From contig NZ_CP127385.1 of the NCBI RefSeq assembly GCF_030378205.1, forward strand, positions 1,776,001 to 1,840,000: 64,000 nucleotides of DNA. Direction: 5' to 3'. The notes beneath the pieces were generated by a model, which saw only the letters and a program-made list of their open reading frames with translations, had not been told where the DNA came from and made no database searches. The DNA comes from Bradyrhizobium sp. NP1 (lineage in GTDB: Bacteria; Pseudomonadota; Alphaproteobacteria; Rhizobiales; Xanthobacteraceae). Shown here one piece after another: positions 1-64,000 of the stretch (its first letter is position 1; each line of letters starts with the position of its first letter). A program made the translations under genes and the position numbers.

Positions 1-459
1 GCCGACGTGAACTGGAGCCCAAGGGTGGGTATCCAGCTCGACGCGGCGTCCGGCGACGGCAACACCAAACACACCTTTGGGACATTCAATCCGCTGTTTC
101 CCAACGGCTATTATTTTACGCTTGCGGGTTACACCGGCTACGCCAACCTCATTCACATCAAGCCATCCCTGACGCTGGCCCCGACTTCGTCGCTGAAAAT
201 CGCGTTTGCGGTAGCCGCTCAATGGCGTCAAACCACGGCCGACGCCGTCTACACCCAGCCCGACATAGCAGTTCCGAAGACCGCTGGCCGGCCCGGCGCA
301 TATACCGGCAGCTACGGGCAGGTTCGGCTCGACTGGACCATCGACCGCGCGACTTCGTTCGCCGTCGAGGCCGTCCATTTCAAGGTCGGCGATGCACTGC
401 GCAATGCCGGCGGACATGACTCCAATTATGTCGGCGTTGAGATAAAACGGGGGTGGTAG
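1..459 (+). CDS. Outer-membrane porin, alginate-export-like, C-terminal part
   Basis: Only the last 150 or so residues are in the window. The reading frame is open to base 1, and the GTG at 7 is probably internal rather than a start. The visible part alternates short hydrophobic and aromatic strands with turns (for example GYYFTLAGYTGYANLI and SYGQVRLDWTIDRATSFAVEAVHF) and ends in a strand. This is the pattern of an outer-membrane beta-barrel and resembles the C-terminus of alginate_exp-type porins. The role would be diffusion of a small solute across the outer membrane; the substrate cannot be read. The next gene starts 136 bases downstream. Family assignment is moderate because the diagnostic N-terminus is missing. 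Confidence 0.6.
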   Translation, partial: ADVNWSPRVGIQLDAASGDGNTKHTFGTFNPLFPNGYYFTLAGYTGYANLIHIKPSLTLAPTSSLKIAFAVAAQWRQTTADAVYTQPDIAVPKTAGRPGAYTGSYGQVRLDWTIDRATSFAVEAVHFKVGDALRNAGGHDSNYVGVEIKRGW

Positions 460-595
460 GCATCGCTTGAAACAACGCCCGCAGCTCTTGTCGTGCGTCG
501 GCCGTGCCCCTAATTGGTCATGCTTTCAAGGCTCGACGCTTGCTGCCGGCCATTCCGGCGGGTCTCGCGTTGGGCTTCTAAACGGTTGGTCGTAC

Positions 596-1288
596 ATGTC
601 GAAATCTATTCTTCTTCCTCTTCTGATGAGCCTTAACGCCGGCTTTGTCGATACCGCCGGCTTCCTCGCGCTGCAGGGGCTCTTCACGGCACACGTGACC
701 GGCAACTTCGTCACGTTCGGCGCCGCCATTGTGCTCGGAACGTCCGGTGCTCTGGCGAAGCTTCTTGCGCTTCCCGTTTTCTGTATCGTCGTGGTCGTCA
801 CGAGGATATTCAGCTTCTATCTCCCCGCCGTGGGACTGCCGATCTTCCGCTCGATGCTGGCCGTCAAGACGCTGCTTCTCGCCGTGGGTGGCGCAGCGGC
901 TGTTCATTTCGGACCATTTGTACAGGGGGATAGCTGGCAAGCGATTACCACCGGGATGATCCTTGTCGCCGCAATGGCCATTCAAAACGCGGCCCATCGC
1001 ATCCACATGGGTACGGATCCGCCGAGCACCTTGATGACGGGAACGACGACCCAGATCATGATCGATGTCGCGGATGTCCTGCGAAGCGCGCCTGTCTCCG
1101 TTCTGACCGTCGCCAAGCCCCGATTGGGCAAGATGTCGGCGAGTGTGGCTGCGTTCGCGTTGGGCTGCGCGGCTGGCGCCTGCCTCTATGCCAAGTTCGG
1201 CACCTGGTGCTTCGTCGTGCCGCCGCTTGTCGCGTTGCCAGCGGTGTTCCTGGCGACAGCCGACCCCGCGCCGGAAAAGAGCGCCTAG
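596..1288 (+). CDS. DUF1275 (YoaK-like) inner-membrane protein
   Basis: This 230-residue integral membrane protein begins with the YoaK/DUF1275 signature: MSKSILLPLLMSLNAGFVDTAG, followed by GLFTAHVTGNFVTFGA. About six hydrophobic segments follow. The family is widespread and its transport or structural role is not established. The frame is open up to 467, but the family N-terminus fits the ATG at 596, so the 43 upstream codons are rejected. The stop codon TAG shares its last base with a GTG start for the antiporter gene downstream, which suggests co-transcription. Confidence 0.8.
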   Translation: MSKSILLPLLMSLNAGFVDTAGFLALQGLFTAHVTGNFVTFGAAIVLGTSGALAKLLALPVFCIVVVVTRIFSFYLPAVGLPIFRSMLAVKTLLLAVGGAAAVHFGPFVQGDSWQAITTGMILVAAMAIQNAAHRIHMGTDPPSTLMTGTTTQIMIDVADVLRSAPVSVLTVAKPRLGKMSASVAAFALGCAAGACLYAKFGTWCFVVPPLVALPAVFLATADPAPEKSA

Positions 1289-2898
1289 TGCTCGCGATGA
1301 CCGCATCCGAGACGTTCCAGACAATCCTGCTGCTGCTGATGATCGCTGTCGTGCTCGACACGGTGGCCCGTCGCTTGCGCCTGCCGTCCGCGTCGGTGCT
1401 GGTGCTGGCTGGCATCGTTCTGGCTCTCGTTCCCGGAATTCCCGAGGTGGAGTTCGATCCGGATCTCGTCATGGTCCTCTTTCTGCCACCGCTTCTGCTG
1501 TCGGGCGCCTACTTCACGGTGTGGCCGGATTTTCGGGCCAATCTCAGGATCATCCTGCAGTTGGCGGTCGGGGCGGTTGTGCTAACGACGCTGCTGGTCG
1601 GCGTCGTTACCCACTTTTTCTTCCCGGCATTGCCTTGGGCCGCCTGTTTTGCGCTTGGTGCGATCGTTTCGCCGCCTGACGCCGTCGCCGCGCGCGCCGT
1701 GCTGGACCATCTCAATGTCCCACCGCGCATCGCCGTTCTCCTGGAGGGCGAAAGCTTGATCAACGATGCCTCGGGCCTCGTCCTCTTTCGCTTCGCAGTC
1801 GCTGCGGCACTGACCGGGGCCTTCAGTGCGGGGGCGGCCGCGGGAAGTTTCGTCTACGTCTCGGCCGTGGGCATCGGGATCGGCCTCGTGCTCGGCTGGA
1901 TATGCGCCTTCGTCGCCGGAAGATTGACGGATGCCCGGCTCACCGTGGTCTGGACGTTCTTGTCCGCCTGGGCCGCTTATCTGCTCGCGGACGGCCTTCA
2001 TGTATCGGGCGTGCTGTCCACGGTCGCATGCGGGCTGGTCCTTGGACGTCTGCAGCACAAGGCCTTGAGTGCGGCGTCCCGCGTCCAGGCCCTGGCGGTC
2101 TGGTCCGTCGTCACCTTCGTGATGGAAGCCCTGGTCTTCGTACTGGTGGGGCTGGCCCTTCGCGGCGTTCTGCACCGGTTCGGCGAGGATTGGGCAACCG
2201 TTCTTTCGCTTCTGCCGGCGGCCTCGACGATTTTTGCGGCGCTCGTCCTCGCCCGGTTCGCGTGGATCTTCCCGACGGCCTATGTTCCAAGGGCGCTATT
2301 CCCGTCTCTCCGCAAGCGGGATCCATATCCACCGCTTGCCGTTCCGTTGGTGATGAGTTGGGCGGGAATGCGCGGGGTCGTCAGTCTCGCAGCCGCATTG
2401 TCGTTGCCGGAGCATTTTCCCGGCCGGGACATCATCCTGTTCGTGACCTTCTGCGTCGTCGCAGCGACCATCGTCGCGCTTGGACTGACGCTCGGTCCGG
2501 TGGCGAAGACGCTGGCAGGGAAGGAGTTCCTGCTCCGCGGAGAGGACACGCTGTCCGAAGAGGCTGTTCGGGCCGAGCTCGCGCGAGCCCAGTTCGATGC
2601 CATCCGCGCGCATTCTCTCGACGCCGAAGGGAAGCACGCCCACCCGCGACTCGTCGAACAGTACGGGCATCGTCTCGCGATGGCCGAGGATCATGTCCGC
2701 GCCAAGGGATCCCACGAGGAGCGAAGACTTCAGCACTACCGTGCCGTATTGATCGCGGTAGAAGCGGGCCGCGGGAAACTCCTGGAGCTCTTCAATTCCG
2801 GGCGTATCCACGACAGCGTCATGCACAGGCTCGAGGGCGAACTGGACCAGGAGGAGCTTTTTGCGGCCCGGGTGGTCGAGGTGATGGAAGGCGATTGA
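1288..2898 (+). CDS. Na+/H+ antiporter, CPA1 (NhaP/NHE) family
   Basis: This is an inner-membrane cation/proton exchanger of about 535 residues. Roughly twelve hydrophobic segments fill the first 400 residues. They include the family motif ALGAIVSPPDAVA, with the acidic residue of the transport site, and LLEGESLINDASGLVLF. A hydrophilic cytoplasmic tail of about 120 residues follows, as in the bacterial CPA1 subgroup. The GTG start at 1288 overlaps the previous stop by one base and has GGAAAAGA seven bases upstream. The ATG at 1297 is the alternative. The likely role is pH and sodium homeostasis. The exact ion is not readable. Confidence 0.88.
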   Translation: MLAMTASETFQTILLLLMIAVVLDTVARRLRLPSASVLVLAGIVLALVPGIPEVEFDPDLVMVLFLPPLLLSGAYFTVWPDFRANLRIILQLAVGAVVLTTLLVGVVTHFFFPALPWAACFALGAIVSPPDAVAARAVLDHLNVPPRIAVLLEGESLINDASGLVLFRFAVAAALTGAFSAGAAAGSFVYVSAVGIGIGLVLGWICAFVAGRLTDARLTVVWTFLSAWAAYLLADGLHVSGVLSTVACGLVLGRLQHKALSAASRVQALAVWSVVTFVMEALVFVLVGLALRGVLHRFGEDWATVLSLLPAASTIFAALVLARFAWIFPTAYVPRALFPSLRKRDPYPPLAVPLVMSWAGMRGVVSLAAALSLPEHFPGRDIILFVTFCVVAATIVALGLTLGPVAKTLAGKEFLLRGEDTLSEEAVRAELARAQFDAIRAHSLDAEGKHAHPRLVEQYGHRLAMAEDHVRAKGSHEERRLQHYRAVLIAVEAGRGKLLELFNSGRIHDSVMHRLEGELDQEELFAARVVEVMEGD

Positions 2899-2949
2899 CG
2901 ACAGCCTCGAAGGCAAGAGCGCTTCGGGAGAAACGCGCGTTGAACAGCA

Positions 2950-2980
2950 GAGCCGAACTGTCGCGGTGACAGTTCGGCTC
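2950..2980. terminator. Bidirectional hairpin between convergent genes
   Basis: A perfect 13-base inverted repeat (GAGCCGAACTGTC and its complement) surrounds a five-base loop. It lies in the 91 bases between the convergent antiporter and hydrolase genes. No long T-run follows on either side, so strong intrinsic termination is inferred from stem strength and position only. Confidence 0.65.
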
Positions 2981-2989
2981 CAGAAGCAG

Positions 2990-3619
2990 CTAGACAGCCT
3001 GGGCGCTCATGCTGGCGATCCAATCGCGTGCCAACCTGACGTCCGCCTGCGAAAGCTGGTGACCGGCCGGCAGGGTGTTGTGGACCACTTTGGCACCCGC
3101 ATCCGAGAGCATGGCCGAAAGTCTCGCGGCATTGCCGGCCGAAACGATCGGATCTGCCTGCCCGGAAAGGATGAGGACCGGCTTGCCGTCGAGCCTGGCT
3201 CTCGGCGGCTTTGACAGAGGCACCATCGCCCGGAGCAGCACCGCACCGGCGAGCGCATCCGGCTTCATCAGAAGAAGCGCGGCCGCGATGTTCGCGCCGT
3301 TGGAAAACCCGACAGCGATCGGTGCTTCGGTGCCGTGGCGCTGCCGCGCGCTTTCGACGAATGCGCCAAGCTCCAGCGCGCGCTTGCGCACGTCCTCCTC
3401 GTCGAACACGCCCTCCGCCAGCCGGCGAAAGAAGCGCGGCATGCCGTGCTCGAGGACGCGCCCACGCGGCGAGATCAGGGCCGAACCCGGCGATATCATG
3501 GCCCCGAGCTGCAACAGATCGTTCTCGTCTCCGCCGGTGCCGTGCAGGAGCAGCAGCGGAGGTGCGCCGGCCTCGCTTCCGGGCTCAAATCGATAGACGA
3601 ATGATGACGCGTCCGTCAT
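2990..3619 (-). CDS. Alpha/beta hydrolase, phospholipase/carboxylesterase (MhqD/YpfH-like)
   Basis: A 209-residue serine hydrolase. It shows the oxyanion-hole segment LLLLHGTGGDENDL near residue 25, the nucleophile elbow GFSNGA, the acid in SGQADPIV and the catalytic His in PAGHQLS. Length and motifs match the small esterases of the Bacillus MhqD and E. coli YpfH group. Its start overlaps the stop of the upstream ring-cleaving dioxygenase gene by four bases (ATGA), so the two are probably translationally coupled. In Bacillus the same pair answers quinone and catechol stress. By analogy this enzyme would hydrolyse an ester or ring-fission product; the substrate is inferred only. Confidence 0.8.
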   Translation of the reverse strand: MTDASSFVYRFEPGSEAGAPPLLLLHGTGGDENDLLQLGAMISPGSALISPRGRVLEHGMPRFFRRLAEGVFDEEDVRKRALELGAFVESARQRHGTEAPIAVGFSNGANIAAALLLMKPDALAGAVLLRAMVPLSKPPRARLDGKPVLILSGQADPIVSAGNAARLSAMLSDAGAKVVHNTLPAGHQLSQADVRLARDWIASMSAQAV

Positions 3620-4551
3620 GACACGGCTCCCTCCAGCTTCGGCAGGACACCCTCGATCTCCTCGCGGTGCGCCTCGAGAAAGCTCGGCAGCTTCAGTGCG
3701 CGCCCCAGTGTCGCCACCGGTTCGTCGACGGCAAAGCCGGGGATGTCGGTCGCGATCTCGAACAGCACGCCGCCCGGTTCACGGAAGTAGATCGACCGGA
3801 AGTAGTTTCGGTCTTTCTGTTCGGTCGGGTGCAGCCCGTGATTGTCGACGAGCTTTTGCGCCATCCGGCCCTGCTCGGCATCGTCAGCCGCGCGGAACGC
3901 GATGTGGTGCACCGAACCGCCGCCTTGATGGCCTCTCAGGAAGCCCTTCGCCTCGTAGATGTCGACCACGCTTCCGTTGGCGTCGCCGGCCGCCTTGTAG
4001 CGGATCACCGAGCCTTCGCGAGCCGTCTCCTTGAAGCCGAACACATCGGTGAGGATGGCCGCAGTCTTCCTGGCATCGTCAAGCAGCAGCGTCACGCCGT
4101 GAAAGCCACGAATCGCATGTTCGGCCGGCACCTCGCCGTTGCTCCAGGCCGGCTCGTCTTCGGCACCGGGGGCGCCGACGAGCGCAAGGGCCATGCCATC
4201 GGGGTCGGAGAACGGCAGCACCGATTCCCCGAAGCGCTTTTCGAGTGCTTCGTAATGGATTCCCTTTTCCAGGAAGCGCTGCGTCCAGTAACCGAGCGAA
4301 CGAAGCGGCACGCGGAAGGCGGTCTGGTGGGTTTCGCCGACGCCCCTCCGACCGGAAGGCACCCCTTGCCAGGGAAAGAAGGTCAGGATGGTGCCTGGCC
4401 GGCCGGTCTCGTCGCCATAGTAGAAATGGTAGGTGCCCGGATCGTCGAAATTGACGGTCCTTTTGACGAATCGCAGGCCGAGATCCCGCGTGTAGAAGCC
4501 GAAATTCCTGATGGGGTCGCCAGCGATGGCGGTGACGTGATGAAGTCCTGA
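3616..4551 (-). CDS. Ring-cleaving dioxygenase, VOC family (MhqO-like)
   Basis: A 311-residue protein with two vicinal-oxygen-chelate (glyoxalase-fold) modules. It opens with SGLHHVTAIAG, which carries the first metal-ligand His. The second module has GSVHHIAFRA (second His) and PGGVLFEIATDIPGF (acidic ligand Glu). This 2-His-1-Glu set is typical of extradiol and hydroquinone-type ring-cleaving enzymes with Fe(II) or Mn(II). The start at 4551 is chosen because the family begins there and GGAGG lies just upstream; the frame extends to 4665 without family sequence. It is divergent from a LysR gene across 125 bases, which probably contain both promoters. The substrate is likely a hydroquinone or catechol. 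Confidence 0.82.
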   Translation of the reverse strand, partial: SGLHHVTAIAGDPIRNFGFYTRDLGLRFVKRTVNFDDPGTYHFYYGDETGRPGTILTFFPWQGVPSGRRGVGETHQTAFRVPLRSLGYWTQRFLEKGIHYEALEKRFGESVLPFSDPDGMALALVGAPGAEDEPAWSNGEVPAEHAIRGFHGVTLLLDDARKTAAILTDVFGFKETAREGSVIRYKAAGDANGSVVDIYEAKGFLRGHQGGGSVHHIAFRAADDAEQGRMAQKLVDNHGLHPTEQKDRNYFRSIYFREPGGVLFEIATDIPGFAVDEPVATLGRALKLPSFLEAHREEIEGVLPKLEGAVS

Positions 4552-4676
4552 CATCTCTTCCTCCAAATCGAATGAGCAACTTCGTTTCGGAGGGAGATAT
4601 CGGATGGCTTTGTTTTGAGGACAATCCATGCTTTTATGGCGCCTGTGTCTACGTTTTGGCGACAATCGGAACCAAT

Positions 4677-5570
4677 ATGGACAAAGTGGCGAGCCTGAGA
4701 GCCTTCGTGAAAGTGGTGGAAAGCGGCAGCTTCGCCGAGGCCGGCCGCCAATTGCGTCTCTCGCGCTCCGCGATCAGCAAATACGTCGGGGATCTTGAGG
4801 AGAGCCTCGGCGTCCAGTTGCTCAACCGGACGACCCGGCACGCAAGTCCGACCGAAAACGGCCAGATGTACTTCGAGCGGGCCGTCGTCATCCTCTCGGA
4901 GATTGACGCTGCGGATCAGGCAGTCACGCAGCTGCAATCGGCACCGCGAGGCCTGTTGCGCATCAATGCGCCGATGTCGTTCGGCACCATGCGCCTGGGG
5001 CCGGCGCTCGCCGACTTCATGACGAAGTATCCCGACCTTCAGCTTCAGCTCGTGCTGAGTGATGATCTTCTCGACCCCGTCCAGGACGGCTTCGACGTCA
5101 CGCTGCGCATCGCCGAACTGGAATCCTCGAGCCTGATCGCCCGCAGGATTGTCGCCGTCGAGCGGCTGGTTTGTGCATCACCGGACTATCTGAAACGTCA
5201 TGGTACGCCGACCCATCCGAGCCATCTGCGCGATCATGTCTCCCTGACCTACGGCTTTCTGCTGACAGGCAATCAGTGGAAATTGACGGGAAGCGACGGC
5301 GTCCACTGGATCCAGCCGGCCTGGTCGCTGTGCGTCAACAACGCGGAGGTGTTGCGCGACGTGGCGGTCAAGGGCAGGGGTGTTGCGCTGATACCGGAGT
5401 TCATCGCGGCGGAGGCCCTGAAAAGCGGCAGCCTGCAGGCCGTCCTTGCGAGCTATTCGGCGCCGCCGCTCGCCCTTTACGCGGTCTATCCGCCCACGCG
5501 ACATCTTGCGGTCAAGGTCCGGCTCTTCATCGATTTCCTCGTCGATCGGTTCGGATCGAGCGCCAGCTGA
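4677..5570 (+). CDS. LysR-family transcriptional regulator
   Basis: A 297-residue LysR-type regulator. An N-terminal winged helix-turn-helix (residues 1 to 60, MDKVASLRAFVKVVESGSFAEA, then RSAISKYVGDLEESLGVQLLNRTTR) precedes a periplasmic-binding-protein-like effector domain. The start at 4677 gives the standard LysR N-terminus, and the 35 upstream codons of open frame are rejected. It is transcribed away from the dioxygenase and hydrolase pair, the usual arrangement for a LysR gene controlling its divergent neighbour. The ligand may be a quinone or phenol. It converges with the monooxygenase gene at 5578, leaving only seven bases. Confidence 0.88.
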   Translation: MDKVASLRAFVKVVESGSFAEAGRQLRLSRSAISKYVGDLEESLGVQLLNRTTRHASPTENGQMYFERAVVILSEIDAADQAVTQLQSAPRGLLRINAPMSFGTMRLGPALADFMTKYPDLQLQLVLSDDLLDPVQDGFDVTLRIAELESSSLIARRIVAVERLVCASPDYLKRHGTPTHPSHLRDHVSLTYGFLLTGNQWKLTGSDGVHWIQPAWSLCVNNAEVLRDVAVKGRGVALIPEFIAAEALKSGSLQAVLASYSAPPLALYAVYPPTRHLAVKVRLFIDFLVDRFGSSAS

Positions 5571-5577
5571 TCGCGCG

Positions 5578-6726
5578 CTAGTCGGTGGCTCTTTCGCGCG
5601 ACCAGCGATTGCCGAGCGCGAGGCCGTATTGGTAGAGGGCGTTGCCATGTTCCAGCTGCAGCCGCTCTGTGGATTGGAGCGCGACGTCAACATTCGCGCG
5701 CGCCAACTTCAATGCGCGTGCGAGAACCGAGGCCTCATAGGCCGCCTTGGCGGTTCCGCCCGCGGTGTGAGGCCGCACGACGAAAGCCGCATCGCCGGTC
5801 AAGAGGGTTCGACCGAACAGGGTTTTCGGTACTGTCACGTCGAGGATGGTCTGAAGGAAAGGATCGCGCGTTTCCGAGACCAGCGCGGCCATCTTCGGAT
5901 GGATCTCGCGCAAGGCGCGTGCTCTCAGCTTCGCGACGGCGTTCTCCGGTGCGGTGCCGCGCGGAAGCGAAGATCGATGGCGAATGCCGTTCTTGTCGGT
6001 CAGCACATTCGCCAGATCGGCTGCATCAACATGCACGTACCAGACCCAGTTGAGGCGCCGCGATCCTCTTGTGACGACGCCGTCGCTTCCCGGAATGAAA
6101 TAGGCCAGCATGTGGCCTCCGCAGCGGGCTTCCGAGAAGGTGAAGAGATTGTCGAAGAATGGCAGAAGGTCGGGAGGAACGTCGCTTTCGTCCAGCGTGC
6201 CTCTCCAGGCGACGTAGCCGGCATATCTCGCATCGATATCGGGAAGCATTTTGCGCCGTATTGCAGAGCCCGAACCGTCGGCAGCCAGGAACAGATCGCT
6301 TTCCACCACGGAGCCATCGCCAAGGGTCGCCAAGACCTTGGAGCCCGTCTGGGACACCTTCACGACCTCAGAGCCTGCCTGATAACATTGATCCGGAACA
6401 GCGGCCCGCAGTGCCGCGTGGATGGCTTCCCAGGACGTGAATTCCTGCGGCATATCCTGAAGGACGCCGTCTCCGCCGTCCGGGTTGAGATATCGCCGAC
6501 CGCGGCAGGACGTGAAGGGGAGAGGACCTGCACCGTTTTCCTCGAGCAGCCCGATCAATTCGTTTTGAACGACGATGCCGGCCCCTCGGGCCATCATCGG
6601 GCCTGGCACACGTTCGTGAACCTTTACGGTCGCACCGATCTTGCGAAGCGCGATCGCGTTGCAAAGTCCGGCAACCGATCCACCACTGATCGTAACCGTG
6701 AAGGCATGGTCGGCGTGCCAACTCAT
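5578..6726 (-). CDS. FAD-dependent aromatic monooxygenase (2,6-dihydroxypyridine 3-hydroxylase-like), paralogue 1
   Basis: A 382-residue class A flavoprotein hydroxylase. It has the FAD-binding fingerprint ISGGSVAGL at residues 13 to 21, the AADGSGSAIRR segment for NADPH and FAD contacts, and GDAAFVVRPHTAGGTAKAA near the C-terminus. The central YAGYVAWRG and NWVWYVHV segments match the dihydroxypyridine-hydroxylase subgroup more than salicylate or 4-hydroxybenzoate hydroxylases. It would insert one oxygen ortho to a ring hydroxyl. It is the last gene of a minus-strand run (MFS, paralogue 2, paralogue 1) with a 41-base gap to paralogue 2 and GGGAG before its ATG. Substrate identity is inferred. 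Confidence 0.85.
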   Translation of the reverse strand: MSWHADHAFTVTISGGSVAGLCNAIALRKIGATVKVHERVPGPMMARGAGIVVQNELIGLLEENGAGPLPFTSCRGRRYLNPDGGDGVLQDMPQEFTSWEAIHAALRAAVPDQCYQAGSEVVKVSQTGSKVLATLGDGSVVESDLFLAADGSGSAIRRKMLPDIDARYAGYVAWRGTLDESDVPPDLLPFFDNLFTFSEARCGGHMLAYFIPGSDGVVTRGSRRLNWVWYVHVDAADLANVLTDKNGIRHRSSLPRGTAPENAVAKLRARALREIHPKMAALVSETRDPFLQTILDVTVPKTLFGRTLLTGDAAFVVRPHTAGGTAKAAYEASVLARALKLARANVDVALQSTERLQLEHGNALYQYGLALGNRWSRERATD

Positions 6727-6767
6727 TCAGCTTCTCCCGATATTCACTGTTTCGACCAACGGAAGGC

Positions 6768-7877
6768 TCATGCGAGATGCGCGCTCAATTCGCGGCCTGA
6801 CGCGGCGATGGCTGCACCCGCCTTGACCCGTTCTTGTCTGTATTCCCGGAGCGCGTCGCCGAGCGACGCCGATGAGAGGTGCTTTCGCAGCGCAAGCGCG
6901 TCCGCCGCCGCCTTCGCAATGCCCATCCCCGTATGCGGTCGCACGACGAATGCCGCGTCTCCCACGAGGGCAACCCGTCGCGAGGTCATTTGCCGTGTTT
7001 CGTAGTCGAAGATCCCCTGCACGAACGGATGGGCCGTCGCTTCGATTGCGGCAGCGAAAGAACGCGGCAACAGCCGCCTGGCGTCGTCGACGAGCCGCTC
7101 GCGGGCTCGTTCGGGAACCGCGCCTGGAGGAAGTGAATAGGGGTGGATGCGGCCTTCGAGGTCCGTGAGTACCTCGTCCCGCGCGGCCGGTTCGACGGCC
7201 GGCCGATACCAGACCCAGTTGTATCTGCGATTTCCGGTTTCGGTTTCCCCGTTTGGTCCGGGCACCAGGAAACCGATCACGTGGGAATGCGGCATCCGGA
7301 AATATGCGAAGCGCTCGAGGAGCTCATCGGCTGCAAAGCCCGGCAAGGCATGTTCCGGAAGAAGGCCACGCCATCCGACATAGCCGGCGTACACATTGGC
7401 GGCCGTTGGGCCGTCGACCATGGCGCGTGCGACGGATGCTATTCCGTCAGCACCAATGACGACGTCGGCCAGCGCCTCGCTGCCGTCGGCGAAGCCAACA
7501 ACAATCTGATCGGCTTCTTCGCGAAGATGTTCGACCCTTCGGTCGAGCAGGTATGAGCCGTTCGCGATGTGCCGTCGAAAGACACGATAGATGGCGTCCC
7601 ACGATATCTGCATCTGAGGCGCCATCGTTTGATCGACGGTCGCCCCCATATCGCCGAACACGATGCGCTCCCGCGCAACTACGCCGACGCGCGCCACATG
7701 CTCGCATCCGGCGGCGCGCAGAATGGCAAATGTCTCGCGCTTACCCAGCAGGCCGGCCCCGCGCCCTTCGAGCCCATGGACCGATCGCTCGTAGACGGTG
7801 ACATCGTGTCCATCCTGGGCAAGCAGCGTAGCCGTGAACAGTCCCGCAAGAGAACCTCCGACGACCGCGATGCGCAT
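6768..7877 (-). CDS. FAD-dependent aromatic monooxygenase (2,6-dihydroxypyridine 3-hydroxylase-like), paralogue 2
   Basis: A 369-residue paralogue of the monooxygenases at 5578 and 10962. It starts MRIAVVGGSLAGL, the FAD fingerprint, which fixes the start at 7877 (GGAG upstream) although the frame is open to 8078. It carries IGADGIASVAR, YAGYVGWRG, RYNWVWYRP and GDAAFVVRPHTGMGIAKAA. These conserved positions indicate a functional flavin enzyme. It lies 46 bases after the MFS gene in the same transcript. The three paralogues may act on successive hydroxylation states of one ring or on related rings. Confidence 0.87.
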   Translation of the reverse strand: MRIAVVGGSLAGLFTATLLAQDGHDVTVYERSVHGLEGRGAGLLGKRETFAILRAAGCEHVARVGVVARERIVFGDMGATVDQTMAPQMQISWDAIYRVFRRHIANGSYLLDRRVEHLREEADQIVVGFADGSEALADVVIGADGIASVARAMVDGPTAANVYAGYVGWRGLLPEHALPGFAADELLERFAYFRMPHSHVIGFLVPGPNGETETGNRRYNWVWYRPAVEPAARDEVLTDLEGRIHPYSLPPGAVPERARERLVDDARRLLPRSFAAAIEATAHPFVQGIFDYETRQMTSRRVALVGDAAFVVRPHTGMGIAKAAADALALRKHLSSASLGDALREYRQERVKAGAAIAASGRELSAHLA

Positions 7878-7923
7878 GCGTGGCAATCTCCAAATGAGGC
7901 CGTTCTCAGAACAAGAGCGGGCG

Positions 7924-9126
7924 TCAGTGATGTGATGCTTTCCAGCCGGTCCGGGACAAGAGAGTCGGCAATTGCAAAAGCAGGCCTGCCGTCGCCAGCG
8001 CCGCGCCATAGGCACAGACGCCCAGCCACGACAAATGCGCATAGGCCCAACTGCCGCCGAGCGATCCGAGCGACCCACCCATGAACATTGCTGTCATGAA
8101 CACGGTGTTCAGCCTGCTCCTTGCCTCGGGACGCAGGGCGAAAATCAGATGCTGATTTGAAACAAGCGCGGCATTCACGCCCACGTCGAGCAGCACCACG
8201 CCGACGGTCAGCCCCGCGAGGGCGTTCCAGCCTGCGAAAACGATCCAGGAGGAAAGCGTGATCGCGGCGGCGATCGCAACCACGAGATGAGGACCGCGCT
8301 TGTCGGCCAGTCGACCTGCGAGGGGTGCCGCGAGTATTCCCGACGCACCGATGACGCCAAACAGGCCGGCGATCTCGGGACCGAGGCCAAACTCCGGTTC
8401 CTGCAGATGGAGAGACAAGACCGTCCAGAAGGCGATGAATGAGGCGAACAGCATCGCTTGCGTTGCGGCGGCCAGCCGAAGCGCCGGCTCCTCGATCACC
8501 AGGTGGACGAGCGAACGCAGCGCGGCAGCGTATCCGATCTCTTGCGTCGCATGGTGGCGCGGCAGGGTCAGACGGACCAGCGCTGCGGCACCAAGCGCCA
8601 GAGGGGCGCCAAGCCAAAACATCTCGCGCCACCCAAAGTGCGATCCGACGAAGCCGGCTATCGTGCGGCTGAGCAGAATGCCACCGAGGATTCCGCTCAC
8701 CACCGTTCCGACTGCGGCGCCCCGCGTCCGGTTGTCGGCGAGCGTCGCAGCGAATGGGACGATCTGTTGCGCCACTGTGGCTGATACGCCGAGCAAAAGG
8801 GACGCGACGATCAGCGCCGATGTGGACGGTGCGACGGCAGCAAATGCGAGAGCCACCGCCAGGACAATGAATTGCACGGTGATGACGCGGCGTCTCTCCA
8901 CGAGATCGCCCAGGGGGACCAGCAACAGGAGACCGACCGCGTAACCAAATTGCGTGGCCGTGGGTATCAGGCCGATGGCCGAGGAATTCGGATAGCTTGC
9001 TTCGATGAGGCCCAGCAAAGGCTGATTGTAGTAGATGTTTGCAACGGCAATACCCGCGCAAACCGCCATGGCAAAAGTTTGTGCGCGGGTGAGTTGGGTG
9101 GCCGTCGTGAAAGTTGACGCTGACAT
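7924..9126 (-). CDS. MFS transporter, DHA1-type
   Basis: A 400-residue major facilitator protein with about twelve membrane segments. The first loop carries LGDLVERRRVI, the D-x2-E-R-R signature of loop 2/3, and the second half repeats it as LAGRLADKRGPHLVV. The length is typical of the DHA1 drug/H+ antiporter group. It is the first gene of the minus-strand run with monooxygenase paralogues 1 and 2, and its upstream region holds operator copy 1, shared with the divergent cupin gene. It may import the substrate or export a toxic intermediate; direction cannot be read. Confidence 0.85.
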   Translation of the reverse strand: MSASTFTTATQLTRAQTFAMAVCAGIAVANIYYNQPLLGLIEASYPNSSAIGLIPTATQFGYAVGLLLLVPLGDLVERRRVITVQFIVLAVALAFAAVAPSTSALIVASLLLGVSATVAQQIVPFAATLADNRTRGAAVGTVVSGILGGILLSRTIAGFVGSHFGWREMFWLGAPLALGAAALVRLTLPRHHATQEIGYAAALRSLVHLVIEEPALRLAAATQAMLFASFIAFWTVLSLHLQEPEFGLGPEIAGLFGVIGASGILAAPLAGRLADKRGPHLVVAIAAAITLSSWIVFAGWNALAGLTVGVVLLDVGVNAALVSNQHLIFALRPEARSRLNTVFMTAMFMGGSLGSLGGSWAYAHLSWLGVCAYGAALATAGLLLQLPTLLSRTGWKASHH

Positions 9127-9176
9127 GGCTGCAATCCTCGTTCGTCGGCAGTTGCGCGGCTCGTATCGGGCCTCCC

Positions 9177-9205
9177 TTGACCTGCAGGCAGGATCATAGT
9201 TAATT
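9177..9205 (+). promoter_or_regulatory. Putative sigma70 promoter of the cupin gene
   Basis: TTGACC at 9177-9182 and TTAATT at 9200-9205 are separated by 17 bases. The -10 region lies inside operator copy 1, so a bound repressor would block it. Confidence 0.5.
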
Positions 9206-9220
9206 ATCGATCGATAAATA
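9198..9220. promoter_or_regulatory. TetR-type operator, copy 1
   Basis: A perfect 14-base palindrome, TTATCGATCGATAA (9204-9217), sits in a 23-base sequence that is identical to 12163-12185. It lies between the divergent MFS gene (start 9126) and cupin gene (start 9236). The regulator at 12222 is the obvious candidate binder. Confidence 0.75.
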
Positions 9221-9235
9221 GCAAGGGAGTGGACG

Positions 9236-9640
9236 ATGAATAGCCCCTACGTCTGGCCGGCCGCGCCGGCACAGTGGCCACAGCCGCTGCGCGAGGAGTT
9301 CGTTGCGAAGCGCGGCAACGGTCGCGTGGGCAGCACGCTGGTTTCGCAGACTGACAAGGTCCGTGTCTGGCACCTTACGTTGCTGCCTGGCGAGCGTATT
9401 GGATTCCACACGCACGTTTTGGATTATTTCTGGACCGCGATGACGCCGGGCAGGGCGCGCTCGCATTATGGCGACGGCGATATCCGCGAAGTGAGCTATG
9501 CGGCGGGCGATACTAAGCATCACGAATACGGTCAGGGCGAATTCATGATCCACGACCTGGAGAACATCGGCGATACGCCGCTGGTCTTCGCCACGGTGGA
9601 ATTCCTGGAGAGCGCAAACAAGCCGCTCTTGCTCGACTGA
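9236..9640 (+). CDS. Cupin-fold protein
   Basis: A 134-residue small single-domain protein. The cupin metal motif is recognisable as LPGERIGFHTHVLDYFW, followed by KHHEYGQGEFMIHDLENIGD, which supplies further His residues and the second cupin motif. Cupins of this size serve as isomerases, dioxygenases or ring-fission helpers, so a catabolic role is plausible but not shown. GGGAG precedes the ATG. The gene is divergent from the MFS and monooxygenase operon, shares operator copy 1 with it, and converges on the LVIVD gene with 55 bases between. Confidence 0.75.
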   Translation: MNSPYVWPAAPAQWPQPLREEFVAKRGNGRVGSTLVSQTDKVRVWHLTLLPGERIGFHTHVLDYFWTAMTPGRARSHYGDGDIREVSYAAGDTKHHEYGQGEFMIHDLENIGDTPLVFATVEFLESANKPLLLD

Positions 9641-9695
9641 CGGGAAGCCCGGCCAGGGGCAGTGTGCGCACGGCTGGTCGGGGGGCGCCGCCTCG

Positions 9696-10958
9696 TCAGG
9701 TCATCTCGAGGATGTACAGGCCCGCATTGTAATCGGTCGCGTAGATCAGGCCGGAGGCATCGACAAAGACATCGCTCGACTGGACCACGTGAGGTCGATC
9801 GGGGCGATGATCCATCAGGCGCGCAGGCGTTGGCGGCACGAAGGCCGCGATCTCCTCGGGGCGGTAAGGGTTGGCGATGTCGAAGACCCGAATTCCCGCG
9901 TTCTGGTAGGTCGCGAAGACGAGGTTGGAATTGACGAAACTGCCGGGTCGATTTTCATGCAGGTTGTGTGGCCCGAAATGTCCGCCCTTCCTCGCGTAGT
10001 CAATCTCGCGCGGGACCGGGAAGGTCGCGATCGAGATCGGGTTGGATATCTCGCGGGCGTCCATCACCCAGATGTGCTTGAGCCCGTCCTCGAGATTGTC
10101 GAGCACGGCCTCGTCGAGCACCACGATGAGATCGCGGTCCGGGAGCGGCAGACAATTGTGGGTGCCTCCGCCGAAAGGCGGTGACCAGTTGCGGTGCACG
10201 ATCTTTCTCGGGGCGTGACGGTCCTTGACGTCGATCAGGACCATGCCGGCGTCACGCCAGGCCGCATAGGCGACGTCACCGTGCACGATCGCATGATGGA
10301 GGCCAAACCTGCGTCCAGAGGTCCAGCTCGGCCTCTCGCCGGCCGCGGCGTTCATTCCCTCCAGCCAGAACCTGCCTGCTTCCACAGGACGCGTGGGATC
10401 GCTCATGTCCACGGTCATGAAGATGTAGTCGGTGAAGCCGTCAAGCAGCGCAGACACATAGGCCCAGCGCCCTCCGGTGTACCAGATGCGATGTATCCCC
10501 CCGCCGTCGACGGGCATGAAGCCGATCTTGCGCGGCGCCTCGGGCCGCGAAATGTCGTAGACGGAGAGTCCGGCGGTCCAGTCCCGGCCTCCGGAGGCTT
10601 GTTGTGGCGCGGCGGTCCCGACCTTCTCGCCCAGTGAACCCGTGTAGTACGCCCTCTCATCCTGAAAGATGCTCGCGGCGAACATGTCCTTGGCTTCGAT
10701 CACCAGAAGAAGGTCGCCGTGGGTCTGCAGATGGATGTTCCAGGTGTTCGGCGGGGCTGCGACATAGGCAGCGGCGCGCGGGTTGGCGGGATCACGCACG
10801 TCGATCACGCTGAACCCTTTCGAGAACATGTGGCCGACATAGGCATGTCCCCGCTCGACCATGACCTGGACGCCATCGCTGCGACCGGCCTGATCGCTGT
10901 AGCCGACCAGGCGCATGTTGCGGGCAAATTCCGGTCGGATGTGTCGATCCGTCGCCAT
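9696..10958 (-). CDS. LVIVD-repeat beta-propeller protein with one or more His per blade
   Basis: A 420-residue protein made of repeated blades with the LVIVD-type pattern: GFSVIDVRDPANPR, GLSVYDISRPEAPRK, GMVLIDVKDRHAPRK and GIRVFDIANPYRPEE. No signal peptide is apparent, so it is probably cytoplasmic. Each blade brings a conserved-looking His near its inner strand: H76 and H80, H156, H221 and H222, H267, H331 and H334. That could form a central metal site as in carotenoid oxygenases or SBP56-type propellers, but this is inference. It starts three bases after monooxygenase paralogue 3, so the two are probably co-translated and may catalyse consecutive steps. The true function is unknown. Confidence 0.75.
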   Translation of the reverse strand: MATDRHIRPEFARNMRLVGYSDQAGRSDGVQVMVERGHAYVGHMFSKGFSVIDVRDPANPRAAAYVAAPPNTWNIHLQTHGDLLLVIEAKDMFAASIFQDERAYYTGSLGEKVGTAAPQQASGGRDWTAGLSVYDISRPEAPRKIGFMPVDGGGIHRIWYTGGRWAYVSALLDGFTDYIFMTVDMSDPTRPVEAGRFWLEGMNAAAGERPSWTSGRRFGLHHAIVHGDVAYAAWRDAGMVLIDVKDRHAPRKIVHRNWSPPFGGGTHNCLPLPDRDLIVVLDEAVLDNLEDGLKHIWVMDAREISNPISIATFPVPREIDYARKGGHFGPHNLHENRPGSFVNSNLVFATYQNAGIRVFDIANPYRPEEIAAFVPPTPARLMDHRPDRPHVVQSSDVFVDASGLIYATDYNAGLYILEMT

Positions 10959-10961
10959 CGT

Positions 10962-12149
10962 TCACGGCCGCAGAAAATGGTCCGCCGCGGTGTTGCGCAG
11001 CAGATCGTCATAATCATGTGTGGCGGCGCCATCCGCTTGCGTCAGAAGAGCGCCGAGCTCGCGGCCTCGCGCGACGACGCGATCCCCGATCGGCTTGCGG
11101 ATGTCGTTGAACGTCCGCAAGCCGGCCGTGACGTCGTCGCCTGCGGCCGCAAGCGAGTCCGCGAGGCATTTTGCATCTGCCGCGCCTTTGGTGACCCCGA
11201 GGCCGACGTGCGGACGCCCGACGAAGGCGGCGTCTCCGATCAGCGCGACCCGGCCGAAAACCATGGCGGGAGAGGCGAGATCGTAGATCGGCGTGAAGAA
11301 GGCGGTCTTCACTGCGCGCAGGACTTGCAACATCGGTGCGCACATGAAGGCCTCGGCAGCTTCTCTCATCTCGCGCACGACGTCTGCCCTGACGAGCGGA
11401 GGCGGAATCGAGATCGCATGTGCGCGGCCGCTGTCGTCCGTGAGCATGTCGTCCAGACGCGCCTGGTCCGTGTTGCGATACCAGACGAAATTGTATCGAC
11501 GCTTTCCGGGCCGCAGATCGTTGTCCGGCCCCGCGATCGGATAGCCTATCACTTCGTGTCCGGGCGCGACGAAGAACGTGAACTTCTCGAATACGGCCGC
11601 GTGGGTTTCAGCGTCGAGATCGGCTTCGTCGACAAGCGCGCGCCATATCACATACCCGGCGTAGATCGGCTGAACCGCCGGGGCGAGCCGGTTCCGCGCT
11701 GCCGAGCGGAAGCCGTCGGCGGCAACCAGCAGATCGGCCCGTTCGGTGTGGCCGTTCTCGAAACGGACGGTGACGCCGTCGTCGTCCTGCGCGAAATCCA
11801 ACAGATTGTGATTGAGGTGATATGAGCCCTGCGGCTGTACGCTGCGGCAAAGATTCTGCAGGCGGTCCCACGAGGTGACGATTTGCGGATGGTGGTGATG
11901 TCCGATCACACGGCTTTCGCGGTCGAACAGCACGCGATCTTCGACATAAACGCCGAGATCTGCGATCCCGGCGCCGCTTTCGACCAGAATGTCCTGCAAT
12001 TCCCCGTGGCTGACGATGCCGGCGCCGCGCCCCTTCAGTTCGACGTCGGAACGCTCGAACACGTCGACCGACCATCCGGCCTTTCGCAGCAAGGCGGCCG
12101 CAAACAAGCCGGAAATCGAACCTCCGACGACGACGGCTCTTTTGCCCAT
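10962..12149 (-). CDS. FAD-dependent aromatic monooxygenase (2,6-dihydroxypyridine 3-hydroxylase-like), paralogue 3
   Basis: A 395-residue class A flavoprotein hydroxylase. MGKRAVVVGGSISGLFAAALLRKAG is the FAD-binding beta-alpha-beta unit, VAADGFRSAARN the second motif, and GDAAFVGRPHVGLGVTKGAADAK the C-terminal FAD contact. YAGYVIWRA and RYNFVWYRN place it with paralogues 1 and 2. GGGAGCGAC precedes the ATG. It is the first gene downstream of promoter and operator copy 2 and heads a two-gene unit with the LVIVD protein. Its separate promoter suggests that it acts at a distinct step, or on a distinct intermediate, from the other two paralogues. Confidence 0.87.
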   Translation of the reverse strand: MGKRAVVVGGSISGLFAAALLRKAGWSVDVFERSDVELKGRGAGIVSHGELQDILVESGAGIADLGVYVEDRVLFDRESRVIGHHHHPQIVTSWDRLQNLCRSVQPQGSYHLNHNLLDFAQDDDGVTVRFENGHTERADLLVAADGFRSAARNRLAPAVQPIYAGYVIWRALVDEADLDAETHAAVFEKFTFFVAPGHEVIGYPIAGPDNDLRPGKRRYNFVWYRNTDQARLDDMLTDDSGRAHAISIPPPLVRADVVREMREAAEAFMCAPMLQVLRAVKTAFFTPIYDLASPAMVFGRVALIGDAAFVGRPHVGLGVTKGAADAKCLADSLAAAGDDVTAGLRTFNDIRKPIGDRVVARGRELGALLTQADGAATHDYDDLLRNTAADHFLRP

Positions 12150-12162
12150 GGCTGTCGCTCCC

Positions 12163-12185
12163 AGTTAATTATCGATCGATAAATA
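12163..12185. promoter_or_regulatory. TetR-type operator, copy 2
   Basis: It is identical over 23 bases to copy 1, including the perfect palindrome TTATCGATCGATAA at 12169-12182. It lies between the TetR gene and monooxygenase paralogue 3, 14 bases from the latter's start, and overlaps the -10 element of that gene. Confidence 0.78.
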
Positions 12186-12209
12186 ACAGGGCGACCCTTC
12201 CCGAGTCAA
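12181..12209 (-). promoter_or_regulatory. Putative sigma70 promoter of monooxygenase paralogue 3
   Basis: Read on the minus strand, TTGACT (12209-12204) is separated by 17 bases from TTATTT (12186-12181). The -10 hexamer is part of the operator, the classic layout for repression by occlusion. Confidence 0.6.
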
Positions 12210-12221
12210 GCAGAGCGATTG

Positions 12222-12941
12222 CTAGCGGTGTTTGGCGACGACGGCGGGCATTCCCTTCAACAAATTGTCCACGCTCGCCTCGATGAAGGCGGGGAGGTCG
12301 AGATGGACCGGGACGCCATAGGCAAAGCGTCGGACCCCGTAATAGAAGATGCCGCCGTGGAAATCCCAATACAGCTCAAGTTCAAGGCCGCTGATCGGCC
12401 CGCTCCTGGCAATGCCGTTCTCGGCGCGGATCTCGGCGCACACCCTCTTGTGGACGCGTTCTTCCACAAATTTGATGTACCAGCGGTTGAGGTCCAAAGC
12501 CTTCAGCCCGGCGAAGAGGAAGATGCGCATCCACTTCGGATGAAAGATGACGTCGGTATAGCTGTTGTAGAACTCAATCAGCCGATCCCGCAGTGGGCGC
12601 GAGCGATCCTCGAGGAGATGCTCCCACTCGATGCGCCATCGCGACAGGAATACCTCGCTATAGACGGCCTGAAGAAGGTCGTCCTTGTTAGGAAAATAGC
12701 GAAAAATAAGCGGTTGCGTGACGCCAAGCCGCGCGGCGAGGGGACGCGTGCCGGCATCGAAGCCGACTTCCGCGAAATATTTGATGGCTTCCTCGACGAT
12801 CAGCTTCTTCCGTGCGTCCGGCGATAGCCGGGCACTGCGGGATGGCTTGGCGCCGGCGGCAAGCGCTTTCCTGGCCGGTTTTGCCGCCTTCTTCCGTTTG
12901 CTTGCCCTGGTCCGGACCCGCGAAGTGTCTAGATTGGTCAC
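12222..12941 (-). CDS. TetR-family regulator, likely repressor of the catabolic block
   Basis: A TetR-type regulator of about 239 residues. A very basic Lys/Arg/Ala-rich leader of some 30 residues precedes the helix-turn-helix (KKLIVEEAIKYFAEVGFDAG, then TRPLAARLGVTQPLIFRYFPNKDDLLQAVY). The C-terminal ligand domain is divergent, as usual for the family. The GTG at 12941 has AGAGAG close upstream. An ATG at 12995 would add 18 residues but lacks a ribosome site. It sits in the middle of three copies of the TTATCGATCGATAA operator and is the natural candidate to bind them. The effector is probably the pathway substrate or an intermediate. Confidence 0.85.
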   Translation of the reverse strand: MTNLDTSRVRTRASKRKKAAKPARKALAAGAKPSRSARLSPDARKKLIVEEAIKYFAEVGFDAGTRPLAARLGVTQPLIFRYFPNKDDLLQAVYSEVFLSRWRIEWEHLLEDRSRPLRDRLIEFYNSYTDVIFHPKWMRIFLFAGLKALDLNRWYIKFVEERVHKRVCAEIRAENGIARSGPISGLELELYWDFHGGIFYYGVRRFAYGVPVHLDLPAFIEASVDNLLKGMPAVVAKHR

Positions 12942-13143
12942 GTTATCTCTCTTGGCTAAGGGCGTCAGGCGAGGCTGACTGGCTATCGGCTGCATGCACT
13001 GGTTGTCGAAGCGGCCACGAGCCGCCGGCCACGGGTCCCGAACTGTCCCATAGCACGGTCTCCCGGGCGCTCTCGACCCGGCGCTTCCGAGATAATCTCC
13101 GAAAAATTGCGCTGGATCAAAGACAAACGCGCCCAGTTGACTC

Positions 13144-13172
13144 TTGACGCAATTTATCGTTTGCTAAATACT
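13144..13172 (+). promoter_or_regulatory. Putative sigma70 promoter of the ABC and molybdenum-hydroxylase operon
   Basis: TTGACG at 13144-13149 and AATACT at 13167-13172 are spaced by 17 bases. The start of transcription would fall near 13179, directly within operator copy 3. Confidence 0.5.
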
Positions 13173-13195
13173 AATTGAGCGATCGATAAATAAAA
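13151..13195. promoter_or_regulatory. TetR-type operator, copy 3 (degenerate, possibly double)
   Basis: The right half CGATCGATAAATA at 13180-13192 equals copies 1 and 2. The left half is altered and one base longer than in them. A second weaker half-site, TTATCG at 13154-13159, lies 20 bases upstream. The pair sits between the divergent TetR gene and the ABC operon and could serve both autoregulation and operon control. Confidence 0.6.
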
Positions 13196-13225
13196 TCGGT
13201 TTTCGACAGCTGCAAGGAGGCAACC

Positions 13226-14473
13226 GTGACGTCCCATCCTCGTTCGGGCGGCTTGAGCCGCCGTTCCGCGTTCAAAGTCGCCACCGGCGCCATGCTTTTC
13301 TCCGCGCTTGGTCGGCCGGCCAGTGCGCAGCCGGCACCGATCAAGGTGGGTTTCCCGGTGCCGCTCACCGGCCCCTACGGCTCCGAGGCGGCAGACCAGG
13401 TGCGCTGCGCCCAACTCGCGATCGAGGACTTCAATCGGACGGGCGGGCTCAACGGACGGCCGGCAGAGCTGCTCGTCAGGGACGACAAGCTTAATCCCGC
13501 CGAGGCGGTCAGCCGGACCCTTGAGCTGATCGAGAAGGACAAGGTCGACATGGTCGTCGGATCGCTTTCGGGCGCGGTGCAGCTCGCGGTCAACGATGCC
13601 TGCAAGGCGAGGGGCATGATCTACAACGCACTCAGCCTTTCCGACCGGATCAACGAAGCCTCGGACTTCGGACCCACGACCTATCACGAGGGAATGGCGC
13701 CGCACTTCTCCGTCGGAGCGCTCGGGCGCTACGTGTTCGCGAACATGGGCAAGAAGGTGGCCTATCTTATCGCAGACTACGAGTTCGGATACGAGATGCG
13801 GCGCGCCTTCCAGACGATCGGCGACCAGATGGGCGCGCAGGTCGTTGCCGAAGTGAAGCATCCGCTCGGCGCGCAGGACTTTAGCAGCCTGTTTCCGAGG
13901 TTCATCAGCGCCAAGCCCGACATTCTGTGCGTCCTCAATTTCGGCCGCGATCAGCTCAACGCGCTGAAGCAGGCCAACGAGTTCGGCCTGAAGGATCGCA
14001 TGAAGATCGTCGTCGGCGCCCTTTCCAGCACCCAGAGGATCGCGGGCGGCGCCGACGCCTACGCCGACGTGGTCGGCGCTTCCAACTATTACTGGGCGGC
14101 CGAGGACATGTACGCCTCGTCAAAGGCCTTCAACGCTGCCTACGCCGCGAAATACAAGGGCGGCGTGCCGTCCGACTACGGCAGCTACGGCTACGGCGGC
14201 GTCCGCTCGATGTTGGAGCTCGCCAGAAAGGCGGGAGCCGTCGATCCTGCGGCGCTCTCTGCCGCCGTCGGAACGGGGTTCGACTTCGATCTCTACAAGG
14301 GCCCGCAAAGGATCAGGGCATGCGACCACCAGTCGGTGCAGTCGGTGTTCATCCTGAAATCAAAATCCGAAGCGCAGATGAAGACAACACACGACACGTT
14401 CGAAATCGTCTCCGTTGCCCAGGCAGACGAGGGCATGCTGCGGAGCTGTGCCGAACTCGGTCACAAGAGCTAG
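13226..14473 (+). CDS. ABC transporter substrate-binding protein, Liv/amide (ANF) type
   Basis: A 415-residue periplasmic binding protein. A twin-arginine-like leader (SRRSAFKVATGAMLFSALGRPASAQ) is followed by IKVGFPVPLTGPYGSEAADQ, the standard opening of type I (Leu/Ile/Val-like) binding proteins. GGAG is upstream of the start. The family binds branched-chain amino acids, amides, urea and many aromatic acids. Its position at the head of an operon with oxidative enzymes points to an aromatic or heteroaromatic ligand. The next gene starts nine bases after the stop. Confidence 0.9.
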   Translation: MTSHPRSGGLSRRSAFKVATGAMLFSALGRPASAQPAPIKVGFPVPLTGPYGSEAADQVRCAQLAIEDFNRTGGLNGRPAELLVRDDKLNPAEAVSRTLELIEKDKVDMVVGSLSGAVQLAVNDACKARGMIYNALSLSDRINEASDFGPTTYHEGMAPHFSVGALGRYVFANMGKKVAYLIADYEFGYEMRRAFQTIGDQMGAQVVAEVKHPLGAQDFSSLFPRFISAKPDILCVLNFGRDQLNALKQANEFGLKDRMKIVVGALSSTQRIAGGADAYADVVGASNYYWAAEDMYASSKAFNAAYAAKYKGGVPSDYGSYGYGGVRSMLELARKAGAVDPAALSAAVGTGFDFDLYKGPQRIRACDHQSVQSVFILKSKSEAQMKTTHDTFEIVSVAQADEGMLRSCAELGHKS

Positions 14474-14482
14474 GAGCCGTTC

Positions 14483-15367
14483 ATGGGTGACGTCTCCCTC
14501 GGGCTCCTCGAACTGCAGTTCCTGACGGGTCTCGCGCTGGGCTGCATCTTCGTGCTCGTCGCGACCGGCCTCACGCTGATCTTCGGGCTCCTTAACGTGG
14601 TCAATTTCGCGCATGGCGCGTTCTACGCGACTGGTGCCTATCTCGGCGTATTTGCCTTCGGTTTGACCGGAAGCTTCTGGATTTCGCTGGTCGCCGTTCC
14701 GCTCGGGATGGCCGCTTTGGGAATGGCGATCGAGAAATTCCTGCTGCGGCCTTTGTATGGACTTGATCCGAGTTATCCGCTGCTTGCCACGTTTGGTGTC
14801 GGCTACGTGCTGGTCGAGCTGATCCGTATCCTGTTTGGCACGGACGGCATCCCGTTCAGCGCACCCGGGGCGTTTCGCGGAAGTGTTCTGCTCGGCGACA
14901 TATCCTTTCCGCGCTACCGGATCTTCGTGATGTGCGCGACCGTCGCGTTGCTGACCGCGCTGTGGCTGTTCATCGAGAAGACCTCTTATGGCCTGATCGT
15001 GAGGGCCGGCGCAAAAAGTCCCGAGATCGTCGAAGTGCTCGGCGTCGATACGTCCAAGGTATGGCTGCTCGTGTTCGCGATCGGTACGGCAGTCGCGGGC
15101 CTCGCCGGCTTCCTTGCTGCGCCGATGCGCGGGGTCATTCCCGAGATGGGTGTCAACGTCCTGATCGAGGCGTTCGTGGTGACGGTGGTCGGCGGAATGG
15201 GATCGCTGGCCGGCGCCGTGATCGCCGGATTGGCGATGGGGGTCATCATCAGCATCACCTCGTTCTTCGCCGCGGATTTTTCCAATGTGGTGATGTTTGC
15301 GATCATGGCCGCGGTGCTGCTGGTGCGGCCGCAGGGCCTGTTTGGACGATTGGATGCGGCAAGATGA
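14483..15367 (+). CDS. Liv-type ABC transporter permease (LivH-like)
   Basis: A 294-residue inner-membrane permease with about eight hydrophobic segments. The LivH hallmarks are present: GLTLIFGLLNVVNFAHGAFYATGAY near the N-terminus and the cytoplasmic coupling region around GAKSPEIVEVLGVDTSKV, then VVGGMGSLAGAVIAG. TAGGAG lies just upstream of the ATG. It forms the membrane channel with the LivM-like partner, whose start overlaps its stop by four bases. Confidence 0.9.
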   Translation: MGDVSLGLLELQFLTGLALGCIFVLVATGLTLIFGLLNVVNFAHGAFYATGAYLGVFAFGLTGSFWISLVAVPLGMAALGMAIEKFLLRPLYGLDPSYPLLATFGVGYVLVELIRILFGTDGIPFSAPGAFRGSVLLGDISFPRYRIFVMCATVALLTALWLFIEKTSYGLIVRAGAKSPEIVEVLGVDTSKVWLLVFAIGTAVAGLAGFLAAPMRGVIPEMGVNVLIEAFVVTVVGGMGSLAGAVIAGLAMGVIISITSFFAADFSNVVMFAIMAAVLLVRPQGLFGRLDAAR

Positions 15368-16362
15368 GGCTCATCGCGGTGCAGACACAATGCAATGAGG
15401 CCTCATTGGTCGACGAGCGACCGTCGCCGTTTGGGTGGCCGGAACGCCATCGTGTGCTGGTTTCCGCCGCGGTCCTGGCGGCGCTGCCCGCGGTAGCGCC
15501 GCATCCGGCCCTCGCGATCAACATCCTGATCTATGGTCTGTTCGCGACCGGGTTTAACCTGTTGTTCGGCTATACCGGGCTTCTTTCGCTCGGGCACGCC
15601 GCCTTCTTCGGTGCAGGCGCCTATGGCTGCGGCTTGGCGATTGTTGCGCTCCATCTGCCCTGGTATGCGGCCATTCTCGGCGGCATCGCGTTCGCCGCGC
15701 TCGCCGGTGCGGTCATCGGCGGACTCGCGATCCGGACCAGCGGGGTCTATTTCGGCATGGTAACCTTGGCGCTCGCGCAGTGCCTCTATTTTATCTTCTA
15801 TCAATGGACGTCCGTGACCGGAGGCGAAAGCGGATTGCGCGGCGTGTCGGTGCCGGCGATAGACCTCGGGCCGCTTCATCTGTCCCTGCTGGATCCGCTT
15901 TCAAAATTTTATTTCCTGCTGTTCTTCGTCGTCCTGGCCCTGGCCGCCTTCTCACGCATCCTCGAATCGCCGTTCGGCGCCGTCATCGAAGGTATCCGGG
16001 AGAACGAAAACAGGGCGAGGGCATCGGGATACGCGCTGCGGTCGACCAAATGGATGAGCTTCGTGCTGTCGGCGGCCTTTTGCGGCCTGGCTGGAGCGCT
16101 CAATACGATCCATCTCGGCATCGTGTCGATCGATACACTTTTCTACACGACGTCCGGAACGGTCGTCATGATGACGGTGCTCGGTGGCATGGGAACTTAT
16201 TTCGGACCCTTCATCGGCGCTGCGCTGTTCCTGTGTCTCGAAGACTTGACGACGAACTGGACCTCGCATTGGCAGTTGATTGCGGGACTGATCTTCATTG
16301 CCTGCGTGCGCTTCTTCCCAGCCGGCGTCTGGGGCTCGCTCCTGGAAAGGATCCGAAAGTGA
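15364..16362 (+). CDS. Liv-type ABC transporter permease (LivM-like)
   Basis: A 332-residue second permease. The start at 15364 overlaps the LivH stop (ATGA), and the longer open frame from 14932 is a shadow inside livH. Features are ALAINILIYGLFATGFNLLFGYTGLLSLGHAAFFGAGAY, the LivM signature, and the conserved loop GAVIEGIRENENRARASGY that contacts the ATPases. VLGGMGTYFGPFIGAALF closes the membrane domain. It partners with the LivH, LivG and LivF proteins encoded around it. Confidence 0.9.
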   Translation: MRLIAVQTQCNEASLVDERPSPFGWPERHRVLVSAAVLAALPAVAPHPALAINILIYGLFATGFNLLFGYTGLLSLGHAAFFGAGAYGCGLAIVALHLPWYAAILGGIAFAALAGAVIGGLAIRTSGVYFGMVTLALAQCLYFIFYQWTSVTGGESGLRGVSVPAIDLGPLHLSLLDPLSKFYFLLFFVVLALAAFSRILESPFGAVIEGIRENENRARASGYALRSTKWMSFVLSAAFCGLAGALNTIHLGIVSIDTLFYTTSGTVVMMTVLGGMGTYFGPFIGAALFLCLEDLTTNWTSHWQLIAGLIFIACVRFFPAGVWGSLLERIRK

Positions 16363-17111
16363 GCGATCACATCGTGCTCAGTGCGGAGAACGTCACCCTC
16401 CGCTACGGCAGCTTCACGGCGGTCGAGGGCGTCTCCGTTGCGTTTCGGGCGGGAGAACTCACCTCCATCATCGGTCCGAACGGAGCAGGCAAGAGCAGCT
16501 TCTTCAACGTGATTTCGGGGGCTCGAACGCCGAGCGCGGGACGAATTATCTTCGAGGGGCGAGACATTACCGGATTGCCGCAGCATCGTTATGTGCACGC
16601 CGGGATATCGAAGTCGTTCCAGATCACCAACGTGTTCCCGGCGCTGACGGCGCACGAGAACGTCAGGTTGGCGGCCCAGGCGACGGTCGGAGGCAAAAAC
16701 TTCTGGTCGAAGCGATCGGCCCTGACGGCGACGGACGAAACGGCGGTCCGATTGCTCAATGAGGTAGGTCTGAGCGGTGTTGGAAGGCGACGCGCTTCCG
16801 AACTCGCTCACGGGCAGCAGCGCGCCCTGGAGATCGCGATGTCGCTGGCTTGCTCTCCCCGCCTGCTTCTGATGGACGAACCGACGGCCGGGATGAGTCC
16901 CGAAGAGACGAAAGACATGGTCTCGCTGATCGAGCGTCTCGCGCAGACAAAAACCGTGGTGCTCGTCGAGCACAAGATGAAGCTGGTGCTGGGCATCAGT
17001 CGACGGATCGTCGTCCTCCATCATGGGAAACTGCTCGCCGACGGCACCCCGGACGAGGTGCGCAACGATCCCGAAGTGAAGCGGGTCTATCTGGGGCAGG
17101 AGGCGCATTGA
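16359..17111 (+). CDS. Liv-type ABC transporter ATPase (LivG-like)
   Basis: A 250-residue ATPase. Walker A is GPNGAGKSS, the signature motif region reads ELAHGQQRALEIAMSLA, Walker B is LLLMDEPTAGM, and the switch His is in VVLVEHKM. The start is a GTG overlapping the LivM stop (GTGA). The longer frame from 15780 overlaps livM and is not used. The signature segment has AHGQQR, the usual LivG variant of LSGGQ. It energises uptake with the LivF-like partner. Confidence 0.9.
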   Translation: MSDHIVLSAENVTLRYGSFTAVEGVSVAFRAGELTSIIGPNGAGKSSFFNVISGARTPSAGRIIFEGRDITGLPQHRYVHAGISKSFQITNVFPALTAHENVRLAAQATVGGKNFWSKRSALTATDETAVRLLNEVGLSGVGRRRASELAHGQQRALEIAMSLACSPRLLLMDEPTAGMSPEETKDMVSLIERLAQTKTVVLVEHKMKLVLGISRRIVVLHHGKLLADGTPDEVRNDPEVKRVYLGQEAH

Positions 17112-17815
17112 TGCTGGTCGTAAACGGTCTCAATGCCTGGTACGCCCGCAGCCACGTGATCCAGGACGTCACCTTCGAGGTGGAGCGCGGCGAGATCGTC
17201 ACCCTGCTCGGACGTAACGGCGCGGGCAAGACGACGACGCTTCGGGCGATCATGGGGCTTGTGGCCAGGCGTTCGGGATCCGTGACCTTCAAGGGCAGCG
17301 AGATTCTCCCGCGGCCCACCTGGAAACGCTTTGTCGACGGGCTGGCCTACGTTCCCGAACAGCGCGGGATCGTTCCGGGCCTGACCGTCCTCGAAAATCT
17401 CCGGCTGGGCCTGGTCGCGGCGCCATCACGACTGGACGAGCAGGAGGTCATCGATCGGATGGCCTCGACATTTCCACGTCTCAAGCAGCGGCTGAACCAG
17501 GAAGCTGTGACCCTGTCCGGCGGCGAGCAGCAGATGCTCGCGATTGCAAGGGCGATGGCGTCGGGGCCGTCCCTGGTAATGCTCGACGAGCCGTCCGAAG
17601 GGATCATGCCGGTCCTCGTCAAGGAGATGTTCGATTACTTCGCACGACTTCGCGATCAGGGAACGACCATTTTGCTGGTTGAGCAAAACGTCGAACTGGC
17701 CCTCAAAATTTCTGATCGCGCCTACATCATCGATCAGGGCCAAATCGTGCACGAAGGTCGCGCCGCGAGCCTGCTCGCCGACGCGGCGATCCAGGAGAAG
17801 TATTGCTCGGTATAG
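17111..17815 (+). CDS. Liv-type ABC transporter ATPase (LivF-like)
   Basis: A 234-residue ATPase. Walker A is GRNGAGKTT, the signature is LSGGEQQMLAIARAM, Walker B is LVMLDEPSEGI, and the switch His position is replaced by Gln in LLVEQNVE, as is normal for LivF. The start ATG shares one base with the LivG stop (TGATG). This completes a five-gene importer cassette. A 180-base gap separates it from the cytochrome c gene. Confidence 0.9.
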   Translation: MLVVNGLNAWYARSHVIQDVTFEVERGEIVTLLGRNGAGKTTTLRAIMGLVARRSGSVTFKGSEILPRPTWKRFVDGLAYVPEQRGIVPGLTVLENLRLGLVAAPSRLDEQEVIDRMASTFPRLKQRLNQEAVTLSGGEQQMLAIARAMASGPSLVMLDEPSEGIMPVLVKEMFDYFARLRDQGTTILLVEQNVELALKISDRAYIIDQGQIVHEGRAASLLADAAIQEKYCSV

Positions 17816-17995
17816 GCCAAAATCCAGGGCACGACATGAGACGAGTCCGGCGCGTCGACCGTCTCGGCGGTGTGCCGTCATGCCCTTGGCGCAGGGTCGG
17901 ACCGTTCGGCGCAGATCGTTCAAAACGCGTGGCAAAGAGACAAGAGCCGATTTCGCCGACCTGATACAGCCGCTGTCATCCAGGAGGCTGGCCGG

Positions 17996-19348
17996 GTGAA
18001 GTTCAGATTTGTCTTCTTTTCGTTGGCTTCAGCCGCGATCGCAGGGAGCCTGGTTGCGATATTCTACGCCTGGCAACCGTCAATCGCGCCAATTGTCTCC
18101 GAGGGTCCGTTCGATTCAGCGCTGGTGCGCAAGGGAGCACAGCTTGCGCTGCTCGGCGATTGCGTTACGTGCCATACCGCCGACGGCGGAGCGGCCTATG
18201 CCGGCGGCCTTGCCATGCCGACCCCCTTCGGCACCATCTATTCGACCAACATCACGCCCGATCCGGACACCGGAATCGGTCACTGGTCGGAACAGGCCTT
18301 TGTCCGGGCACTTCGCGCAGGTGTCGATCGGGAGGGGCGCCATCTCTATCCGGCCTTTCCCTACGACCACTTCACTTTGGTGTCGAATGAGGACGCCAGG
18401 GCGCTTTATGCCTTCTTCATGTCGAGAGATCCGGTCAAGGCGGCGGCACGACCGAACGAACTTCCGTTTCCGATCAATATTCGCCTCGTGCTTGCTGGCT
18501 GGAAACTGCTTTTTCTGCGGCAAGATCGTTTCGTCCCTGACCCCGCGCGTGATGCGAAGTGGAACAGGGGGAAGTATCTCGTCGACGGACTCGGCCATTG
18601 CGGCGCCTGTCACTCGCCGCGCAACCTGATGGGAGCGGAGGAAAAATCTCGCGGTTTCGCGGGGGGCGAAGCGGAAGGCTGGCACGCTTATGCGCTCGGC
18701 GCCTCTTCGCACGCGGCCGTTCCATGGGACGAAGCATCCCTCGCGGAATATTTGGCGAATGGGTTCCACGCTATGCACGGTGTCGCGAAAGGACCGATGG
18801 CGAATGTGCTCGACAACCTTGCACAGGTCGACCGCGCGGACGTGGACTCGATGGCTCACTATCTCGCTTCATTGGCTGACCGCCGCAGCGAGGCGCCTGT
18901 TGAAGTTGCACCAAACGCTCGAGCTGCGGCGCCGTCCGGTCCGGGCAAAATGCCCCAGGCGGCGGGTGCACAGGCTGCGACGCCGGCGGTTGCGGGCGAT
19001 GCCGGTGCGGCCATCTATGCTGCAGCGTGCGCCTCATGCCATGAGAGCGCGCGGCCGTTGCCGCTGGGCGGAGCAGCTTTGTCCAGGTCCTCAGCGCTGA
19101 CCGGGGAAAGCCCGACAAATCTCGTGAACGTCGTCATGCAGGGTTTGCCGGCCGCTGACGGCACGGCACGTCCCATCATGCCGGGCTTCGCTGACGTGCT
19201 CAGCGACAGCCAACTCATCGACCTCGTGCACTTTGTTCGCGAGCGCTTCTCCGGGAAGCAGGACTGGACGGACGTCGCAACGGCAATCCGCGCTGCAAGG
19301 TCGACGCGAGAATTTGCGCGGCGTTCTACCGCTAACAACGCTCGATGA
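17996..19348 (+). CDS. Membrane-anchored three-haem cytochrome c, electron acceptor of the molybdenum hydroxylase
   Basis: A 450-residue protein with an N-terminal membrane anchor or signal (residues 3 to 26) and three CXXCH haem c motifs: CVTCH at 56-60, CGACH in the middle, and CASCH in the C-terminal third after an Ala/Pro-rich linker. This layout matches the cytochrome subunits of periplasmic nicotinate, aldehyde and alcohol dehydrogenases. The start is GTG at 17996 because AGGAGG lies eight bases upstream. It would pass electrons from the molybdenum hydroxylase encoded next to the respiratory chain. It is separated from the iron-sulfur gene by six bases. Confidence 0.88.
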   Translation: MKFRFVFFSLASAAIAGSLVAIFYAWQPSIAPIVSEGPFDSALVRKGAQLALLGDCVTCHTADGGAAYAGGLAMPTPFGTIYSTNITPDPDTGIGHWSEQAFVRALRAGVDREGRHLYPAFPYDHFTLVSNEDARALYAFFMSRDPVKAAARPNELPFPINIRLVLAGWKLLFLRQDRFVPDPARDAKWNRGKYLVDGLGHCGACHSPRNLMGAEEKSRGFAGGEAEGWHAYALGASSHAAVPWDEASLAEYLANGFHAMHGVAKGPMANVLDNLAQVDRADVDSMAHYLASLADRRSEAPVEVAPNARAAAPSGPGKMPQAAGAQAATPAVAGDAGAAIYAAACASCHESARPLPLGGAALSRSSALTGESPTNLVNVVMQGLPAADGTARPIMPGFADVLSDSQLIDLVHFVRERFSGKQDWTDVATAIRAARSTREFARRSTANNAR

Positions 19349-19354
19349 GGCCGC

Positions 19355-19843
19355 ATGTCAAACCTTACCATCAATGAAAAAACGATATCAGTCAGCGCAT
19401 CGCCGGACACGCCGTTGCTCTACGTCCTGCGCGACGAGCTCGGCCTCAACGCCGCAAAGTACGGCTGCGGGCTTGGGCAATGTGGTGCGTGCACGGTGAT
19501 TGTCGATGGAGCCGCGGTGTTATCCTGCGTAACGCCCTTGGGTTTGTTGGAAGGGCGTCGCGTGACGACGCTTGAAGGTTTGGGCTCGGCGGACGCTCCC
19601 GGCCCCATGCAGCGGGCCTTTATCGCCGAGCAGGCCGCGCAGTGCGGATTTTGCATCCCCGGCGTGATGATGCGCGCCCAGGCGCTTCTGGATCGCAATC
19701 CCAACGCGACAGACGCCGCTATTCGCGCTGAACTCCAGCCGCATCTGTGCCGCTGCGGCACTCATATGCGCATACTCCGTGCGATCAGGCGCGCCTCTGA
19801 CGAGAGGAAAGCCAAGGCGGCCGATGCGAGGTCGCCGCAATGA
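19355..19843 (+). CDS. Molybdenum hydroxylase [2Fe-2S] subunit (IorA/NicA-like)
   Basis: A 162-residue protein with the two expected iron-sulfur domains. A plant-type cluster is in YGCGLGQCGACTVIVDGAAVLSC, and a second helical cluster is in CGFCIPG and CRCGTHM. This is the small subunit of two-subunit xanthine-oxidase-family enzymes such as isoquinoline 1-oxidoreductase, nicotinate dehydrogenase and periplasmic aldehyde dehydrogenase. It has no signal peptide and would travel with the Tat-exported large subunit. The stop overlaps the large-subunit start by four bases. Confidence 0.9.
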   Translation: MSNLTINEKTISVSASPDTPLLYVLRDELGLNAAKYGCGLGQCGACTVIVDGAAVLSCVTPLGLLEGRRVTTLEGLGSADAPGPMQRAFIAEQAAQCGFCIPGVMMRAQALLDRNPNATDAAIRAELQPHLCRCGTHMRILRAIRRASDERKAKAADARSPQ

Positions 19844-22071
19844 CGATCTCCATCTCGCGACGTGCGGTGCTGGCCGGTACTGGCGCTCTGATCGTCGCGT
19901 TTCAAATGCATGGCGCCTCGGCCCAAACCGAGACCGGCAAGGGCGACGGTCCGTCGAAGCGTGGCCTGCCGGGTAGTCTGGATGACACCCCGAGGATTGA
20001 TTCCTGGATTCGTGTCGAAGCCTCGGGCGCCGTCACGATTCTGACCGGAAAGGCCGAACTTGGGCAGGGTCTCAAGACCGCGTTACTGCAGGTTGCCGCC
20101 GAAGAGCTCAAGGTCCCCATGGAAAAGCTCTCCCTGGTGACGGCTGACACGGCGCGCACAGCTGACGAAGGATATACGGCGGCCAGTCATTCGATGCAGG
20201 ATTCCGGGACCGCGATCCGAAATGCGGCCGCCCAGGCCCGCGACCTTCTCGTCGCGGAAGCGGCCCGGCGGCTCGGCCTCGCCGAGGCGGACCTCAAAGC
20301 GGCGAACGGAGCCGTTCTCGGTCCGAATGGCGCTCGGATCGCATATGGCGCGTTGGTACGCGACCAACTGCTTTCCGTCGACGCGAAGCCAACTTCCCGT
20401 TTGACCCTTCCGTCCGATTTCACAGTCATGGGCCGCCCGCTGCAGCGGGTTGATATCCCCGCCAAGGTGACGGGCGGCACGGCATATGTCCAGGACCTTC
20501 GCCCCGAAGGCAAGTTGCACGGTCGCGTGGTGCGACCACCGAGTTACGGCGCGACGCTCCGCGACATCGACATTGCGTCCATAGAGGGCATGCGAGGAGT
20601 CGTGAAGGTGGTGCGCGACGGCAATTTCGTTGGCGTGCTCGCAGAAACCGAATGGGCGGCGATCCAGGGCATGCGGGCGCTCGCGGCAAGTACCACCTGG
20701 ATTGAAAAGGAAGCCTTGCCCGATAGCGCGATGCTTGCTTCGGCCCTCATGAGCCTGCCATCCAAGGATACGACGATCCATGATACAGGAGTTTCCGGCA
20801 CGCCCGGTACCGTTGTCGAGGGTACCTTCAGCAGGCCCTATCTGACGCACGGCTCGATAGGTCCGTCCTGCGCGGTGGCCGAACTCCGCGACGGCATGCT
20901 CACTATCTCGACGCATACGCAAGGCGTCTTTCCTCTCCGCCGGGCCATCGCCGGAATGCTGCGGATGCCGAGCGAAAAGGTCCGTTGTATCCACGTCGAG
21001 GGAGCAGGCTGCTATGGGCAAAACGGCGCCGACGACGCGGCTGCGGACGCGGCGATGCTCGCTGTCGCCATGCCCGGAAGGCCCATCCGCGTCCAACTGA
21101 TGCGCGAGCAGGAGCATGCGTGGGATCCGTTTGGTCCGGGCATGGTCGTGAAGCTTCGCGCATCAGTCGGGGTGAGCGGCGCGATTGCGGACTGGCATCA
21201 CGAAGTCTGGAGCCAGTCTCACATGATGCGGCCCGGCCCGCCGGGCACGCTGCTTGCCGCCCGCCTGAAGGCCGACGCAGCTGTGCCGGCGCCGCCCGTC
21301 GAACTCGCACAGCCGGAAGGCGGCGGGGATCGCAACGCCATCCCGCTTTATTCGATTCCTAACGCCAGGGTGATCAGCCATTTCCTTCGCGACATGCCGT
21401 TGCGCGGCTCGTCCATGCGTTCGCTCGGCGGCTATCTGAACGTGTTGGCGATCGAGAGCACCATGGACGATCTGGCCCGCGCTTCCGGTCAGGATGCGGT
21501 AGCGTTCCGGCTTCGTCATCTCGATGACCCGCGCGCCCGAGAGGTGGTGGAGACTGCCGCCTCCCGGTTCGGCTGGTCTCCGCATGTCGAGGGACCGTCC
21601 GGCGCCGGCCGTGGTTTCGCCTTTGCTCGCTACAAGAACCTCGAAGCCTGGTGTGCGGTAGCTGTGGAGGTCGTGGTCGAGCGCGAGACAGGCCGGGTTC
21701 GCGTGAAGCGCATGGTCGCGGCAGTCGATACCGGTCAGGTCGTCAATCCCGACGGGATCCGTAACCAGGTCGAGGGCGGGCTGCTGCAGGCGCTGAGCTG
21801 GACCCTGTTCGAGCGGGTGACGTTCGACCGAACCCGCGTCACGTCGGTGGATTGGTCGGCATATCCGATCCTTCGTTTTGGCGACGTTCCCGATTCCGTC
21901 GAGGTCCACATCATCGATCGCCCGAACGACGGTTTCTATGGCGTTGCCGAAGCCGCCCAGGGCCCATCCGGTGCGGCGCTCGCCAATGCGATCCGCGACG
22001 CGACGGGTTTGCGCTTGCACGAGCTTCCGTTCACCGCTTCGCGAATCAGGGCGGCGACAGGATCGCGATGA
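19840..22071 (+). CDS. Molybdenum hydroxylase, molybdopterin-binding subunit (IorB/NicB-like)
   Basis: A 743-residue large subunit. A Tat-type leader SRRAVLAGTGALIVAFQ starts at residue 6, indicating export to the periplasm. The body has the IorB arrangement: GKAELGQGLKTALLQ for cofactor contacts, GQNGADDAAADAAMLA in the middle, and the C-terminal GVAEAAQGPSGAALANA with the probable catalytic Glu. The family hydroxylates a carbon next to a ring nitrogen or oxidises aldehydes, taking oxygen from water. In this setting an N-heterocycle is the better guess. Molybdenum-cofactor maturation genes are not seen in the window. Confidence 0.9.
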   Translation: MTISISRRAVLAGTGALIVAFQMHGASAQTETGKGDGPSKRGLPGSLDDTPRIDSWIRVEASGAVTILTGKAELGQGLKTALLQVAAEELKVPMEKLSLVTADTARTADEGYTAASHSMQDSGTAIRNAAAQARDLLVAEAARRLGLAEADLKAANGAVLGPNGARIAYGALVRDQLLSVDAKPTSRLTLPSDFTVMGRPLQRVDIPAKVTGGTAYVQDLRPEGKLHGRVVRPPSYGATLRDIDIASIEGMRGVVKVVRDGNFVGVLAETEWAAIQGMRALAASTTWIEKEALPDSAMLASALMSLPSKDTTIHDTGVSGTPGTVVEGTFSRPYLTHGSIGPSCAVAELRDGMLTISTHTQGVFPLRRAIAGMLRMPSEKVRCIHVEGAGCYGQNGADDAAADAAMLAVAMPGRPIRVQLMREQEHAWDPFGPGMVVKLRASVGVSGAIADWHHEVWSQSHMMRPGPPGTLLAARLKADAAVPAPPVELAQPEGGGDRNAIPLYSIPNARVISHFLRDMPLRGSSMRSLGGYLNVLAIESTMDDLARASGQDAVAFRLRHLDDPRAREVVETAASRFGWSPHVEGPSGAGRGFAFARYKNLEAWCAVAVEVVVERETGRVRVKRMVAAVDTGQVVNPDGIRNQVEGGLLQALSWTLFERVTFDRTRVTSVDWSAYPILRFGDVPDSVEVHIIDRPNDGFYGVAEAAQGPSGAALANAIRDATGLRLHELPFTASRIRAATGSR

Positions 22072-22144
22072 CGACCTTCATTCGCTGGAATCGGATCATG
22101 GCAAGGATCGACGGCAACATGATGCCGACGGAATTCGAGCGGTC

Positions 22145-23278
22145 ATGGTTGACGCTACGCACGAGGTGACCGCTCGTCTCGGTCTGCGCGATCTGCTGCG
22201 TCATCCTGCGCTTCACGCGCTTCTCGCCGTCGCCATTGCCGCAACGGCGTGGATCGTCGCGGGGCAGTGGGACAGGTGGACGGGCGCCTTCCGCTTCCAG
22301 CGCACCGACGACGCCTACATGGCGGGCGACATCACCCCACTGGCGGCCAAGGTGTCGGGATATATCGTCCGCGTTTCGGTGCAGGATTATCAGCGCGTCA
22401 ATCGCGGTGATCCAATCGTCGAGATCGATCCGACGGATTACCAAGCGCAGTTCGATCTTGCCTCCGCCAACCTGGCGGCCGCCAGGGCTGCCGAAGCGCA
22501 GATCGCGTTCCGTCGGGAAACGCAACGGACGCTGATCGAGCAGGCGCAAGCGACCATTCGGGCCAGCCAGGCCGAGCTGGACCGGGCCTCCGCCGAGGCC
22601 AGGCGTCAGCGTAACCTGCTTCAGACGCAGATCGCCGGCACCGAACAACGCGTCGAGCAGGCCGACGCCGATGCCCTTAAGGCCGAGGCGACGCTGGCCC
22701 TCAACCGGGCTCAACTCGAGCAGCAAAAGGTGCTGCTGTCCGAGCTCGATGTCCAGGAGAAGCAGCTCGCCGCTCAAACGAAGGCCGCCGAGGCACAGGC
22801 GACGCTGGCACACAACAACCTCATCGACACGCGGATCGTGTCGCCGGCGGACGGCATGGTCGGAGCCCGGCAGGTGCGCCCCGGTCAGTTCGTAAACGTC
22901 GGTAGCCAGGTGGTTACCGTCGTGCCGTTGCCGCATCTGTGGGTGGTAGCAAATTTCAAGGAGACGCAAATGACGCGCGTGCGCGCCGCGAATCCCGCGC
23001 GCGTCACGGTGGACGCCTTTCCCTCGCTCGTCTTGACGGGACGGGTGGACAGTTGGTCCCCCGGCACTGGGGCGACTTTCGCGCTTCTCCCTCCGGACAA
23101 TGCAACCGGTAACTTCACCAAGGTCGTGCAGCGCGTGCCGGTGAAGATTGTGTTGGACCCAAATCCTGCGCTCGGTACGCTGGTCCGACCGGGGATGTCG
23201 GTTGTTGCGACGATCGACACAGGTTCGAGTGCCGATGCGCTTTTCGCGCCCCTCGCGGCCGGCGAGACCGCGCCGTGA
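22145..23278 (+). CDS. HlyD-family membrane fusion protein (EmrA-like)
   Basis: A 377-residue periplasmic adaptor. It has one membrane anchor (residues 24 to 42), the EmrA-type segment QRTDDAYMAGDITPLAAKVSGYI, a long coiled coil with Ala/Gln repeats, and the returning lipoyl half (NLIDTRIVSPADGMVGARQVRPGQFV). The start at 22145 follows 73 bases after the molybdenum subunit; the earlier open frame is a shadow. It pairs with the EmrB-type protein that begins on its stop codon. Confidence 0.88.
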   Translation: MVDATHEVTARLGLRDLLRHPALHALLAVAIAATAWIVAGQWDRWTGAFRFQRTDDAYMAGDITPLAAKVSGYIVRVSVQDYQRVNRGDPIVEIDPTDYQAQFDLASANLAAARAAEAQIAFRRETQRTLIEQAQATIRASQAELDRASAEARRQRNLLQTQIAGTEQRVEQADADALKAEATLALNRAQLEQQKVLLSELDVQEKQLAAQTKAAEAQATLAHNNLIDTRIVSPADGMVGARQVRPGQFVNVGSQVVTVVPLPHLWVVANFKETQMTRVRAANPARVTVDAFPSLVLTGRVDSWSPGTGATFALLPPDNATGNFTKVVQRVPVKIVLDPNPALGTLVRPGMSVVATIDTGSSADALFAPLAAGETAP

Positions 23279-24873
23279 CGGTTGCCGTCACGGCGCCCGC
23301 GGCCGACGCCCGTGAGTCGGGATCATTCGCACCCTATGTTGGCCTGCTCGGCGTCATGCTGGGCTCGATGATGTCGACCCTGAATACGCGAGTGACCGTG
23401 TTCGGGGTGGCGGATCTGCGCGGAGCGCTCGGTGCCGGCTTTGACGAGGGCGCCTGGATCACCTCGGCCTTGGGAATCGGTCAGTTGATTGGAGGCATTT
23501 CCTGTCCATATCTTGCGACGGTAATCGGCCCTCGGCGTATGCTGATGGGCGCGATCCTGGTCTTTTTCGCAGCCAGCGTGCTCGCGCCGTTCTCGCCGAA
23601 CCTCAAGGCCTATCTCGCGGCCGAGTTTATCAGCGGACTGGGATCAGGGACCTTCATCCCGCTCACCATAATCTTTATTCTCCGTCACGTTCCCAAGGGG
23701 CTGACACTCTACGGCCTCGCCATCTACGCGATGAACTCCGAGTTTTCCCAGAACGTCGCAGCTTCCCTGGAAGGCTTCTATACCGACCATTGGTCCTGGC
23801 GCTGGATCAACTGGCAATATGGCCTTCTGCTTCCAGCCATGTTCGCATGTGTATGGTTCGGCATGCCTCGCGATGAACCCTACGACCGTGCGAAGTTGCG
23901 CCTGCTCGATTGGCCGGGCGTGCTTTACGCCACGCTCGGCTTCAGCCTTCTCTATGCGGGCATCGATCAGGGCAATCGGCTGGATTGGGTGCGCAGCGGC
24001 ATGGTCAGCGGATTGCTTCTGGCCGGCGCGCTCGCGGTCGCATGCTTCGTAATCCGCGAACTGACTGCCGCGAGCCCGGCGATCGACTTGCGCATCCTTT
24101 CGCGCGGCTATCTCATCCTTTTCTTCACGCTTTTGGCAGGATTTCGGTTCATCATACTGTCCACTGGCTACATCATCCCGAACTATCTGCAGACAGTTCA
24201 GAATTATCGTGCGCTGCAGGTCGGTAGCGTGCTCGTGTGGATCGCGTTGCCGCAATTTCTCATCGTCCTTCCCCTGGCGGCGACGTTGAAGCGAGTCGAT
24301 CCGCGATGGACGCTGGGCATCGGCGCGGCCCTGGTCGCGGCTGCGTGCCTACTGGCTACGGGTCTGACTGACCAATGGGCGACCGAGGATTTCATCCGCT
24401 CCCAGGCCTTGCAGGCGATCGGTCAGTCATTCGCGTTGACCAGCCTGATCGTACTCGTGGCTCGCACGATCAGTCCGGCCGAAGCTGTCACGATCGGCAC
24501 CTTCATGCAGACCAGTCGCCTGTTTGGCGGGGAGGTAGGTGTGGGGTTCATGCAGACTTTCGTCCGTGAGCGTGAGCAGATCCATTCCAATCTTCTCGGC
24601 CTCCACATCCAGTCGCAAGACGCTCTCACAACGTCCAGGCTGCTGGACTACGGGCGCATCGTCGGCGGTCATCTGGCCGACGCTTCCGAGACAGCCATAC
24701 AGTCGATGAAGCTTCTGGCGAACTCGGTGGCCAAACAAGCATCTGTGCTCGCCTATATCGACGGGTTCGAGGCCGCGGCTGCGGTCGCGGTGATATGTTG
24801 GATTCTCGCCGCCTTCGTGCCCCGCCCGCCGGCTGCCGGCGAGTGTTGCGCTCCACTCCAAGCCAGACACTAA
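23275..24873 (+). CDS. MFS multidrug efflux protein, DHA2 (EmrB-like)
   Basis: A 532-residue transporter with about fourteen membrane segments. It has the EmrB-type first half (GSMMSTLNTRVTVFGVADLRGALGAGFDEGAWI) and the motif YLATVIGPRRMLM. The GTG start overlaps the EmrA stop (GTGA). The pair would form a tripartite pump with an outer-membrane channel encoded elsewhere. Its place at the end of a substrate-uptake and oxidation operon suggests removal of a toxic substrate or intermediate. The stop overlaps that of the convergent hydrolase gene. Confidence 0.88.
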   Translation: MTVAVTAPAADARESGSFAPYVGLLGVMLGSMMSTLNTRVTVFGVADLRGALGAGFDEGAWITSALGIGQLIGGISCPYLATVIGPRRMLMGAILVFFAASVLAPFSPNLKAYLAAEFISGLGSGTFIPLTIIFILRHVPKGLTLYGLAIYAMNSEFSQNVAASLEGFYTDHWSWRWINWQYGLLLPAMFACVWFGMPRDEPYDRAKLRLLDWPGVLYATLGFSLLYAGIDQGNRLDWVRSGMVSGLLLAGALAVACFVIRELTAASPAIDLRILSRGYLILFFTLLAGFRFIILSTGYIIPNYLQTVQNYRALQVGSVLVWIALPQFLIVLPLAATLKRVDPRWTLGIGAALVAAACLLATGLTDQWATEDFIRSQALQAIGQSFALTSLIVLVARTISPAEAVTIGTFMQTSRLFGGEVGVGFMQTFVREREQIHSNLLGLHIQSQDALTTSRLLDYGRIVGGHLADASETAIQSMKLLANSVAKQASVLAYIDGFEAAAAVAVICWILAAFVPRPPAAGECCAPLQARH

Positions 24874-25625
24874 TCCGCGGAAAAGAACGCCTGGATTTCG
24901 GTTGCGAAGTACACAGGGGTTTCCTGCATCGGATAGTGACCCGAGTTCGCAATGATCTTGAGCGAGCTATTCGGATAGTCGGCAAGATAGGTTTGTTTCA
25001 TGGCTTCCGCTGTCAGGCCGGCATCGTGCTCGCCGACCATCACGAGGATGGGCATTGCGAGACCGCGGGCTGCGTCGGCGAACCCGCCCGCGCTCCACGA
25101 CCGGAAGTAATCCGCGAACGCTCGCTGGTTCGATCGTTCCATGGAAAGCTTCGCGATCGTCCTCGACCAGGCTCCGGACAGCCGGCTTCCGGTCGAAAAG
25201 TCGATGATGGCCTGGCGTGAATCGGGTTGTTCGGTCGCGCTCTCGAAGAGCTTCTTCGCGGCGGGGTCGAAGGGCACGCCGTGGGCCGGAACGGGCGTCG
25301 CAGCGAGTATCTTCGTGATGCGATCCGGCGCTGCAACCGCCGTTCGCAACGCCGCGGCGCCTCCCATCGAGTGGCCGAGAAGGCCGAAGCGGTGCCATCC
25401 CAGGGCGTCAGCCAGATCGAGCGCGTCGCTTGCGATTTCCGCGAGCGTGTGTTCGCCGGCAATATCGCGCGACTTGCCGTACCCCCGGTAGTCGATGAAG
25501 GCTATCGACAGCGCTCCGCCGTCGAGCGATTGGAGTATCGGGTCGAAGATCGAGGAATCGCCGAACCAGCCGTGCAAAGCGATGACCTTGTTCGGTCCGC
25601 TGCCGAAGAGAGTGTGCCCGATCAC
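24870..25625 (-). CDS. Alpha/beta hydrolase
   Basis: A 251-residue hydrolase. It has the oxyanion segment ALHGWFGDSSIF, the nucleophile elbow LLGHSMGG, the acid in VGEHDAG and the His in NSGHYPMQE, so the triad is complete. Proteins of this size and pattern include meta-cleavage-product hydrolases and lactonases of aromatic catabolism. A GTG start with GAGGG upstream is used. It follows the AraC gene on the same strand by 87 bases, so the two may be co-transcribed. The substrate is unknown. Confidence 0.83.
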   Translation of the reverse strand: MIGHTLFGSGPNKVIALHGWFGDSSIFDPILQSLDGGALSIAFIDYRGYGKSRDIAGEHTLAEIASDALDLADALGWHRFGLLGHSMGGAAALRTAVAAPDRITKILAATPVPAHGVPFDPAAKKLFESATEQPDSRQAIIDFSTGSRLSGAWSRTIAKLSMERSNQRAFADYFRSWSAGGFADAARGLAMPILVMVGEHDAGLTAEAMKQTYLADYPNSSLKIIANSGHYPMQETPVYFATEIQAFFSAD

Positions 25626-25712
25626 GTGGAGAAGCCCTCGATGGTGTCGATACCAGACACCTTATGGCGCATCGCCTGCTGTGGCACGGGCCGAATTGGC
25701 CGAATCGTCCGA

Positions 25713-26603
25713 TTAGTCGAGGGAGCCGGCAGATCGCGCTTCCTCAAGGACATAAGCGCGGCGGCGGAAGATACCCGGCGAGAGTCCCAGGTGTTGTCGG
25801 ACAAATCTGGTGAAATGCGTCAGTTCGGCGAAGCCCAATTCTGCTGCGACTTCCTGCAATCTGGACGTTCGATAGACCAGCGCTTCGGTGACGAGGCTCA
25901 TGCGAGCCCAATCAAGGTACTGCTGCGGCGATGCACCGACGGTTCGCTTGAATTGCTCGAAGAAGCGCGATCGAGACATCCCGACTTCGCAGGCGATCGC
26001 CTCCATGCTCGGATTTTCGTGGGCTCGATCCCGAAGGATGCGGACGGCGCGGCGGATCCGAGCATCGGTCATGCGACGCTCACCGCGGTGCTCGCTCGAC
26101 GCATCTGCGTCCGTGACCGCTCGGAGGAAATCGGCAACGAGCGTCTCGTAGATTCCGTCCGCTTCGACGGCAGCCCCTGCTACAGCGTGCGCAAGCCTCC
26201 TTGCCTTCCGCCTCACTTCGTCGGTGTTCGGCACCAGCTGGCTGGAAAAGATTGCGTCGGCGTGGGCCGACGTGGTCGGTAAGATCCGGCTCAGCCAATC
26301 CGGCTTGATCAGAAGCGCCAGGACCTGCGAGGGACCGTTCGCACTCGGCTCCTTTTTGTGCGGCTGCCAAGGATTGAACGCGATCGTCACCTCCTCGCTG
26401 AGGTGGAGCGGCCGCTTTTCCGAGATGAAGAGCGGGTCGGGGCCCTCCAGCCGGAACAGCAGGTTGTACTCGGCGTGAACATGGGGGACCAGCGCGCGGG
26501 CTATTGGACCGACTGTCACCCGTCCGAAAGATCCCTGAATGATGCCGGCGCCATAAGACTCGCCGTCTCTGATGATCCGATGTGGTCCAAGGCGATGAGG
26601 CAT
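25713..26603 (-). CDS. AraC-family transcriptional regulator
   Basis: A 296-residue regulator. The N-terminal half is an AraC-type effector-binding cupin (HVHAEYNLLFRLEG). The last 100 residues hold the two helix-turn-helix motifs (NPSMEAIACEVGMSRSRFFEQFKRTVGASPQQYL and LQEVAAELGFAELTHFTRFVRQHLGLSPGIFRRR). It diverges from the dihydroxypseudooxynicotine-hydrolase-like gene across 135 bases and probably activates that gene and the hydrolase behind itself. Confidence 0.88.
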   Translation of the reverse strand: MPHRLGPHRIIRDGESYGAGIIQGSFGRVTVGPIARALVPHVHAEYNLLFRLEGPDPLFISEKRPLHLSEEVTIAFNPWQPHKKEPSANGPSQVLALLIKPDWLSRILPTTSAHADAIFSSQLVPNTDEVRRKARRLAHAVAGAAVEADGIYETLVADFLRAVTDADASSEHRGERRMTDARIRRAVRILRDRAHENPSMEAIACEVGMSRSRFFEQFKRTVGASPQQYLDWARMSLVTEALVYRTSRLQEVAAELGFAELTHFTRFVRQHLGLSPGIFRRRAYVLEEARSAGSLD

Positions 26604-26738
26604 CCGCGCGGCCTGTTCAATTTCCGGACGATTCGATCAGTCGTGGGACGGTCGGACGTCCCGAGTCTGATCGGCCCCTCCTATACCAGCATGGAAGCGT
26701 CCTGGCACCGAACCTGCCCGAAGGAGGAAGCCGAAACA

Positions 26739-27893
26739 ATGTTCTTCTATTTTCCCGGTAATTACATGTGGTCGTTGGGAGTCAACCGCTGCCTCGCGGC
26801 CGGCGGTCACTTTGGCGAGATCAATTGGGCGCTGCAAGGGCTTCAGGCGGCCGCCAAGGCGCCTCCTCAGGGCGACTCCGAAGCCTGGTATGCAGCATGG
26901 CTGAAGCTGGCGCATCAAACCGCAGCGATCGGAGAAGAAGCCGAAAGCAAGGGGCACCGCATTACCGCCTCCTCGCAATTCTACCGTGCCGCTCAATACT
27001 ATCAGTGGGCGGAGGCGTTCCTCGATCCGGACGACGAGCGCGCTTCGCCAACTTACGGGCTTCACCTCAAGAGCTTCGATCGCTTCGCCTTGCATGCGCC
27101 TTCCCGTGTGGAGGTCGTAGACGTGCCCTTCGGGTCGACCACCCTGTCGGCCTACTTCGTTCCGGCGCGCGGAACGACCGACCGTAGTCCCGCTGTCATT
27201 CTCTGGGACGGCCTGGACGGCACCAAGGAAGAGATGTTTCCGATGGCGTCTCATCTGGCCGCGCGCGGCATTTCGTGTCTCGGAATCGACATCACAGGCC
27301 AGGGTGCCTCCCTGCGCTTGAACGGTCTGAAGGCACGGCACGATACCGAAGTCTGCGCCACGGCCGCCTACGAGTGGCTCAGCGCGAGGCCCGAAGTAGA
27401 TGCATCTCGGGTGGGATTGATCGGTGCGAGCATGGGCGGCTATTCCGCCCCGCGCGCGGTCGCATACGAGAAAAGGATAAAGGCGTGCGTCGCATGGGGG
27501 GCGATCTACGATTATCACGATGTTTGGGTTCGACGCCTCAACTCGATCGGCAGGGGCGCGACCCTGGATTACGGGCAGGCGCTGGGCACGACGGGCAAGC
27601 ACCTGCTCAACATCGTCGGGGCCACGGATTTCGACGAGGCGCTGAAGCTGCTCGAGCCTTTCCATCTTCGCGAAGCGGCGCTGCTGATCTCCTGCGACAT
27701 TCTCCTGGTTCACGGCGAGCATGATCGGCAGACCAGCCTCGAGAACGCGAAGGCGCTGTTCGCCGCGATCGGATCGAAAAACAAGCAAATGCGCGTTTAC
27801 ACCGCGGAGGAGGGCGGCGCTGCCCACGTGCAGCTCGATCGCCAGGAGCCGGCGGCGAGTCTGATCGCCGACTGGTTCACCGATCACCTTTGA
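26739..27893 (+). CDS. 2,6-dihydroxypseudooxynicotine hydrolase-like C-C hydrolase
   Basis: A 384-residue alpha/beta hydrolase with a helical N-terminal domain of about 120 residues, the architecture of the nicotine-pathway enzyme that splits 2,6-dihydroxypseudooxynicotine into 2,6-dihydroxypyridine. The triad is Ser231 in GASMGG, Asp329 in HGEHDRQ and His363. The WDGLDGTKEEM segment supplies Glu at the position expected for the extra catalytic Glu. AAGGAGG precedes the ATG at 26739. Its product type would be a substrate for the dihydroxypyridine-hydroxylase-like enzymes at 5578, 6768 and 10962. Family is fairly clear; the natural substrate is inferred. Confidence 0.78.
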   Translation: MFFYFPGNYMWSLGVNRCLAAGGHFGEINWALQGLQAAAKAPPQGDSEAWYAAWLKLAHQTAAIGEEAESKGHRITASSQFYRAAQYYQWAEAFLDPDDERASPTYGLHLKSFDRFALHAPSRVEVVDVPFGSTTLSAYFVPARGTTDRSPAVILWDGLDGTKEEMFPMASHLAARGISCLGIDITGQGASLRLNGLKARHDTEVCATAAYEWLSARPEVDASRVGLIGASMGGYSAPRAVAYEKRIKACVAWGAIYDYHDVWVRRLNSIGRGATLDYGQALGTTGKHLLNIVGATDFDEALKLLEPFHLREAALLISCDILLVHGEHDRQTSLENAKALFAAIGSKNKQMRVYTAEEGGAAHVQLDRQEPAASLIADWFTDHL

Positions 27894-27930
27894 CTCGCTG
27901 ATGGCGTAACTCGAGCGACGGGAGGGTGAC

Positions 27931-29172
27931 GTGGGTTCCCTGCAACTGCGTGTCGTCCTCCTTTGCTCGGTGGTGGCATTCCTGGACGGGTTCGACATGC
28001 AATCGGTCGGGCCCGCCGCGAAGGAAATTGCGACCGATCTGAATGTTCTGACCGTCCATTTCGGTTGGCTGTCCAGCGCCTTTCAGATCGGCTTTCTTAC
28101 CGGCTCGATGGTGTTCGGACCTCTCGGCGACCGGCTGGGTCGAAAGTGGCCGCTGGTCGGCACGACGGCGCTGTTTGCCGTTTGCTCCCTGGCGATGGCC
28201 GTTACGAGCTCTTTCGATCTGTTGTTGTTGTTTCGGCTGTTTGCCGGCATCGGTCTTGGAGGTGCCACGCCGATTTATGTGAGCCTCGCCTCCGATCAGG
28301 CTCCGCCCGACAAACGGGCGCGCGTCGTCACTCTGATGTCGGTGGCTGTGCCGCTCGGCGGCATGGCCGCCGGCCTCGTCAGCTCGGTGCTGATTCCCAT
28401 GTTCGGTTGGAGAGCGGTGTTCTTTCTCGGCGGGATCGTGCCGCTCGCGGCCACGGCGGTCATAGCCGTCGCCCTGCCCAAGGAGGACGTGAAGCGGCCA
28501 CCTGCGGCAGGACAACGGATGGGCACGACGACAACGGTCCAGCAACTTTTCGTCGCCGAAGAGCGAGTAAAGACGACGTGGTTGTGGCTCACCTCGCTGA
28601 TGGTGTGGTCTGCGCTTGTCGTGAATGCTTTCTGGTCGCCGACCCTCATGCAGCAGGCGGGCTGGTCGGTTGCAACAGCCGGTCAGATGACCGGCGTCTA
28701 CAATCTCGGCGGGGTTTTGGGAACGATAGCTATCGGAGCCGCGCCCGCGCGGCTGCGGTCCGATCAGGTACTGATGATCGCGCTCGCGGTCGGCGGCATA
28801 TTGATTGCGCTCGTCGGCCTTTCTCTGGGCAGCAAGCCGCTTATGACAGGCGTAGTGTTCCTCTCCGGATTTTGCACGTCTGCGGCGGGGTATGCCTTGC
28901 TGGCGTTTTCCGCGACCGTCTATTCGGCCTTCATGCGTGCGACCGGCGTCGGCTGGGCGCTCGGATTTGGTCGCATCGGCGCGGTTCTGGCGCCGCCGGC
29001 AGCGGGGTTTTTGGTAGCGGGTGCTTTCCCCGTCGAACAGATGTATCTCTTCTTCGGCGTACCGTTCGTTCTGGCAAGCGTCTTCGTCAGTCTCCTGTGG
29101 CGAGAGATGGAACGACGTCCGAGCCATACGAGGACGACAACGGGCGCGAATCCTGAGAATGTTGCGCCGTGA
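27931..29172 (+). CDS. MFS transporter, aromatic acid:H+ symporter-like
   Basis: A 413-residue carrier with about twelve membrane segments. DGFDMQSVGPAAKEIATDL resembles the DGxD motif of the first helix of PcaK/BenK-type aromatic-acid symporters. The loop 2/3 motif is FGPLGDRLGRKWPL. The start is GTG with GGGAGG six bases upstream. It lies 37 bases after the C-C hydrolase gene, so it is probably in the same transcript and imports that gene's substrate or a related acid. It converges with dinB, with 73 bases between. Confidence 0.85.
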   Translation: MGSLQLRVVLLCSVVAFLDGFDMQSVGPAAKEIATDLNVLTVHFGWLSSAFQIGFLTGSMVFGPLGDRLGRKWPLVGTTALFAVCSLAMAVTSSFDLLLLFRLFAGIGLGGATPIYVSLASDQAPPDKRARVVTLMSVAVPLGGMAAGLVSSVLIPMFGWRAVFFLGGIVPLAATAVIAVALPKEDVKRPPAAGQRMGTTTTVQQLFVAEERVKTTWLWLTSLMVWSALVVNAFWSPTLMQQAGWSVATAGQMTGVYNLGGVLGTIAIGAAPARLRSDQVLMIALAVGGILIALVGLSLGSKPLMTGVVFLSGFCTSAAGYALLAFSATVYSAFMRATGVGWALGFGRIGAVLAPPAAGFLVAGAFPVEQMYLFFGVPFVLASVFVSLLWREMERRPSHTRTTTGANPENVAP

Positions 29173-29245
29173 ACAGAAACCAACCGGCGCCGTTCAGGAC
29201 ACAACCGGGCGAGCTCTCGCCTGGAAACGGCATGCGCGCGCCGGA

Positions 29246-30493
29246 TTAAAGGTCCTTCTGCGCAAGCTCGCGAAACGCGTCAGGGACGGAACGGGCGAAA
29301 TCCAGCGCGACGGATCCATATCCGGCCGCCTCGTGCCCGAAGCGATCGCGGATCAGGTCGATGGCGTGGTCAGCCGACCAGCGCGCCATCCCTTGCCTCG
29401 TGCCGGGCCGGCGCTTCTCGTCGTCGAGTCCGAGTGGCAGTTCGAGTTGCATGTCCCAGCGCGTCTCGAGGTGCGACACAGAGATCGCCAGCAGCGAGAT
29501 CGTCTTCTCGTCGGGATGATCAGCAAGCACCCTGCGTACGAGCTGCTCGGCGATCTCGGCCAGGATCGCGGTCGCCGAGATCGGCGCATCGAGCGTGACG
29601 GAGCGCGTGACCGATCGAAGGTCGGCGAAACGAACGCGGACGGTCACGGTTCGCCCGGGCCGCACGCTCGCCCGCAGCCGGGTGGCAACCCTGTCGGCAA
29701 GATGACGCAGCGCAGGGCCGAACACCTGCTCGTCGGCAGGCCTTTTGCCGAGTGCCGCCTGCGCGCCGGCCGAGTGCGCCCGGCCATGCGCTTTGATCTC
29801 TCGCGCATCGCGGTTCCACGCCAATGCTGTCAACTTCTTCCTGGCCGCGCGACCGAGTAGCTGCTCGAGCGACGATCCCGGCGCCCTCGCAAGCTGCCCG
29901 ATGGTATGGATGTCGATTTCGGCGAGTCGGGCTCTGGTGACCGGGCCGACACCCCACATCAGCTCGACGGGTAGCTCATGCAGAAAAGCGAGCTCGGCGT
30001 CGGGATCGACCACCACCAGCCCGTCGGGCTTAGCCACTTGCGAGGCGACTTTGGCCAGGTGCTTGGTGCGTGCGACGCCAATCGAGATCGGCAGGCCAAG
30101 CTCTGCGCGGACGCGGCGCCGGACCGCACTGGCGATCTCGCCCGGCGATCCGAACAGATGCGTGCAGCCTGCAACGTCGGCGAAGGCCTCGTCGATTGAA
30201 ATCCGCTCGACCAGCGGGGTGAAATCATTGAGCACATCGATCGCCGCATCACCCAGCCGCTTGTATTGCTCGAAATGGCCGTCGACGAAGATCAGGTGTG
30301 GACAGAGTTCGCGCGCCCGCCATCCGGACATGCCACCGCTGACGCCGAAGGCCTTGGCTTCGTAGGACGCGGCGAGCACGACGCCGCCGCCGACCGCGAT
30401 CGGCTTGCCGCGCAGAGATGGGTTGAGCAGCTGCTCGACGGATGCATAGAAGGCGTCGAGATCCGCGTGGAGGATGCTGGCCGTCGTTTCCAT
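29246..30493 (-). CDS. dinB: DNA polymerase IV (Y family)
   Basis: A 415-residue translesion polymerase. HADLDAFYASVEQ carries the first metal ligands, SIDEAFADVAG the second, and the helix-hairpin-helix and little-finger regions follow to the C-terminus, so the protein is full length. The start at 30493 (METTASILHADLDAFY) matches the family. The ATG at 30532 would place the SOS box two bases from the start codon, which argues against it. LexA control is visible as GTTC-N7-GTTC upstream. It is induced by DNA damage and copies across lesions with reduced fidelity. Confidence 0.93.
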   Translation of the reverse strand: METTASILHADLDAFYASVEQLLNPSLRGKPIAVGGGVVLAASYEAKAFGVSGGMSGWRARELCPHLIFVDGHFEQYKRLGDAAIDVLNDFTPLVERISIDEAFADVAGCTHLFGSPGEIASAVRRRVRAELGLPISIGVARTKHLAKVASQVAKPDGLVVVDPDAELAFLHELPVELMWGVGPVTRARLAEIDIHTIGQLARAPGSSLEQLLGRAARKKLTALAWNRDAREIKAHGRAHSAGAQAALGKRPADEQVFGPALRHLADRVATRLRASVRPGRTVTVRVRFADLRSVTRSVTLDAPISATAILAEIAEQLVRRVLADHPDEKTISLLAISVSHLETRWDMQLELPLGLDDEKRRPGTRQGMARWSADHAIDLIRDRFGHEAAGYGSVALDFARSVPDAFRELAQKDL

Positions 30494-30534
30494 CCCGACC
30501 GTTCCGCCGCGACATTTGGAGTATTTGACCATAA

Positions 30535-30549
30535 GAACAAAAAGAGAAC
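30535..30549 (-). promoter_or_regulatory. LexA (SOS) box of dinB
   Basis: On the minus strand the sequence reads GTTC, seven bases, GTTC, which is the alphaproteobacterial LexA consensus rather than the E. coli CTG-N10-CAG box. It ends 42 bases upstream of the dinB start at 30493. Confidence 0.85.
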
Positions 30550-30569
30550 ATTAAGTCAATGGTGGTTCT

Positions 30570-30630
30570 GCCTCCCGGGGCTCCGGCGTGGCGCTTCACA
30601 ATGCAAGCCAAAGAGGCGGACGCGGGAGGC
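30570..30630. repeat. Stem-loop containing a repeated 26-base element
   Basis: GCCTCCCG (30570-30577) pairs with CGGGAGGC (30623-30630) across 45 bases. The loop contains 30594-30619, which recurs with one mismatch at 31690-31715. It lies in the 423 bases between dinB and the next small gene, where no other gene was recognised. The function is unknown. Confidence 0.45.
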
Positions 30631-30972
30631 ACGTGCCCTTTCAACATTCGACTTTGGGCACGCAGGAGCTGAGCTCGTTCAGGACGAACTAACGAGCTGC
30701 ATCATGCGTAAGGTCCGACAGGTAACAGATCGCACCTGAGACATCGGTGACAACCTCGTGCCGAACGGGTTGTCGAGGGGCTGCGAGGTTTTCTGCGCGA
30801 GGTCGAAATATCCATCGCGACTACTCGCTGGCCCGACGCCTCGGGTGACCGGATCCATCACCTAATCTTGTTGGATTAAGGCTGCGATAAATCGGTCTCG
30901 AAGGAAGAAGAGCCAGCCCTTTCCGGGTCCGCTCTATGGTGCGCCATAACCCTGCTACACGGGAGAATCGCA

Positions 30973-31203
30973 GTGAGTGCTGATCGATCGCGACGTGCTG
31001 TTCTCGTTTACGCAATGTTGGCAGTGAGAACCATTGCGCTTGGCATTCCTGCCGCGCGTGCACCTGACGCCGCGTATGTTCCGGACCAGTATGTGGTCCG
31101 GCCGAGCGTCCAAGTTCGCCACGTGGATTGCGGATCCGCGCCGCGAACCGTGCAACCCCATATGCCTGCGCGCGATCCTTTCGCGCAGATGTTGCTGGGG
31201 TAA
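30973..31203 (+). CDS. Small putative exported protein
   Basis: A 76-residue open frame with a GTG start and GGGAGA six bases upstream. Its first 30 residues (RSRRAVLVYAMLAVRTIALGIPAARA) look like a signal peptide ending in an A-x-A site. The rest is short, polar and has one Cys. No family is recognised. It could be spurious, but the ribosome site and the leader speak for a real gene. Confidence 0.38.
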   Translation: MSADRSRRAVLVYAMLAVRTIALGIPAARAPDAAYVPDQYVVRPSVQVRHVDCGSAPRTVQPHMPARDPFAQMLLG

Positions 31204-31317
31204 ATGGCCCTCAAGCTCGGCGGCCGCAGGATGGTCACCGCTCTGCCGCGCAAGCTTCTTCACTCGTGGAGTCGGTGACTTTTGACTTCGTTCAAGATCG
31301 ACAACTGGGAGCGAGCC

Positions 31318-31587
31318 ATGCCAGGCAAGATCGTTTTTGTTGGTGTAATGGTTCTGGCGTCGTTGTTGCCGGCGAGCGCTGGATTGGCAGAGGATGCTCG
31401 GCTACCTCACAAAGGTGAGTGGCCGATTCAAAATGGTCGCAACTACCAACCAACTCAGCACGATTTGAAAGCGTTGGATTTCGAGGATGTCACGCCCGAT
31501 CAGGCGCGCGAGCTCGACCGATTGTACGATCAGCTCCTGTCAGGCGGTGAGAAAGTTCGCAACCGGCGTCCAGCACGCGCACATTGA
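31318..31587 (+). CDS. Small secreted protein of unknown function
   Basis: An 89-residue protein. A clear signal peptide (PGKIVFVGVMVLASLLPASAGLAE) precedes a mature part of about 65 residues that is rich in Asp, Arg and Gln: NGRNYQPTQHDLKALDFEDVTPDQARELDRLYDQLL, probably a helix. GGGAG lies upstream of the ATG at 31318; the earlier in-frame start at 31282 lacks one. I do not recognise the family. The 147 bases after it, before the SDR gene's stop, hold the second copy of a 26-base repeat. Confidence 0.6.
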   Translation: MPGKIVFVGVMVLASLLPASAGLAEDARLPHKGEWPIQNGRNYQPTQHDLKALDFEDVTPDQARELDRLYDQLLSGGEKVRNRRPARAH

Positions 31588-31689
31588 TCGCCCTGTCTCG
31601 GCCAACACGTATTCCTGCTCGCGTTGCAGGGATCGGGCGCGAGCGCGGGCCGGGAAATCGAGCCGAACAGCTCCTTGAAGTTAACGTGG

Positions 31690-31715
31690 CTTCACGATGC
31701 AAGCCAAAGAGGCGG
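31690..31715 (+). repeat. Second copy of the 26-base repeat
   Basis: It matches 30594-30619 with one mismatch, same orientation, around the shared core ATGCAAGCCAAAGAGGCGG. The two copies bracket the two small secreted-protein genes. Confidence 0.55.
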
Positions 31716-31734
31716 GAGGTGGAGCGGAGTTCGT

Positions 31735-32499
31735 CTATGAAAAATCCGGGATGCCATTTGGGCAAAGCGACTCGGCAATACCTTGGATGTCGCGGTTCTC
31801 GAAGACCGGACCTCGGCGCTCATCCGTTCGCTGCAACGTGACCTCGACCATCACTCGGGCCAGATCGTCGGCGCGGATCACCTGGTGGGGGAACAGCACC
31901 CGAAACGCAGGGTAGATCGCGCGCAACAGGCGGTAGCTGAAATTCGGTTCCCTCCGCGGCGTCCCCGGGTAGATATATGCGGGTCGGAAGAGGTAAACGC
32001 CGGGGAAGCCCGCCGCGAGCAATGCGTTCTCGGCCTCGCCCTTGTAGCGTGCAAAGGGCATCCGACTTCGTCCGGTCGGGTCTGCGCCAGCACCGCTTAA
32101 AAATGCGAATGCCGCGGCGGGGCTGCTGCCACGGAGAACGCGCGCGAACTCGATCGTGTAGTCTACGGTTATCGTGCGTAGCTCTTTGTCCGATACCGTC
32201 CCCGTGTAGGTCCCCAGGCAAAACACTGCCGCGTGCTGACCAGAGAGCGCCTCCGCGAGTGCCGAGCAATCCGCGAAGTCTCGATGAAGAACCTCGACGA
32301 GCTTCGGGTGCGGGATGCCGACCGGCTTGCGCCCGACAGAGGTCACATGCCCAACGGCGGGGTGATCGAGCATGTAGCGGAGCGCGTATCCACCGACCAT
32401 TCCCGTCGCGCCCACGATGACAAGATTCTTCTGGCCCGCCGCCGGAACGTTCGTCTCCGATTCCGAGGCGCTCGTTGAACCCGTCTGGCTCGCTGTCAT
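31735..32499 (-). CDS. NAD(P)-binding atypical SDR, NAD(P)H-binding/epimerase-like
   Basis: A 254-residue Rossmann protein. An N-terminal Ser/Thr-rich leader is followed by NLVIVGATGMVGGYALRYML, the atypical SDR fingerprint TGxxGxxG, then VFCLGTYTGT and RPAYIYPGTPRREP. The usual YxxxK is represented by ARYKGEAE. The start at 32499 overlaps the stop of the SnoaL-like gene by four bases. The frame is open to 33000, but that is the shadow of the SnoaL gene. The role is probably an oxidoreductase or a sensor of redox state; the substrate is unknown. Confidence 0.78.
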   Translation of the reverse strand: MTASQTGSTSASESETNVPAAGQKNLVIVGATGMVGGYALRYMLDHPAVGHVTSVGRKPVGIPHPKLVEVLHRDFADCSALAEALSGQHAAVFCLGTYTGTVSDKELRTITVDYTIEFARVLRGSSPAAAFAFLSGAGADPTGRSRMPFARYKGEAENALLAAGFPGVYLFRPAYIYPGTPRREPNFSYRLLRAIYPAFRVLFPHQVIRADDLARVMVEVTLQRTDERRGPVFENRDIQGIAESLCPNGIPDFS

Positions 32500-32960
32500 G
32501 AAAGTGCGCGCTCCTCCAACCAGTCGACGTAGAGCCGGCGCTCCGCAAACAGCCACGAGCCGTCCATCTTCACGAACGTGTCGAGGTAGCGGAGCGCGGC
32601 GAGCATCAAGCGCCGCTTTCCATCGTCGACCGTAACGTGATGTGCCAGGCAGTAGGTTTCCCCTGTGGCTCGGTCGGGCGACAGCGAAAAGATTGTGCTC
32701 TGTCCGATAAAGTGTGTCGTGGCATCGTATTTGTTCAATTCCGCGAAAACTGGAGCAAGCGCCTCGCGCGAGTGCAGTTCCTGCGACGGTATCGGATCCT
32801 TGGCGTTCATATACACCACGAAATGCGTGTCTGCGGTGAAGAGCGCCATCTGGCCTTTCGCATCGCGCCGATCGGCGCAGTGTGCGTAGGCATCGACGAG
32901 CTCCCGGATCGCAAGGCGATCTGCGGCTTCGCCGGGCGAGATGGTAACGTGTTCGCTCAT
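32496..32960 (-). CDS. SnoaL-like (NTF2-fold) protein
   Basis: A 154-residue protein with the SnoaL-4/NTF2 pattern: an N-terminal helix ADRLAIRELVDAYAHCADRRD, the strand MALFTADTHFVVYM, and the C-terminal sheet RYLDTFVKMDGSWLFAERRLYVDWLEE. Members act as isomerases, dehydratases or small subunits of ring-hydroxylating enzymes. No large dioxygenase subunit is adjacent. It is translationally coupled to the SDR gene and diverges from a LysR gene over 352 bases. Confidence 0.8.
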   Translation of the reverse strand: MSEHVTISPGEAADRLAIRELVDAYAHCADRRDAKGQMALFTADTHFVVYMNAKDPIPSQELHSREALAPVFAELNKYDATTHFIGQSTIFSLSPDRATGETYCLAHHVTVDDGKRRLMLAALRYLDTFVKMDGSWLFAERRLYVDWLEERALS

Positions 32961-33202
32961 GAGCTGGTCTCCGTGTCTCAGCGGGACAGGGTGCCCTCAT
33001 TCGAGAGCGCGGTCTTGAACAACAACGCTATTGCAGACCGGGGCGGAACTTGGACCCTGTCGTGCCCTGCACACGGGCTCCCGGCCAATCATTGGATGAT
33101 CGGAGAAGTCACCGTCCAGTCCAACGTGCTTGTGCCTGCGGCAGGGCACAAGCGCCGCCAACTGTGATCCTGCACCCGAACTTCGCTTTCACAATCTCCA
33201 GC

Positions 33203-33231
33203 TTGCTTGCAATCAAGCTGACCATTATACT
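33203..33231 (+). promoter_or_regulatory. Putative sigma70 promoter of the LysR gene
   Basis: TTGCTT at 33203-33208 and TATACT at 33226-33231 are spaced by 17 bases. The -10 element lies within the operator-like sequence at 33224-33251. The rest of the 352 bases between the SnoaL-like and LysR genes shows nothing else recognisable. Confidence 0.5.
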
Positions 33232-33251
33232 ATACAATCGTAAAGATTAGT
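33224..33251. promoter_or_regulatory. Operator-like near-palindrome, copy A
   Basis: By eye, 22 of 28 bases agree with the better palindrome at 35642-35669, including the shared half-site ATCGTAAAG. It lies between the divergent SnoaL/SDR pair and the LysR gene. Confidence 0.55.
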
Positions 33252-33312
33252 CAAGACCGGCTGCGCGTAGGCTGGGGAAGGTGAAACTGATCCGAAAGGC
33301 CGATCACGGACC

Positions 33313-34215
33313 ATGATGCGCGACTTTAATGACCTCCAGTTCTTCGCGGCCGTCGTTGTCCATCACGGGTTCTCTGCCGCAGCCCGTGCATTGGGCCTGC
33401 CGAAATCACGCGTTAGTCGTCGCGTCGCCTTGTTGGAGGAGCGGCTCGGAGTGCGGCTGCTCGATCGAACCACGCGAGGACTCGGCCTGACCCAGGTCGG
33501 CCAACAGGTTTTCGAGCACGCCCGGGCAGCGGTGATCGAGGCCGAAGCTGCCGAGGAGGCCGCGTTTCGAATGCAGGCCGAGCCTCGCGGGCTTGTTCGA
33601 CTGAGCTGCCCGCTCGGACTTCAGGGCGCGATTGCCGGTCCCTTGCCGGGTTTCCTTGCCGCCCATCCCCAACTGCGCGTTCAATGCATCACAACCAACC
33701 GCCGGGTCGACTTGATTCACGAAGGGGTCGATGTCGCAATCCGCGTTCGGGAACGTCTCGACACCGACGCCGACCTGCAAGTGAAGCGGATCGGCGTCAG
33801 CCGACGCATCCTGGTCGCGAGCCCGGACCTGCTGGCGACGGCGGGTGTTCCGATGTCGCCGGCAGACCTTGCCAACTTCCCTGTCCTGGACCAGGAAGAA
33901 CAGAGCGGCGGCACTTGGCAACTGACGGCCGAAAACGGTGATGTCAGCAGCATAGCCGTCGAGCCTCGTCTTGCGAGCGGCAGCTTCGACATTTTGATGG
34001 CGGCCGCACGCCAAGGCGCAGGGATTGCGCTGCTGCCAGCCAGTTATTGCAAAGACGCGCTTGCAACCGGCGCGCTCGTACGAGTGTTGCCCGAATGGAG
34101 CGGCACCGACGGCATCATGCATCTCGTCTTTGCCTCGCGGCGAGGCATGTTGCCAAGTGTTCGGGCGGTGATCGACTTCGTTGCCGCAGCGTTGAGATCG
34201 TCAGCCGTCCCATAG
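33313..34215 (+). CDS. LysR-family transcriptional regulator
   Basis: A 300-residue regulator. The helix-turn-helix covers residues 4 to 63 (DFNDLQFFAAVVVHHGFSAAARALG, then SRVSRRVALLEERLGVRLLDRTTR). The LysR substrate domain follows (GLVRLSCPLGLQGAIAGPLPGFLAAHPQLRVQC). It belongs to the subgroup often found next to pirin and DoxX genes, as here. It lies 132 bases upstream of the pirin gene and diverges from the SnoaL/SDR pair. It could control both. Confidence 0.88.
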   Translation: MMRDFNDLQFFAAVVVHHGFSAAARALGLPKSRVSRRVALLEERLGVRLLDRTTRGLGLTQVGQQVFEHARAAVIEAEAAEEAAFRMQAEPRGLVRLSCPLGLQGAIAGPLPGFLAAHPQLRVQCITTNRRVDLIHEGVDVAIRVRERLDTDADLQVKRIGVSRRILVASPDLLATAGVPMSPADLANFPVLDQEEQSGGTWQLTAENGDVSSIAVEPRLASGSFDILMAAARQGAGIALLPASYCKDALATGALVRVLPEWSGTDGIMHLVFASRRGMLPSVRAVIDFVAAALRSSAVP

Positions 34216-34347
34216 AGCGGGCAGTCGGTCGCTCGTTCACCAGATGGAACGACGCGTCCATAATCTGCTGACTAATCCGGCCGTCGGTTCGGCGCCATAA
34301 CCATTCCTGAAACAGACACCCATCGAGTCTGAAGTCGAGGAACGGTC

Positions 34348-35046
34348 ATGTTGCAACTTCGATCCAAAGAAACGCTTGATCATGGTGATCTTGGCTGGCT
34401 GAAGGCGCACCATCACTTCGTCGTTTCGGCCGGCGGCAATAAGGCGAATGGTGCCCTCGGCGCCCTCGTGGTCTGGAATGACGACGAGATTGCGCCCGGC
34501 ACCGGCTTCGGCCGCCACTCCCATGCTGACATGGAAATCGTCACCTATGTCCGCCAAGGTGCGGTGACGCACGAAGACAGCACCGGCAATGTCGGCCGGA
34601 CCGTGGCCGGCGATGTCCAGGTCATGAGCGCTGGAACTGGGATCAGTCATTCCGAACACAATCGCGACGAAGACCCCCTCAAGCTCTTCCAGATATGGTT
34701 GCTTCCGCGCCACCGCGGCGGAAAACCGCGCTGGGACAGCCGGAAATTCCCCAAGGCGGATCGCGCCGGGCGCCTCATCGAGCTGGCAAGCGGAGATCCG
34801 AAGAGTGCCGATACCCTCCTGATCCGCGCCGATGCGCGGGTCCTGGGCGCCACCCTTCTTGCCGGAACCACCCTCACTCACGCGCCGGCTCGATTCCGGC
34901 ACGCCTATCTCGCCCCCACTCAGGGCGTGATCCTTGTCAACGGGCAGCGGGTTGCGGTCGGTGACGGCATCGCCGCCATCGACGAGCCCGAACTCACCAT
35001 CACGGCTGAGGAGAATGCTGAATTCATCCTCGTCGATGCCGCCTGA
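34348..35046 (+). CDS. Pirin-family bicupin protein (YhhW-like)
   Basis: A 232-residue protein with the pirin N-domain metal motif FGRHSHADMEIVTYVRQG and GTGISHSEHNRDE, which together give the His3-Glu site. The second cupin is at the C-terminus. The length equals E. coli YhhW, a quercetinase, while other pirins act as redox-sensing co-regulators. GAGGAACGG precedes the start. The DoxX-like gene follows 28 bases later and is probably co-transcribed. Confidence 0.9.
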   Translation: MLQLRSKETLDHGDLGWLKAHHHFVVSAGGNKANGALGALVVWNDDEIAPGTGFGRHSHADMEIVTYVRQGAVTHEDSTGNVGRTVAGDVQVMSAGTGISHSEHNRDEDPLKLFQIWLLPRHRGGKPRWDSRKFPKADRAGRLIELASGDPKSADTLLIRADARVLGATLLAGTTLTHAPARFRHAYLAPTQGVILVNGQRVAVGDGIAAIDEPELTITAEENAEFILVDAA

Positions 35047-35074
35047 ACTCACACCAGCAGAAGGAACAAACGTT

Positions 35075-35500
35075 ATGGACGCTACCCGCTATCTTCCGTT
35101 CCTGGGCCGCCTGTTGATCGGGCTTCCGTTCGCCATGAGCGGGCTCGGCAAGCTTGCGGCTTACGGTCCGACCACAGCGAAGATTGCCGCAGTCGGCCTG
35201 CCGCTGCCGCCACTGGCCTATGCCATAGCCGTCGTCCTTGAGCTCGGCGGCGGCCTCTTGCTGATCGCCGGCTACCAGGCTCGTCTGATCGCAATGGCCT
35301 TGGCGCTGTTCTCGCTGGCGACGGCGGTGTCGTTCCACAGCAACTTCGCCGACCAGAATCAGATGATCCACTTCCTCAAGAACGTCATGATGGCGGGGGG
35401 CCTGCTCCAGATCGCGGCCTTCGGTGCGGGCGCGCTCAGTCTCGACCATCGTCTTTCGAAGGGCCGCGGGGCTACTGCGAGTGCCGTACCGGCTCGCTGA
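35075..35500 (+). CDS. DoxX-family membrane protein
   Basis: A 141-residue protein with about four membrane segments and the DoxX pattern RYLPFLGRLLIGLPFAMSGLGKL near the N-terminus. AAGGAAC precedes the ATG at 35075; the open frame from 34934 overlaps the pirin gene. DoxX proteins are linked to thiosulfate and redox metabolism in some organisms, and pairing with pirin suggests oxidative or electrophile stress. 269 bases follow before the next gene and contain an operator palindrome. Confidence 0.85.
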   Translation: MDATRYLPFLGRLLIGLPFAMSGLGKLAAYGPTTAKIAAVGLPLPPLAYAIAVVLELGGGLLLIAGYQARLIAMALALFSLATAVSFHSNFADQNQMIHFLKNVMMAGGLLQIAAFGAGALSLDHRLSKGRGATASAVPAR

Positions 35501-35641
35501 TCCGTTCGGCTTCGCTGCCATAAGGGGCTGGCCAGGGAAGGCTGCGTAAAGCTTGTGCGCCGCAGTGGCATCGCGGAGGCCGGCACCGATTGTCCTGCCA
35601 GTAGGACACGCCGTCCCATCAGCGGCCCGGAACGACGGAAA

Positions 35642-35669
35642 ATTATACTTTACGATCGTAAAGTAAAAT
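35642..35669. promoter_or_regulatory. Operator palindrome, copy B
   Basis: ACTTTACGATCGTAAAGT is a perfect palindrome at 35647-35664. It extends to 28 bases (35642-35669) with a single mismatched pair. It lies 100 bases upstream of the CocE-type hydrolase gene. The TetR at 41124 and the LysR at 33313 are the nearest candidate binders, with a TetR favoured by the strict symmetry. Confidence 0.7.
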
Positions 35670-35769
35670 GGCATAGTCCCCTGGTCGGGCGGAGGATGCA
35701 TGGTTCGTCACCTTCTCGGCCCATCGCCAAAAGTCGACCACGCGCGTCGCCAAAAGCTGGAGTGAAACG

Positions 35770-37527
35770 ATGATCGAGGAGCGGGACATCAGCGTCGCCA
35801 TGAGGGACGGCACGCGGCTTGCGGTCGACGTCTACCGCCCGGATGCGCCAGGCAAATATCCGGTGCTCTACGCGTCCGCGTTGCACAACAAGGACATCCA
35901 GGGGCCCGACATCGCGGACATCTTGCCGCCGCAACCGGCGCATGCCCCGCTCTGGTTTGGTCCGATAGAGGCGGGCGATACACGGCGCTTCATCGCCAAC
36001 GGCTATGTTCATGTGATCGCGCAGCCGAGGGGCTCCGCCAAGTCGGAAGGGCACTACGGCCACGAGGACACGGACCACTACGATCTGATCGAATGGATCA
36101 CGCAGCAATCGTGGTCAAACGGCAAGGTCGGGATGGTCGGCATCTCCGGTTATGCCGGTGAGCAATGGCGCGCTGCCGCCCAGGGACATCCCGCGCTCAA
36201 GGCCATCTTTCCCTACGACGCGTGCAGTGCGTATGGCGGCATGTTCGGATTCCGTGACTTCAATCCGGGTGGCGTTTTGCACAGCTTCCCGTATCTGCTC
36301 GATGTCTTCAGCACGGTTCACGAGTCCCGCGACAGGCCCGCGGAACTCCCCGCCGCCGAGGAAGAGCTCTGGCGCTGTGCCATGCGCAATCCGGACTACA
36401 AGCAGTACATCAACCTCTACAACATCCTCACGCAAAAGGGGCAGCGCACGTTCGTCATGTATCTCATGATGACGCACCCCTGGGAGTTCGACGGTACGGT
36501 CGAGCGCGCGGAAGAAATCTTCAGGAAAATCAAGATTCCGTTCTACACGGGCTCGGGAGCCTATGCCTACAGCTACAAGCTTCATTGGCTCGGCGCGCAG
36601 CACTATTTCCAGAACGTCGATGCGCCAAAGAAGCTGCTGTTTACCGGGCCGGCCCATCTGGAGCGGCCATTCCATCAATACCACGACGAGATCATCCGCT
36701 GGTACGACCATTGGCTGAAGGGGCAGGACACCGGCATCATGAATGAGCCGCCGGTGCGTTACTGGCTCATGGGCGCCAACGAGTGGCGAACCGGAACGGA
36801 TTGGCCGCTGCCGGAGACCCAGTGGACGAAATACTATCTTTCCCATTGGGAGACCCTGTCGACCGAGCCGCCGCGACCCACTTCGGATGTTGGCGCTGCG
36901 GCGCGCGAGCCGGACGTCTTCACCCAGATGCCGGTGACGCGGACGACGAAGGTCGAGCGCCTGCGCTACATGACCGATCCGTTGCCGCATGACGTCACCG
37001 TCGCCGGCCCGATCACCCTGACGCTCCATGCGGCGATCGACCAGGACGACACCAATTGGATCATCGTGCTCAAGGACGTCGGGCCTGACGTTTCGGTTCG
37101 CACCGCGCGCGAGGGCGAACGGGATGTGCCGTCGTCGTTGCCCGAGCGTGAACTGACGCGAGGCTGGCTGAAGGCGTCCTATCGCGCGCTCGACGAAAAG
37201 CGTTCAAAGCCCTGGGAGCCGTTCCACAAGCTCACACAGGACGCCATCGCTCCCGTCAAGCCGGGCGAAGTGGTCGAGTACCAGATACAGATCCTCGCCA
37301 CAGCGAACCAGTTCAAGGCGGGGCATCGCATTTGCCTCGAAATTACATCCATGGATGTCCCGACCGGCACCGGGGCGATGACCAACGTCGAGTACATCCC
37401 CTACCACGTCTGCAGCAGTACGACGGTCACCCACAAGATCTATCGGGATGCCGAGCGGCCGTCGCATCTGCTGCTGCCCATCATTCCGGGCCCCACCGAT
37501 CAGCGTCCGGCTGACGTCGGCATATAG
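35770..37527 (+). CDS. CocE/NonD-family hydrolase (X-Pro dipeptidyl-peptidase fold)
   Basis: A 585-residue serine hydrolase. RDISVAMRDGTRLAVDVYRP is the CocE N-terminus, the nucleophile is Ser126 in GISGYAG, and a C-terminal jelly-roll domain begins near residue 390 (DVTVAGPITLTLHAAIDQDDTNWIIVL). No signal peptide is visible, so it should be cytoplasmic. Enzymes of this family hydrolyse esters and amides such as cocaine or glutaryl-cephalosporins. Heading an operon with crotonase, CoA ligase and ring-cleavage genes, it probably releases an aromatic acid from an ester or amide. GGAG is upstream. Confidence 0.85.
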   Translation: MIEERDISVAMRDGTRLAVDVYRPDAPGKYPVLYASALHNKDIQGPDIADILPPQPAHAPLWFGPIEAGDTRRFIANGYVHVIAQPRGSAKSEGHYGHEDTDHYDLIEWITQQSWSNGKVGMVGISGYAGEQWRAAAQGHPALKAIFPYDACSAYGGMFGFRDFNPGGVLHSFPYLLDVFSTVHESRDRPAELPAAEEELWRCAMRNPDYKQYINLYNILTQKGQRTFVMYLMMTHPWEFDGTVERAEEIFRKIKIPFYTGSGAYAYSYKLHWLGAQHYFQNVDAPKKLLFTGPAHLERPFHQYHDEIIRWYDHWLKGQDTGIMNEPPVRYWLMGANEWRTGTDWPLPETQWTKYYLSHWETLSTEPPRPTSDVGAAAREPDVFTQMPVTRTTKVERLRYMTDPLPHDVTVAGPITLTLHAAIDQDDTNWIIVLKDVGPDVSVRTAREGERDVPSSLPERELTRGWLKASYRALDEKRSKPWEPFHKLTQDAIAPVKPGEVVEYQIQILATANQFKAGHRICLEITSMDVPTGTGAMTNVEYIPYHVCSSTTVTHKIYRDAERPSHLLLPIIPGPTDQRPADVGI

Positions 37528-37541
37528 GAGGAGGAATTGCA

Positions 37542-38330
37542 ATGACGACGATCCGATTTGAACGAGACGGCGCCATCGGAAACATTGTGCTGGCCAATCC
37601 CCCCTTCAACCGGCTCGACCTGCGCTTCGCGGAAGCCTTGCGAGTGGCCGTGCACCAGGCCAGCGAAAGCGACATCCGCGTGCTCGTGGTTCGCGCCGAG
37701 GGACCGCACTTCAGCTTCGGCGGCGAAGTGCGCGAATGGCCTGGAAAGGACATCAACTGGTTTAGGACGTTCGTCGCGGACGTGAATTTCTCCTATCGCG
37801 CCATCGAAATGCTGAAGATACCGACGGTGGCGGTGGTGCAGGGGATCGCTTTCGGCGGCGGCTTCGAACTTGCGCTGGCCTGCGACTTTCTCGTCGCAGC
37901 CGAGAATGCGACCTTTCGCTGCGTTGAAGTCACGACCGCGATGCTGCCGATCGCGGGCGCCCTGCAGCGGATCGCCGAGCGCGCCGGCCGGGCTCGCGCG
38001 TCGCGGTTTGCCATGCTGGGTGAACCGATTTCCGGACGTGAAGCCGGCGCGCTTGGAATTGCGACGCATGTGGTGCCCGAGAACGAGCTCTCGGCAACCG
38101 CAGCCGCATTGACCAAACGGCTCGCGACGGGGCCGACCAGGTCGTACGCCGCGACGCGCACTCTGCTCAAGGCTTGGTCGAGCGGCGGTGTGGCCGCCGC
38201 CGATCTTATGATGCTCGACGTCGCGATGGAGCTCTACCACGGCGCCGACGCCCAGCGCGGCTTCGCGAGCACGGCGGATGCCTTCAACAAGGACATCGAG
38301 CCGCCAACGCTCGTCTTCGAAGGAAAATGA
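37542..38330 (+). CDS. Enoyl-CoA hydratase/isomerase (crotonase) family protein
   Basis: A 262-residue crotonase-fold protein. [13 protein letters not shown] covers the first oxyanion-hole region and [28 protein letters not shown] the second. The usual catalytic Glu in the later loop is not obvious ([15 protein letters not shown]), so the reaction may differ from simple hydration; members include ring-opening and decarboxylating enzymes. AGGAGGAGG lies upstream, 14 bases after the hydrolase stop. It works on a CoA thioester, presumably formed by the ligase gene that follows. Confidence 0.85.
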
Positions 38331-38397
38331 GCCGCCCGTGCAAGGTTGGCATGCAGCGGCGGTTGTCCAGGATTTCGTAAATCGACGGGAGGTATTC

Positions 38398-40080
38398 GTG
38401 CAGCGCGAAAGCTACGTGCATGGCAATAGTGGACCGCCCTTGATCGGAAAGACCATTGGTGCTCTTCTCGACGAAGTGAGCGCAGCTGACGGGTCTCGCG
38501 AAGCGCTGGTCGTTGAGCACCAGAAGATTCGCTGGACCTACGCCGAGCTCAAGTCGCGTTCCGACGCATTCGCCTCGGGGCTTCTGGCCCTCGGCCTGGA
38601 GCCCGGAGATCGGGTCGGCATCTGGTCCCCGAACTGCGCGGAATGGACGATCGCGCAGTTCGCGACGGCGAAAGCCGGTCTGATCCTTGTCAACATCAAT
38701 CCTGCCTATCGCCTGAGCGAGCTGGAGCACGTCCTGCGCGCCGTCGGATGTCGCGCGCTGATAAGCGCTGCTCGCTTCAAGACCAGCGACTATATCGCAA
38801 TGATCCGCAAGCTTGTCCCGGAGCTGGGAAACGGAGGCGGCGAGCTGCATAGTTCGCGCCTGCCGGAACTGCGACACGTCATCTCGATTGCAGGGCAACA
38901 CGATGGCTGCCTGTCATTCGACTGGGTCCTGGAGAAGGGCAAGCAAGCTGGTAGCGGCCGAATCGAAGCCCTGTCGGCCACGATCCAGATGGACGACGCG
39001 GTCAATATCCAGTTCACCAGCGGCACTACCGGATTGCCGAAGGGCGCAACGCTCTCGCATCACAATCTGATCAACAATGCCTTCTTCGTGGGCGAGGCGA
39101 CCGGAATCGAGCGTGGTTCCCGCGTGTGCATCCCGGTGCCGCTGTATCACTGCTTTGGCATGGTGATGGGCAATCTCGGTTGCGTCACCCACGCGGCGAC
39201 GATGGTCTATCCATCCGAGTCGTTTGATCCGTTGAGCACCTTGGAGGCCATCGAGGCCGAGCGTTGCGATGTGCTCTACGGCGTCCCCACGATGTTCATC
39301 GCCCAGCTGAACCACCCCGAATTCTCGCGCTTCGATCTGCGCTCGCTCCGGCGAGGGATCATGGCGGGCGCGCCGTGCCCGATCGAGGTCATGAAGGAAG
39401 TCGCGTCGACAATGCACATGGGCGAAATAACGATCGCCTATGGAATGACCGAAACCAGTCCCGTGAGCTTCCAGAGCAGCCGCGACGATCCGCTCGAGCT
39501 GCGCGTCTCGACGGTCGGTCGGATACAGCCACACCTCGAGGTCAAGATTGTCGACCGTCACGGCCGGATCGTGCCGCGCGGGGAGGCCGGCGAGCTGTGC
39601 ACCAGGGGGTATTCCGTCATGCTCGGCTACTGGAATGACGAGGCACGGACAAAGGAGGCCGTCGATTCGGCCGGCTGGATGCATACGGGTGATCTGGCGA
39701 CGATCGATGACGATGGATATTGCCGCATTGTCGGACGGATCAAGGATATGGTCATCCGCGGCGGCGAGAACATCTATCCTCGTGAAGTCGAGGAGTATCT
39801 GTATCGGCATCCCGATATTCAGGACGTCCAGGTTTTCGGCGTGCCGGACGCAAAGTATGGCGAAGAGCTCTGCGCCTGGATCATTTCGAAATCCGATGCC
39901 ACCCTCGACGAGGAGAGCGTCCGCAGGTTCTGTCAGGATCGGATCTCGCATTACAAGGTCCCTCGCTACATCCGTTTCGTGGAGAGCTTTCCGTCTACGG
40001 TGACCGGAAAGGTTCAGAAGTTTGCGATGCGTGAGGCGATGATCGAGGAATTCGCCCGCGCGACGAAGGCCCGTGCGTGA
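38398..40080 (+). CDS. AMP-forming acyl/aryl-CoA ligase
   Basis: A 560-residue adenylate-forming ligase. The P-loop is [16 protein letters not shown], the acyl-binding and motif A5 region is [10 protein letters not shown], the hinge is [22 protein letters not shown], and the catalytic Lys lies in VTGKVQK. The start is GTG at 38398 because GGGAGG is five bases upstream; the extra 40 upstream codons overlap the crotonase gene. It activates a fatty or aromatic acid to its CoA thioester for the crotonase. It belongs to the FadD/short-medium chain subgroup; the chain preference is not readable. Confidence 0.88.
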
Positions 40081-40139
40081 GATTCGGCGAAGCTCCCCGA
40101 CGACGCTCATAACGGGCGACGACCTTCCTGACCGAGGAC

Positions 40140-41048
40140 ATGAGTATGACATCGACCGGCTCGGCCAATGATCCGAGAGAAGAGATCTTCCCCGAACTGA
40201 CGCGCGACGTGATCGCTCGCATGAAGGACGGCGAGAGCAAAAGGCTGCGTGAGATCATGTCGTTGGTTGTCAGCCACGTCCATGCGATCGTGCGCGAGGC
40301 AAAGATCACGCATGATGAATGGTGGCAGGCGATCGACTTCCTGACCCGTGCCGGCAAGATGTGTTCGGACAGCCGGCAGGAGTTCATCCTCTTGTCGGAC
40401 ATTCTGGGGATTTCGATGCTGGTCGACGCCATCGATCACGTTGGGGGACCGGGACTGAGCGAATCGACGGTTCTGGGCCCGTTCTATGCCGGACAGCAGC
40501 GCGAGCTTGCTTCAGGCGAGAGCATTCTTCTGCGCGAAGAGGAGGCCGATCCCTTGGAGATGCGTGGCCGCGTTACGGACTCAGAGGGACGGCCGATCGC
40601 GAACGCGCTGGTGGAGGTCTGGCAGACCGCGCCCAATCAACTCTACGACGTCCAGGACAAGGATCAGCCGGAGGGGCATCTGCGGGGCAGCTTTCGCAGC
40701 GACGCCGCTGGCACCTTCAGATTCCGAACCATCCTGCCTGTAAGCTATCCGATTCCGGATGATGGTCCCGCCGGCCAGTTGCTTGCGGCGATGGGGCGCC
40801 ATCCGTTCCGGCCGGCACATATTCACTTCATGATCAGCGCGCCGGGATATCGCACTCTTGTCACGCATCTTTTCCTGGACGGGGACGAATATCTGGGGAG
40901 CGATGCGGTATTCGGGGTCAAGCCATCTCTCGTCATTCGTCCCAGGCTGATGGACGGCATCAACACGGTCGAATATGACTTCGGGCTTGCCGACGAGCGA
41001 GAGTCGACGCGAGTGCAAGTCGAGGAGCTCCGTCGGCAGCGTCGATAG
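40140..41048 (+). CDS. Intradiol dioxygenase, hydroxyquinol/catechol 1,2-dioxygenase type
   Basis: A 302-residue non-haem Fe(III) enzyme. It has the N-terminal helical dimerisation domain of catechol 1,2-dioxygenases, followed by the beta-sandwich catalytic domain. The four expected iron ligands are present: Tyr169 (NQLYDVQ), Tyr203 (VSYPIPDDGP), His227 and His229 (RPAHIHF). The overall pattern fits hydroxyquinol 1,2-dioxygenases well; catechol remains possible. It would open the ring to maleylacetate or cis,cis-muconate. No maleylacetate reductase or cycloisomerase gene lies nearby. Confidence 0.88.
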   Translation: MSMTSTGSANDPREEIFPELTRDVIARMKDGESKRLREIMSLVVSHVHAIVREAKITHDEWWQAIDFLTRAGKMCSDSRQEFILLSDILGISMLVDAIDHVGGPGLSESTVLGPFYAGQQRELASGESILLREEEADPLEMRGRVTDSEGRPIANALVEVWQTAPNQLYDVQDKDQPEGHLRGSFRSDAAGTFRFRTILPVSYPIPDDGPAGQLLAAMGRHPFRPAHIHFMISAPGYRTLVTHLFLDGDEYLGSDAVFGVKPSLVIRPRLMDGINTVEYDFGLADERESTRVQVEELRRQRR

Positions 41049-41123
41049 CTTTGGATAATCGGTCACGCGGCAGCCCGTGATAGACTCTTGAAGGGACATT
41101 CCGTACTTTGCGTGGCGGGAACC

Positions 41124-41822
41124 ATGTTAATCGAAGGCGAAATGGCGAAGAAAACTGCCCGGCGAGAGCGCCCGCGCAAGAGAGCCGAACAACAGCGCTC
41201 GATTGAGACGCGAGTCTCGATCCTCAATGCCGCCATTGCGGAATTTGCCGAACGGGGATTCGAAGGAGCGAGCATTCGCGCCATCGCCGATCGGCTTGGC
41301 CTGCAACATCCGTTGATCACCTATCACTATCGCAGCAAGGACATTCTCTGGCGGGCAGCGGCGGAGCATGCCTTCGCCCAGATACGGTCCGAGTGGGATA
41401 TTTCCGCGCCCGAAGAATCCGGTTTGTCACCGCTGGCGCGGCTCCGCCGAGAATACAACACTCTCTTCCGATATACCGTCGCGTTTCCTGAATTTCATCG
41501 GTTCATGCGCCAGGAAACTTTGACGAATAATCCGCGGCTGAAATGGGTGGCGGAAACGGTCCTGGCTCCGCTTCTGGGGCGGTTACTGCCGCAGATCGTG
41601 GAGGCTCAGAAACAGGGTCTCCTTCCGGCGGCTGATCCCATTCTTTTCCACTACATGATGGTTAGCCTTACCGCGACGCTCTCGGAGTTTGGACCTGAAA
41701 TGCAGGCGACGAGCGGATTATCCTCCGAGGATCCGAAAATTGTCGAAGCGTATTGGCGTCTGGTTGACGAGATGGTGTTCGGCAAGGAGTCGAAGCGCGT
41801 CGGAAAAGCGCACAACCGCTGA
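41124..41822 (+). CDS. TetR-family regulator
   Basis: A regulator of about 232 residues. A basic leader (AKKTARRERPRKRAEQQRS) precedes the helix-turn-helix TRVSILNAAIAEFAERGFEGA, then SIRAIADRLGLQHPLITYHYRSKDILW. GGCGGGA is upstream of the ATG at 41124; an ATG at 41142 is the alternative. It lies 75 bases behind the dioxygenase gene on the same strand and is a candidate binder of the palindrome at 35642-35669 that precedes the operon. Confidence 0.85.
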   Translation: MLIEGEMAKKTARRERPRKRAEQQRSIETRVSILNAAIAEFAERGFEGASIRAIADRLGLQHPLITYHYRSKDILWRAAAEHAFAQIRSEWDISAPEESGLSPLARLRREYNTLFRYTVAFPEFHRFMRQETLTNNPRLKWVAETVLAPLLGRLLPQIVEAQKQGLLPAADPILFHYMMVSLTATLSEFGPEMQATSGLSSEDPKIVEAYWRLVDEMVFGKESKRVGKAHNR

Positions 41823-41850
41823 AAGCCTGTTGCGCGGCTCCCGATCTTGC

Positions 41851-41867
41851 GGCCGGGGCCGCCGGCC
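41851..41867. terminator. GC-rich hairpin between convergent genes
   Basis: GGCCGG and CCGGCC flank a five-base loop in the 49 bases between the convergent TetR and MFS genes. The stem is short and the T-run weak, so this is tentative. Confidence 0.4.
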
Positions 41868-41871
41868 TGCT

Positions 41872-43152
41872 TTATGCCCGCTCGGTCGCTGGGATATCGA
41901 CGGGCTGCGCGCCGTTTACGCTCGTCTTGTCTTCGACCGGATAGCGATACGGACCGAGACAGAGTATCACGGCGCTTGCGAGCAGCATGAACACGCCAAA
42001 TGACCAAAGGGCAGGCTCATAGGAATGCAGCCGCTCAAAAGCCAGGCCCATCAGGTACGGTCCAAACGCCGAGCCAACGACGAAGCTGGCGAACAGGTAG
42101 CCGTATAACTGGCCGAAGCGCTTCATTCCGAAATACCGCGACGTGAGGAAACCGATCATGTCAATTTCGGTACCGGATGCCAGGCCAAGGCTGATGATGC
42201 CCGCGACGGGAGAGAGGGCGCTATCGAGCAGGTATATTCCAAGGCACGGCAACAGGAAGAAGAAGGTCGCGACGAACGGCGCGAAAATCCTGTCGACAAG
42301 ATATCCCGATAACAGGCGGCCAGCCATGGTTGAGAGGCCGACAGCGATCATGAGGGCCGCGGCGGTCTCGGGTGAGTAACCCTTGTCCGTCAACAGAGGT
42401 ACGGTATGCACGACCATACCTTGAGTCACGGTCGAGACGAGCAGCAGAGCGACTGCGATAAGCCAGAACCGGCGGCCTGCGAGTGCCTCTCGTACCTCCA
42501 GATCGGGTAGCCGAGCCGGAGAAATTGCAGAAGGCGCGGTGGGGGCGCGATCGGCGGCCTTTTCGTTGATAGGCTCGCTGATGAACAGAAACACGGCCGG
42601 AAACGCGATCATCAGGGTGAGCAGGCCAAGCCCGACATAGGCCGTGCGCCAGCCAAAGCTGCCGATAAGCCATTGGGCATATTGCGGGACCAACGCGGCT
42701 CCAAGGCCGATCCCGCTCATCGTTATGCCCAAGGCCAGGCCGCGCCGATCGTCGAACCAGGCGGAAACGCACTTCGCGTAACCGAGCGGCCCCTGGCCCG
42801 ACCCCAGGAAACCGGCAATCGCAAAGAAAAGCATGAATGCGACGACCGAATTTGGCGTCAGGGCGATGAGTGCGATGCTGGAGGCCGACAGGACGACGAC
42901 CGGAAGCAGAATGGTCCGGATGCCCCATCGATCGATCAGCCAACCAACGAACGGGACAGCGATCGCGGACGATATTGCGGCAAGACCGCCGGCGGCGGAG
43001 ATGCTGGCACGATCCCAGCCGAAATCCTGGTTCAACGGTTTGATGAACAGGCCGAGCGTGTAGAGAATGACCGGTCCCTGAGCGACCAGCATCGACAGCG
43101 TCGCGCCGAATACGATCCACCATCTGCTTCCGAAAGCTGGCACCTCAGCCAT
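41872..43152 (-). CDS. MFS transporter, oxalate/formate antiporter-like (MCT type)
   Basis: A 426-residue carrier with about twelve membrane segments. WWIVFGATLSMLVAQGPVILYTLGLFIKPLNQDFGWDRASIS is the monocarboxylate-type N-terminus of this subgroup, and GWLIDRWGIRTILL is the loop 2/3 motif. The start at 43152 has GGGGAGAAAC just upstream; the longer frame to 43314 is rejected. It follows the salicylate-hydroxylase-like gene by 80 bases and probably imports that enzyme's aromatic acid substrate. Confidence 0.85.
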   Translation of the reverse strand: MAEVPAFGSRWWIVFGATLSMLVAQGPVILYTLGLFIKPLNQDFGWDRASISAAGGLAAISSAIAVPFVGWLIDRWGIRTILLPVVVLSASSIALIALTPNSVVAFMLFFAIAGFLGSGQGPLGYAKCVSAWFDDRRGLALGITMSGIGLGAALVPQYAQWLIGSFGWRTAYVGLGLLTLMIAFPAVFLFISEPINEKAADRAPTAPSAISPARLPDLEVREALAGRRFWLIAVALLLVSTVTQGMVVHTVPLLTDKGYSPETAAALMIAVGLSTMAGRLLSGYLVDRIFAPFVATFFFLLPCLGIYLLDSALSPVAGIISLGLASGTEIDMIGFLTSRYFGMKRFGQLYGYLFASFVVGSAFGPYLMGLAFERLHSYEPALWSFGVFMLLASAVILCLGPYRYPVEDKTSVNGAQPVDIPATERA

Positions 43153-43232
43153 GTTTCTCCCCTTTGGTTGATAACCGCGCGTCTGCGCGCAATCGAGGCT
43201 TTGGCCGGGGCGATCGCGCGGCGGCTCCGTCC

Positions 43233-44426
43233 TCAGCGACCGGACTCGGAAAGAGCATCCGCAGCGGCTCTTTCCGCATCGTGCTTGAAGACCCACGTCC
43301 CCTGCGCGATCCATTCGCCAAAACGCTCGGCCTTCTCCGCAGCCGAATCGTGCTCGGATCGATAGAGCTTGCCGGCCGCGCGCGCGAGCGCCTGGACCTT
43401 GCTGGTCCGCTCGAGCCTGATCGTCTCATAGAGCTTGAGACGGTCCGCGACCTCTTTGGTGGTGCACCCCTCCAGAAGAACCGCAAGCGTAAAGCCGTCT
43501 TCGATCGATTGACCTGCTCCCTGGCCGACGTGGGGAACCATGGGGTGTGCTGCATCGCCCATGAGCGTGATGCGCTTGGTCGACCAGTACGGCAGCGGGG
43601 CGCGATCATAGATGCCCCAGCGATACGTTTCTTCGAGCGCGCTGATGGTGTCCTGAACGGGCTGGTCCCAACCGGCATATTCGGCCCCCAGCGCCTTCAA
43701 CTCGCCCGGCGCAGACCACGATTCCTCTGAATCCGTGTCGGTAGGAACGAATGCGACCATGTTGATCAATCGCCCCCGAGCCACAGGATAAAGCAGGAAG
43801 CTCCGGCCGAATCCCAGCCAAAGCGTAGGGTCCTTGAGGTCGCTTGCCCATGAAAGCCGCTCGGCGGGGATCAGTCCCCGGTAAGCCATGATGCCTTCGC
43901 TGGTCGGGCGACTTTGCAGGCCGATTCCTCGTTGGATGACGGAACGTATTCCGTCGGCCCCAATCACGACGTCGGCCTCTGCCGAAGCGCCGTTCGCGAA
44001 GGAAAGACGGACCCGGTCGGCTTCCTCCCTAAGCTGGATGCAGCGATGACCGAGCGTGACTGTCCCTTTTGGCAGTGCACCAAAAAGCAGATTCAAGAAG
44101 TCGGCGCGATGGACGTTGTACCCCTGATCGCCTCCGGAAAACGCGGGCATTGCGGGCCCCTCCGGAGTAGCGATCGCCTTGCCCTGCGACGTGCGCAGCG
44201 CGATGCCGCTGATCGGCGAGCCGATCTTCTGAAGTTGGTCCTCGAGACCAACACGTCTCAGCAACCGTGCCGCATTCGGGTGGATTGAGACCCCGGCTCC
44301 GATCTCCCTCAGGACCTCGGCTTGCTCGAAGACGCTTACATCGAGGCCCCGCTTCCGAAGCGCGAGCGCGGCAGCTAGCCCCCCGATGCCGCCACCGACT
44401 ATTGCAATGCGAAGCGAGCCAGGCAT
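43233..44426 (-). CDS. FAD-dependent monooxygenase, salicylate/6-hydroxynicotinate hydroxylase-like
   Basis: A 397-residue class A flavin hydroxylase. RIAIVGGGIGGLAAALALRKRG is the FAD fingerprint, IGADGIRSVIQR the second motif, and MGDAAHPMVPHVGQGAGQSIEDG the third. These are the forms seen in salicylate 1-hydroxylases and 6-hydroxynicotinate 3-monooxygenases, and differ from the three paralogues at 5578-12149. It could turn a hydroxybenzoate into a catechol or hydroxyquinol for the ring-cleavage enzyme at 40140. It diverges from the large winged-helix/ATPase regulator. Confidence 0.87.
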   Translation of the reverse strand: MPGSLRIAIVGGGIGGLAAALALRKRGLDVSVFEQAEVLREIGAGVSIHPNAARLLRRVGLEDQLQKIGSPISGIALRTSQGKAIATPEGPAMPAFSGGDQGYNVHRADFLNLLFGALPKGTVTLGHRCIQLREEADRVRLSFANGASAEADVVIGADGIRSVIQRGIGLQSRPTSEGIMAYRGLIPAERLSWASDLKDPTLWLGFGRSFLLYPVARGRLINMVAFVPTDTDSEESWSAPGELKALGAEYAGWDQPVQDTISALEETYRWGIYDRAPLPYWSTKRITLMGDAAHPMVPHVGQGAGQSIEDGFTLAVLLEGCTTKEVADRLKLYETIRLERTSKVQALARAAGKLYRSEHDSAAEKAERFGEWIAQGTWVFKHDAERAAADALSESGR

Positions 44427-44574
44427 TTCCCTAAACCTTTGCGTAAAACCGCATTCACGGACGAGGCGTGCCGGTCGAGTGGTTGCGGTTGTGGTTGTCC
44501 GCGAGATATCTTGACCGATACGTCATGATAGAAACTGGCTGAGGCTGGCGATCGGAACCGCGGAGCAAGGTCAG

Positions 44575-46659
44575 ATGCCAACCGAACGTATCGACAGGGC
44601 CAAGGTAGAAGCAGGACCGGACAGAAGTCCCGAAAGGCTCCCGAAATTTTCCGAAACCTCGCGCAGTGATGGCTTGGGTAAATCCGGTCAGACCGTGTCG
44701 CTTGGTGACCGGATCGTGGACCTTAGCCGCGATGTCCTGTTGGACCGCCAGGGAACCGTCATGCCGCTACGACCGCGGGCCTGGCTGGTTCTAAGATTCC
44801 TGGCGCAGCGAGCCGGTCGGCTCGTGGAAAAGAATGAGCTGCTTGAGGAGGTCTGGGCCGACTGCGTCGTGACCGAAGACTCGCTCGTCCAGGCGATCGG
44901 AGATATCCGCAGAGCCTTGGGTGACGTCGGCCGCGCGGCCTTGAGGACGTTGCCGCGGCGCGGCTACATTTTGGTGCCCGATCAGGTCAGCTCTCGAAAT
45001 GCTGGCGACAATATCGGAAATCGCCTGCGCGCCAGGGCGGAGAAGCGCTTTGTCGGCAGAGATTTCGAACTGGCCGAACTCGGCCACGCGCTTGCGGCGG
45101 AACCGGGTGGCATCCAGCTGTGCTTTATTCATGGACCGGGCGGGATAGGCAAGACCACGCTTCTGGAACGCTTGAAGGGTGACGCAACGCGCGCAGGCAT
45201 CGTCTGCGCAGCCATCGATGCCTCCGCGCTCGCTCCCACACCAACCGCAATGCTAGCAGCGATTGCCGAGGACCTCGCACTTACCGAGACGACGGTTACG
45301 TTGCAGGATATCGGTCCCGCAATGACGCGTTCGGATTGCCGGTTGCTGTTGATCGATTCCTTCGACGCCATGGGAGAGGCGAGCGGATGGGTGAGAGAGA
45401 AGTTGTTGCCGGCGTTGCCGGGCGAGGTCAGGATTGTCGTAGCCGGACGAAATGCGCCTGACACGTTTTGGACGGCTCATCCGCTGTGGTCGGAGGCGAT
45501 GCGCAGCATCCGATTGAGCTCGCTTTCCCGCGAAGAATCATCACTTCTGCTGGAAGGGCATGCGGTCGGCAAGGCGGCGCATGAAGCGATACTCGAGCTC
45601 TCGCACGGCCATCCGCTCGCACTGGTGCTGCTCGCTGCCGAAATGCAGAAGCACGGGAGAATTCCTTCGAGCCTCGGCCACGACGTGGTGAGAGAATTGG
45701 TGAAGCGTTGCGTATCTGATGCTCCGACACCTCTCCACAGAAGAGCTCTGGAGGTAGCGGCCCGAGCCCGCACGACAACCGTGGCGCTGTTGGCGGATGT
45801 CGTCGATCCGCCCCTGGCGTCGGTCTTGTTCGACTGGCTGAGCGAGCAGTGTTACATGAACCTCGGGGCGAGGGGACTTTCGCCGCACGATCTCGTCCGC
45901 GATGTGGTCGACGAGGATCTGCGGTGGCGGGATCCGGAAGGCTCTCGGGAGCTGGATGGCGCGCTTAACCGCTGTCTTCTGCGACAACTCCGCGACGGCC
46001 GGCACGACTCTCAAACCGCCATGGAGCTGCAATTCCTCGAACGCAGCTCTGCCGTCATGAAGCGGTATTTCGACTTCGGCGCGCTGGGAAGCGTTTCCAT
46101 CGGGCCAGCCATCGCGACAGATAGGGATGGGATCTCGCGCTTGCGCGACGCCGGCTTGCCGCCTGAGGAGAAAGAGATGTTTGATCTCTGGTCCGGTCAT
46201 CCTGCTGCCCGGATGTTCGTGGCCCGCCGGCCAAATGGCTCGGTCTGCGGCGTCACGCTGATTCTCGAGATGGATCGCGTGGACGATGTGACTGCCGGCA
46301 GGGATCCGATCGTCTCCGCAGTCCGGCGATCACTAAGCCGCCCGCTTCGTGGCGTGAATGGCGTCTCCCTGATGTCGAGGTTTACCCTGCCGGAAGGGGA
46401 TCGCCGCGAGGCCAGCCCCGCAATGAATGCTCTTCAAATATGCCATTTGGTGCATTGGGCGACCGAGCAGGATCTGCAGTTCTGGGTCATCGTCGCGCAT
46501 TATCCTGACCATTTCGCGCCCTTGCTCGCTGAGATGCATTTCGACCGCCTGCCGGGCTGCGATCGGACTTTTGGCGAAATGCCGGTGGGTTGTTTCGTGC
46601 ACGACTGGAAGTCGGAGCCTTGGCTCGCGTGGCGGGATCGTTCTCACACGCAACACTGA
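44575..46659 (+). CDS. Winged-helix / P-loop ATPase regulator with GNAT-like C-terminal domain
   Basis: A 694-residue protein. Residues 40 to 135 form an OmpR-type winged helix (PLRPRAWLVLRFLAQRAGRLVEKNELLEEVW, then SLVQAIGDIRRALGD and RTLPRRGYIL). Residues 150 to 400 form an AAA/STAND ATPase with Walker A GPGGIGKT at 187-194 and Walker B LLLIDSFD at 257-264. The last 190 residues resemble an acetyltransferase (GNAT) fold (AARMFVARRPNGSVCGVTLIL, then ATEQDLQFWVIVAHYPDHFAPLLAEMHFDRL), a weaker assignment. It is divergent from the monooxygenase at 43233 and is a likely ATP-dependent activator of it. There is no membrane segment. Confidence 0.75.
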   Translation: MPTERIDRAKVEAGPDRSPERLPKFSETSRSDGLGKSGQTVSLGDRIVDLSRDVLLDRQGTVMPLRPRAWLVLRFLAQRAGRLVEKNELLEEVWADCVVTEDSLVQAIGDIRRALGDVGRAALRTLPRRGYILVPDQVSSRNAGDNIGNRLRARAEKRFVGRDFELAELGHALAAEPGGIQLCFIHGPGGIGKTTLLERLKGDATRAGIVCAAIDASALAPTPTAMLAAIAEDLALTETTVTLQDIGPAMTRSDCRLLLIDSFDAMGEASGWVREKLLPALPGEVRIVVAGRNAPDTFWTAHPLWSEAMRSIRLSSLSREESSLLLEGHAVGKAAHEAILELSHGHPLALVLLAAEMQKHGRIPSSLGHDVVRELVKRCVSDAPTPLHRRALEVAARARTTTVALLADVVDPPLASVLFDWLSEQCYMNLGARGLSPHDLVRDVVDEDLRWRDPEGSRELDGALNRCLLRQLRDGRHDSQTAMELQFLERSSAVMKRYFDFGALGSVSIGPAIATDRDGISRLRDAGLPPEEKEMFDLWSGHPAARMFVARRPNGSVCGVTLILEMDRVDDVTAGRDPIVSAVRRSLSRPLRGVNGVSLMSRFTLPEGDRREASPAMNALQICHLVHWATEQDLQFWVIVAHYPDHFAPLLAEMHFDRLPGCDRTFGEMPVGCFVHDWKSEPWLAWRDRSHTQH

Positions 46660-46808
46660 GGCACGACCGCCTTGCGGATTCCGATGGCCTGCCTTTGGGA
46701 TGAGACGTCCATGGGCATTGCGTCTTCATTGAGCACGCTAGCAAGGACCGAACAGCCGGCAGCGCATTCTCACGCCCGATCCTCGTTCGCAAGGCTGACC
46801 AAACGACA

Positions 46809-46839
46809 ATCGCCGGCGAACGGGAAGTTCGCCGGCGAT
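46809..46839. terminator. Strong hairpin between convergent genes
   Basis: ATCGCCGGCGAAC and its exact complement form a 13-base stem around a five-base loop. It lies in the 205 bases between the convergent regulator and RclC-like genes. A T-run is lacking, and the position supports a bidirectional terminator. Confidence 0.65.
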
Positions 46840-46864
46840 GCATCGCATTCAGCAGAGTGGCACC

Positions 46865-47371
46865 TTATCGGCGCGTCAGGCGGACCACGTCCTGCCTCAG
46901 GAGGTAGAGCGAGACCGCAAGCAGAACGACGTCCTTCATCAGGAAGGGCACGTTACCCGTCATCGCGGGGAAACCTCCCGCGGCGACGTCCCAGCCCTCC
47001 GGCATGAACGGAATGATGGTGACCGTCGCGATGAAGGTGCCGGTCGAGCCGAGGGCGCCAAGAACGCCGAGCCGCTTGTCCCAGAACCCTGCGAGCAGCA
47101 GCGACCCGAAGGTCCACTCCGAGGCGCCGAGGAAGTAGCTGGCGCCGGCATGGCCAAACACCGGATACAGCCACCAGATCAGCGGCCCGTTGCTGATGAA
47201 CGGGACCAGTCTTTCGAACTCATACGGAAACCACTTCTGGTAGCCGAAGAAGAGGAACATGATCACCATCGAGGCGCGCACGACGTGGTAGTCGAGATCC
47301 TCCGCGAGCAGGCCGGATCTGTGCAGCGCGCGCACAAGTGGATTTTGGGCGGTGGTGGAAAGCGTGGTCAT
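46865..47371 (-). CDS. RclC-like DUF417 inner-membrane protein
   Basis: A 168-residue protein with four or so membrane segments and the DUF417 pattern (RASMVIMFLFFGYQKWFPYEFERLVPFISNGPLIWWLY). E. coli RclC (YkgB) of this family is part of the reactive-chlorine response. AAGGA precedes the ATG. The upstream AhpD-like gene, 45 bases away on the same strand, and the RclR-like regulator beyond it support the same role here. Its biochemical activity is unknown. Confidence 0.85.
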   Translation of the reverse strand: MTTLSTTAQNPLVRALHRSGLLAEDLDYHVVRASMVIMFLFFGYQKWFPYEFERLVPFISNGPLIWWLYPVFGHAGASYFLGASEWTFGSLLLAGFWDKRLGVLGALGSTGTFIATVTIIPFMPEGWDVAAGGFPAMTGNVPFLMKDVVLLAVSLYLLRQDVVRLTRR

Positions 47372-47416
47372 GGTCGTGATCCTTTCATGTTCGAGATGTG
47401 ACGCGGCGCGGTCGCT

Positions 47417-47953
47417 TCACGCGACTGCGGGGAAGTCGATCTCGGTGTCGTTGATGCGGTTGAAGACGTTGGTGAAGACGGTGGTCGCAAACGCCAGGCT
47501 GATCTCGACCAGCTGGGCGTCGCTGTAGCCCGCGGCCTTGATCGCGGCGAAATCCTCGTCGCTCACCGTGCCGCTGGATTGCGCGATCTTGCGGACGAAG
47601 CGAACCAGCGCATCGCGCTTCGCATCGCCCGTGGGCTGGCCTTCGCGGACCTGCTTGAGCGCGTCCGGCTTCACGCCGGCCAGCTGCGCAAGATAGCTGT
47701 GCGCGGCGACACAGTAGTCGCAGCCGCCGGCGGCGCTGATGACGAGCTTGATTACCTCCTGATCGCGCTTGGTCAGCGTGCCCGCAGCGAGAACTGCGTC
47801 GGCGGCGAGGACTGACTTGAGCGCGGCAGGGCCGTGGGCGGCGATGGCCGCGAAGGTTTTCGGCACGCTGCCGATCGCCTTCTTGATCTGAGCATAGACC
47901 TGGCCCGACGGACCGGCATCGGATTCGAGGTTCGGGACTGAAAGGCGGGACAT
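47417..47953 (-). CDS. AhpD-like / carboxymuconolactone decarboxylase family protein
   Basis: A 178-residue all-helical protein with the redox motif GGCDYCVAAHSYLA, the CxxC-x3-H pattern of AhpD-like alkylhydroperoxidases. This favours a peroxidase over a carboxymuconolactone decarboxylase, which lacks the Cys pair. The start at 47953 with AAGGAG upstream matches the family. The earlier in-frame ATG at 48061 would cross a conserved upstream element. It probably shares a transcript with the RclC-like gene and scavenges peroxide or chlorine-derived oxidants. Confidence 0.85.
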   Translation of the reverse strand: MSRLSVPNLESDAGPSGQVYAQIKKAIGSVPKTFAAIAAHGPAALKSVLAADAVLAAGTLTKRDQEVIKLVISAAGGCDYCVAAHSYLAQLAGVKPDALKQVREGQPTGDAKRDALVRFVRKIAQSSGTVSDEDFAAIKAAGYSDAQLVEISLAFATTVFTNVFNRINDTEIDFPAVA

Positions 47954-48013
47954 GGTGACACTCCTTGGTTCGGGTTGAGCAACGATTGCGGAGTGAATGT
48001 ACGGACTGATTGT

Positions 48014-48071
48014 GAGACACTGAATGTCTTGAAATATCGATTGCATGCTCCATCGTCTCAAAGAGGACGGA
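48014..48071 (+). repeat. Regulatory direct repeat, copy 1
   Basis: It has the same spaced blocks as 48376-48431: GAGAC, TGAATGT, then ATCGTCTCAAAG, with GAGAC and GTCTC starts 41 bases apart in both copies. It lies about 60 to 120 bases upstream of the AhpD-like gene start. The region 48072-48375 between the copies shows no gene I can support. Confidence 0.55.
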
Positions 48072-48375
48072 TTGTCCCAGCTTGCGAGTGGAAGGAGAGC
48101 CCTGCTGCGGCGGCGTTGGGCGATGAGCGTCAGGCTTCGCGTTCAGAGCCGTTGGCGCGCAGGCCGATCTATTGGCCGGCGGCAGCCGGGGATTCCGGAA
48201 GCGATCGCCATCGCGTCCAGAAGATGTCCATCGACACTGCTCGAGACGTTCGAAGCTGCGGGAGATCACTCCGGATGAGGTCGGCCCGGCAGTACTCGCC
48301 TGCAGCTGTTGGCGGCGTGAACGAAAGCCGTCGTGCACAGCGCCGCGATCGGCACTGCGCGCCACTTCAGAACCC

Positions 48376-48431
48376 GAGACGTTGAATGTTGGTATGGCGT
48401 TTTTATATACTCAATCGTCTCAAAGAACGGA
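48376..48431 (+). promoter_or_regulatory. Regulatory direct repeat, copy 2, with the rclR-like promoter
   Basis: Within this copy TTGAAT (48382-48387) and TATACT (48406-48411) are spaced by 18 bases and form a plausible sigma70 promoter. Transcription would begin near 48418, about 30 bases before the regulator's start at 48449. The shared blocks are a likely site of autoregulation by the RclR-like protein. Confidence 0.55.
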
Positions 48432-48448
48432 TGTTCGTATCCCCTCTC

Positions 48449-49444
48449 ATGGATTGGCTCAGTCGATTGTTCGAGATGATGCCGGTGCGCGGGCGCCTCG
48501 ATCTGCGCTGCTCCTACGGCGCGCCCTGGCGCATCGACCAAGGGCCGGGCGAGGCGAACGAAATTCCCTACCACGCCGTGCTTTCCGGCTCTGCTCTCCT
48601 GGAGAATCCCGCAGGCGGCCGTCCCCTGCAGCTCAACGCCGGCGACATTCTTTTGCTGCCGGGTAATCAGCGGCACGTGATGCACGACGGCAGCGGGGCC
48701 GCGCCCCTGCCGGCCCGCAACCGCGCGTCCTTCAACTTCACGATCAGCGAAAATCTCGGTTCGGACGAACGGCTCGATCTGTTGTGCGGACACTTCGCGA
48801 TCGCGCCCCCGCACGACCGGCTTTTGCGCAGCTATCTTCCGCCGCGCCTGGTCGTGCATGCCGGCACCGTCGCCGGGCAAACGCAAAGCGATCCTGCCCC
48901 ACAACTGGCAGGTCTCGTCGCCCTGATGCGCAACGAAACGGCCGACAATCACCTGGGCGGTCGCGCGATGCTGAACGCGCTATCGACGGCAATGTTCACG
49001 CTTGTGCTGCGGCTCGCCAGCGAGACCGAAGGCGCGCCGCGTGGGCTCCTTGCTTTGGCTGGTCATCCGCGCCTTGCACCGGCTGTGGCCGCTCTGTTCA
49101 ATGAGCCGGCTCGCCCATGGTCGCTGCCCGAGCTTGCGCAAATATGCAACATGTCGCGGGCAACCCTCGCGCGCCAATTCCAGGAGAAGCTCGGGCGCTC
49201 GGCCAGCGATCTTCTCACCGACATCCGCATGACGCTCGCGGCAAACGAACTGAAGAAATCTTCTCTTTCCACAGGCGCGGTGGCGGAAGCGGTGGGGTAT
49301 CAATCGGAGGCGGCCTTCCAGCGCGCGTTCAAGAGCCACATGGGTGTCACTCCAGCGCAGTGGCGCCGGATGCAGGAGCCGTCCGGCCGGGATGTCTTTT
49401 CCGGTTTGGCGGTTTCGGGCGACGCGAATCCAGCAAAGGGTTGA
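48449..49444 (+). CDS. RclR-like AraC-family redox regulator
   Basis: A 331-residue regulator. The start at 48449 gives MDWLSRLFEMMPVRG, which aligns with E. coli RclR. Cys21 falls at exactly the residue number of the RclR redox Cys (RLDLRCSYGAPW), and a second Cys in LLCGHFAIAPP matches the RclR CGT segment around Cys89. An AraC cupin_6-type N-domain precedes the two C-terminal helix-turn-helices (WSLPELAQICNMSRATLARQF and TGAVAEAVGYQSEAAFQRAFKSHMGVTPAQWRR). It probably senses HOCl by disulfide formation and switches on the AhpD and RclC genes. Confidence 0.83.
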   Translation: MDWLSRLFEMMPVRGRLDLRCSYGAPWRIDQGPGEANEIPYHAVLSGSALLENPAGGRPLQLNAGDILLLPGNQRHVMHDGSGAAPLPARNRASFNFTISENLGSDERLDLLCGHFAIAPPHDRLLRSYLPPRLVVHAGTVAGQTQSDPAPQLAGLVALMRNETADNHLGGRAMLNALSTAMFTLVLRLASETEGAPRGLLALAGHPRLAPAVAALFNEPARPWSLPELAQICNMSRATLARQFQEKLGRSASDLLTDIRMTLAANELKKSSLSTGAVAEAVGYQSEAAFQRAFKSHMGVTPAQWRRMQEPSGRDVFSGLAVSGDANPAKG

Positions 49445-49553
49445 GGGTCCACGGCATTGCCGGCGAACGGAAGGGCGAGGACCTCGATGTAACCGGTCGC
49501 TTGTATCAGCTTCCGTTTTTGTCCCGACAAGGCCAACCGATCTCGCCGCCGGT

Positions 49554-49787
49554 TCACCCTTTCCCATGGAAGATGCAGCGCGCGAACAACTCCAGATGGG
49601 GCATGGTGAGCATCAATAGGGTTGCGAACGCGCTGCCTGTCACAGCGTAGGCATAGAGGGCATCGGCAACGGCAAGATTGAGCGTGCGTACCGCCCCAGC
49701 GACAGCGCTTTTCGCGCGGCGTCCGGAGCGGAATGCAGATGGCGTTGCGTTGTAGCGGTCCGCATAAGATAGTCTGTAGGGGGTCAT
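49554..49787 (-). CDS. Small hypothetical protein
   Basis: A 77-residue open frame with GC-biased third positions and GGAG about nine bases upstream of its ATG. Its second half is hydrophobic (LNLAVADALYAYAVTGSAFATLLMLTMPHLELFARC) and could be a membrane helix. No family is recognised. It diverges from the LysR gene at 49913 and fills most of the 468 bases between the RclR-like and LysR genes. It may be spurious. Confidence 0.42.
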   Translation of the reverse strand: MTPYRLSYADRYNATPSAFRSGRRAKSAVAGAVRTLNLAVADALYAYAVTGSAFATLLMLTMPHLELFARCIFHGKG

Positions 49788-49912
49788 CGATCGTCTCCGT
49801 CCTGGCCCAGGCAGGCGCTTGGGTCGGGAGAACAGATGGCCAATTTTCTTCCGTCGTGGCAGACAGGAGCCGGCAATATCGCTCATTCCCGGGAAGAATA
49901 AGGAGAATAACG

Positions 49913-50794
49913 ATGGATCGCCTGGCTTCGATGGAGACCTTCATCCGGGTGGTCGAGACCGGGTCCTTTTCCGGTGCCGCACGGCAGCTTCGTGTTGGGC
50001 AGCCCGCGGTGTCCAAGACGGTGGCGCAGCTTGAAAACTATCTGGGCGTCAAGCTGCTCACGCGCTCAACACGCGGACTGACGCCGACCGAGGCGGGACT
50101 CGGTTATTTTGAACGCGCCAAGCGCGCAATCGAGGAGGCTGACGAGGCCGAGCTCGCCGCGCGCGGCGCCGGCACCGGGCTGAAGGGACGGCTGCGTGTT
50201 TGCGCCGCCGTCACATTTGCTCGCATTCATCTCATTCCGCTGTTGCCGCTATTCCTCGCGCAACACCCGGACCTCGATCTGGAAGTCGTGCTCGATGACC
50301 GCCAGATCGACCTCGTGCAGGAGGGCATCGATCTGGCGTTGCGGATGGGAAAGATGCTGGACTCGACGATGACGGTTCGCCGCATCGGTCGATGCAAGCG
50401 ACTGGTATTGGGAACGCCCGCCTACTTCGAGCGCGCGGGCAGCCCGGCAACACCAGCCGATCTCAGCAAGCATCAGGCTGTTGTTTATCTGCAAGGCGAA
50501 GGCAGCGTGTGGTCGTTCCGGCGCGACAGCTCTGAAGCTGCGGTCAAGGTCCAAAGCAGGCTCAAGGTGACCGCGGCCGAAGGCGTCAGAGCCGCGGTGC
50601 TTGCCCATGCAGGGCTCACCATTTCATCCGAATGGATGTTCAGCCCGGAGCTGCGCTCGGGCGCAGTGCGCGCGGTGCTGACGGAATGGAGCCTTCCACC
50701 TCTCGATCTGTGGGCGGTATTCCCGACCGGGCGCGCGGCGACTGCGAAAGCGCGGGCTTTTGTTGATTTCTTTGAACGCAGCTTTAATCCGTGA
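49913..50794 (+). CDS. LysR-family transcriptional regulator
   Basis: A 293-residue regulator of the CrgA/AaeR-like LysR subgroup. MDRLASMETFIRVVETGSFSGAARQL, then QPAVSKTVAQLENYLGVKLLTRSTRG is the DNA-binding domain. The effector domain starts LKGRLRVCAAVTFARIHLIPLLPLFL. AAGGAGAATAACG precedes the start at 49913; the longer frame from 49733 is rejected. It lies upstream of the small secreted protein, peroxiredoxin and Old Yellow Enzyme genes on the same strand, and may control them. Confidence 0.88.
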   Translation: MDRLASMETFIRVVETGSFSGAARQLRVGQPAVSKTVAQLENYLGVKLLTRSTRGLTPTEAGLGYFERAKRAIEEADEAELAARGAGTGLKGRLRVCAAVTFARIHLIPLLPLFLAQHPDLDLEVVLDDRQIDLVQEGIDLALRMGKMLDSTMTVRRIGRCKRLVLGTPAYFERAGSPATPADLSKHQAVVYLQGEGSVWSFRRDSSEAAVKVQSRLKVTAAEGVRAAVLAHAGLTISSEWMFSPELRSGAVRAVLTEWSLPPLDLWAVFPTGRAATAKARAFVDFFERSFNP

Positions 50795-50949
50795 CAGCGA
50801 GCTGATCGAGGCGACGCCGTTTCCACCGCAGATGAGACGAACGAGCAGCTTTTCGATCCTATCCGGCATTCAGTGTTCGGGAGCGCTGAGTAGGCTGACC
50901 CCATAAGCGGCTTTGCTCATCCTGAGCCCGCGACAAGGAGTGTCACGCC

Positions 50950-51222
50950 ATGTCCACCTCGAGCAAGAATCATTCTGCACGCGTCGCCGCGGCGCTTGTT
51001 GCCGGCGCTGCGCTGTTCGGTCTGCTTTCGCCTGCTGCAGCGTCCGATCAAAACAATCCAGCCGTTCTAACCTCGCATTCGCCCTGGCTCGCGCCGACCG
51101 GTCATCGGCAGCCTGGAAGGGCCGACGTCCCCCAGGACGACGTTCTATCGGCCTGGGAACGCCAGCAGCAGTATCTCGATGTCGAACTCGATCGAAAGCT
51201 GGTCATTTGCCGCGGCTGCTGA
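50950..51222 (+). CDS. Small secreted protein with C-terminal CRGC
   Basis: A 90-residue protein. The signal peptide (RVAAALVAGAALFGLLSPAAAS) is clear, and the mature part of about 58 residues ends VICRGC, a CxxC at the extreme C-terminus. That suggests metal or redox chemistry. No family is recognised. AAGGAG precedes the ATG. It is followed by a hairpin and then the peroxiredoxin-like gene, so it belongs to the oxidant-defence island. Confidence 0.65.
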   Translation: MSTSSKNHSARVAAALVAGAALFGLLSPAAASDQNNPAVLTSHSPWLAPTGHRQPGRADVPQDDVLSAWERQQQYLDVELDRKLVICRGC

Positions 51223-51225
51223 AGC

Positions 51226-51248
51226 CCCTATTCCCAAGCGGAATAGGG
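51226..51248. terminator. Hairpin after the small secreted-protein gene
   Basis: CCCTATTCC pairs with GGAATAGGG around a five-base loop, four bases after the stop codon. No T-run follows. It may attenuate transcription into the peroxiredoxin-like gene. Confidence 0.5.
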
Positions 51249-51348
51249 CCTAGTCCGTCGGCCTCGCTACCCTCCATGGCGGCCTCCTTTAGGTTCTGTC
51301 GCGTGAGCTCGATCCGCAAGCCCACGCGAAACCCAGAGGGAGTCGACC

Positions 51349-52023
51349 ATGTCATTGCAAGCCAAACTCGACGCGTTCAAGGCCGATTTCGAAGCCGGCA
51401 AGCCGCCCTACAATGTTCCTCATTCTGTTATCGAGACCATGCATCGCGCCACCGCCGAGCTTGTCGCCTCGGGTGCTGCGCAGCGCGCCAGGAAAGCCGG
51501 CGACGTGGCGCCATCGTTCTCGCTGAAGGACCCCGAGGGCAACATCGTCAGCTCGGACGAGCTTTTGAAAAAAGGCCCGCTCGTCGTCAGCTTCTATCGC
51601 GGCGTGTGGTGCCCATACTGTAACATGGAGTTGCAGGCGCTGGAGGCCGCCAAGCCCGCCTTCGACAAGTATGGCGCCTCGCTGCTTGCGATCTCGCCGC
51701 AGACCGCGCCGAACAGCCGCAAGTCGGTACGTCAGAACAAGCTGAGCTTTCCGATCCTGTCGGATGCGAAGGGCAAGGTCGGCGCGGCGTTCGGCCTGCG
51801 CTTCGAGCTGCCCGACTATCTGATCGAGCTCTACAAGAGCCTCAAGAACGATCTGCCGACCTTCAACGACGATCCGAGCTGGACCCTGCCGATGCCGGCC
51901 CGCTACGTGATCGGCCAGGACGGTACGATCCTCTATTCCGAAGTGAACCCCGATTACACCCACAGGCCCGAGCCGGAAGACATGATCCCGGTGTTGCAGC
52001 CGGCGACCGCTGTGGGCGTCTGA
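51349..52023 (+). CDS. Peroxiredoxin-like (AhpC/TSA, thioredoxin-fold) protein
   Basis: A 224-residue thioredoxin-fold protein of the AhpC/TSA group. The active-site segment is SFYRGVWCPYCNMELQALE; the WCPYC pair resembles thioredoxin as much as classical peroxiredoxin. An N-terminal extension of about 50 residues precedes the fold, as in the large Rhizobiales relatives. GAGGGAG lies upstream. It probably reduces peroxides with the help of a thiol donor. The Old Yellow Enzyme gene follows after 119 bases. Confidence 0.85.
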   Translation: MSLQAKLDAFKADFEAGKPPYNVPHSVIETMHRATAELVASGAAQRARKAGDVAPSFSLKDPEGNIVSSDELLKKGPLVVSFYRGVWCPYCNMELQALEAAKPAFDKYGASLLAISPQTAPNSRKSVRQNKLSFPILSDAKGKVGAAFGLRFELPDYLIELYKSLKNDLPTFNDDPSWTLPMPARYVIGQDGTILYSEVNPDYTHRPEPEDMIPVLQPATAVGV

Positions 52024-52142
52024 GAGTGGAAGAAAACAGGAAGCGCGATTGCGATCCCCATCGCACTTCCCGAGAGACGGCCGATGGGGCGCCACATCCA
52101 GCGACCATCGGCCGTCGTCATCCAAAACCGAAGGAAACAACC

Positions 52143-53252
52143 ATGAGCACCCTGTTCTCGCCAGTCAACATTGGACCCTATCAACTGTCCCACCGTGTCG
52201 TGATGGCGCCGCTGACGCGGATGCGGTCCGATCCGGGCGACATTCCGAGCGACCTGATGGTCGAGTATTATTCGCAGCGCGCATCGAAGGGGGGCCTGAT
52301 CGTTTCCGAGGCAACGCCGGTGTCGATCCGTGGCTACGGCTATGCCGGCGCGCCCGGCATCTATTCGGACCGTCAGATTGAAGGATGGCGCCGCGTCACC
52401 GATGCGGTTCATGCCAGGGGCGGCCGGATTTTCCTGCAGCTGTGGCATGTCGGCCGTCAGTCACACACCGATCTGCAGCCGAATGGCGAGCCGCCGGTCG
52501 CGCCATCCGCGATCGCGGCAGAAGGCTACGCCTATGCCCGGCGAGGTGAAGTCCCGTTCTCGATGCCACGTGCGCTCGCGCTGGAAGAGATTCCAGGAAT
52601 TATCGAGGAGTTTCGCGCTGGCGCCGCGCGTGCACTACGCGCCGGTTTCGATGGCGTCGAGATTCACGGCGCGAACGGCTACCTGCCCGATCAGTTCCTG
52701 CAGGACGGCACCAACAAGCGCACGGATGAATACGGTGGTCCCATCGAAAACCGTGCGCGCTTCCTGCTGGAGATCACGCAGGCTGCGATCTCCGTCTGGG
52801 GGGCCGATCGTGTCGGCGTGCGCCTCTCGCCGAGCAGCACCTATGGCTCGATGTCGGACAGCGATCCGGCCGCGACTTTCGGCTATGTGGCAGGCCAGCT
52901 CGATCGTCTGGGCATCGCCTATCTTCACGTGGTCGAGCCGCGCATCAAGGGCACCGAGGATGTTGCCAAGGGCCAGGCTCCAATCGCCGCCCAGCATCTA
53001 CGGCAGAAATTCAGCCGCACGCTGATCGCGGCGGGCGGTTTCACGGGAGAAAGTGCCGCGGCCATCGTCGCGGAAGGCGACGCGGATCTCGTGGCGTTCG
53101 GTCGACACTTTATCTCGAACCCTGATCTGCCCGAACGGCTGCGGCGCAAGTTGCCGCTAAACCGCTATGACCGCTCGACGTTCTACGGCGGCGACGGGCG
53201 AGGCTACGTCGACTATCCGGCGCACGCCGACATGATGGCGGCGGCACTCTAA
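52143..53252 (+). CDS. Old Yellow Enzyme (NemA-like) FMN ene-reductase
   Basis: A 369-residue TIM-barrel flavoprotein. PVNIGPYQLSHRVVMAPLTRMRS is the OYE start, FLQLWHVGRQSH covers the FMN region, and FDGVEIHGANGYLPDQFLQDGTNKRTDEYGG holds the substrate-binding His and Asn. It reduces activated alkenes, quinones and nitro compounds with NAD(P)H. AAGGAAAC precedes the ATG at 52143; the longer open frame is rejected. Such genes are commonly induced by electrophiles. The role beside the peroxiredoxin-like gene is electrophile detoxification. Confidence 0.9.
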   Translation: MSTLFSPVNIGPYQLSHRVVMAPLTRMRSDPGDIPSDLMVEYYSQRASKGGLIVSEATPVSIRGYGYAGAPGIYSDRQIEGWRRVTDAVHARGGRIFLQLWHVGRQSHTDLQPNGEPPVAPSAIAAEGYAYARRGEVPFSMPRALALEEIPGIIEEFRAGAARALRAGFDGVEIHGANGYLPDQFLQDGTNKRTDEYGGPIENRARFLLEITQAAISVWGADRVGVRLSPSSTYGSMSDSDPAATFGYVAGQLDRLGIAYLHVVEPRIKGTEDVAKGQAPIAAQHLRQKFSRTLIAAGGFTGESAAAIVAEGDADLVAFGRHFISNPDLPERLRRKLPLNRYDRSTFYGGDGRGYVDYPAHADMMAAAL

Positions 53253-53287
53253 TTCCGAGCCAGGTCTGTAATTCCGAGCCGGGTCTG
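53250..53287 (+). repeat. Tandem 19-base duplication at the end of the OYE gene
   Basis: Two adjacent 19-base units, TAATTCCGAGCC followed by (A/G)GGTCTG, differ at one base. The first begins with the stop codon of the OYE gene. Confidence 0.7.
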
Positions 53288-53312
53288 TGGCGCGCCAGAG
53301 CATGGCGCGCCA
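53288..53312. terminator. Hairpin of two palindromes
   Basis: TGGCGCGCCA occurs twice around the five-base loop GAGCA, so the two can pair in a 10-base stem. It sits between the convergent OYE and HlyD genes and is a likely bidirectional terminator. Confidence 0.6.
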
Positions 53313-53402
53313 ACTTGCGGGAGCCGTCGGCGGCGCCGGTAGCCGGATGTTTATGGTTGTCGGAAGCGTCGGCGTTCTGCCGGACCCTCAGCGTTTTGCT
53401 TG

Positions 53403-54374
53403 TTAAGGCTGGATCCAAACAGTCATTCCCGGTTCAAGGCCTGCCGCGGCCTCCTGTGGGTCGAGGCGCAAGCGCAGCGTACTGCGGTCATGATCGCCAA
53501 TAACTCGCTCGGCCTGCCAGGTGGCAAAGACCCCGAGCGGTCGCAGCTCGGTGACGACCGATTTGACCGCGCCGTCGGGACCGTTCCGCGTCACGCTCAC
53601 CGTCTTTCCCATCGTGAGGCCACCGAGATGGTCTTCGCGCACGTTGAACGAGAGCCATTGCCTGCCTGCGGCCTCGACCATCAGGACCGGTTGACCCGGG
53701 CGAACATTCTCGCCCACCTCTGCGGCGATAACGCTGACCACACCGTCGGCCGGAGCACGCAGGACCATCTTTTCAAGACGGCGCTCGAGCACGGCCACCG
53801 CGGCGGCCGCGGCCTGCACCTGGGCGTCGGCGATCGCGCGTTCCTCCCGGGTCGGGCCCGCCACGGCCGCATCATAATTCGCTTGGGCCTCCGCCACGTC
53901 GGCGCGCGCGCTTGCAACGTCGTTTTCGGCCTGGTCGAGCGCCTGCTGGGACTCAAAGCTCTGCCGCGCCAGCGTGCTGGTCCTTGTCAGTTGTGCCTGC
54001 ACATAGTCGAGGCGGGCGCTCGCCTTGGCGATCGCAGCTTTCAGTGAGTCGACCTGTTCACGACGGACACCGGCATAGACATTGTTGCGGGTCGCGGTGG
54101 CCGAGGCGAGCGCGGCACGCGCCTGGTCCGCCTGCGCCGTCAACTCCACCGCGGAGAGTCGCGCCAGGACGTCGCCGGCGTGCACATGCGCGCCTTTGTC
54201 GACCTCAATCGACATGAGTTGGCCGTTCACCTCCGGCTCCACCCTGACTTCGGTCGCCCGCACGACGCCAACAATCGTGGTCGCCGATGCGGATCGACGC
54301 CCGGAATAGACCAAGGCAGCCGCGACCAGCACGAGCGGGATCGCAACGATGGCGGCACGCCTAGCTTTGCGCAT
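53403..54374 (-). CDS. HlyD-family membrane fusion protein (YbhG-like)
   Basis: A 323-residue adaptor. It has an N-terminal anchor (RRAAIVAIPLVLVAAALVYSG), the first lipoyl half VRVEPEVNGQLMSIEVDKGAHVHAGDVLARL, an alpha-helical hairpin rich in Ala and Gln, and the returning half LRAPADGVVSVIAAEVGENVRPGQPVLMV. GAGAGGAC precedes the ATG. Its first 14 bases overlap the end of the permease gene, so they are co-translated. It is one of two adaptors flanking the fused permease. Confidence 0.87.
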   Translation of the reverse strand: MRKARRAAIVAIPLVLVAAALVYSGRRSASATTIVGVVRATEVRVEPEVNGQLMSIEVDKGAHVHAGDVLARLSAVELTAQADQARAALASATATRNNVYAGVRREQVDSLKAAIAKASARLDYVQAQLTRTSTLARQSFESQQALDQAENDVASARADVAEAQANYDAAVAGPTREERAIADAQVQAAAAAVAVLERRLEKMVLRAPADGVVSVIAAEVGENVRPGQPVLMVEAAGRQWLSFNVREDHLGGLTMGKTVSVTRNGPDGAVKSVVTELRPLGVFATWQAERVIGDHDRSTLRLRLDPQEAAAGLEPGMTVWIQP

Positions 54375-56691
54375 GTTGCCGTCCTCTCTTGACCGCAAAC
54401 GCCGAGATCACGGCGAGCACGAAATAGGCGACGGCCAGGCACCACAGTGCGAGCCAGTCATGGGCGACCTCCCAAATGCTGGCACCAAGCTGGTTGACGC
54501 GCACGAGGCCATCGATCGCGGAATCGGCGGGGAAAATCCGACCGAATGCGAGGGCGACATCGGGGATTGCCTCGCGCGGCCACGCAAAGCCGGCCATGAA
54601 GAACTGAGGCAGGCTGGTTGCCAGGAGGAGGATGGTCGCGTTCTCCGGTCGCGTGAACCAGGCCCCGACGGCCTGCCCCATGAAGCTCGTCGCAAGGAGA
54701 AAGACACTCGCAAGCGCGAAGATTTGTGGAAGATGGCCGAGTGTCGAAAAGCCGTAGATGCGCGGCAGCACGATGACATAAAGCGCAAGCGCCGGAAGGT
54801 AGATGGTCAGGTGGGCGACGCCGCGGCCGAGCACGCCGGCAAACGCTCCGCCCCCCGCCGCCAGCGCAGTGCCGGTCAACATGGCCGCGCCGATCAGGAG
54901 GGTTTGCTGCAGGATCAGGATGAACGCCGCCGGGACGACGTAGCTCGCATAACCGCCCACCGGATTGAAGATCGGCTGCAGCAGAACGTCGGCCGGGCTC
55001 GAGCTCGCCAGCTTCGCCTTGACAAGGCTTCCGTCCGAGCGCGCGCCTCGCGAAACGAGTTCGGATGTCAGCGCTCCGATGGCCGTGGCGACCCCGCTGG
55101 CGCTGGATCTGAATATGAAGAGGTAGGTCGCATCCGCGTAGATCGGGATGTGGGCGGTGATGCCCTTGAGCACATCGCGCTCGGTGTTGGGCGGGATTTC
55201 GACGGCCGCAAAAGCCTGCCCGCGATCGATCGCGGTGCGCGCTTCGGCAAGCGTGCGGGTGCGAACCACGACGCTCAATGCTCCACTCGCATCCAGCGTC
55301 TCGACGACCTGGCGGCTGAGATCGCTCAGATCGTTGTCGACGACCGCGATGGGAAGCTTGCGAAGGATCTGGTTCAGATAAGGCTGCGGATAATAAATGC
55401 CGTAAACCAGGGGAGCCAGGAACAAGAGGCTGAAGGCACTTCGCATCCCGAGCACGCGCCGCCACTCTGCCTTGAAGGCGCCGCCGACGCCTCGCGGCGG
55501 TTCCTCCGCTTCGGGCGGCTCGGCCGGTCGCGCCGTCTCAAACCAGCCCTTTCGCGTGACGCTCGCCATGCGCAGCAATGCGAGGCCGGCAAAGAGCACC
55601 GTCAGGCCCGCGAGCGCCGCGAAGGGAAGGGCGGAATCCGAGACCGGCAATCCGCGCGCCGCCTGTCCCAGCAAGACAGCCATGTACCAGCGCAGCGGCA
55701 GGATAGCGCTCCAGCCTTGCGCGAACGCATTCATGCCGATGGTCGGAAACCCGACGCCGGCGTAGCCGAATGCAGGAGAGGCGATGAGGCCCGCAAGTCC
55801 GAGCCCCGTGGCCAGGTCGCCGACCAGGAGCTGCAGCAGGGCGCCCAGGGACAGATAGGCAATGATCAGCAGGGAGGCCGCGGCGATCATCAGCGGCAAG
55901 TCTCCCCTGAAGGGAATTTGCAGCACGCCCTCCAGGAACAGCGGCTCGACCAACATGACCATGAAGAAGATGCCGAACAGCGGCGCGAGCTTGCCGGCCA
56001 GCGCGACCACCGGGTCGCCACCGGCGCTTTCGAGCCAGGCCCGCCCGTCGCGACGGCGGAATTCGGATCCGACGGAATAGCCGGCGGCGAGCGTGATCAC
56101 CACATGGATGATCGTCGGCAGCAGCGCGCGCAGCAGGAACTGCGCATAGTTCTTTTGCGGATTGACAAGCGCGATGGTCTCCCCGGTCATCGTTCCGATG
56201 GAGGCCGGCGCGGGGGCGGCGCGCTTTGCGGGGGCAGCCGCTGCCGCCGCAGCGGATAGCGCGTCGTTCAGGCCAGAGGATGCAATGCCGGACGGGGTCA
56301 GGAACTGCTGGTTATAGAAGCCTACGACCTGCGGGCGGCGTTCGGCCTTCAGGTCGCGCTCGAAATCGGTCGGAATGTAGATCGCGGAGATTGCCTTGCC
56401 GGACCGGATGTCCCGCACGGCTGTGGACAGCGTGCCGGAGCGGTCGACGATATGCAGGCTCGGAGACGCCGCGACGTATTCCACCAGAGCACGCGAAGCA
56501 TCCGACCTGTCTTCGTCAACGACCGTCACGCCGAGCCCCCGGATGACCGGATGGCTGAACACGGTCGTGAGAACCACGAACGCAAAGAGAGGCACGCCGA
56601 AGATCAACAGCAGCGCCACCCGATCGTGAAACAGCCAATGGCACTCGCGCCGCGCAACCAGCAGAAATCCGGGTTTCGACGCCAGCCTCAT
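54361..56691 (-). CDS. Fused double ABC-2-type permease, no ATPase domain
   Basis: A 776-residue protein made of two tandem ABC-2 membrane units. The first half (to about residue 385) opens with HDRVALLLIFGVPLFAFVVLTTVFSHPVIRGLGVTVVDEDRS; the second (from about 395) repeats this as FSLLFLAPLVYGIYYPQPYLNQILRKLPIAVVDNDLS. Each has a large extracytoplasmic loop and about five further membrane segments. There is no Walker motif in it or in the neighbouring genes, so the ATPase must come from elsewhere, or the system uses another energy source. The start at 56691 overlaps the upstream HlyD stop (ATGA). It probably exports lipophilic compounds like the YbhFSR systems. Confidence 0.83.
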   Translation of the reverse strand: MRLASKPGFLLVARRECHWLFHDRVALLLIFGVPLFAFVVLTTVFSHPVIRGLGVTVVDEDRSDASRALVEYVAASPSLHIVDRSGTLSTAVRDIRSGKAISAIYIPTDFERDLKAERRPQVVGFYNQQFLTPSGIASSGLNDALSAAAAAAAPAKRAAPAPASIGTMTGETIALVNPQKNYAQFLLRALLPTIIHVVITLAAGYSVGSEFRRRDGRAWLESAGGDPVVALAGKLAPLFGIFFMVMLVEPLFLEGVLQIPFRGDLPLMIAAASLLIIAYLSLGALLQLLVGDLATGLGLAGLIASPAFGYAGVGFPTIGMNAFAQGWSAILPLRWYMAVLLGQAARGLPVSDSALPFAALAGLTVLFAGLALLRMASVTRKGWFETARPAEPPEAEEPPRGVGGAFKAEWRRVLGMRSAFSLLFLAPLVYGIYYPQPYLNQILRKLPIAVVDNDLSDLSRQVVETLDASGALSVVVRTRTLAEARTAIDRGQAFAAVEIPPNTERDVLKGITAHIPIYADATYLFIFRSSASGVATAIGALTSELVSRGARSDGSLVKAKLASSSPADVLLQPIFNPVGGYASYVVPAAFILILQQTLLIGAAMLTGTALAAGGGAFAGVLGRGVAHLTIYLPALALYVIVLPRIYGFSTLGHLPQIFALASVFLLATSFMGQAVGAWFTRPENATILLLATSLPQFFMAGFAWPREAIPDVALAFGRIFPADSAIDGLVRVNQLGASIWEVAHDWLALWCLAVAYFVLAVISAFAVKRGRQHAQS

Positions 56692-57743
56692 TGCCGTGAT
56701 CGCCAGTCGAGATAGGCGCTCATTCCCGGTCGCAGCTCGGGCACCGGCTGGATCGGGTAGGCGCGGATCGAAAACGTCCGCAGGTCGAAATCGCCCGAAG
56801 CGCGCGTGGCCCGCCAACTCGCATATTCGCCCTTGGTTGCAATAAGCTTGACTTCGACGGTTACACGGCGGTCATCAAGAGCCGGAACGTGCACGTCAAA
56901 TCGATCGCCGACCTTCAGGCCCTTCACCAGATCTTCGCGAAGATCGAAATGGACCCAGACATCGGCCAAATCGATCAGGGTGACGAGCGGAACGCCCGGA
57001 GACACATATTCGCCCGGCTCCACATTGCGCTGATAGACCTGCGAGGCGACCGGGGCATAGACCACGAGTTGATCGATGATCGATTGAACGCTCTGGATAT
57101 CGGCATTGGCCTTTTCGAGGTTGGACTTGGCAATCGCCCGTTCCTCTTTTGTGTAGCCATTGACGGCCTGCTCATAGGCCGATTTGGCCTGATCGACCGC
57201 CCGCTCGCTTTCGTGCAGCGTATCAGTCACCTGGTCCAGGCGGGCTTGCGGCGCATTGCCTTGCTCGGTCAATGTATGAGTGCGGTCGAAAGTCTTCTGC
57301 GCCAGCACCAGAGCCGCCTGCGCGCGCTCCATTTCCGCTTTCCGCGCGGCAATGGTTTCCACCCGCGTTCCGACGAGTACATTGGCGAGTTGGGCTTCCG
57401 CAACTGCGGCTGCCGTCCTCATTTGCTCGTGTTTGGCCACGGTTTCAGGATTATCGATCCGTACGAGGACGGCGTTTGCCGGAACGTTCTGGCCACGTTC
57501 CACGGGTATCTCCTTGACCCGTCCGTCGACGCGCGCGGCGATGTCGAGCCGTGTCGCGTCGACCTCGCCCTGCACCAGCAGTGGTTCAGGTCGCAACAGA
57601 TAGAAGACGGAAAGCGCGACGACGGCGGCTGCAACGGTGCCGACGATAATGGAAGGCGTGCGCGTCGGGGTGCGCGTGCTCTTTTCTTGTCCGTCACTTG
57701 GGGCGTCGGACCTGCCCTGAATTTCGTCATCAGAGGTCGGCAT
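56688..57743 (-). CDS. HlyD-family membrane fusion protein
   Basis: A 351-residue adaptor. A polar N-terminal segment and membrane anchor (TPSIIVGTVAAAVVALSVFYLL) lead to TRLDIAARVDGRVKEIPVERGQNVPANAVLVRI, a coiled-coil region and YAPVASQVYQRNVEPGEYVSPGVPLVTLI. The start at 57743 is preferred; a GTG at 57761 would add six residues. It is the first gene of a tightly overlapping three-gene unit with the double permease and the second adaptor. The 347 bases upstream, to the AraC gene's stop, hold no gene I can support. Confidence 0.87.
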   Translation of the reverse strand: MPTSDDEIQGRSDAPSDGQEKSTRTPTRTPSIIVGTVAAAVVALSVFYLLRPEPLLVQGEVDATRLDIAARVDGRVKEIPVERGQNVPANAVLVRIDNPETVAKHEQMRTAAAVAEAQLANVLVGTRVETIAARKAEMERAQAALVLAQKTFDRTHTLTEQGNAPQARLDQVTDTLHESERAVDQAKSAYEQAVNGYTKEERAIAKSNLEKANADIQSVQSIIDQLVVYAPVASQVYQRNVEPGEYVSPGVPLVTLIDLADVWVHFDLREDLVKGLKVGDRFDVHVPALDDRRVTVEVKLIATKGEYASWRATRASGDFDLRTFSIRAYPIQPVPELRPGMSAYLDWRSRQ

Positions 57744-58090
57744 GTTCGTGCCTGACTCCACTTAGCTCATGACCGGGTTAGCCGCTCTTTATGTTTCGGT
57801 TGATGAATTTCCGTCCCATCTCGAGTCGTCGCGCAGCATGGGCCGCCACCGTGTTGCGAAAGAAGAGCCGTCTATCGATTGTCTATCAAAACCGGTGATG
57901 CTTCCCGCTGCTTGGATGTCCCTGCTGCAATAGGCAATATTGCGGCCTCAAACGCGGATCCTCTCGCTTCATGTATAACCGGTCTTGGCCAATTCGTCGA
58001 TGAGGCGGGGCGGCGGGCCGTCGTGCCTGCCCGGGTTTGTGAATAAGGCTCGTAGTTGTAGGTGGAATGACGCGGATCAGAGTGATTTGA

Positions 58091-59179
58091 CTACTCCTCC
58101 CTGATCTTGCTGGGTGACTTGTTGGTCCAGCGCCGAAAAGCGCGGCGGAAATTTGCGGCATCACTGAACCCGAGCGCCAGCGCAATATCCTCGTTCGCGA
58201 GCCTTGTTGTGCGCAGGTATTTCAGCGCGATCTGCATTCGAAGTTCATCCAGCAGGCCGCGGAAGGAGATGCCTTGCTCCCGCAGCTGACGTCGCAACGA
58301 GCGATCGCTCATTTCAAGCAGCTTTGCGATGGCAGCGAGGGTGGGAGGGTTGGCGATATCCCGGAGCAGGAGGGCGCGAATCTCCCCGGCTATTCCAATT
58401 CGCGATTTCAGATCGTTGAGCAGGTCGTCGCAGAGCGCCACGACCGCCGGGTACGTCGTCTTGTTGCCGAGATTTGCTGCTTGATCCAGCCATGCCGACC
58501 GGAAAATGATCCGGTTGGTCCTGCTTGCGAAGCTTAGACGACATCCGATCTGGTCCGCTGGCAGGCCGAAGTCATGAGCTTCCGGATAGGCGACGCTGAT
58601 CTGATCAGGAGTGAACGAGGGGCCCATGATGTCCCGCATCAGCGATATGTGAATGCCGATCTGCATCTCGGTGACGAAGCGGTAGACCTTCGGATCGGTT
58701 GCGGTGCGCGCATTGGGCTCGATGGTCCAGGTCGCGACCCCGTCCTCCTCGGTGAATTCGATCGTCGCCAGCGGCGTCGCGAGCGCGTGGTAAAGTTCGG
58801 CAAAAGCCATCGCCTTGCGAAAGTCGGGGCAGCAAAGAATGGCGAAGCCGTACATGCCGTAAGTGGAGATGTGGATTGATGTACCGATGCGGTATGGCAG
58901 ATGCGGGTCGCTTGAGAGCCGAATTGCGTTCTTGCAGGCGGTCATCAAATCCGCGAGCGAAATCCTCGACCTTGGAGAGTGCACCTCGTCCGCGGTCAGG
59001 TTGACGTTTCTCAGCACGTCGCCGGCTGGGCAGCCCTGGTCGACGAGTATGTCGAACAGCGCGGCGAGTTTTGTCGATTCGTAAACACGCTCATCCAATC
59101 CAACGATCGGCCTTTCCCTTGCGCTGCTCGAAACGGAACGCAAAGCGGGGGACCTCCCGGGCTGCTTGGAGTCGCGCAA
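58091..59179 (-). CDS. AraC-family regulator, OruR/ArgR-like (arabinose_bd domain)
   Basis: A 362-residue regulator. The large N-terminal domain (FDILVDQGCPAGDVLRNVNLTADEV and later YGMYGFAILCCPDFRKAMAFAELYH) is the arabinose_bd type seen in OruR. A single C-terminal AraC module follows (NPPTLAAIAKLLEMSDRSLRRQLREQGISFRGLLDELR and ANEDIALALGFSDAANFRRAFRRWTNKSPSKIRE). It diverges from the PHA operon over 335 bases and lies upstream of the efflux unit, so it could regulate either. The start is uncertain. Confidence 0.83.
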   Translation of the reverse strand: MRDSKQPGRSPALRSVSSSARERPIVGLDERVYESTKLAALFDILVDQGCPAGDVLRNVNLTADEVHSPRSRISLADLMTACKNAIRLSSDPHLPYRIGTSIHISTYGMYGFAILCCPDFRKAMAFAELYHALATPLATIEFTEEDGVATWTIEPNARTATDPKVYRFVTEMQIGIHISLMRDIMGPSFTPDQISVAYPEAHDFGLPADQIGCRLSFASRTNRIIFRSAWLDQAANLGNKTTYPAVVALCDDLLNDLKSRIGIAGEIRALLLRDIANPPTLAAIAKLLEMSDRSLRRQLREQGISFRGLLDELRMQIALKYLRTTRLANEDIALALGFSDAANFRRAFRRWTNKSPSKIREE

Positions 59180-59514
59180 CTGAACCTGCCCTTTAAAAAC
59201 ACACGGTTCGAAGCTTCTGTCACTTGTCGTCGGGCCAGGATAACATTTTTTCGATCGCGCGTAGGCTCAGGCCGCTGGGCTGCGGCTCGCTTTGGGCGTA
59301 AAATGCAGCAGTTTTTTTCAAGACCCGGTGCCTGATAAGAGGCAACTTGTCCGGCTTGGACCCGCTGTTCGTCCGTTTCGGACCTTCACAAGGACCAGGC
59401 TGCGCGCGAGGCTTGGGACTGGCGTTGTGCGGTGCGAGGCAGGTCAGGCGATCCGCTCACCTAGAATGGCGGACGCCGAAACGGCCGGAGGAAGACAATT
59501 CGAGGGAGGCCGTC
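59180..59514. other. Intergenic region between the AraC gene and the PHA operon
   Basis: 335 bases with no gene I can support. It must carry the promoter of the ligase gene and probably that of the AraC gene. No clear promoter or operator repeat was recognised; an A-rich stretch at about 59193-59204 and a T-run near 59308 are the only features. Confidence 0.5.
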
Positions 59515-61167
59515 ATGGTGGGAAGGCTGATCCAGGCCACCAAATCTGCTTATCAATACCCTTTGATTTTCAAGCAATTGTGGCACACGCCGCGCTTGCA
59601 GGCGCCCGACCAGGAGGTCGTCTACCGCGACCTGAAGCGCTTCACCTATCGCCAGATCAGGGAGCGCATCGGCCGCCTCGCATCGGCTCTTGCCAAGGCC
59701 GGTATCGCGCCGGGCGATACCGTCGGCGTGCTCGACTGGGACAGTAACCGGTTTCTCGAGGCTTTCTTTGCAATCCCGATGATGGGCGCGGTGCTGCAAA
59801 CGGTGAATGTCCGCCTGTCGCCCGAGCAGATCGCCTACACGATCAATCACGCGGGGGCCTCAACGCTGCTCGTCAACGACGAATTCGTCGAATTGCTCGA
59901 AGGCATGAAAGCCCAATTGCCGAAGGTGAAGCGGCTGATCGTGATGTCGGATCAGCCTGCGCCACAGACCGGCAACCTCTCCTTCATCGGCGAGTATGAA
60001 AACCTGCTTGCCGCGGCCTCGCCCGACTACGACTTTCCGGACTTCGACGAGAACACCCAGGCGACCACTTTCTATACGACGGGCACGACTGGTCTGCCCA
60101 AAGGCGTCTACTACAGCCATCGGCAGCTCGTGCTGCATACGATCTGCGGACTGGCGCTATTCGGTATCGCGGGTCAGCAGGGCCGGTTCTCGCGTGACGA
60201 CGTCTACATGCCGATCACCCCGATGTTTCATGTCCATGCCTGGGGCTTTCCCTGGTCGGCGACGCTTGCCGGTGCCAAGCAGGTCTATCCCGGTCGTTAC
60301 GAGCCAGCGATGCTGGTCAAGCTGATCAAGAGCGAGGGCGTCACCTTCACCCATGGCGTCCCGACGATCCTGCAGATGCTGCTCAACGCCGCCGCCGCGG
60401 CCAAGGTCGACCTGCGCGGTCTGAAGATGGTGATCGGCGGTTCAGCCCTGCCGAAAGCGCTGGCCAAGCAGGCGCTTACCGCAGGCATCGACATCTTCGC
60501 AGGCTACGGGATGTCGGAGACCGGCCCGCTTGCGGCGGTTTCCCATGTCCGGTCGAAGGATCTCACTGGCGATCCTGACGGCGAGGTCGATTTCCGCAGC
60601 AGAGCCGGCATGGCGGGGCCACTGGTGGATCTGCGCATCGTCGACCCCGACATGAACGACGTGCCGCATGACGGCAAGTCCGCCGGTGAGATCGTGCTGC
60701 GCTCGCCCTGGCTTACGCAGGGCTACTTCGACAATCCTGAAGGTTCGGAGCAACTGTGGGCCGGGGGTTATCTGCACACCAGCGACATCGCCGTGGTGGG
60801 CCCGGACGGCTACGTCCACATCACCGACCGCATCAAGGACGTGATCAAGACCGGCGGCGAGTGGGTCTCGTCGCTGCAGATCGAGGATCTGATCTCGCAA
60901 TGCGCCGGCGTCGCGGAGGCCGCCGTCATCGGCGTGAAGGACGCCAAATGGGGCGAGCGGCCGATGGCGCTCGTGGTCAAGAAGGCGTCCGATGCGAATG
61001 GCGTCACCGACACCGCCATCAAGGACCATCTCAAGGTGTTCGCCGACAAGGGCATCATCTCCAAATACGGGATCCCCGAGACGATCCTGTTCATCGACAG
61101 CATTCCCAAGACGAGCGTCGGCAAGATCAACAAGAAGGAGCTGCGCGAGCGGTACGGTGACATGTAG
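59515..61167 (+). CDS. AMP-forming medium/long-chain acyl-CoA ligase (AlkK-like)
   Basis: A 550-residue adenylate-forming ligase. The P-loop is [17 protein letters not shown], motif A5 region is FAGYGMSETGP, the hinge is GYVHITDRIKDVIKTGGEWVSS, and the catalytic Lys is in TSVGKINKKELR. The length and the GGEWVSS form match AlkK-type medium-chain acyl-CoA synthetases. GGGAGG precedes the ATG at 59515; the 56 upstream codons are rejected. It would supply acyl-CoA to the MaoC hydratase and PHA synthase encoded next. Confidence 0.9.
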   Translation: MVGRLIQATKSAYQYPLIFKQLWHTPRLQAPDQEVVYRDLKRFTYRQIRERIGRLASALAKAGIAPGDTVGVLDWDSNRFLEAFFAIPMMGAVLQTVNVRLSPEQIAYTINHAGASTLLVNDEFVELLEGMKAQLPKVKRLIVMSDQPAPQTGNLSFIGEYENLLAAASPDYDFPDFDENTQATTFYTTGTTGLPKGVYYSHRQLVLHTICGLALFGIAGQQGRFSRDDVYMPITPMFHVHAWGFPWSATLAGAKQVYPGRYEPAMLVKLIKSEGVTFTHGVPTILQMLLNAAAAAKVDLRGLKMVIGGSALPKALAKQALTAGIDIFAGYGMSETGPLAAVSHVRSKDLTGDPDGEVDFRSRAGMAGPLVDLRIVDPDMNDVPHDGKSAGEIVLRSPWLTQGYFDNPEGSEQLWAGGYLHTSDIAVVGPDGYVHITDRIKDVIKTGGEWVSSLQIEDLISQCAGVAEAAVIGVKDAKWGERPMALVVKKASDANGVTDTAIKDHLKVFADKGIISKYGIPETILFIDSIPKTSVGKINKKELRERYGDM

Positions 61168-61205
61168 CTGTTCGGGCGCAGCCACAAGAAGATGGAGGAG
61201 CGAAC

Positions 61206-61676
61206 GTGGGCAACCTCACCCTTGCCGGTTTGGGCGAAAGAATAGGACAGGAACTCGGCCTTTCCGATTGGGTTACGATAGACCAGCCACGCATCGACAC
61301 CTTTGCGTCCTGCACCGGCGATCATCAATGGATTCATGTCGATGTCGAAAGGGCGAGACGAGAGAGTCCTTTCCGCGGTCCGATTGCGCATGGCTATCTG
61401 ACGCTGGCGATGGTCGCCCCGCTGGCGATGCAGATCGGCGTCATCCCGACCGACGCCGCCGCCGGGCTGAATTACGGGATCGATAAGGTTCGCTTTCTGG
61501 CACCGGTGCCGGCCGGGGCGCGCGTGAGGCTGCGCGTCGTGCTCGCCGGGCTCGAGCCGAGGGAAGGCGGACAGGTGATCATGAAGACCCAGAATACGCT
61601 GGAAGTGGAGGGATCGGAGAAGCCCGCCCTTATCGCCGAGACGCTGGCGCTGCTGCTTCCCGCCAAGGGAGCATGA
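61206..61676 (+). CDS. MaoC-like (R)-enoyl-CoA hydratase (PhaJ-like)
   Basis: A 156-residue hot-dog-fold hydratase. The catalytic dyad is Asp39 and His44 in SCTGDHQWIHVDVERAR, followed by GPIAHGYLTLAM, the family signature. The start is GTG with GGAGGAGCG upstream. It hydrates enoyl-CoA to (R)-3-hydroxyacyl-CoA, the monomer of polyhydroxyalkanoate, so its position between the ligase and PHA synthase is exactly that of a PhaJ. Its stop overlaps the phaC start (ATGA). Confidence 0.88.
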   Translation: MGNLTLAGLGERIGQELGLSDWVTIDQPRIDTFASCTGDHQWIHVDVERARRESPFRGPIAHGYLTLAMVAPLAMQIGVIPTDAAAGLNYGIDKVRFLAPVPAGARVRLRVVLAGLEPREGGQVIMKTQNTLEVEGSEKPALIAETLALLLPAKGA

Positions 61677-63385
61677 CGGCAATGAGCACAGACAATCGCA
61701 GCCCGATATCGTCGACGGCGGACCTTTCCGAGGAGGCATCCCGAAATACGCTGGCGCTCAATCCGCTCGTCGGCATCCAGGGGCAGGATCTCGTCGAGAG
61801 CGCCGGCATCCTGTTCAAAGCGGTCATGAACGAACCAAAGGTCGCGACCGAACAGTGGCTCTCCTTCGTCGGCGAGCTGGGTTCCATCGTCGCGGGCAAA
61901 TCCGAGCGTGCGCCGAGGACGGGCGACAAGCGGTTTTCGGACCCGACCTGGAAGGAGAGCTCGCTGCACAGCAGCCTGCTCAAGGCCTATCTCGCCTGGG
62001 GCGAGGCGGTCAACGGCCTGGTCGACAAGACCAGCCTGAGCGACATCGACAAGGCGCGCGCGCACCTGATCACGGAAATCCTGATCGACGCCGTTGCGCC
62101 GACCAATGCGATGCTCACCAACCCGGCGGCGGTCCGCAAGTTCATCGACACCGGCGGACAAAGCCTGTGGCACGGGTTGAAGAACTACTTCGGCGATCTC
62201 ACCGGCAATCGCGGCATGCCGTCGATGGTGGACACCAGCGCCTTCAAGGTCGGCGAGAATCTCGCGGTCACCCCGGGTGCGGTCGTGCTCCGCAACGAAT
62301 TGCTCGAGCTGATCCAGTACACACCGATGACGGCGACCGTCAGGAAGCGGCCACTGCTCGTGACGCCGCCGCAGATCAACAAGTACTATGCGCTCGACCT
62401 CTCTCCGGACAAGAGCATGGTCCGCTTCCTGCTCGAGAGCGGAATCCAGACCTTTGCCATTAGCTGGCGCAACCCGACGGCAGCCCATCGCGACTGGGGG
62501 CTGGACACCTACGTCGCGGCGCTCGACGAGGCTGTCGACGCGGTGCGGGAGATCTCCGGCAGTGAGGATATCTCCATGATGGGATCCTGCTCCGGCGGTA
62601 TTACCTCGACCGCCTATTTCGCGACGCTCGGCAGCGCGGCCGAAAAGAAAATCAGAAACCTGGTGCTGGCGGTTTGCCTGCTGGATCCCAACTCGGCCGA
62701 AGAGAGCGCTTTCGGCTGCCTGATGACGCCGGAAACCATGTCCGCGGCCAAGGAGACCTCGCGGTTGCGGGGTATCGTCGACGGCCATGATCTGGCGCGG
62801 ATGTTCGCCTGGATGCGGCCCAATGACCTGATCTGGAACTACTGGGTGAACAACTACCTGCTCGGCAACCAGCCGCCGGCTTTCGATATCCTTTACTGGA
62901 ACGCCGATACGACCCGCCTTCCGGCGGCACTGCACGGCGACTATCTCGACCTGTATTTCACCAACCCGTTCGTCAATGCCGGCAAGCTGACGCTGAACGG
63001 GAAGACCGTCGACATGGGCAAGGTCAAGGCCGACAGCTACGTGATCGCCGGCGTCACCGACCACATCACGCCGTGGAAGGGCGTCTACAAGACAGCCCAG
63101 ATCATGGGTGAGGGCACCACCTTCGTGCTTTCGAACAGCGGACATCTGCAAAGCCTTCTCAATCCGCCCAGCAATCCGAAGGCGTCCTTCATGATCGGGT
63201 CGGTCAGCGCGGACGCCCCCGACGCGTTTCTGGCGTCGGCCGAGAAGCGGAAGGGAAGCTGGTGGCTTGATTGGCGCGACTGGCTGCATGCGCGCTCGGG
63301 CGACGAGATCGCAGCGCCTGCTTCACTCGGCAGCGCGCGGCACCCGACCCTTGTTGCGGCCCCGGGGACCTACGTCTTTGAGTGA
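61673..63385 (+). CDS. phaC: Polyhydroxyalkanoate synthase, class II-like
   Basis: A 570-residue polymerase. The lipase-box Cys is Cys306 in MMGSCSGGIT, the general base pair is Asp463 (GVTDHITPW) and His491 (NSGHLQSLLNPP). The segments PPQINKYYALDLSPDKS, SWRNPTAAHRDWG and PNDLIWNYWVNNYLLGN closely recall Pseudomonas PhaC1, the medium-chain class II enzyme, more than class I PhaC of short-chain producers. It would polymerise (R)-3-hydroxyacyl-CoA into granules. A phaZ-like gene follows, as in pseudomonads. No phasin or second phaC lies in the window. Confidence 0.92.
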   Translation: MTAMSTDNRSPISSTADLSEEASRNTLALNPLVGIQGQDLVESAGILFKAVMNEPKVATEQWLSFVGELGSIVAGKSERAPRTGDKRFSDPTWKESSLHSSLLKAYLAWGEAVNGLVDKTSLSDIDKARAHLITEILIDAVAPTNAMLTNPAAVRKFIDTGGQSLWHGLKNYFGDLTGNRGMPSMVDTSAFKVGENLAVTPGAVVLRNELLELIQYTPMTATVRKRPLLVTPPQINKYYALDLSPDKSMVRFLLESGIQTFAISWRNPTAAHRDWGLDTYVAALDEAVDAVREISGSEDISMMGSCSGGITSTAYFATLGSAAEKKIRNLVLAVCLLDPNSAEESAFGCLMTPETMSAAKETSRLRGIVDGHDLARMFAWMRPNDLIWNYWVNNYLLGNQPPAFDILYWNADTTRLPAALHGDYLDLYFTNPFVNAGKLTLNGKTVDMGKVKADSYVIAGVTDHITPWKGVYKTAQIMGEGTTFVLSNSGHLQSLLNPPSNPKASFMIGSVSADAPDAFLASAEKRKGSWWLDWRDWLHARSGDEIAAPASLGSARHPTLVAAPGTYVFE

Positions 63386-64000
63386 CAATCTCGCCAGCGG
63401 CGACAAGGCCGAACCGGTTGTGGTTGCGAAGCCGGGCGCGATCGAGGCGCGGCAGGTTATGATCGACGGTCAGTTGCTTGAGGTCGCCATCAGGCATGGC
63501 GGCGGCAGCGGGCCGCCGCTGTTGCTGTTCAACGGGATCGGCGCCAACTGGGAGCTGGCGAAGCCGTTCCTCGAAGCGCTCACGAGCACGACCGCCATTA
63601 TCTTTGACGTGCCCGGCGTCGGCGGTTCACCCAGGCCGCTGCTGCCCTATCGCCCGTCGACGGTGGCACGGCTTGCGGCAGGTCTCATGGCGGAGCTGGG
63701 CTACGCCGAGGTCGATGCCGCCGGGGTCTCCTGGGGCGGCGGAATCGCACAGCAATTCGCGCATCAGCACCCAAAACTGTGCCGGCGGCTGGTGCTCGCC
63801 GCGACGGCGCCCGGCGTCACCATGGTGCCGGCAAGCCTCTCGGTACTGTGGAAGATGGCGACGCCGCGCCGCTACACCGACAAGGACTATATGAACCGGG
63901 TTGCGGCGGACATCTATGGAGGAGCGTTTCGATTCGATCCGTCATTGATCGGCCGGCACGCGGCTTCGATGCATGGGGTGCGCAATCTGGGCTACCTGTA
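63378..64000 (+). CDS. phaZ: PHA depolymerase, intracellular medium-chain type, N-terminal part
   Basis: The frame is open to the end of the window, so only the first 207 or so residues are seen. LLLFNGIGANWELAKPFLEAL, FDVPGVGGSPRPLLPYR and the nucleophile elbow AAGVSWGGGIAQQFAHQHP match Pseudomonas PhaZ closely, and TPRRYTDKDYMNRVAADIYGG continues the match. The start is uncertain: TTG at 63378 overlaps the phaC stop; a GTG at 63420 is possible, and the ATG at 63459 is too late for the family. It would mobilise stored PHA. Confidence 0.85.
   Translation, partial: MSDNLASGDKAEPVVVAKPGAIEARQVMIDGQLLEVAIRHGGGSGPPLLLFNGIGANWELAKPFLEALTSTTAIIFDVPGVGGSPRPLLPYRPSTVARLAAGLMAELGYAEVDAAGVSWGGGIAQQFAHQHPKLCRRLVLAATAPGVTMVPASLSVLWKMATPRRYTDKDYMNRVAADIYGGAFRFDPSLIGRHAASMHGVRNLGYL

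What the first reader, a model, noticed from the sequence alone, without database searches (positions are those of the whole stretch)
5578..29172. Candidate undescribed catabolic system for a hydroxylated N-heteroaromatic or aryl ketone
In 24 kb there are three dihydroxypyridine-hydroxylase-like monooxygenases, a periplasmic molybdenum hydroxylase with its own cytochrome c, a Liv-type importer, an EmrAB-type exporter, a cupin, a His-rich propeller and, next door, a dihydroxypseudooxynicotine-hydrolase-like C-C hydrolase. In Arthrobacter the last enzyme type produces the substrate of the first. The set is known piecewise, but I know of no described pathway with this combination. Substrate and order of steps are inferred.
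Basis: partly seen in the sequence, partly recalled or inferred. Interest (0 to 1): 0.78.

Follow-up and report, generated by a model that had tools for sequence, protein, structure and literature searches.

The report
Conserved ring-degrading gene cluster in Bradyrhizobium
A soil bacterium related to legume symbionts carries a conserved, mix-and-match set of genes that probably imports, oxidises and breaks open a hydroxylated nitrogen-containing (or polyhydroxylated) aromatic ring; the compound is still unknown, and two likely ring-processing enzymes have no established role in such pathways.

Summary
The gene inventory is real. The three dihydroxypyridine-hydroxylase-type (PF22607) monooxygenases are the only three in this 7.7-Mb genome and lie within 6.6 kb. 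Block 2990-24873 is one modular catabolic cluster: MhqDO, LysR, MO1, MO2, MFS, cupin, beta-propeller, MO3, TetR, Liv importer, cytochrome c/FeS/Mo dehydrogenase, EmrAB. Overlapping subsets recur in Bradyrhizobium and on plasmids of eight other proteobacterial genera. The C-C hydrolase module (24870-29172) is separate: its hydrolase was found in none of 264 other Bradyrhizobium genomes and beside no fetched MO-containing relative, so "hydrolase feeds monooxygenase" is not supported. New clues: the cupin's nearest solved relative is AzcA, a triazine-forming enzyme (38% identity); the propeller has the fold of a propeller phosphotriesterase and directly follows an MO gene in 9 of 36 loci. Most likely function: oxidative degradation of a hydroxylated N-heteroaromatic. 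A phloroglucinol-type polyphenol is not excluded, since three relatives carry genes that fit phloroglucinol ring opening. Substrate undetermined. Verdict: real, conserved, not described in the papers searched; new variant of a known kind.

The parts
2990..3619 (-). MhqD-like carboxylesterase
   Evidence: NF047577 MhqD 134 bits, below its cut-off of 325; 66% ortholog near MO2/MO3/cupin in L120
3616..4665 (-). MhqO-like ring-cleaving VOC dioxygenase (true start probably further in)
   Evidence: 288 bits to 3oaj MhqO from residue 37; 78% in L120
4572..5570 (+). LysR regulator
   Evidence: PF00126, PF03466; 72% in L120
5578..6726 (-). MO1, DHPH-type flavin monooxygenase
   Evidence: PF22607; 2vou 182 bits
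6768..7877 (-). MO2, DHPH-type flavin monooxygenase (ORF runs to 8078; start ATG 7877 likely)
   Evidence: PF22607; 2vou 137 bits; 53% in L120 and L121
7924..9126 (-). MFS1 transporter
   Evidence: PF07690; 86-89% in 8 of 20 Bradyrhizobium cupin regions
9236..9640 (+). AzcA-like single-domain cupin
9696..10958 (-). LVIVD seven-bladed beta-propeller, candidate metallohydrolase
10962..12149 (-). MO3, DHPH-type flavin monooxygenase, same strand and 3 bp from the propeller gene
   Evidence: PF22607; 2vou 162 bits; 73% in L043
12222..12995 (-). TetR regulator
   Evidence: PF00440; 41-48% in 11 of 20 Bradyrhizobium cupin regions
13226..14473 (+). Liv-type substrate-binding protein, twin-Arg N-terminus
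   Evidence: PF13458; 56% in L078 and L110
14483..15367 (+). LivH permease
   Evidence: PF02653; 61-62% in L078 and L110
15364..16362 (+). LivM permease (start ATG 15364 likely)
   Evidence: PF02653; 53-58% in L078 and L110
16362..17111 (+). LivG ATPase (start approximate)
   Evidence: PF00005, PF12399; 48-52% in L078 and L110
17111..17815 (+). LivF ATPase (start ATG 17111 likely)
   Evidence: PF00005; 60-65% in L078 and L110
17870..19348 (+). cytochrome c subunit of the Mo dehydrogenase, three CxxCH motifs
   Evidence: PF00034; 61-65% in 8 of 20 Bradyrhizobium regions, 42-46% in L076, L081, L084
19355..19843 (+). 2Fe-2S subunit
   Evidence: PF01799, PF00111; 76-82% in 9 of 20 Bradyrhizobium regions
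19840..22071 (+). MoCo catalytic subunit, twin-Arg N-terminus
   Evidence: PF20256, PF02738; best PDB 8gy3 aldehyde dehydrogenase 158 bits; 74-77% in 9 of 20 Bradyrhizobium regions
22145..23278 (+). EmrA-type adaptor (ORF starts at 21878; start ATG 22145 likely)
   Evidence: TIGR00998 240 bits, below its cut-off of 391; 75% in L123
23275..24873 (+). EmrB-type exporter
   Evidence: TIGR00711 174 bits, below its cut-off of 230; 71% in L123
24870..29172 (.). separate neighbouring module, not part of the cluster: alpha/beta hydrolase 24870-25625(-), AraC 25713-26603(-), DHPON-hydrolase-like 26739-27893(+), aromatic-acid MFS 27931-29172(+)
   Evidence: AraC, hydrolase and alpha/beta hydrolase together in Variovorax L087; hydrolase in 1 of 265 Bradyrhizobium genomes at E<=1e-80

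Best explanation
2990-24873 is one modular catabolic cluster for a hydroxylated N-heteroaromatic compound. Inferred order: the periplasmic cytochrome-c-linked Mo dehydrogenase hydroxylates the ring (or oxidises an aldehyde substituent); the Liv importer or MFS1 brings the product in; DHPH-type flavin monooxygenases (MO3, with MO1 and MO2) add hydroxyls next to existing ones, giving an unstable tri-oxygenated ring; the AzcA-like cupin and the propeller, a candidate metal-dependent hydrolase, rearrange and open it. MhqDO and EmrAB would remove quinoid by-products; TetR and LysR regulate. Shown: gene content, families, folds and conserved co-localisation of subsets. Inferred: every substrate, reaction and step order, metal binding by the propeller, and the detoxification role.
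For: The three PF22607 proteins of the genome all sit here and DHPH is the best solved relative of each. PF22607 (12 of 297 genomes) and the cupin (11 of 297 at E<=1e-20) co-occur in 3 genomes and lie within about 1.4 kb of each other in all three; hypergeometric P 0.007, or 0.048 without the window's genome. In 11 of 20 fetched Bradyrhizobium cupin regions an MO, a TetR and an ActP gene accompany the cupin; 9 of these also hold FeS and MoCo, 8 also cytc and MFS1 at 86-89%. Plasmids of Bosea, Rhizobium, Agrobacterium, Phyllobacterium and Methylobacterium hold MO, cupin and Liv genes, three of them with a Mo hydroxylase; Paraburkholderia, Burkholderia and Variovorax plasmids hold MO and Mo dehydrogenase genes with a VOC gene beside the MO in place of the cupin. 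The cupin is closest to AzcA. Methylobacterium pairs MO and cupin with uraH/uraD and a Cox-type Mo hydroxylase. A RidA-family gene lies near the cupin in L080 and L115.
Against: The MoCo subunit is closest to an aldehyde dehydrogenase, not to nicotinate or quinoline dehydrogenases. Three relatives carry a cyclase and a HisD-like gene, one of them also a BKACE, that fit phloroglucinol opening. The cupin occurs without a DHPH-type MO in 9 of 20 Bradyrhizobium regions (one is a 3.3-kb contig) and in 9 of the 11 other fetched regions (in L112 the cupin is 1 kb from the contig start). The propeller follows an MO in only 9 of 36 loci and was not seen in any fetched MO-cupin cluster outside the window. 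The relatives' ActP, ACMSD-like and ALDH genes gave no hit in the 64-kb window. No activity data exist.
Confidence: 0.5

Rival explanations
1. The same cluster degrades a polyhydroxylated carbocycle (phloroglucinol- or resorcinol-type plant polyphenol): the Mo enzyme oxidises an aldehyde, the monooxygenases hydroxylate the phenol, and MhqO or the cupin cleaves the ring.
For: L110 holds a BKACE above the cut-off of the 3,5-dioxohexanoate model (525 against 430 bits) and a PF04199 cyclase; L114 and L115 hold 67-74% identical cyclases and HisD-like genes. Enzymes of the cyclase and BKACE families open phloroglucinol in Clostridium, and that paper reports its gene cluster in a Bradyrhizobium sp. 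(PMC10470551: abstract and passages). MhqO belongs to the hydroquinone ring-cleavage enzymes. MoCo is closest to an aldehyde dehydrogenase.
Against: DHPH, not the FdeE-like protein, is the nearest characterised MO relative compared. AzcA-like cupin. The cyclase, BKACE, HisD-like and SDR genes gave no hit in the window.
Confidence: 0.27
2. The DNA holds two or three unrelated catabolic pathways side by side (MO1/MO2/MFS1; MO3/propeller/TetR; Liv with the Mo dehydrogenase) that happen to be neighbours and do not form one pathway.
For: MO3, propeller and TetR form their own unit in B. erythrophlei L043 (73, 78 and 79% identity) and MO3-propeller pairs stand without the other parts in the other MO-linked propeller loci. 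The Liv genes match L078/L110, the Mo dehydrogenase other clusters.
Against: MO, cupin, TetR, Mo dehydrogenase and MFS1 recur together in Bradyrhizobium; MO3-type and MO1-type genes lie together in L081, and MO3-type and MO2-type genes in L075, L120 and L121.
Confidence: 0.15
3. Aryl-ketone pathway: the DHPON-hydrolase-like C-C hydrolase releases the hydroxylated ring that the monooxygenases then hydroxylate, as in Arthrobacter nicotine catabolism.
For: Physical neighbourhood; the hydrolase's best solved relative is 2jbw DHPON hydrolase, 65 bits.
Against: No conserved linkage: 1 of 265 Bradyrhizobium genomes has it, none of the 20 cupin regions; its module recurs without an MO in Variovorax.
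Confidence: 0.06

Closest known systems
Nicotine lower pathway of Arthrobacter/Paenarthrobacter plasmid pAO1 (DHPH, PKC cyclase, kdh Mo enzyme, omega-amidase)
   Same: DHPH-type monooxygenase together with a Mo hydroxylase; a cyclase-family gene lies directly before the DHPH gene (PMC6214936 passages and section 8; PMC10494377 passages)
   Different: No PKC or amidase hit in the window; here a cytochrome-c-linked Mo enzyme, Liv importer, cupin and propeller; MO identity only 33-35%
fde/ifc flavonoid catabolism clusters (Herbaspirillum naringenin, Variovorax isoflavones)
   Same: Similar part list: FAD monooxygenase, VOC protein, cupins, DHPON-hydrolase-like gene (PMC11069340 passages and sections 15 and 16)
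   Different: The FdeE-like protein of the fde-like cluster L091 is 24-26% identical to MO1-3 and far apart in the tree; no Mo dehydrogenase among the genes named in the passages seen; the window's DHPON-hydrolase-like gene is not part of the conserved cluster. FdeC and IfcD sequences were not compared
Methylobacterium sp. NMS14P plasmid cluster (uraH, uraD, MO, cupin, Cox-type Mo hydroxylase, Liv)
   Same: Liv genes 48-61%, cupin 63%, MO 46%, TetR 41% identical
   Different: Cox-type instead of cytochrome-c-type Mo hydroxylase; uraH/uraD absent from the window's hits; no propeller hit; itself uncharacterised as far as the calls show
Propeller phosphotriesterase of Sphingobium sp. TCM1 (5hrm)
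   Same: Seven-bladed fold, 21% identity over 353 aligned residues
   Different: Sequence profile matches only the LVIVD repeats; metal ligands not compared
AzcA (9u8n, 9u8o), triazine-forming cupin
   Different: Known here only from its PDB title; the window's cupin lies in a catabolic setting

Membership tests
2,6-dihydroxypyridine 3-hydroxylase (DHPH) for MO1-3 | PF22607 domain and DHPH as best solved relative | tested here: met
2,6-dihydroxypyridine 3-hydroxylase (DHPH) for MO1-3 | groups with authentic DHPH in a tree | tested here: inconclusive
   MO1 is in a 4-row set with DHPH (97/96) but long branches meet; MO2 and MO3 fall in other sets
2,6-dihydroxypyridine 3-hydroxylase (DHPH) for MO1-3 | hydroxylates 2,6-dihydroxypyridine | not testable with these tools
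   needs enzyme assay
pAO1-type dihydroxypyridine pathway | cyclase-family (PKC) gene beside the monooxygenase gene | tested here: not met
   no hit of PKC or of the L110/L114/L115 cyclases in the window; four PF04199 places elsewhere in the genome
fde/ifc flavonoid cluster | FdeE-type monooxygenase | tested here: not met
   24-26% identity to the FdeE-like protein of L091 and separate placement; authentic FdeE and IfcA sequences were not at hand
fde/ifc flavonoid cluster | FdeC/IfcB-type VOC dioxygenase and IfcD-type cupins | not tested
   those sequences were not compared with the window's VOC (MhqO-like) and cupin
Sb-PTE-like propeller metallohydrolase | seven-bladed propeller fold with this enzyme as best match | tested here: met
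   other propellers reach nearly the same Z (30.0) at 8-13% identity
Sb-PTE-like propeller metallohydrolase | binuclear metal site with the same ligands | not tested
   model coordinates were not at hand; invariant H221, H222, H267 and H331 are only suggestive
AzcA-type cupin | AzcA as nearest solved structure, ahead of the rest | tested here: met
AzcA-type cupin | forms a 1,3,5-triazine carboxylate | not testable with these tools
   needs enzyme assay
Periplasmic cytochrome-c-linked Mo dehydrogenase | MoCo subunit with twin-Arg signal, 2Fe-2S subunit and multiheme cytochrome c in one operon | tested here: met
   (the twin-Arg motif was read by eye)
DHPON hydrolase (26739-27893) | conserved linkage to the monooxygenase cluster | tested here: not met
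   only 65 bits to 2jbw
MhqD/MhqO hydroquinone pair (2990-4665) | MhqO as nearest solved relative and MhqD-type esterase next to it | tested here: met
   3oaj 288 bits; MhqD model 134 bits, below its cut-off of 325

The most novel reading that the evidence does not exclude
MO3, the propeller and the AzcA-like cupin form a new ring-opening module: a DHPH-type monooxygenase makes an unstable tri-oxygenated N-heterocycle, which an LVIVD beta-propeller metallohydrolase and an AzcA-like cupin then rearrange and hydrolyse, in place of the cyclase-family hydrolases found beside such monooxygenases elsewhere. It would give a first catabolic function to a propeller family with thousands of homologues for which the paper searches found none.
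Probability: 0.22. Interest if true: 0.75.

Novelty: new variant of a known kind. Interest (0 to 1): 0.5.

Why it matters
It outlines a recurrent rhizobial and burkholderial catabolic cluster for which ten paper searches gave no description. It links two families without known catabolic role (the LVIVD propeller, 5915 homologues among the 7999 candidates scored; the 134-aa cupin, 2834) to flavin-monooxygenase ring chemistry. It gives a short, testable list of genes and substrate classes for plant-associated bacteria, and it separates the C-C hydrolase module from the pathway.

Tried and rejected
Nicotinate-dehydrogenase reading of the Mo enzyme: the best solved relative is 8gy3 aldehyde dehydrogenase, 158 bits; the nicotinate dehydrogenase medium subunit has 88 bits. 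Not decisive.

Flavonoid (fde/ifc) reading: suggested by matching part lists; weakened by FdeE-like identity and tree.

'Cyclase beside MO equals trihydroxypyridine hydrolase' in L110 and L114: rejected as the sole reading, because the L110 BKACE passes the cut-off of the 3,5-dioxohexanoate model and these cyclases are only 30-32% identical to PKC.

Propeller conserved with the whole cluster: rejected. Among the 37 propeller loci, window-gene hits over 80 bits were MO3 (10 loci, one of them, L045, partial), TetR (3), one cupin (L014), fes with moco at 28-51% (L018, L039), one fes alone (L043), one LysR (L045) and scattered low-identity Liv hits. A point the other way, not followed up: two pairs of propeller and cupin homologues (P0007/P0196 and P0013/P0227) lie on contigs of equal length, so they may share contigs.

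Horizontal island by composition: no G+C difference (0.628 for the cluster, 0.624 and 0.623 for the stretches after it).

Papers: ten searches were answered. Their listings showed no description of this gene combination, of a catabolic role of an LVIVD propeller, or of AzcA. Only openly licensed papers are held. Seven papers were opened: PMC11069340 (passages, sections 15 and 16), PMC11303751 (passages), PMC8552027 (passages), PMC10494377 (passages), PMC6214936 (passages, section 8), PMC9304392 (passages), PMC10470551 (abstract, passages). None was read whole.

Controls against the reading: in the tree the labels 'propeller-linked' and 'window' are no more clustered than in shuffles (79 and 88 of 500 as low), and the set of MO3 with all propeller-linked rows has weak support (82/68); only MO3 with L043 is firm (100/100).

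Rows dropped: omits hits of 80 bits or less; and 110 of 60 bits or less; alignment A1 uses 27 of 37 propeller loci; A2 uses 38 of the 120 listed cupin homologues; one search fetched 20 of the 33 places that one search lists outside the own genome; one search fetched the 11 places at E<=1e-20 other than the window's. In some searches clusters are single-linkage and ORFs mechanical. In one search only 7 candidates per genome were scored.

Full report
WHAT IS THERE. The window lies in a single-contig genome of 7.7 Mb. The genome has 24 same-genus relatives. One same-genus handle (G350) has a contig of exactly the length of Bradyrhizobium erythrophlei GAS478, and the closest named cupin homologue is from Bradyrhizobium ganzhouense (84%), so the host is taken to be Bradyrhizobium. 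They add an MhqD/MhqO pair and a LysR gene upstream (2990-5570). Several ORFs are over-long; probable starts are in the parts list.

IS IT MORE THAN CHANCE? The DHPH-type domain PF22607 occurs three times in the genome; these are MO1, MO2 and MO3, within 6.6 kb. It is found in 12 of 297 sampled genomes of the order, 14 hits in all, and in none of 14 control genomes. The cupin is similarly rare: 15 of 297 genomes at E<=1e-8, of which 11 pass 1e-20. Three genomes have both, where 0.44 are expected (hypergeometric P 0.007; 0.048 without the window's genome). In all three the two genes lie within about 1.4 kb: next to each other in G168, with a TetR gene between in G234, with the propeller gene between in the window.

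A named-genome scan with the Mo subunit did not complete, so the propeller was used. Cluster relatives were then found by tblastn of MO1, MO3, cupin and C-C hydrolase on named plasmids. Comparing the listed rows, an MO lies within 0.3 kb of the cupin in at least 10 of the 35 cupin-bearing plasmid records; only 30 of 351 MO records were listed. Examples: Bosea sp. F3-2 (soybean rhizosphere; TetR, SBP, amidohydrolase, aldehyde dehydrogenase, LivHMGF, MO, cupin, ActP, a second MO of the MO2 type and MFS1 at 60%); Rhizobium ruizarguesonis (TetR, SBP, amidohydrolase, aldehyde dehydrogenase, Liv, MO, cupin, ActP, then VOC, OYE, cytc, FeS, MoCo); Agrobacterium; Methylobacterium sp. NMS14P from coffee root (uraH twice, uraD, MO, cupin, TetR, Cox-type Mo hydroxylase, Liv); Rhodococcus (MO, cupin, amidohydrolase, OYE, VOC); Phyllobacterium (MoCo-FeS-cytc, TetR, Liv, MO, cupin, and MhqDO about 9 kb on). 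In three beta-proteobacteria a VOC gene stands beside the MO instead of the cupin: Paraburkholderia largidicola (TetR, VOC, MO3-type, ActP, amidohydrolase, DsbA-type, MO1-type, MFS1, OYE, cytc, FeS, MoCo), Burkholderia pyrrocinia and Variovorax sp. PDNC026. The amidohydrolase of R. ruizarguesonis has ACMSD as best solved relative (198 bits).

In Bradyrhizobium the cupin is in 31 of 265 genomes. Of 20 regions fetched, 11 hold MO, TetR and ActP with the cupin; 9 of these also FeS and MoCo (74-82% identity), 8 also cytc and MFS1 (86-89%); one has EmrAB, one MhqDO with LysR, two MO2. The other 9 have no MO; one of them is a 3.3-kb contig. Of the 11 other fetched regions, two hold an MO (L110, L114).

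So the window is a mosaic. Its Mo dehydrogenase, MFS1, EmrAB and MhqDO are those of the Bradyrhizobium clusters. Its Liv importer resembles that of G234 (L110, 52-65%) and of Methylobacterium (48-61%), while Liv genes of the Rhizobium-type clusters are 24-41% identical. Its TetR, MO3 and propeller match a separate unit in B. erythrophlei (79, 73 and 78%; L043).

MONOOXYGENASE RELATIONSHIPS. An Arthrobacter nicotine-plasmid protein (L090) is DHPH (909 bits to 2vou); it is 33-35% identical to MO1-3, while the FdeE-like protein of L091 is 24-26%. In a 45-row tree MO1 is in a supported set with DHPH (97/96), MO2 with Bosea and Bradyrhizobium MO2 proteins (100/99), MO3 with L043 (100/100); the wider set of MO3 with the propeller-linked rows is weak (82/68). 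Long branches, notably FdeE and DHPH, make deep placements unsure.

THE C-C HYDROLASE MODULE. 24870-29172 (alpha/beta hydrolase, AraC, DHPON-hydrolase-like, MFS) has a counterpart on a Variovorax plasmid with AraC 43%, hydrolase 52% and alpha/beta hydrolase 47%, without a DHPH-type MO in the 25 kb fetched. In 265 Bradyrhizobium genomes the hydrolase was found in the window's genome alone at E<=1e-80 (which scored 7 candidates per genome). It is treated as an unrelated neighbour. One caution: in the fde-like cluster L091 a hydrolase of this family does lie in the same gene run as an FAD oxidoreductase, so such pairings exist in other pathways.

SUBSTRATE. For an N-heteroaromatic: DHPH affinity, the AzcA-like cupin, uraH/uraD in Methylobacterium, RidA near the cupin in Phaeobacter (L080) and in L115, and the ACMSD-like enzyme of a relative. 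In the nicotine pathway a cyclase-family enzyme encoded next to DHPH is proposed to hydrolyse 2,3,6-trihydroxypyridine (PMC6214936: passages and section 8); in Aspergillus nicotinate catabolism an alkene reductase acts on the same intermediate (PMC9304392: passages), which parallels the OYE genes of several relatives. Against: cyclase and HisD-like genes in L110, L114 and L115, with a BKACE in L110, fit phloroglucinol opening (PMC10470551: abstract and passages; the HisD-like role is my guess), MhqO acts on hydroquinones by family, and the Mo subunit is nearest an aldehyde dehydrogenase. I put the N-heteroaromatic reading at about 0.5 and the polyphenol reading at about 0.27.

VERDICT. Real, non-random and conserved; not described in the papers searched; built of known enzyme families plus two families for which no catabolic function was found. 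New variant of a known kind; interest 0.5.

Noticed in passing
window 33313-44426: Second aromatic gene set: LysR, S15-type hydrolase, AMP ligase, intradiol catechol-type dioxygenase (40140-41048), MFS and a salicylate-hydroxylase-like FAD monooxygenase (43233-44426).
   Followed up: partly
window 52026-53252: Old yellow enzyme (alkene reductase), 47.6% identical to one beside MO and cupin in Bosea L075.
   Followed up: no
own genome C1:5810807-5811169 (L109): Second copy of the cupin (58%) with a 49% TetR and Liv genes but no DHPH-type monooxygenase: perhaps a sister catabolic locus.
   Followed up: partly
L078 (Methylobacterium sp. NMS14P plasmid, coffee root): Two uraH, uraD, DHPH-type monooxygenase, AzcA-like cupin, Cox-type Mo hydroxylase and Liv in one run: possibly a methylxanthine or purine pathway.
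   Followed up: no
L091 and L092 (Burkholderia anthina and Paraburkholderia hospita plasmids): fde-like flavonoid clusters on plasmids: L091 is annotated with Rieske protein, FAD oxidoreductase, VOC, cupin, FAH and a hydrolase of the DHPON-hydrolase kind; L092 is unannotated and has FdeE-like and cyclase matches.
   Followed up: no
L110 5667-7578: BKACE above the cut-off of the 3,5-dioxohexanoate model next to a PF04199 cyclase, in a cluster with a Mo hydroxylase and a flavin monooxygenase.
   Followed up: partly
P0007/P0196 and P0013/P0227: Propeller and cupin homologues reported on contigs of equal length (26238 and 7071 bases): they may share contigs, which would be a second case of the window's propeller-cupin linkage.
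   Followed up: no
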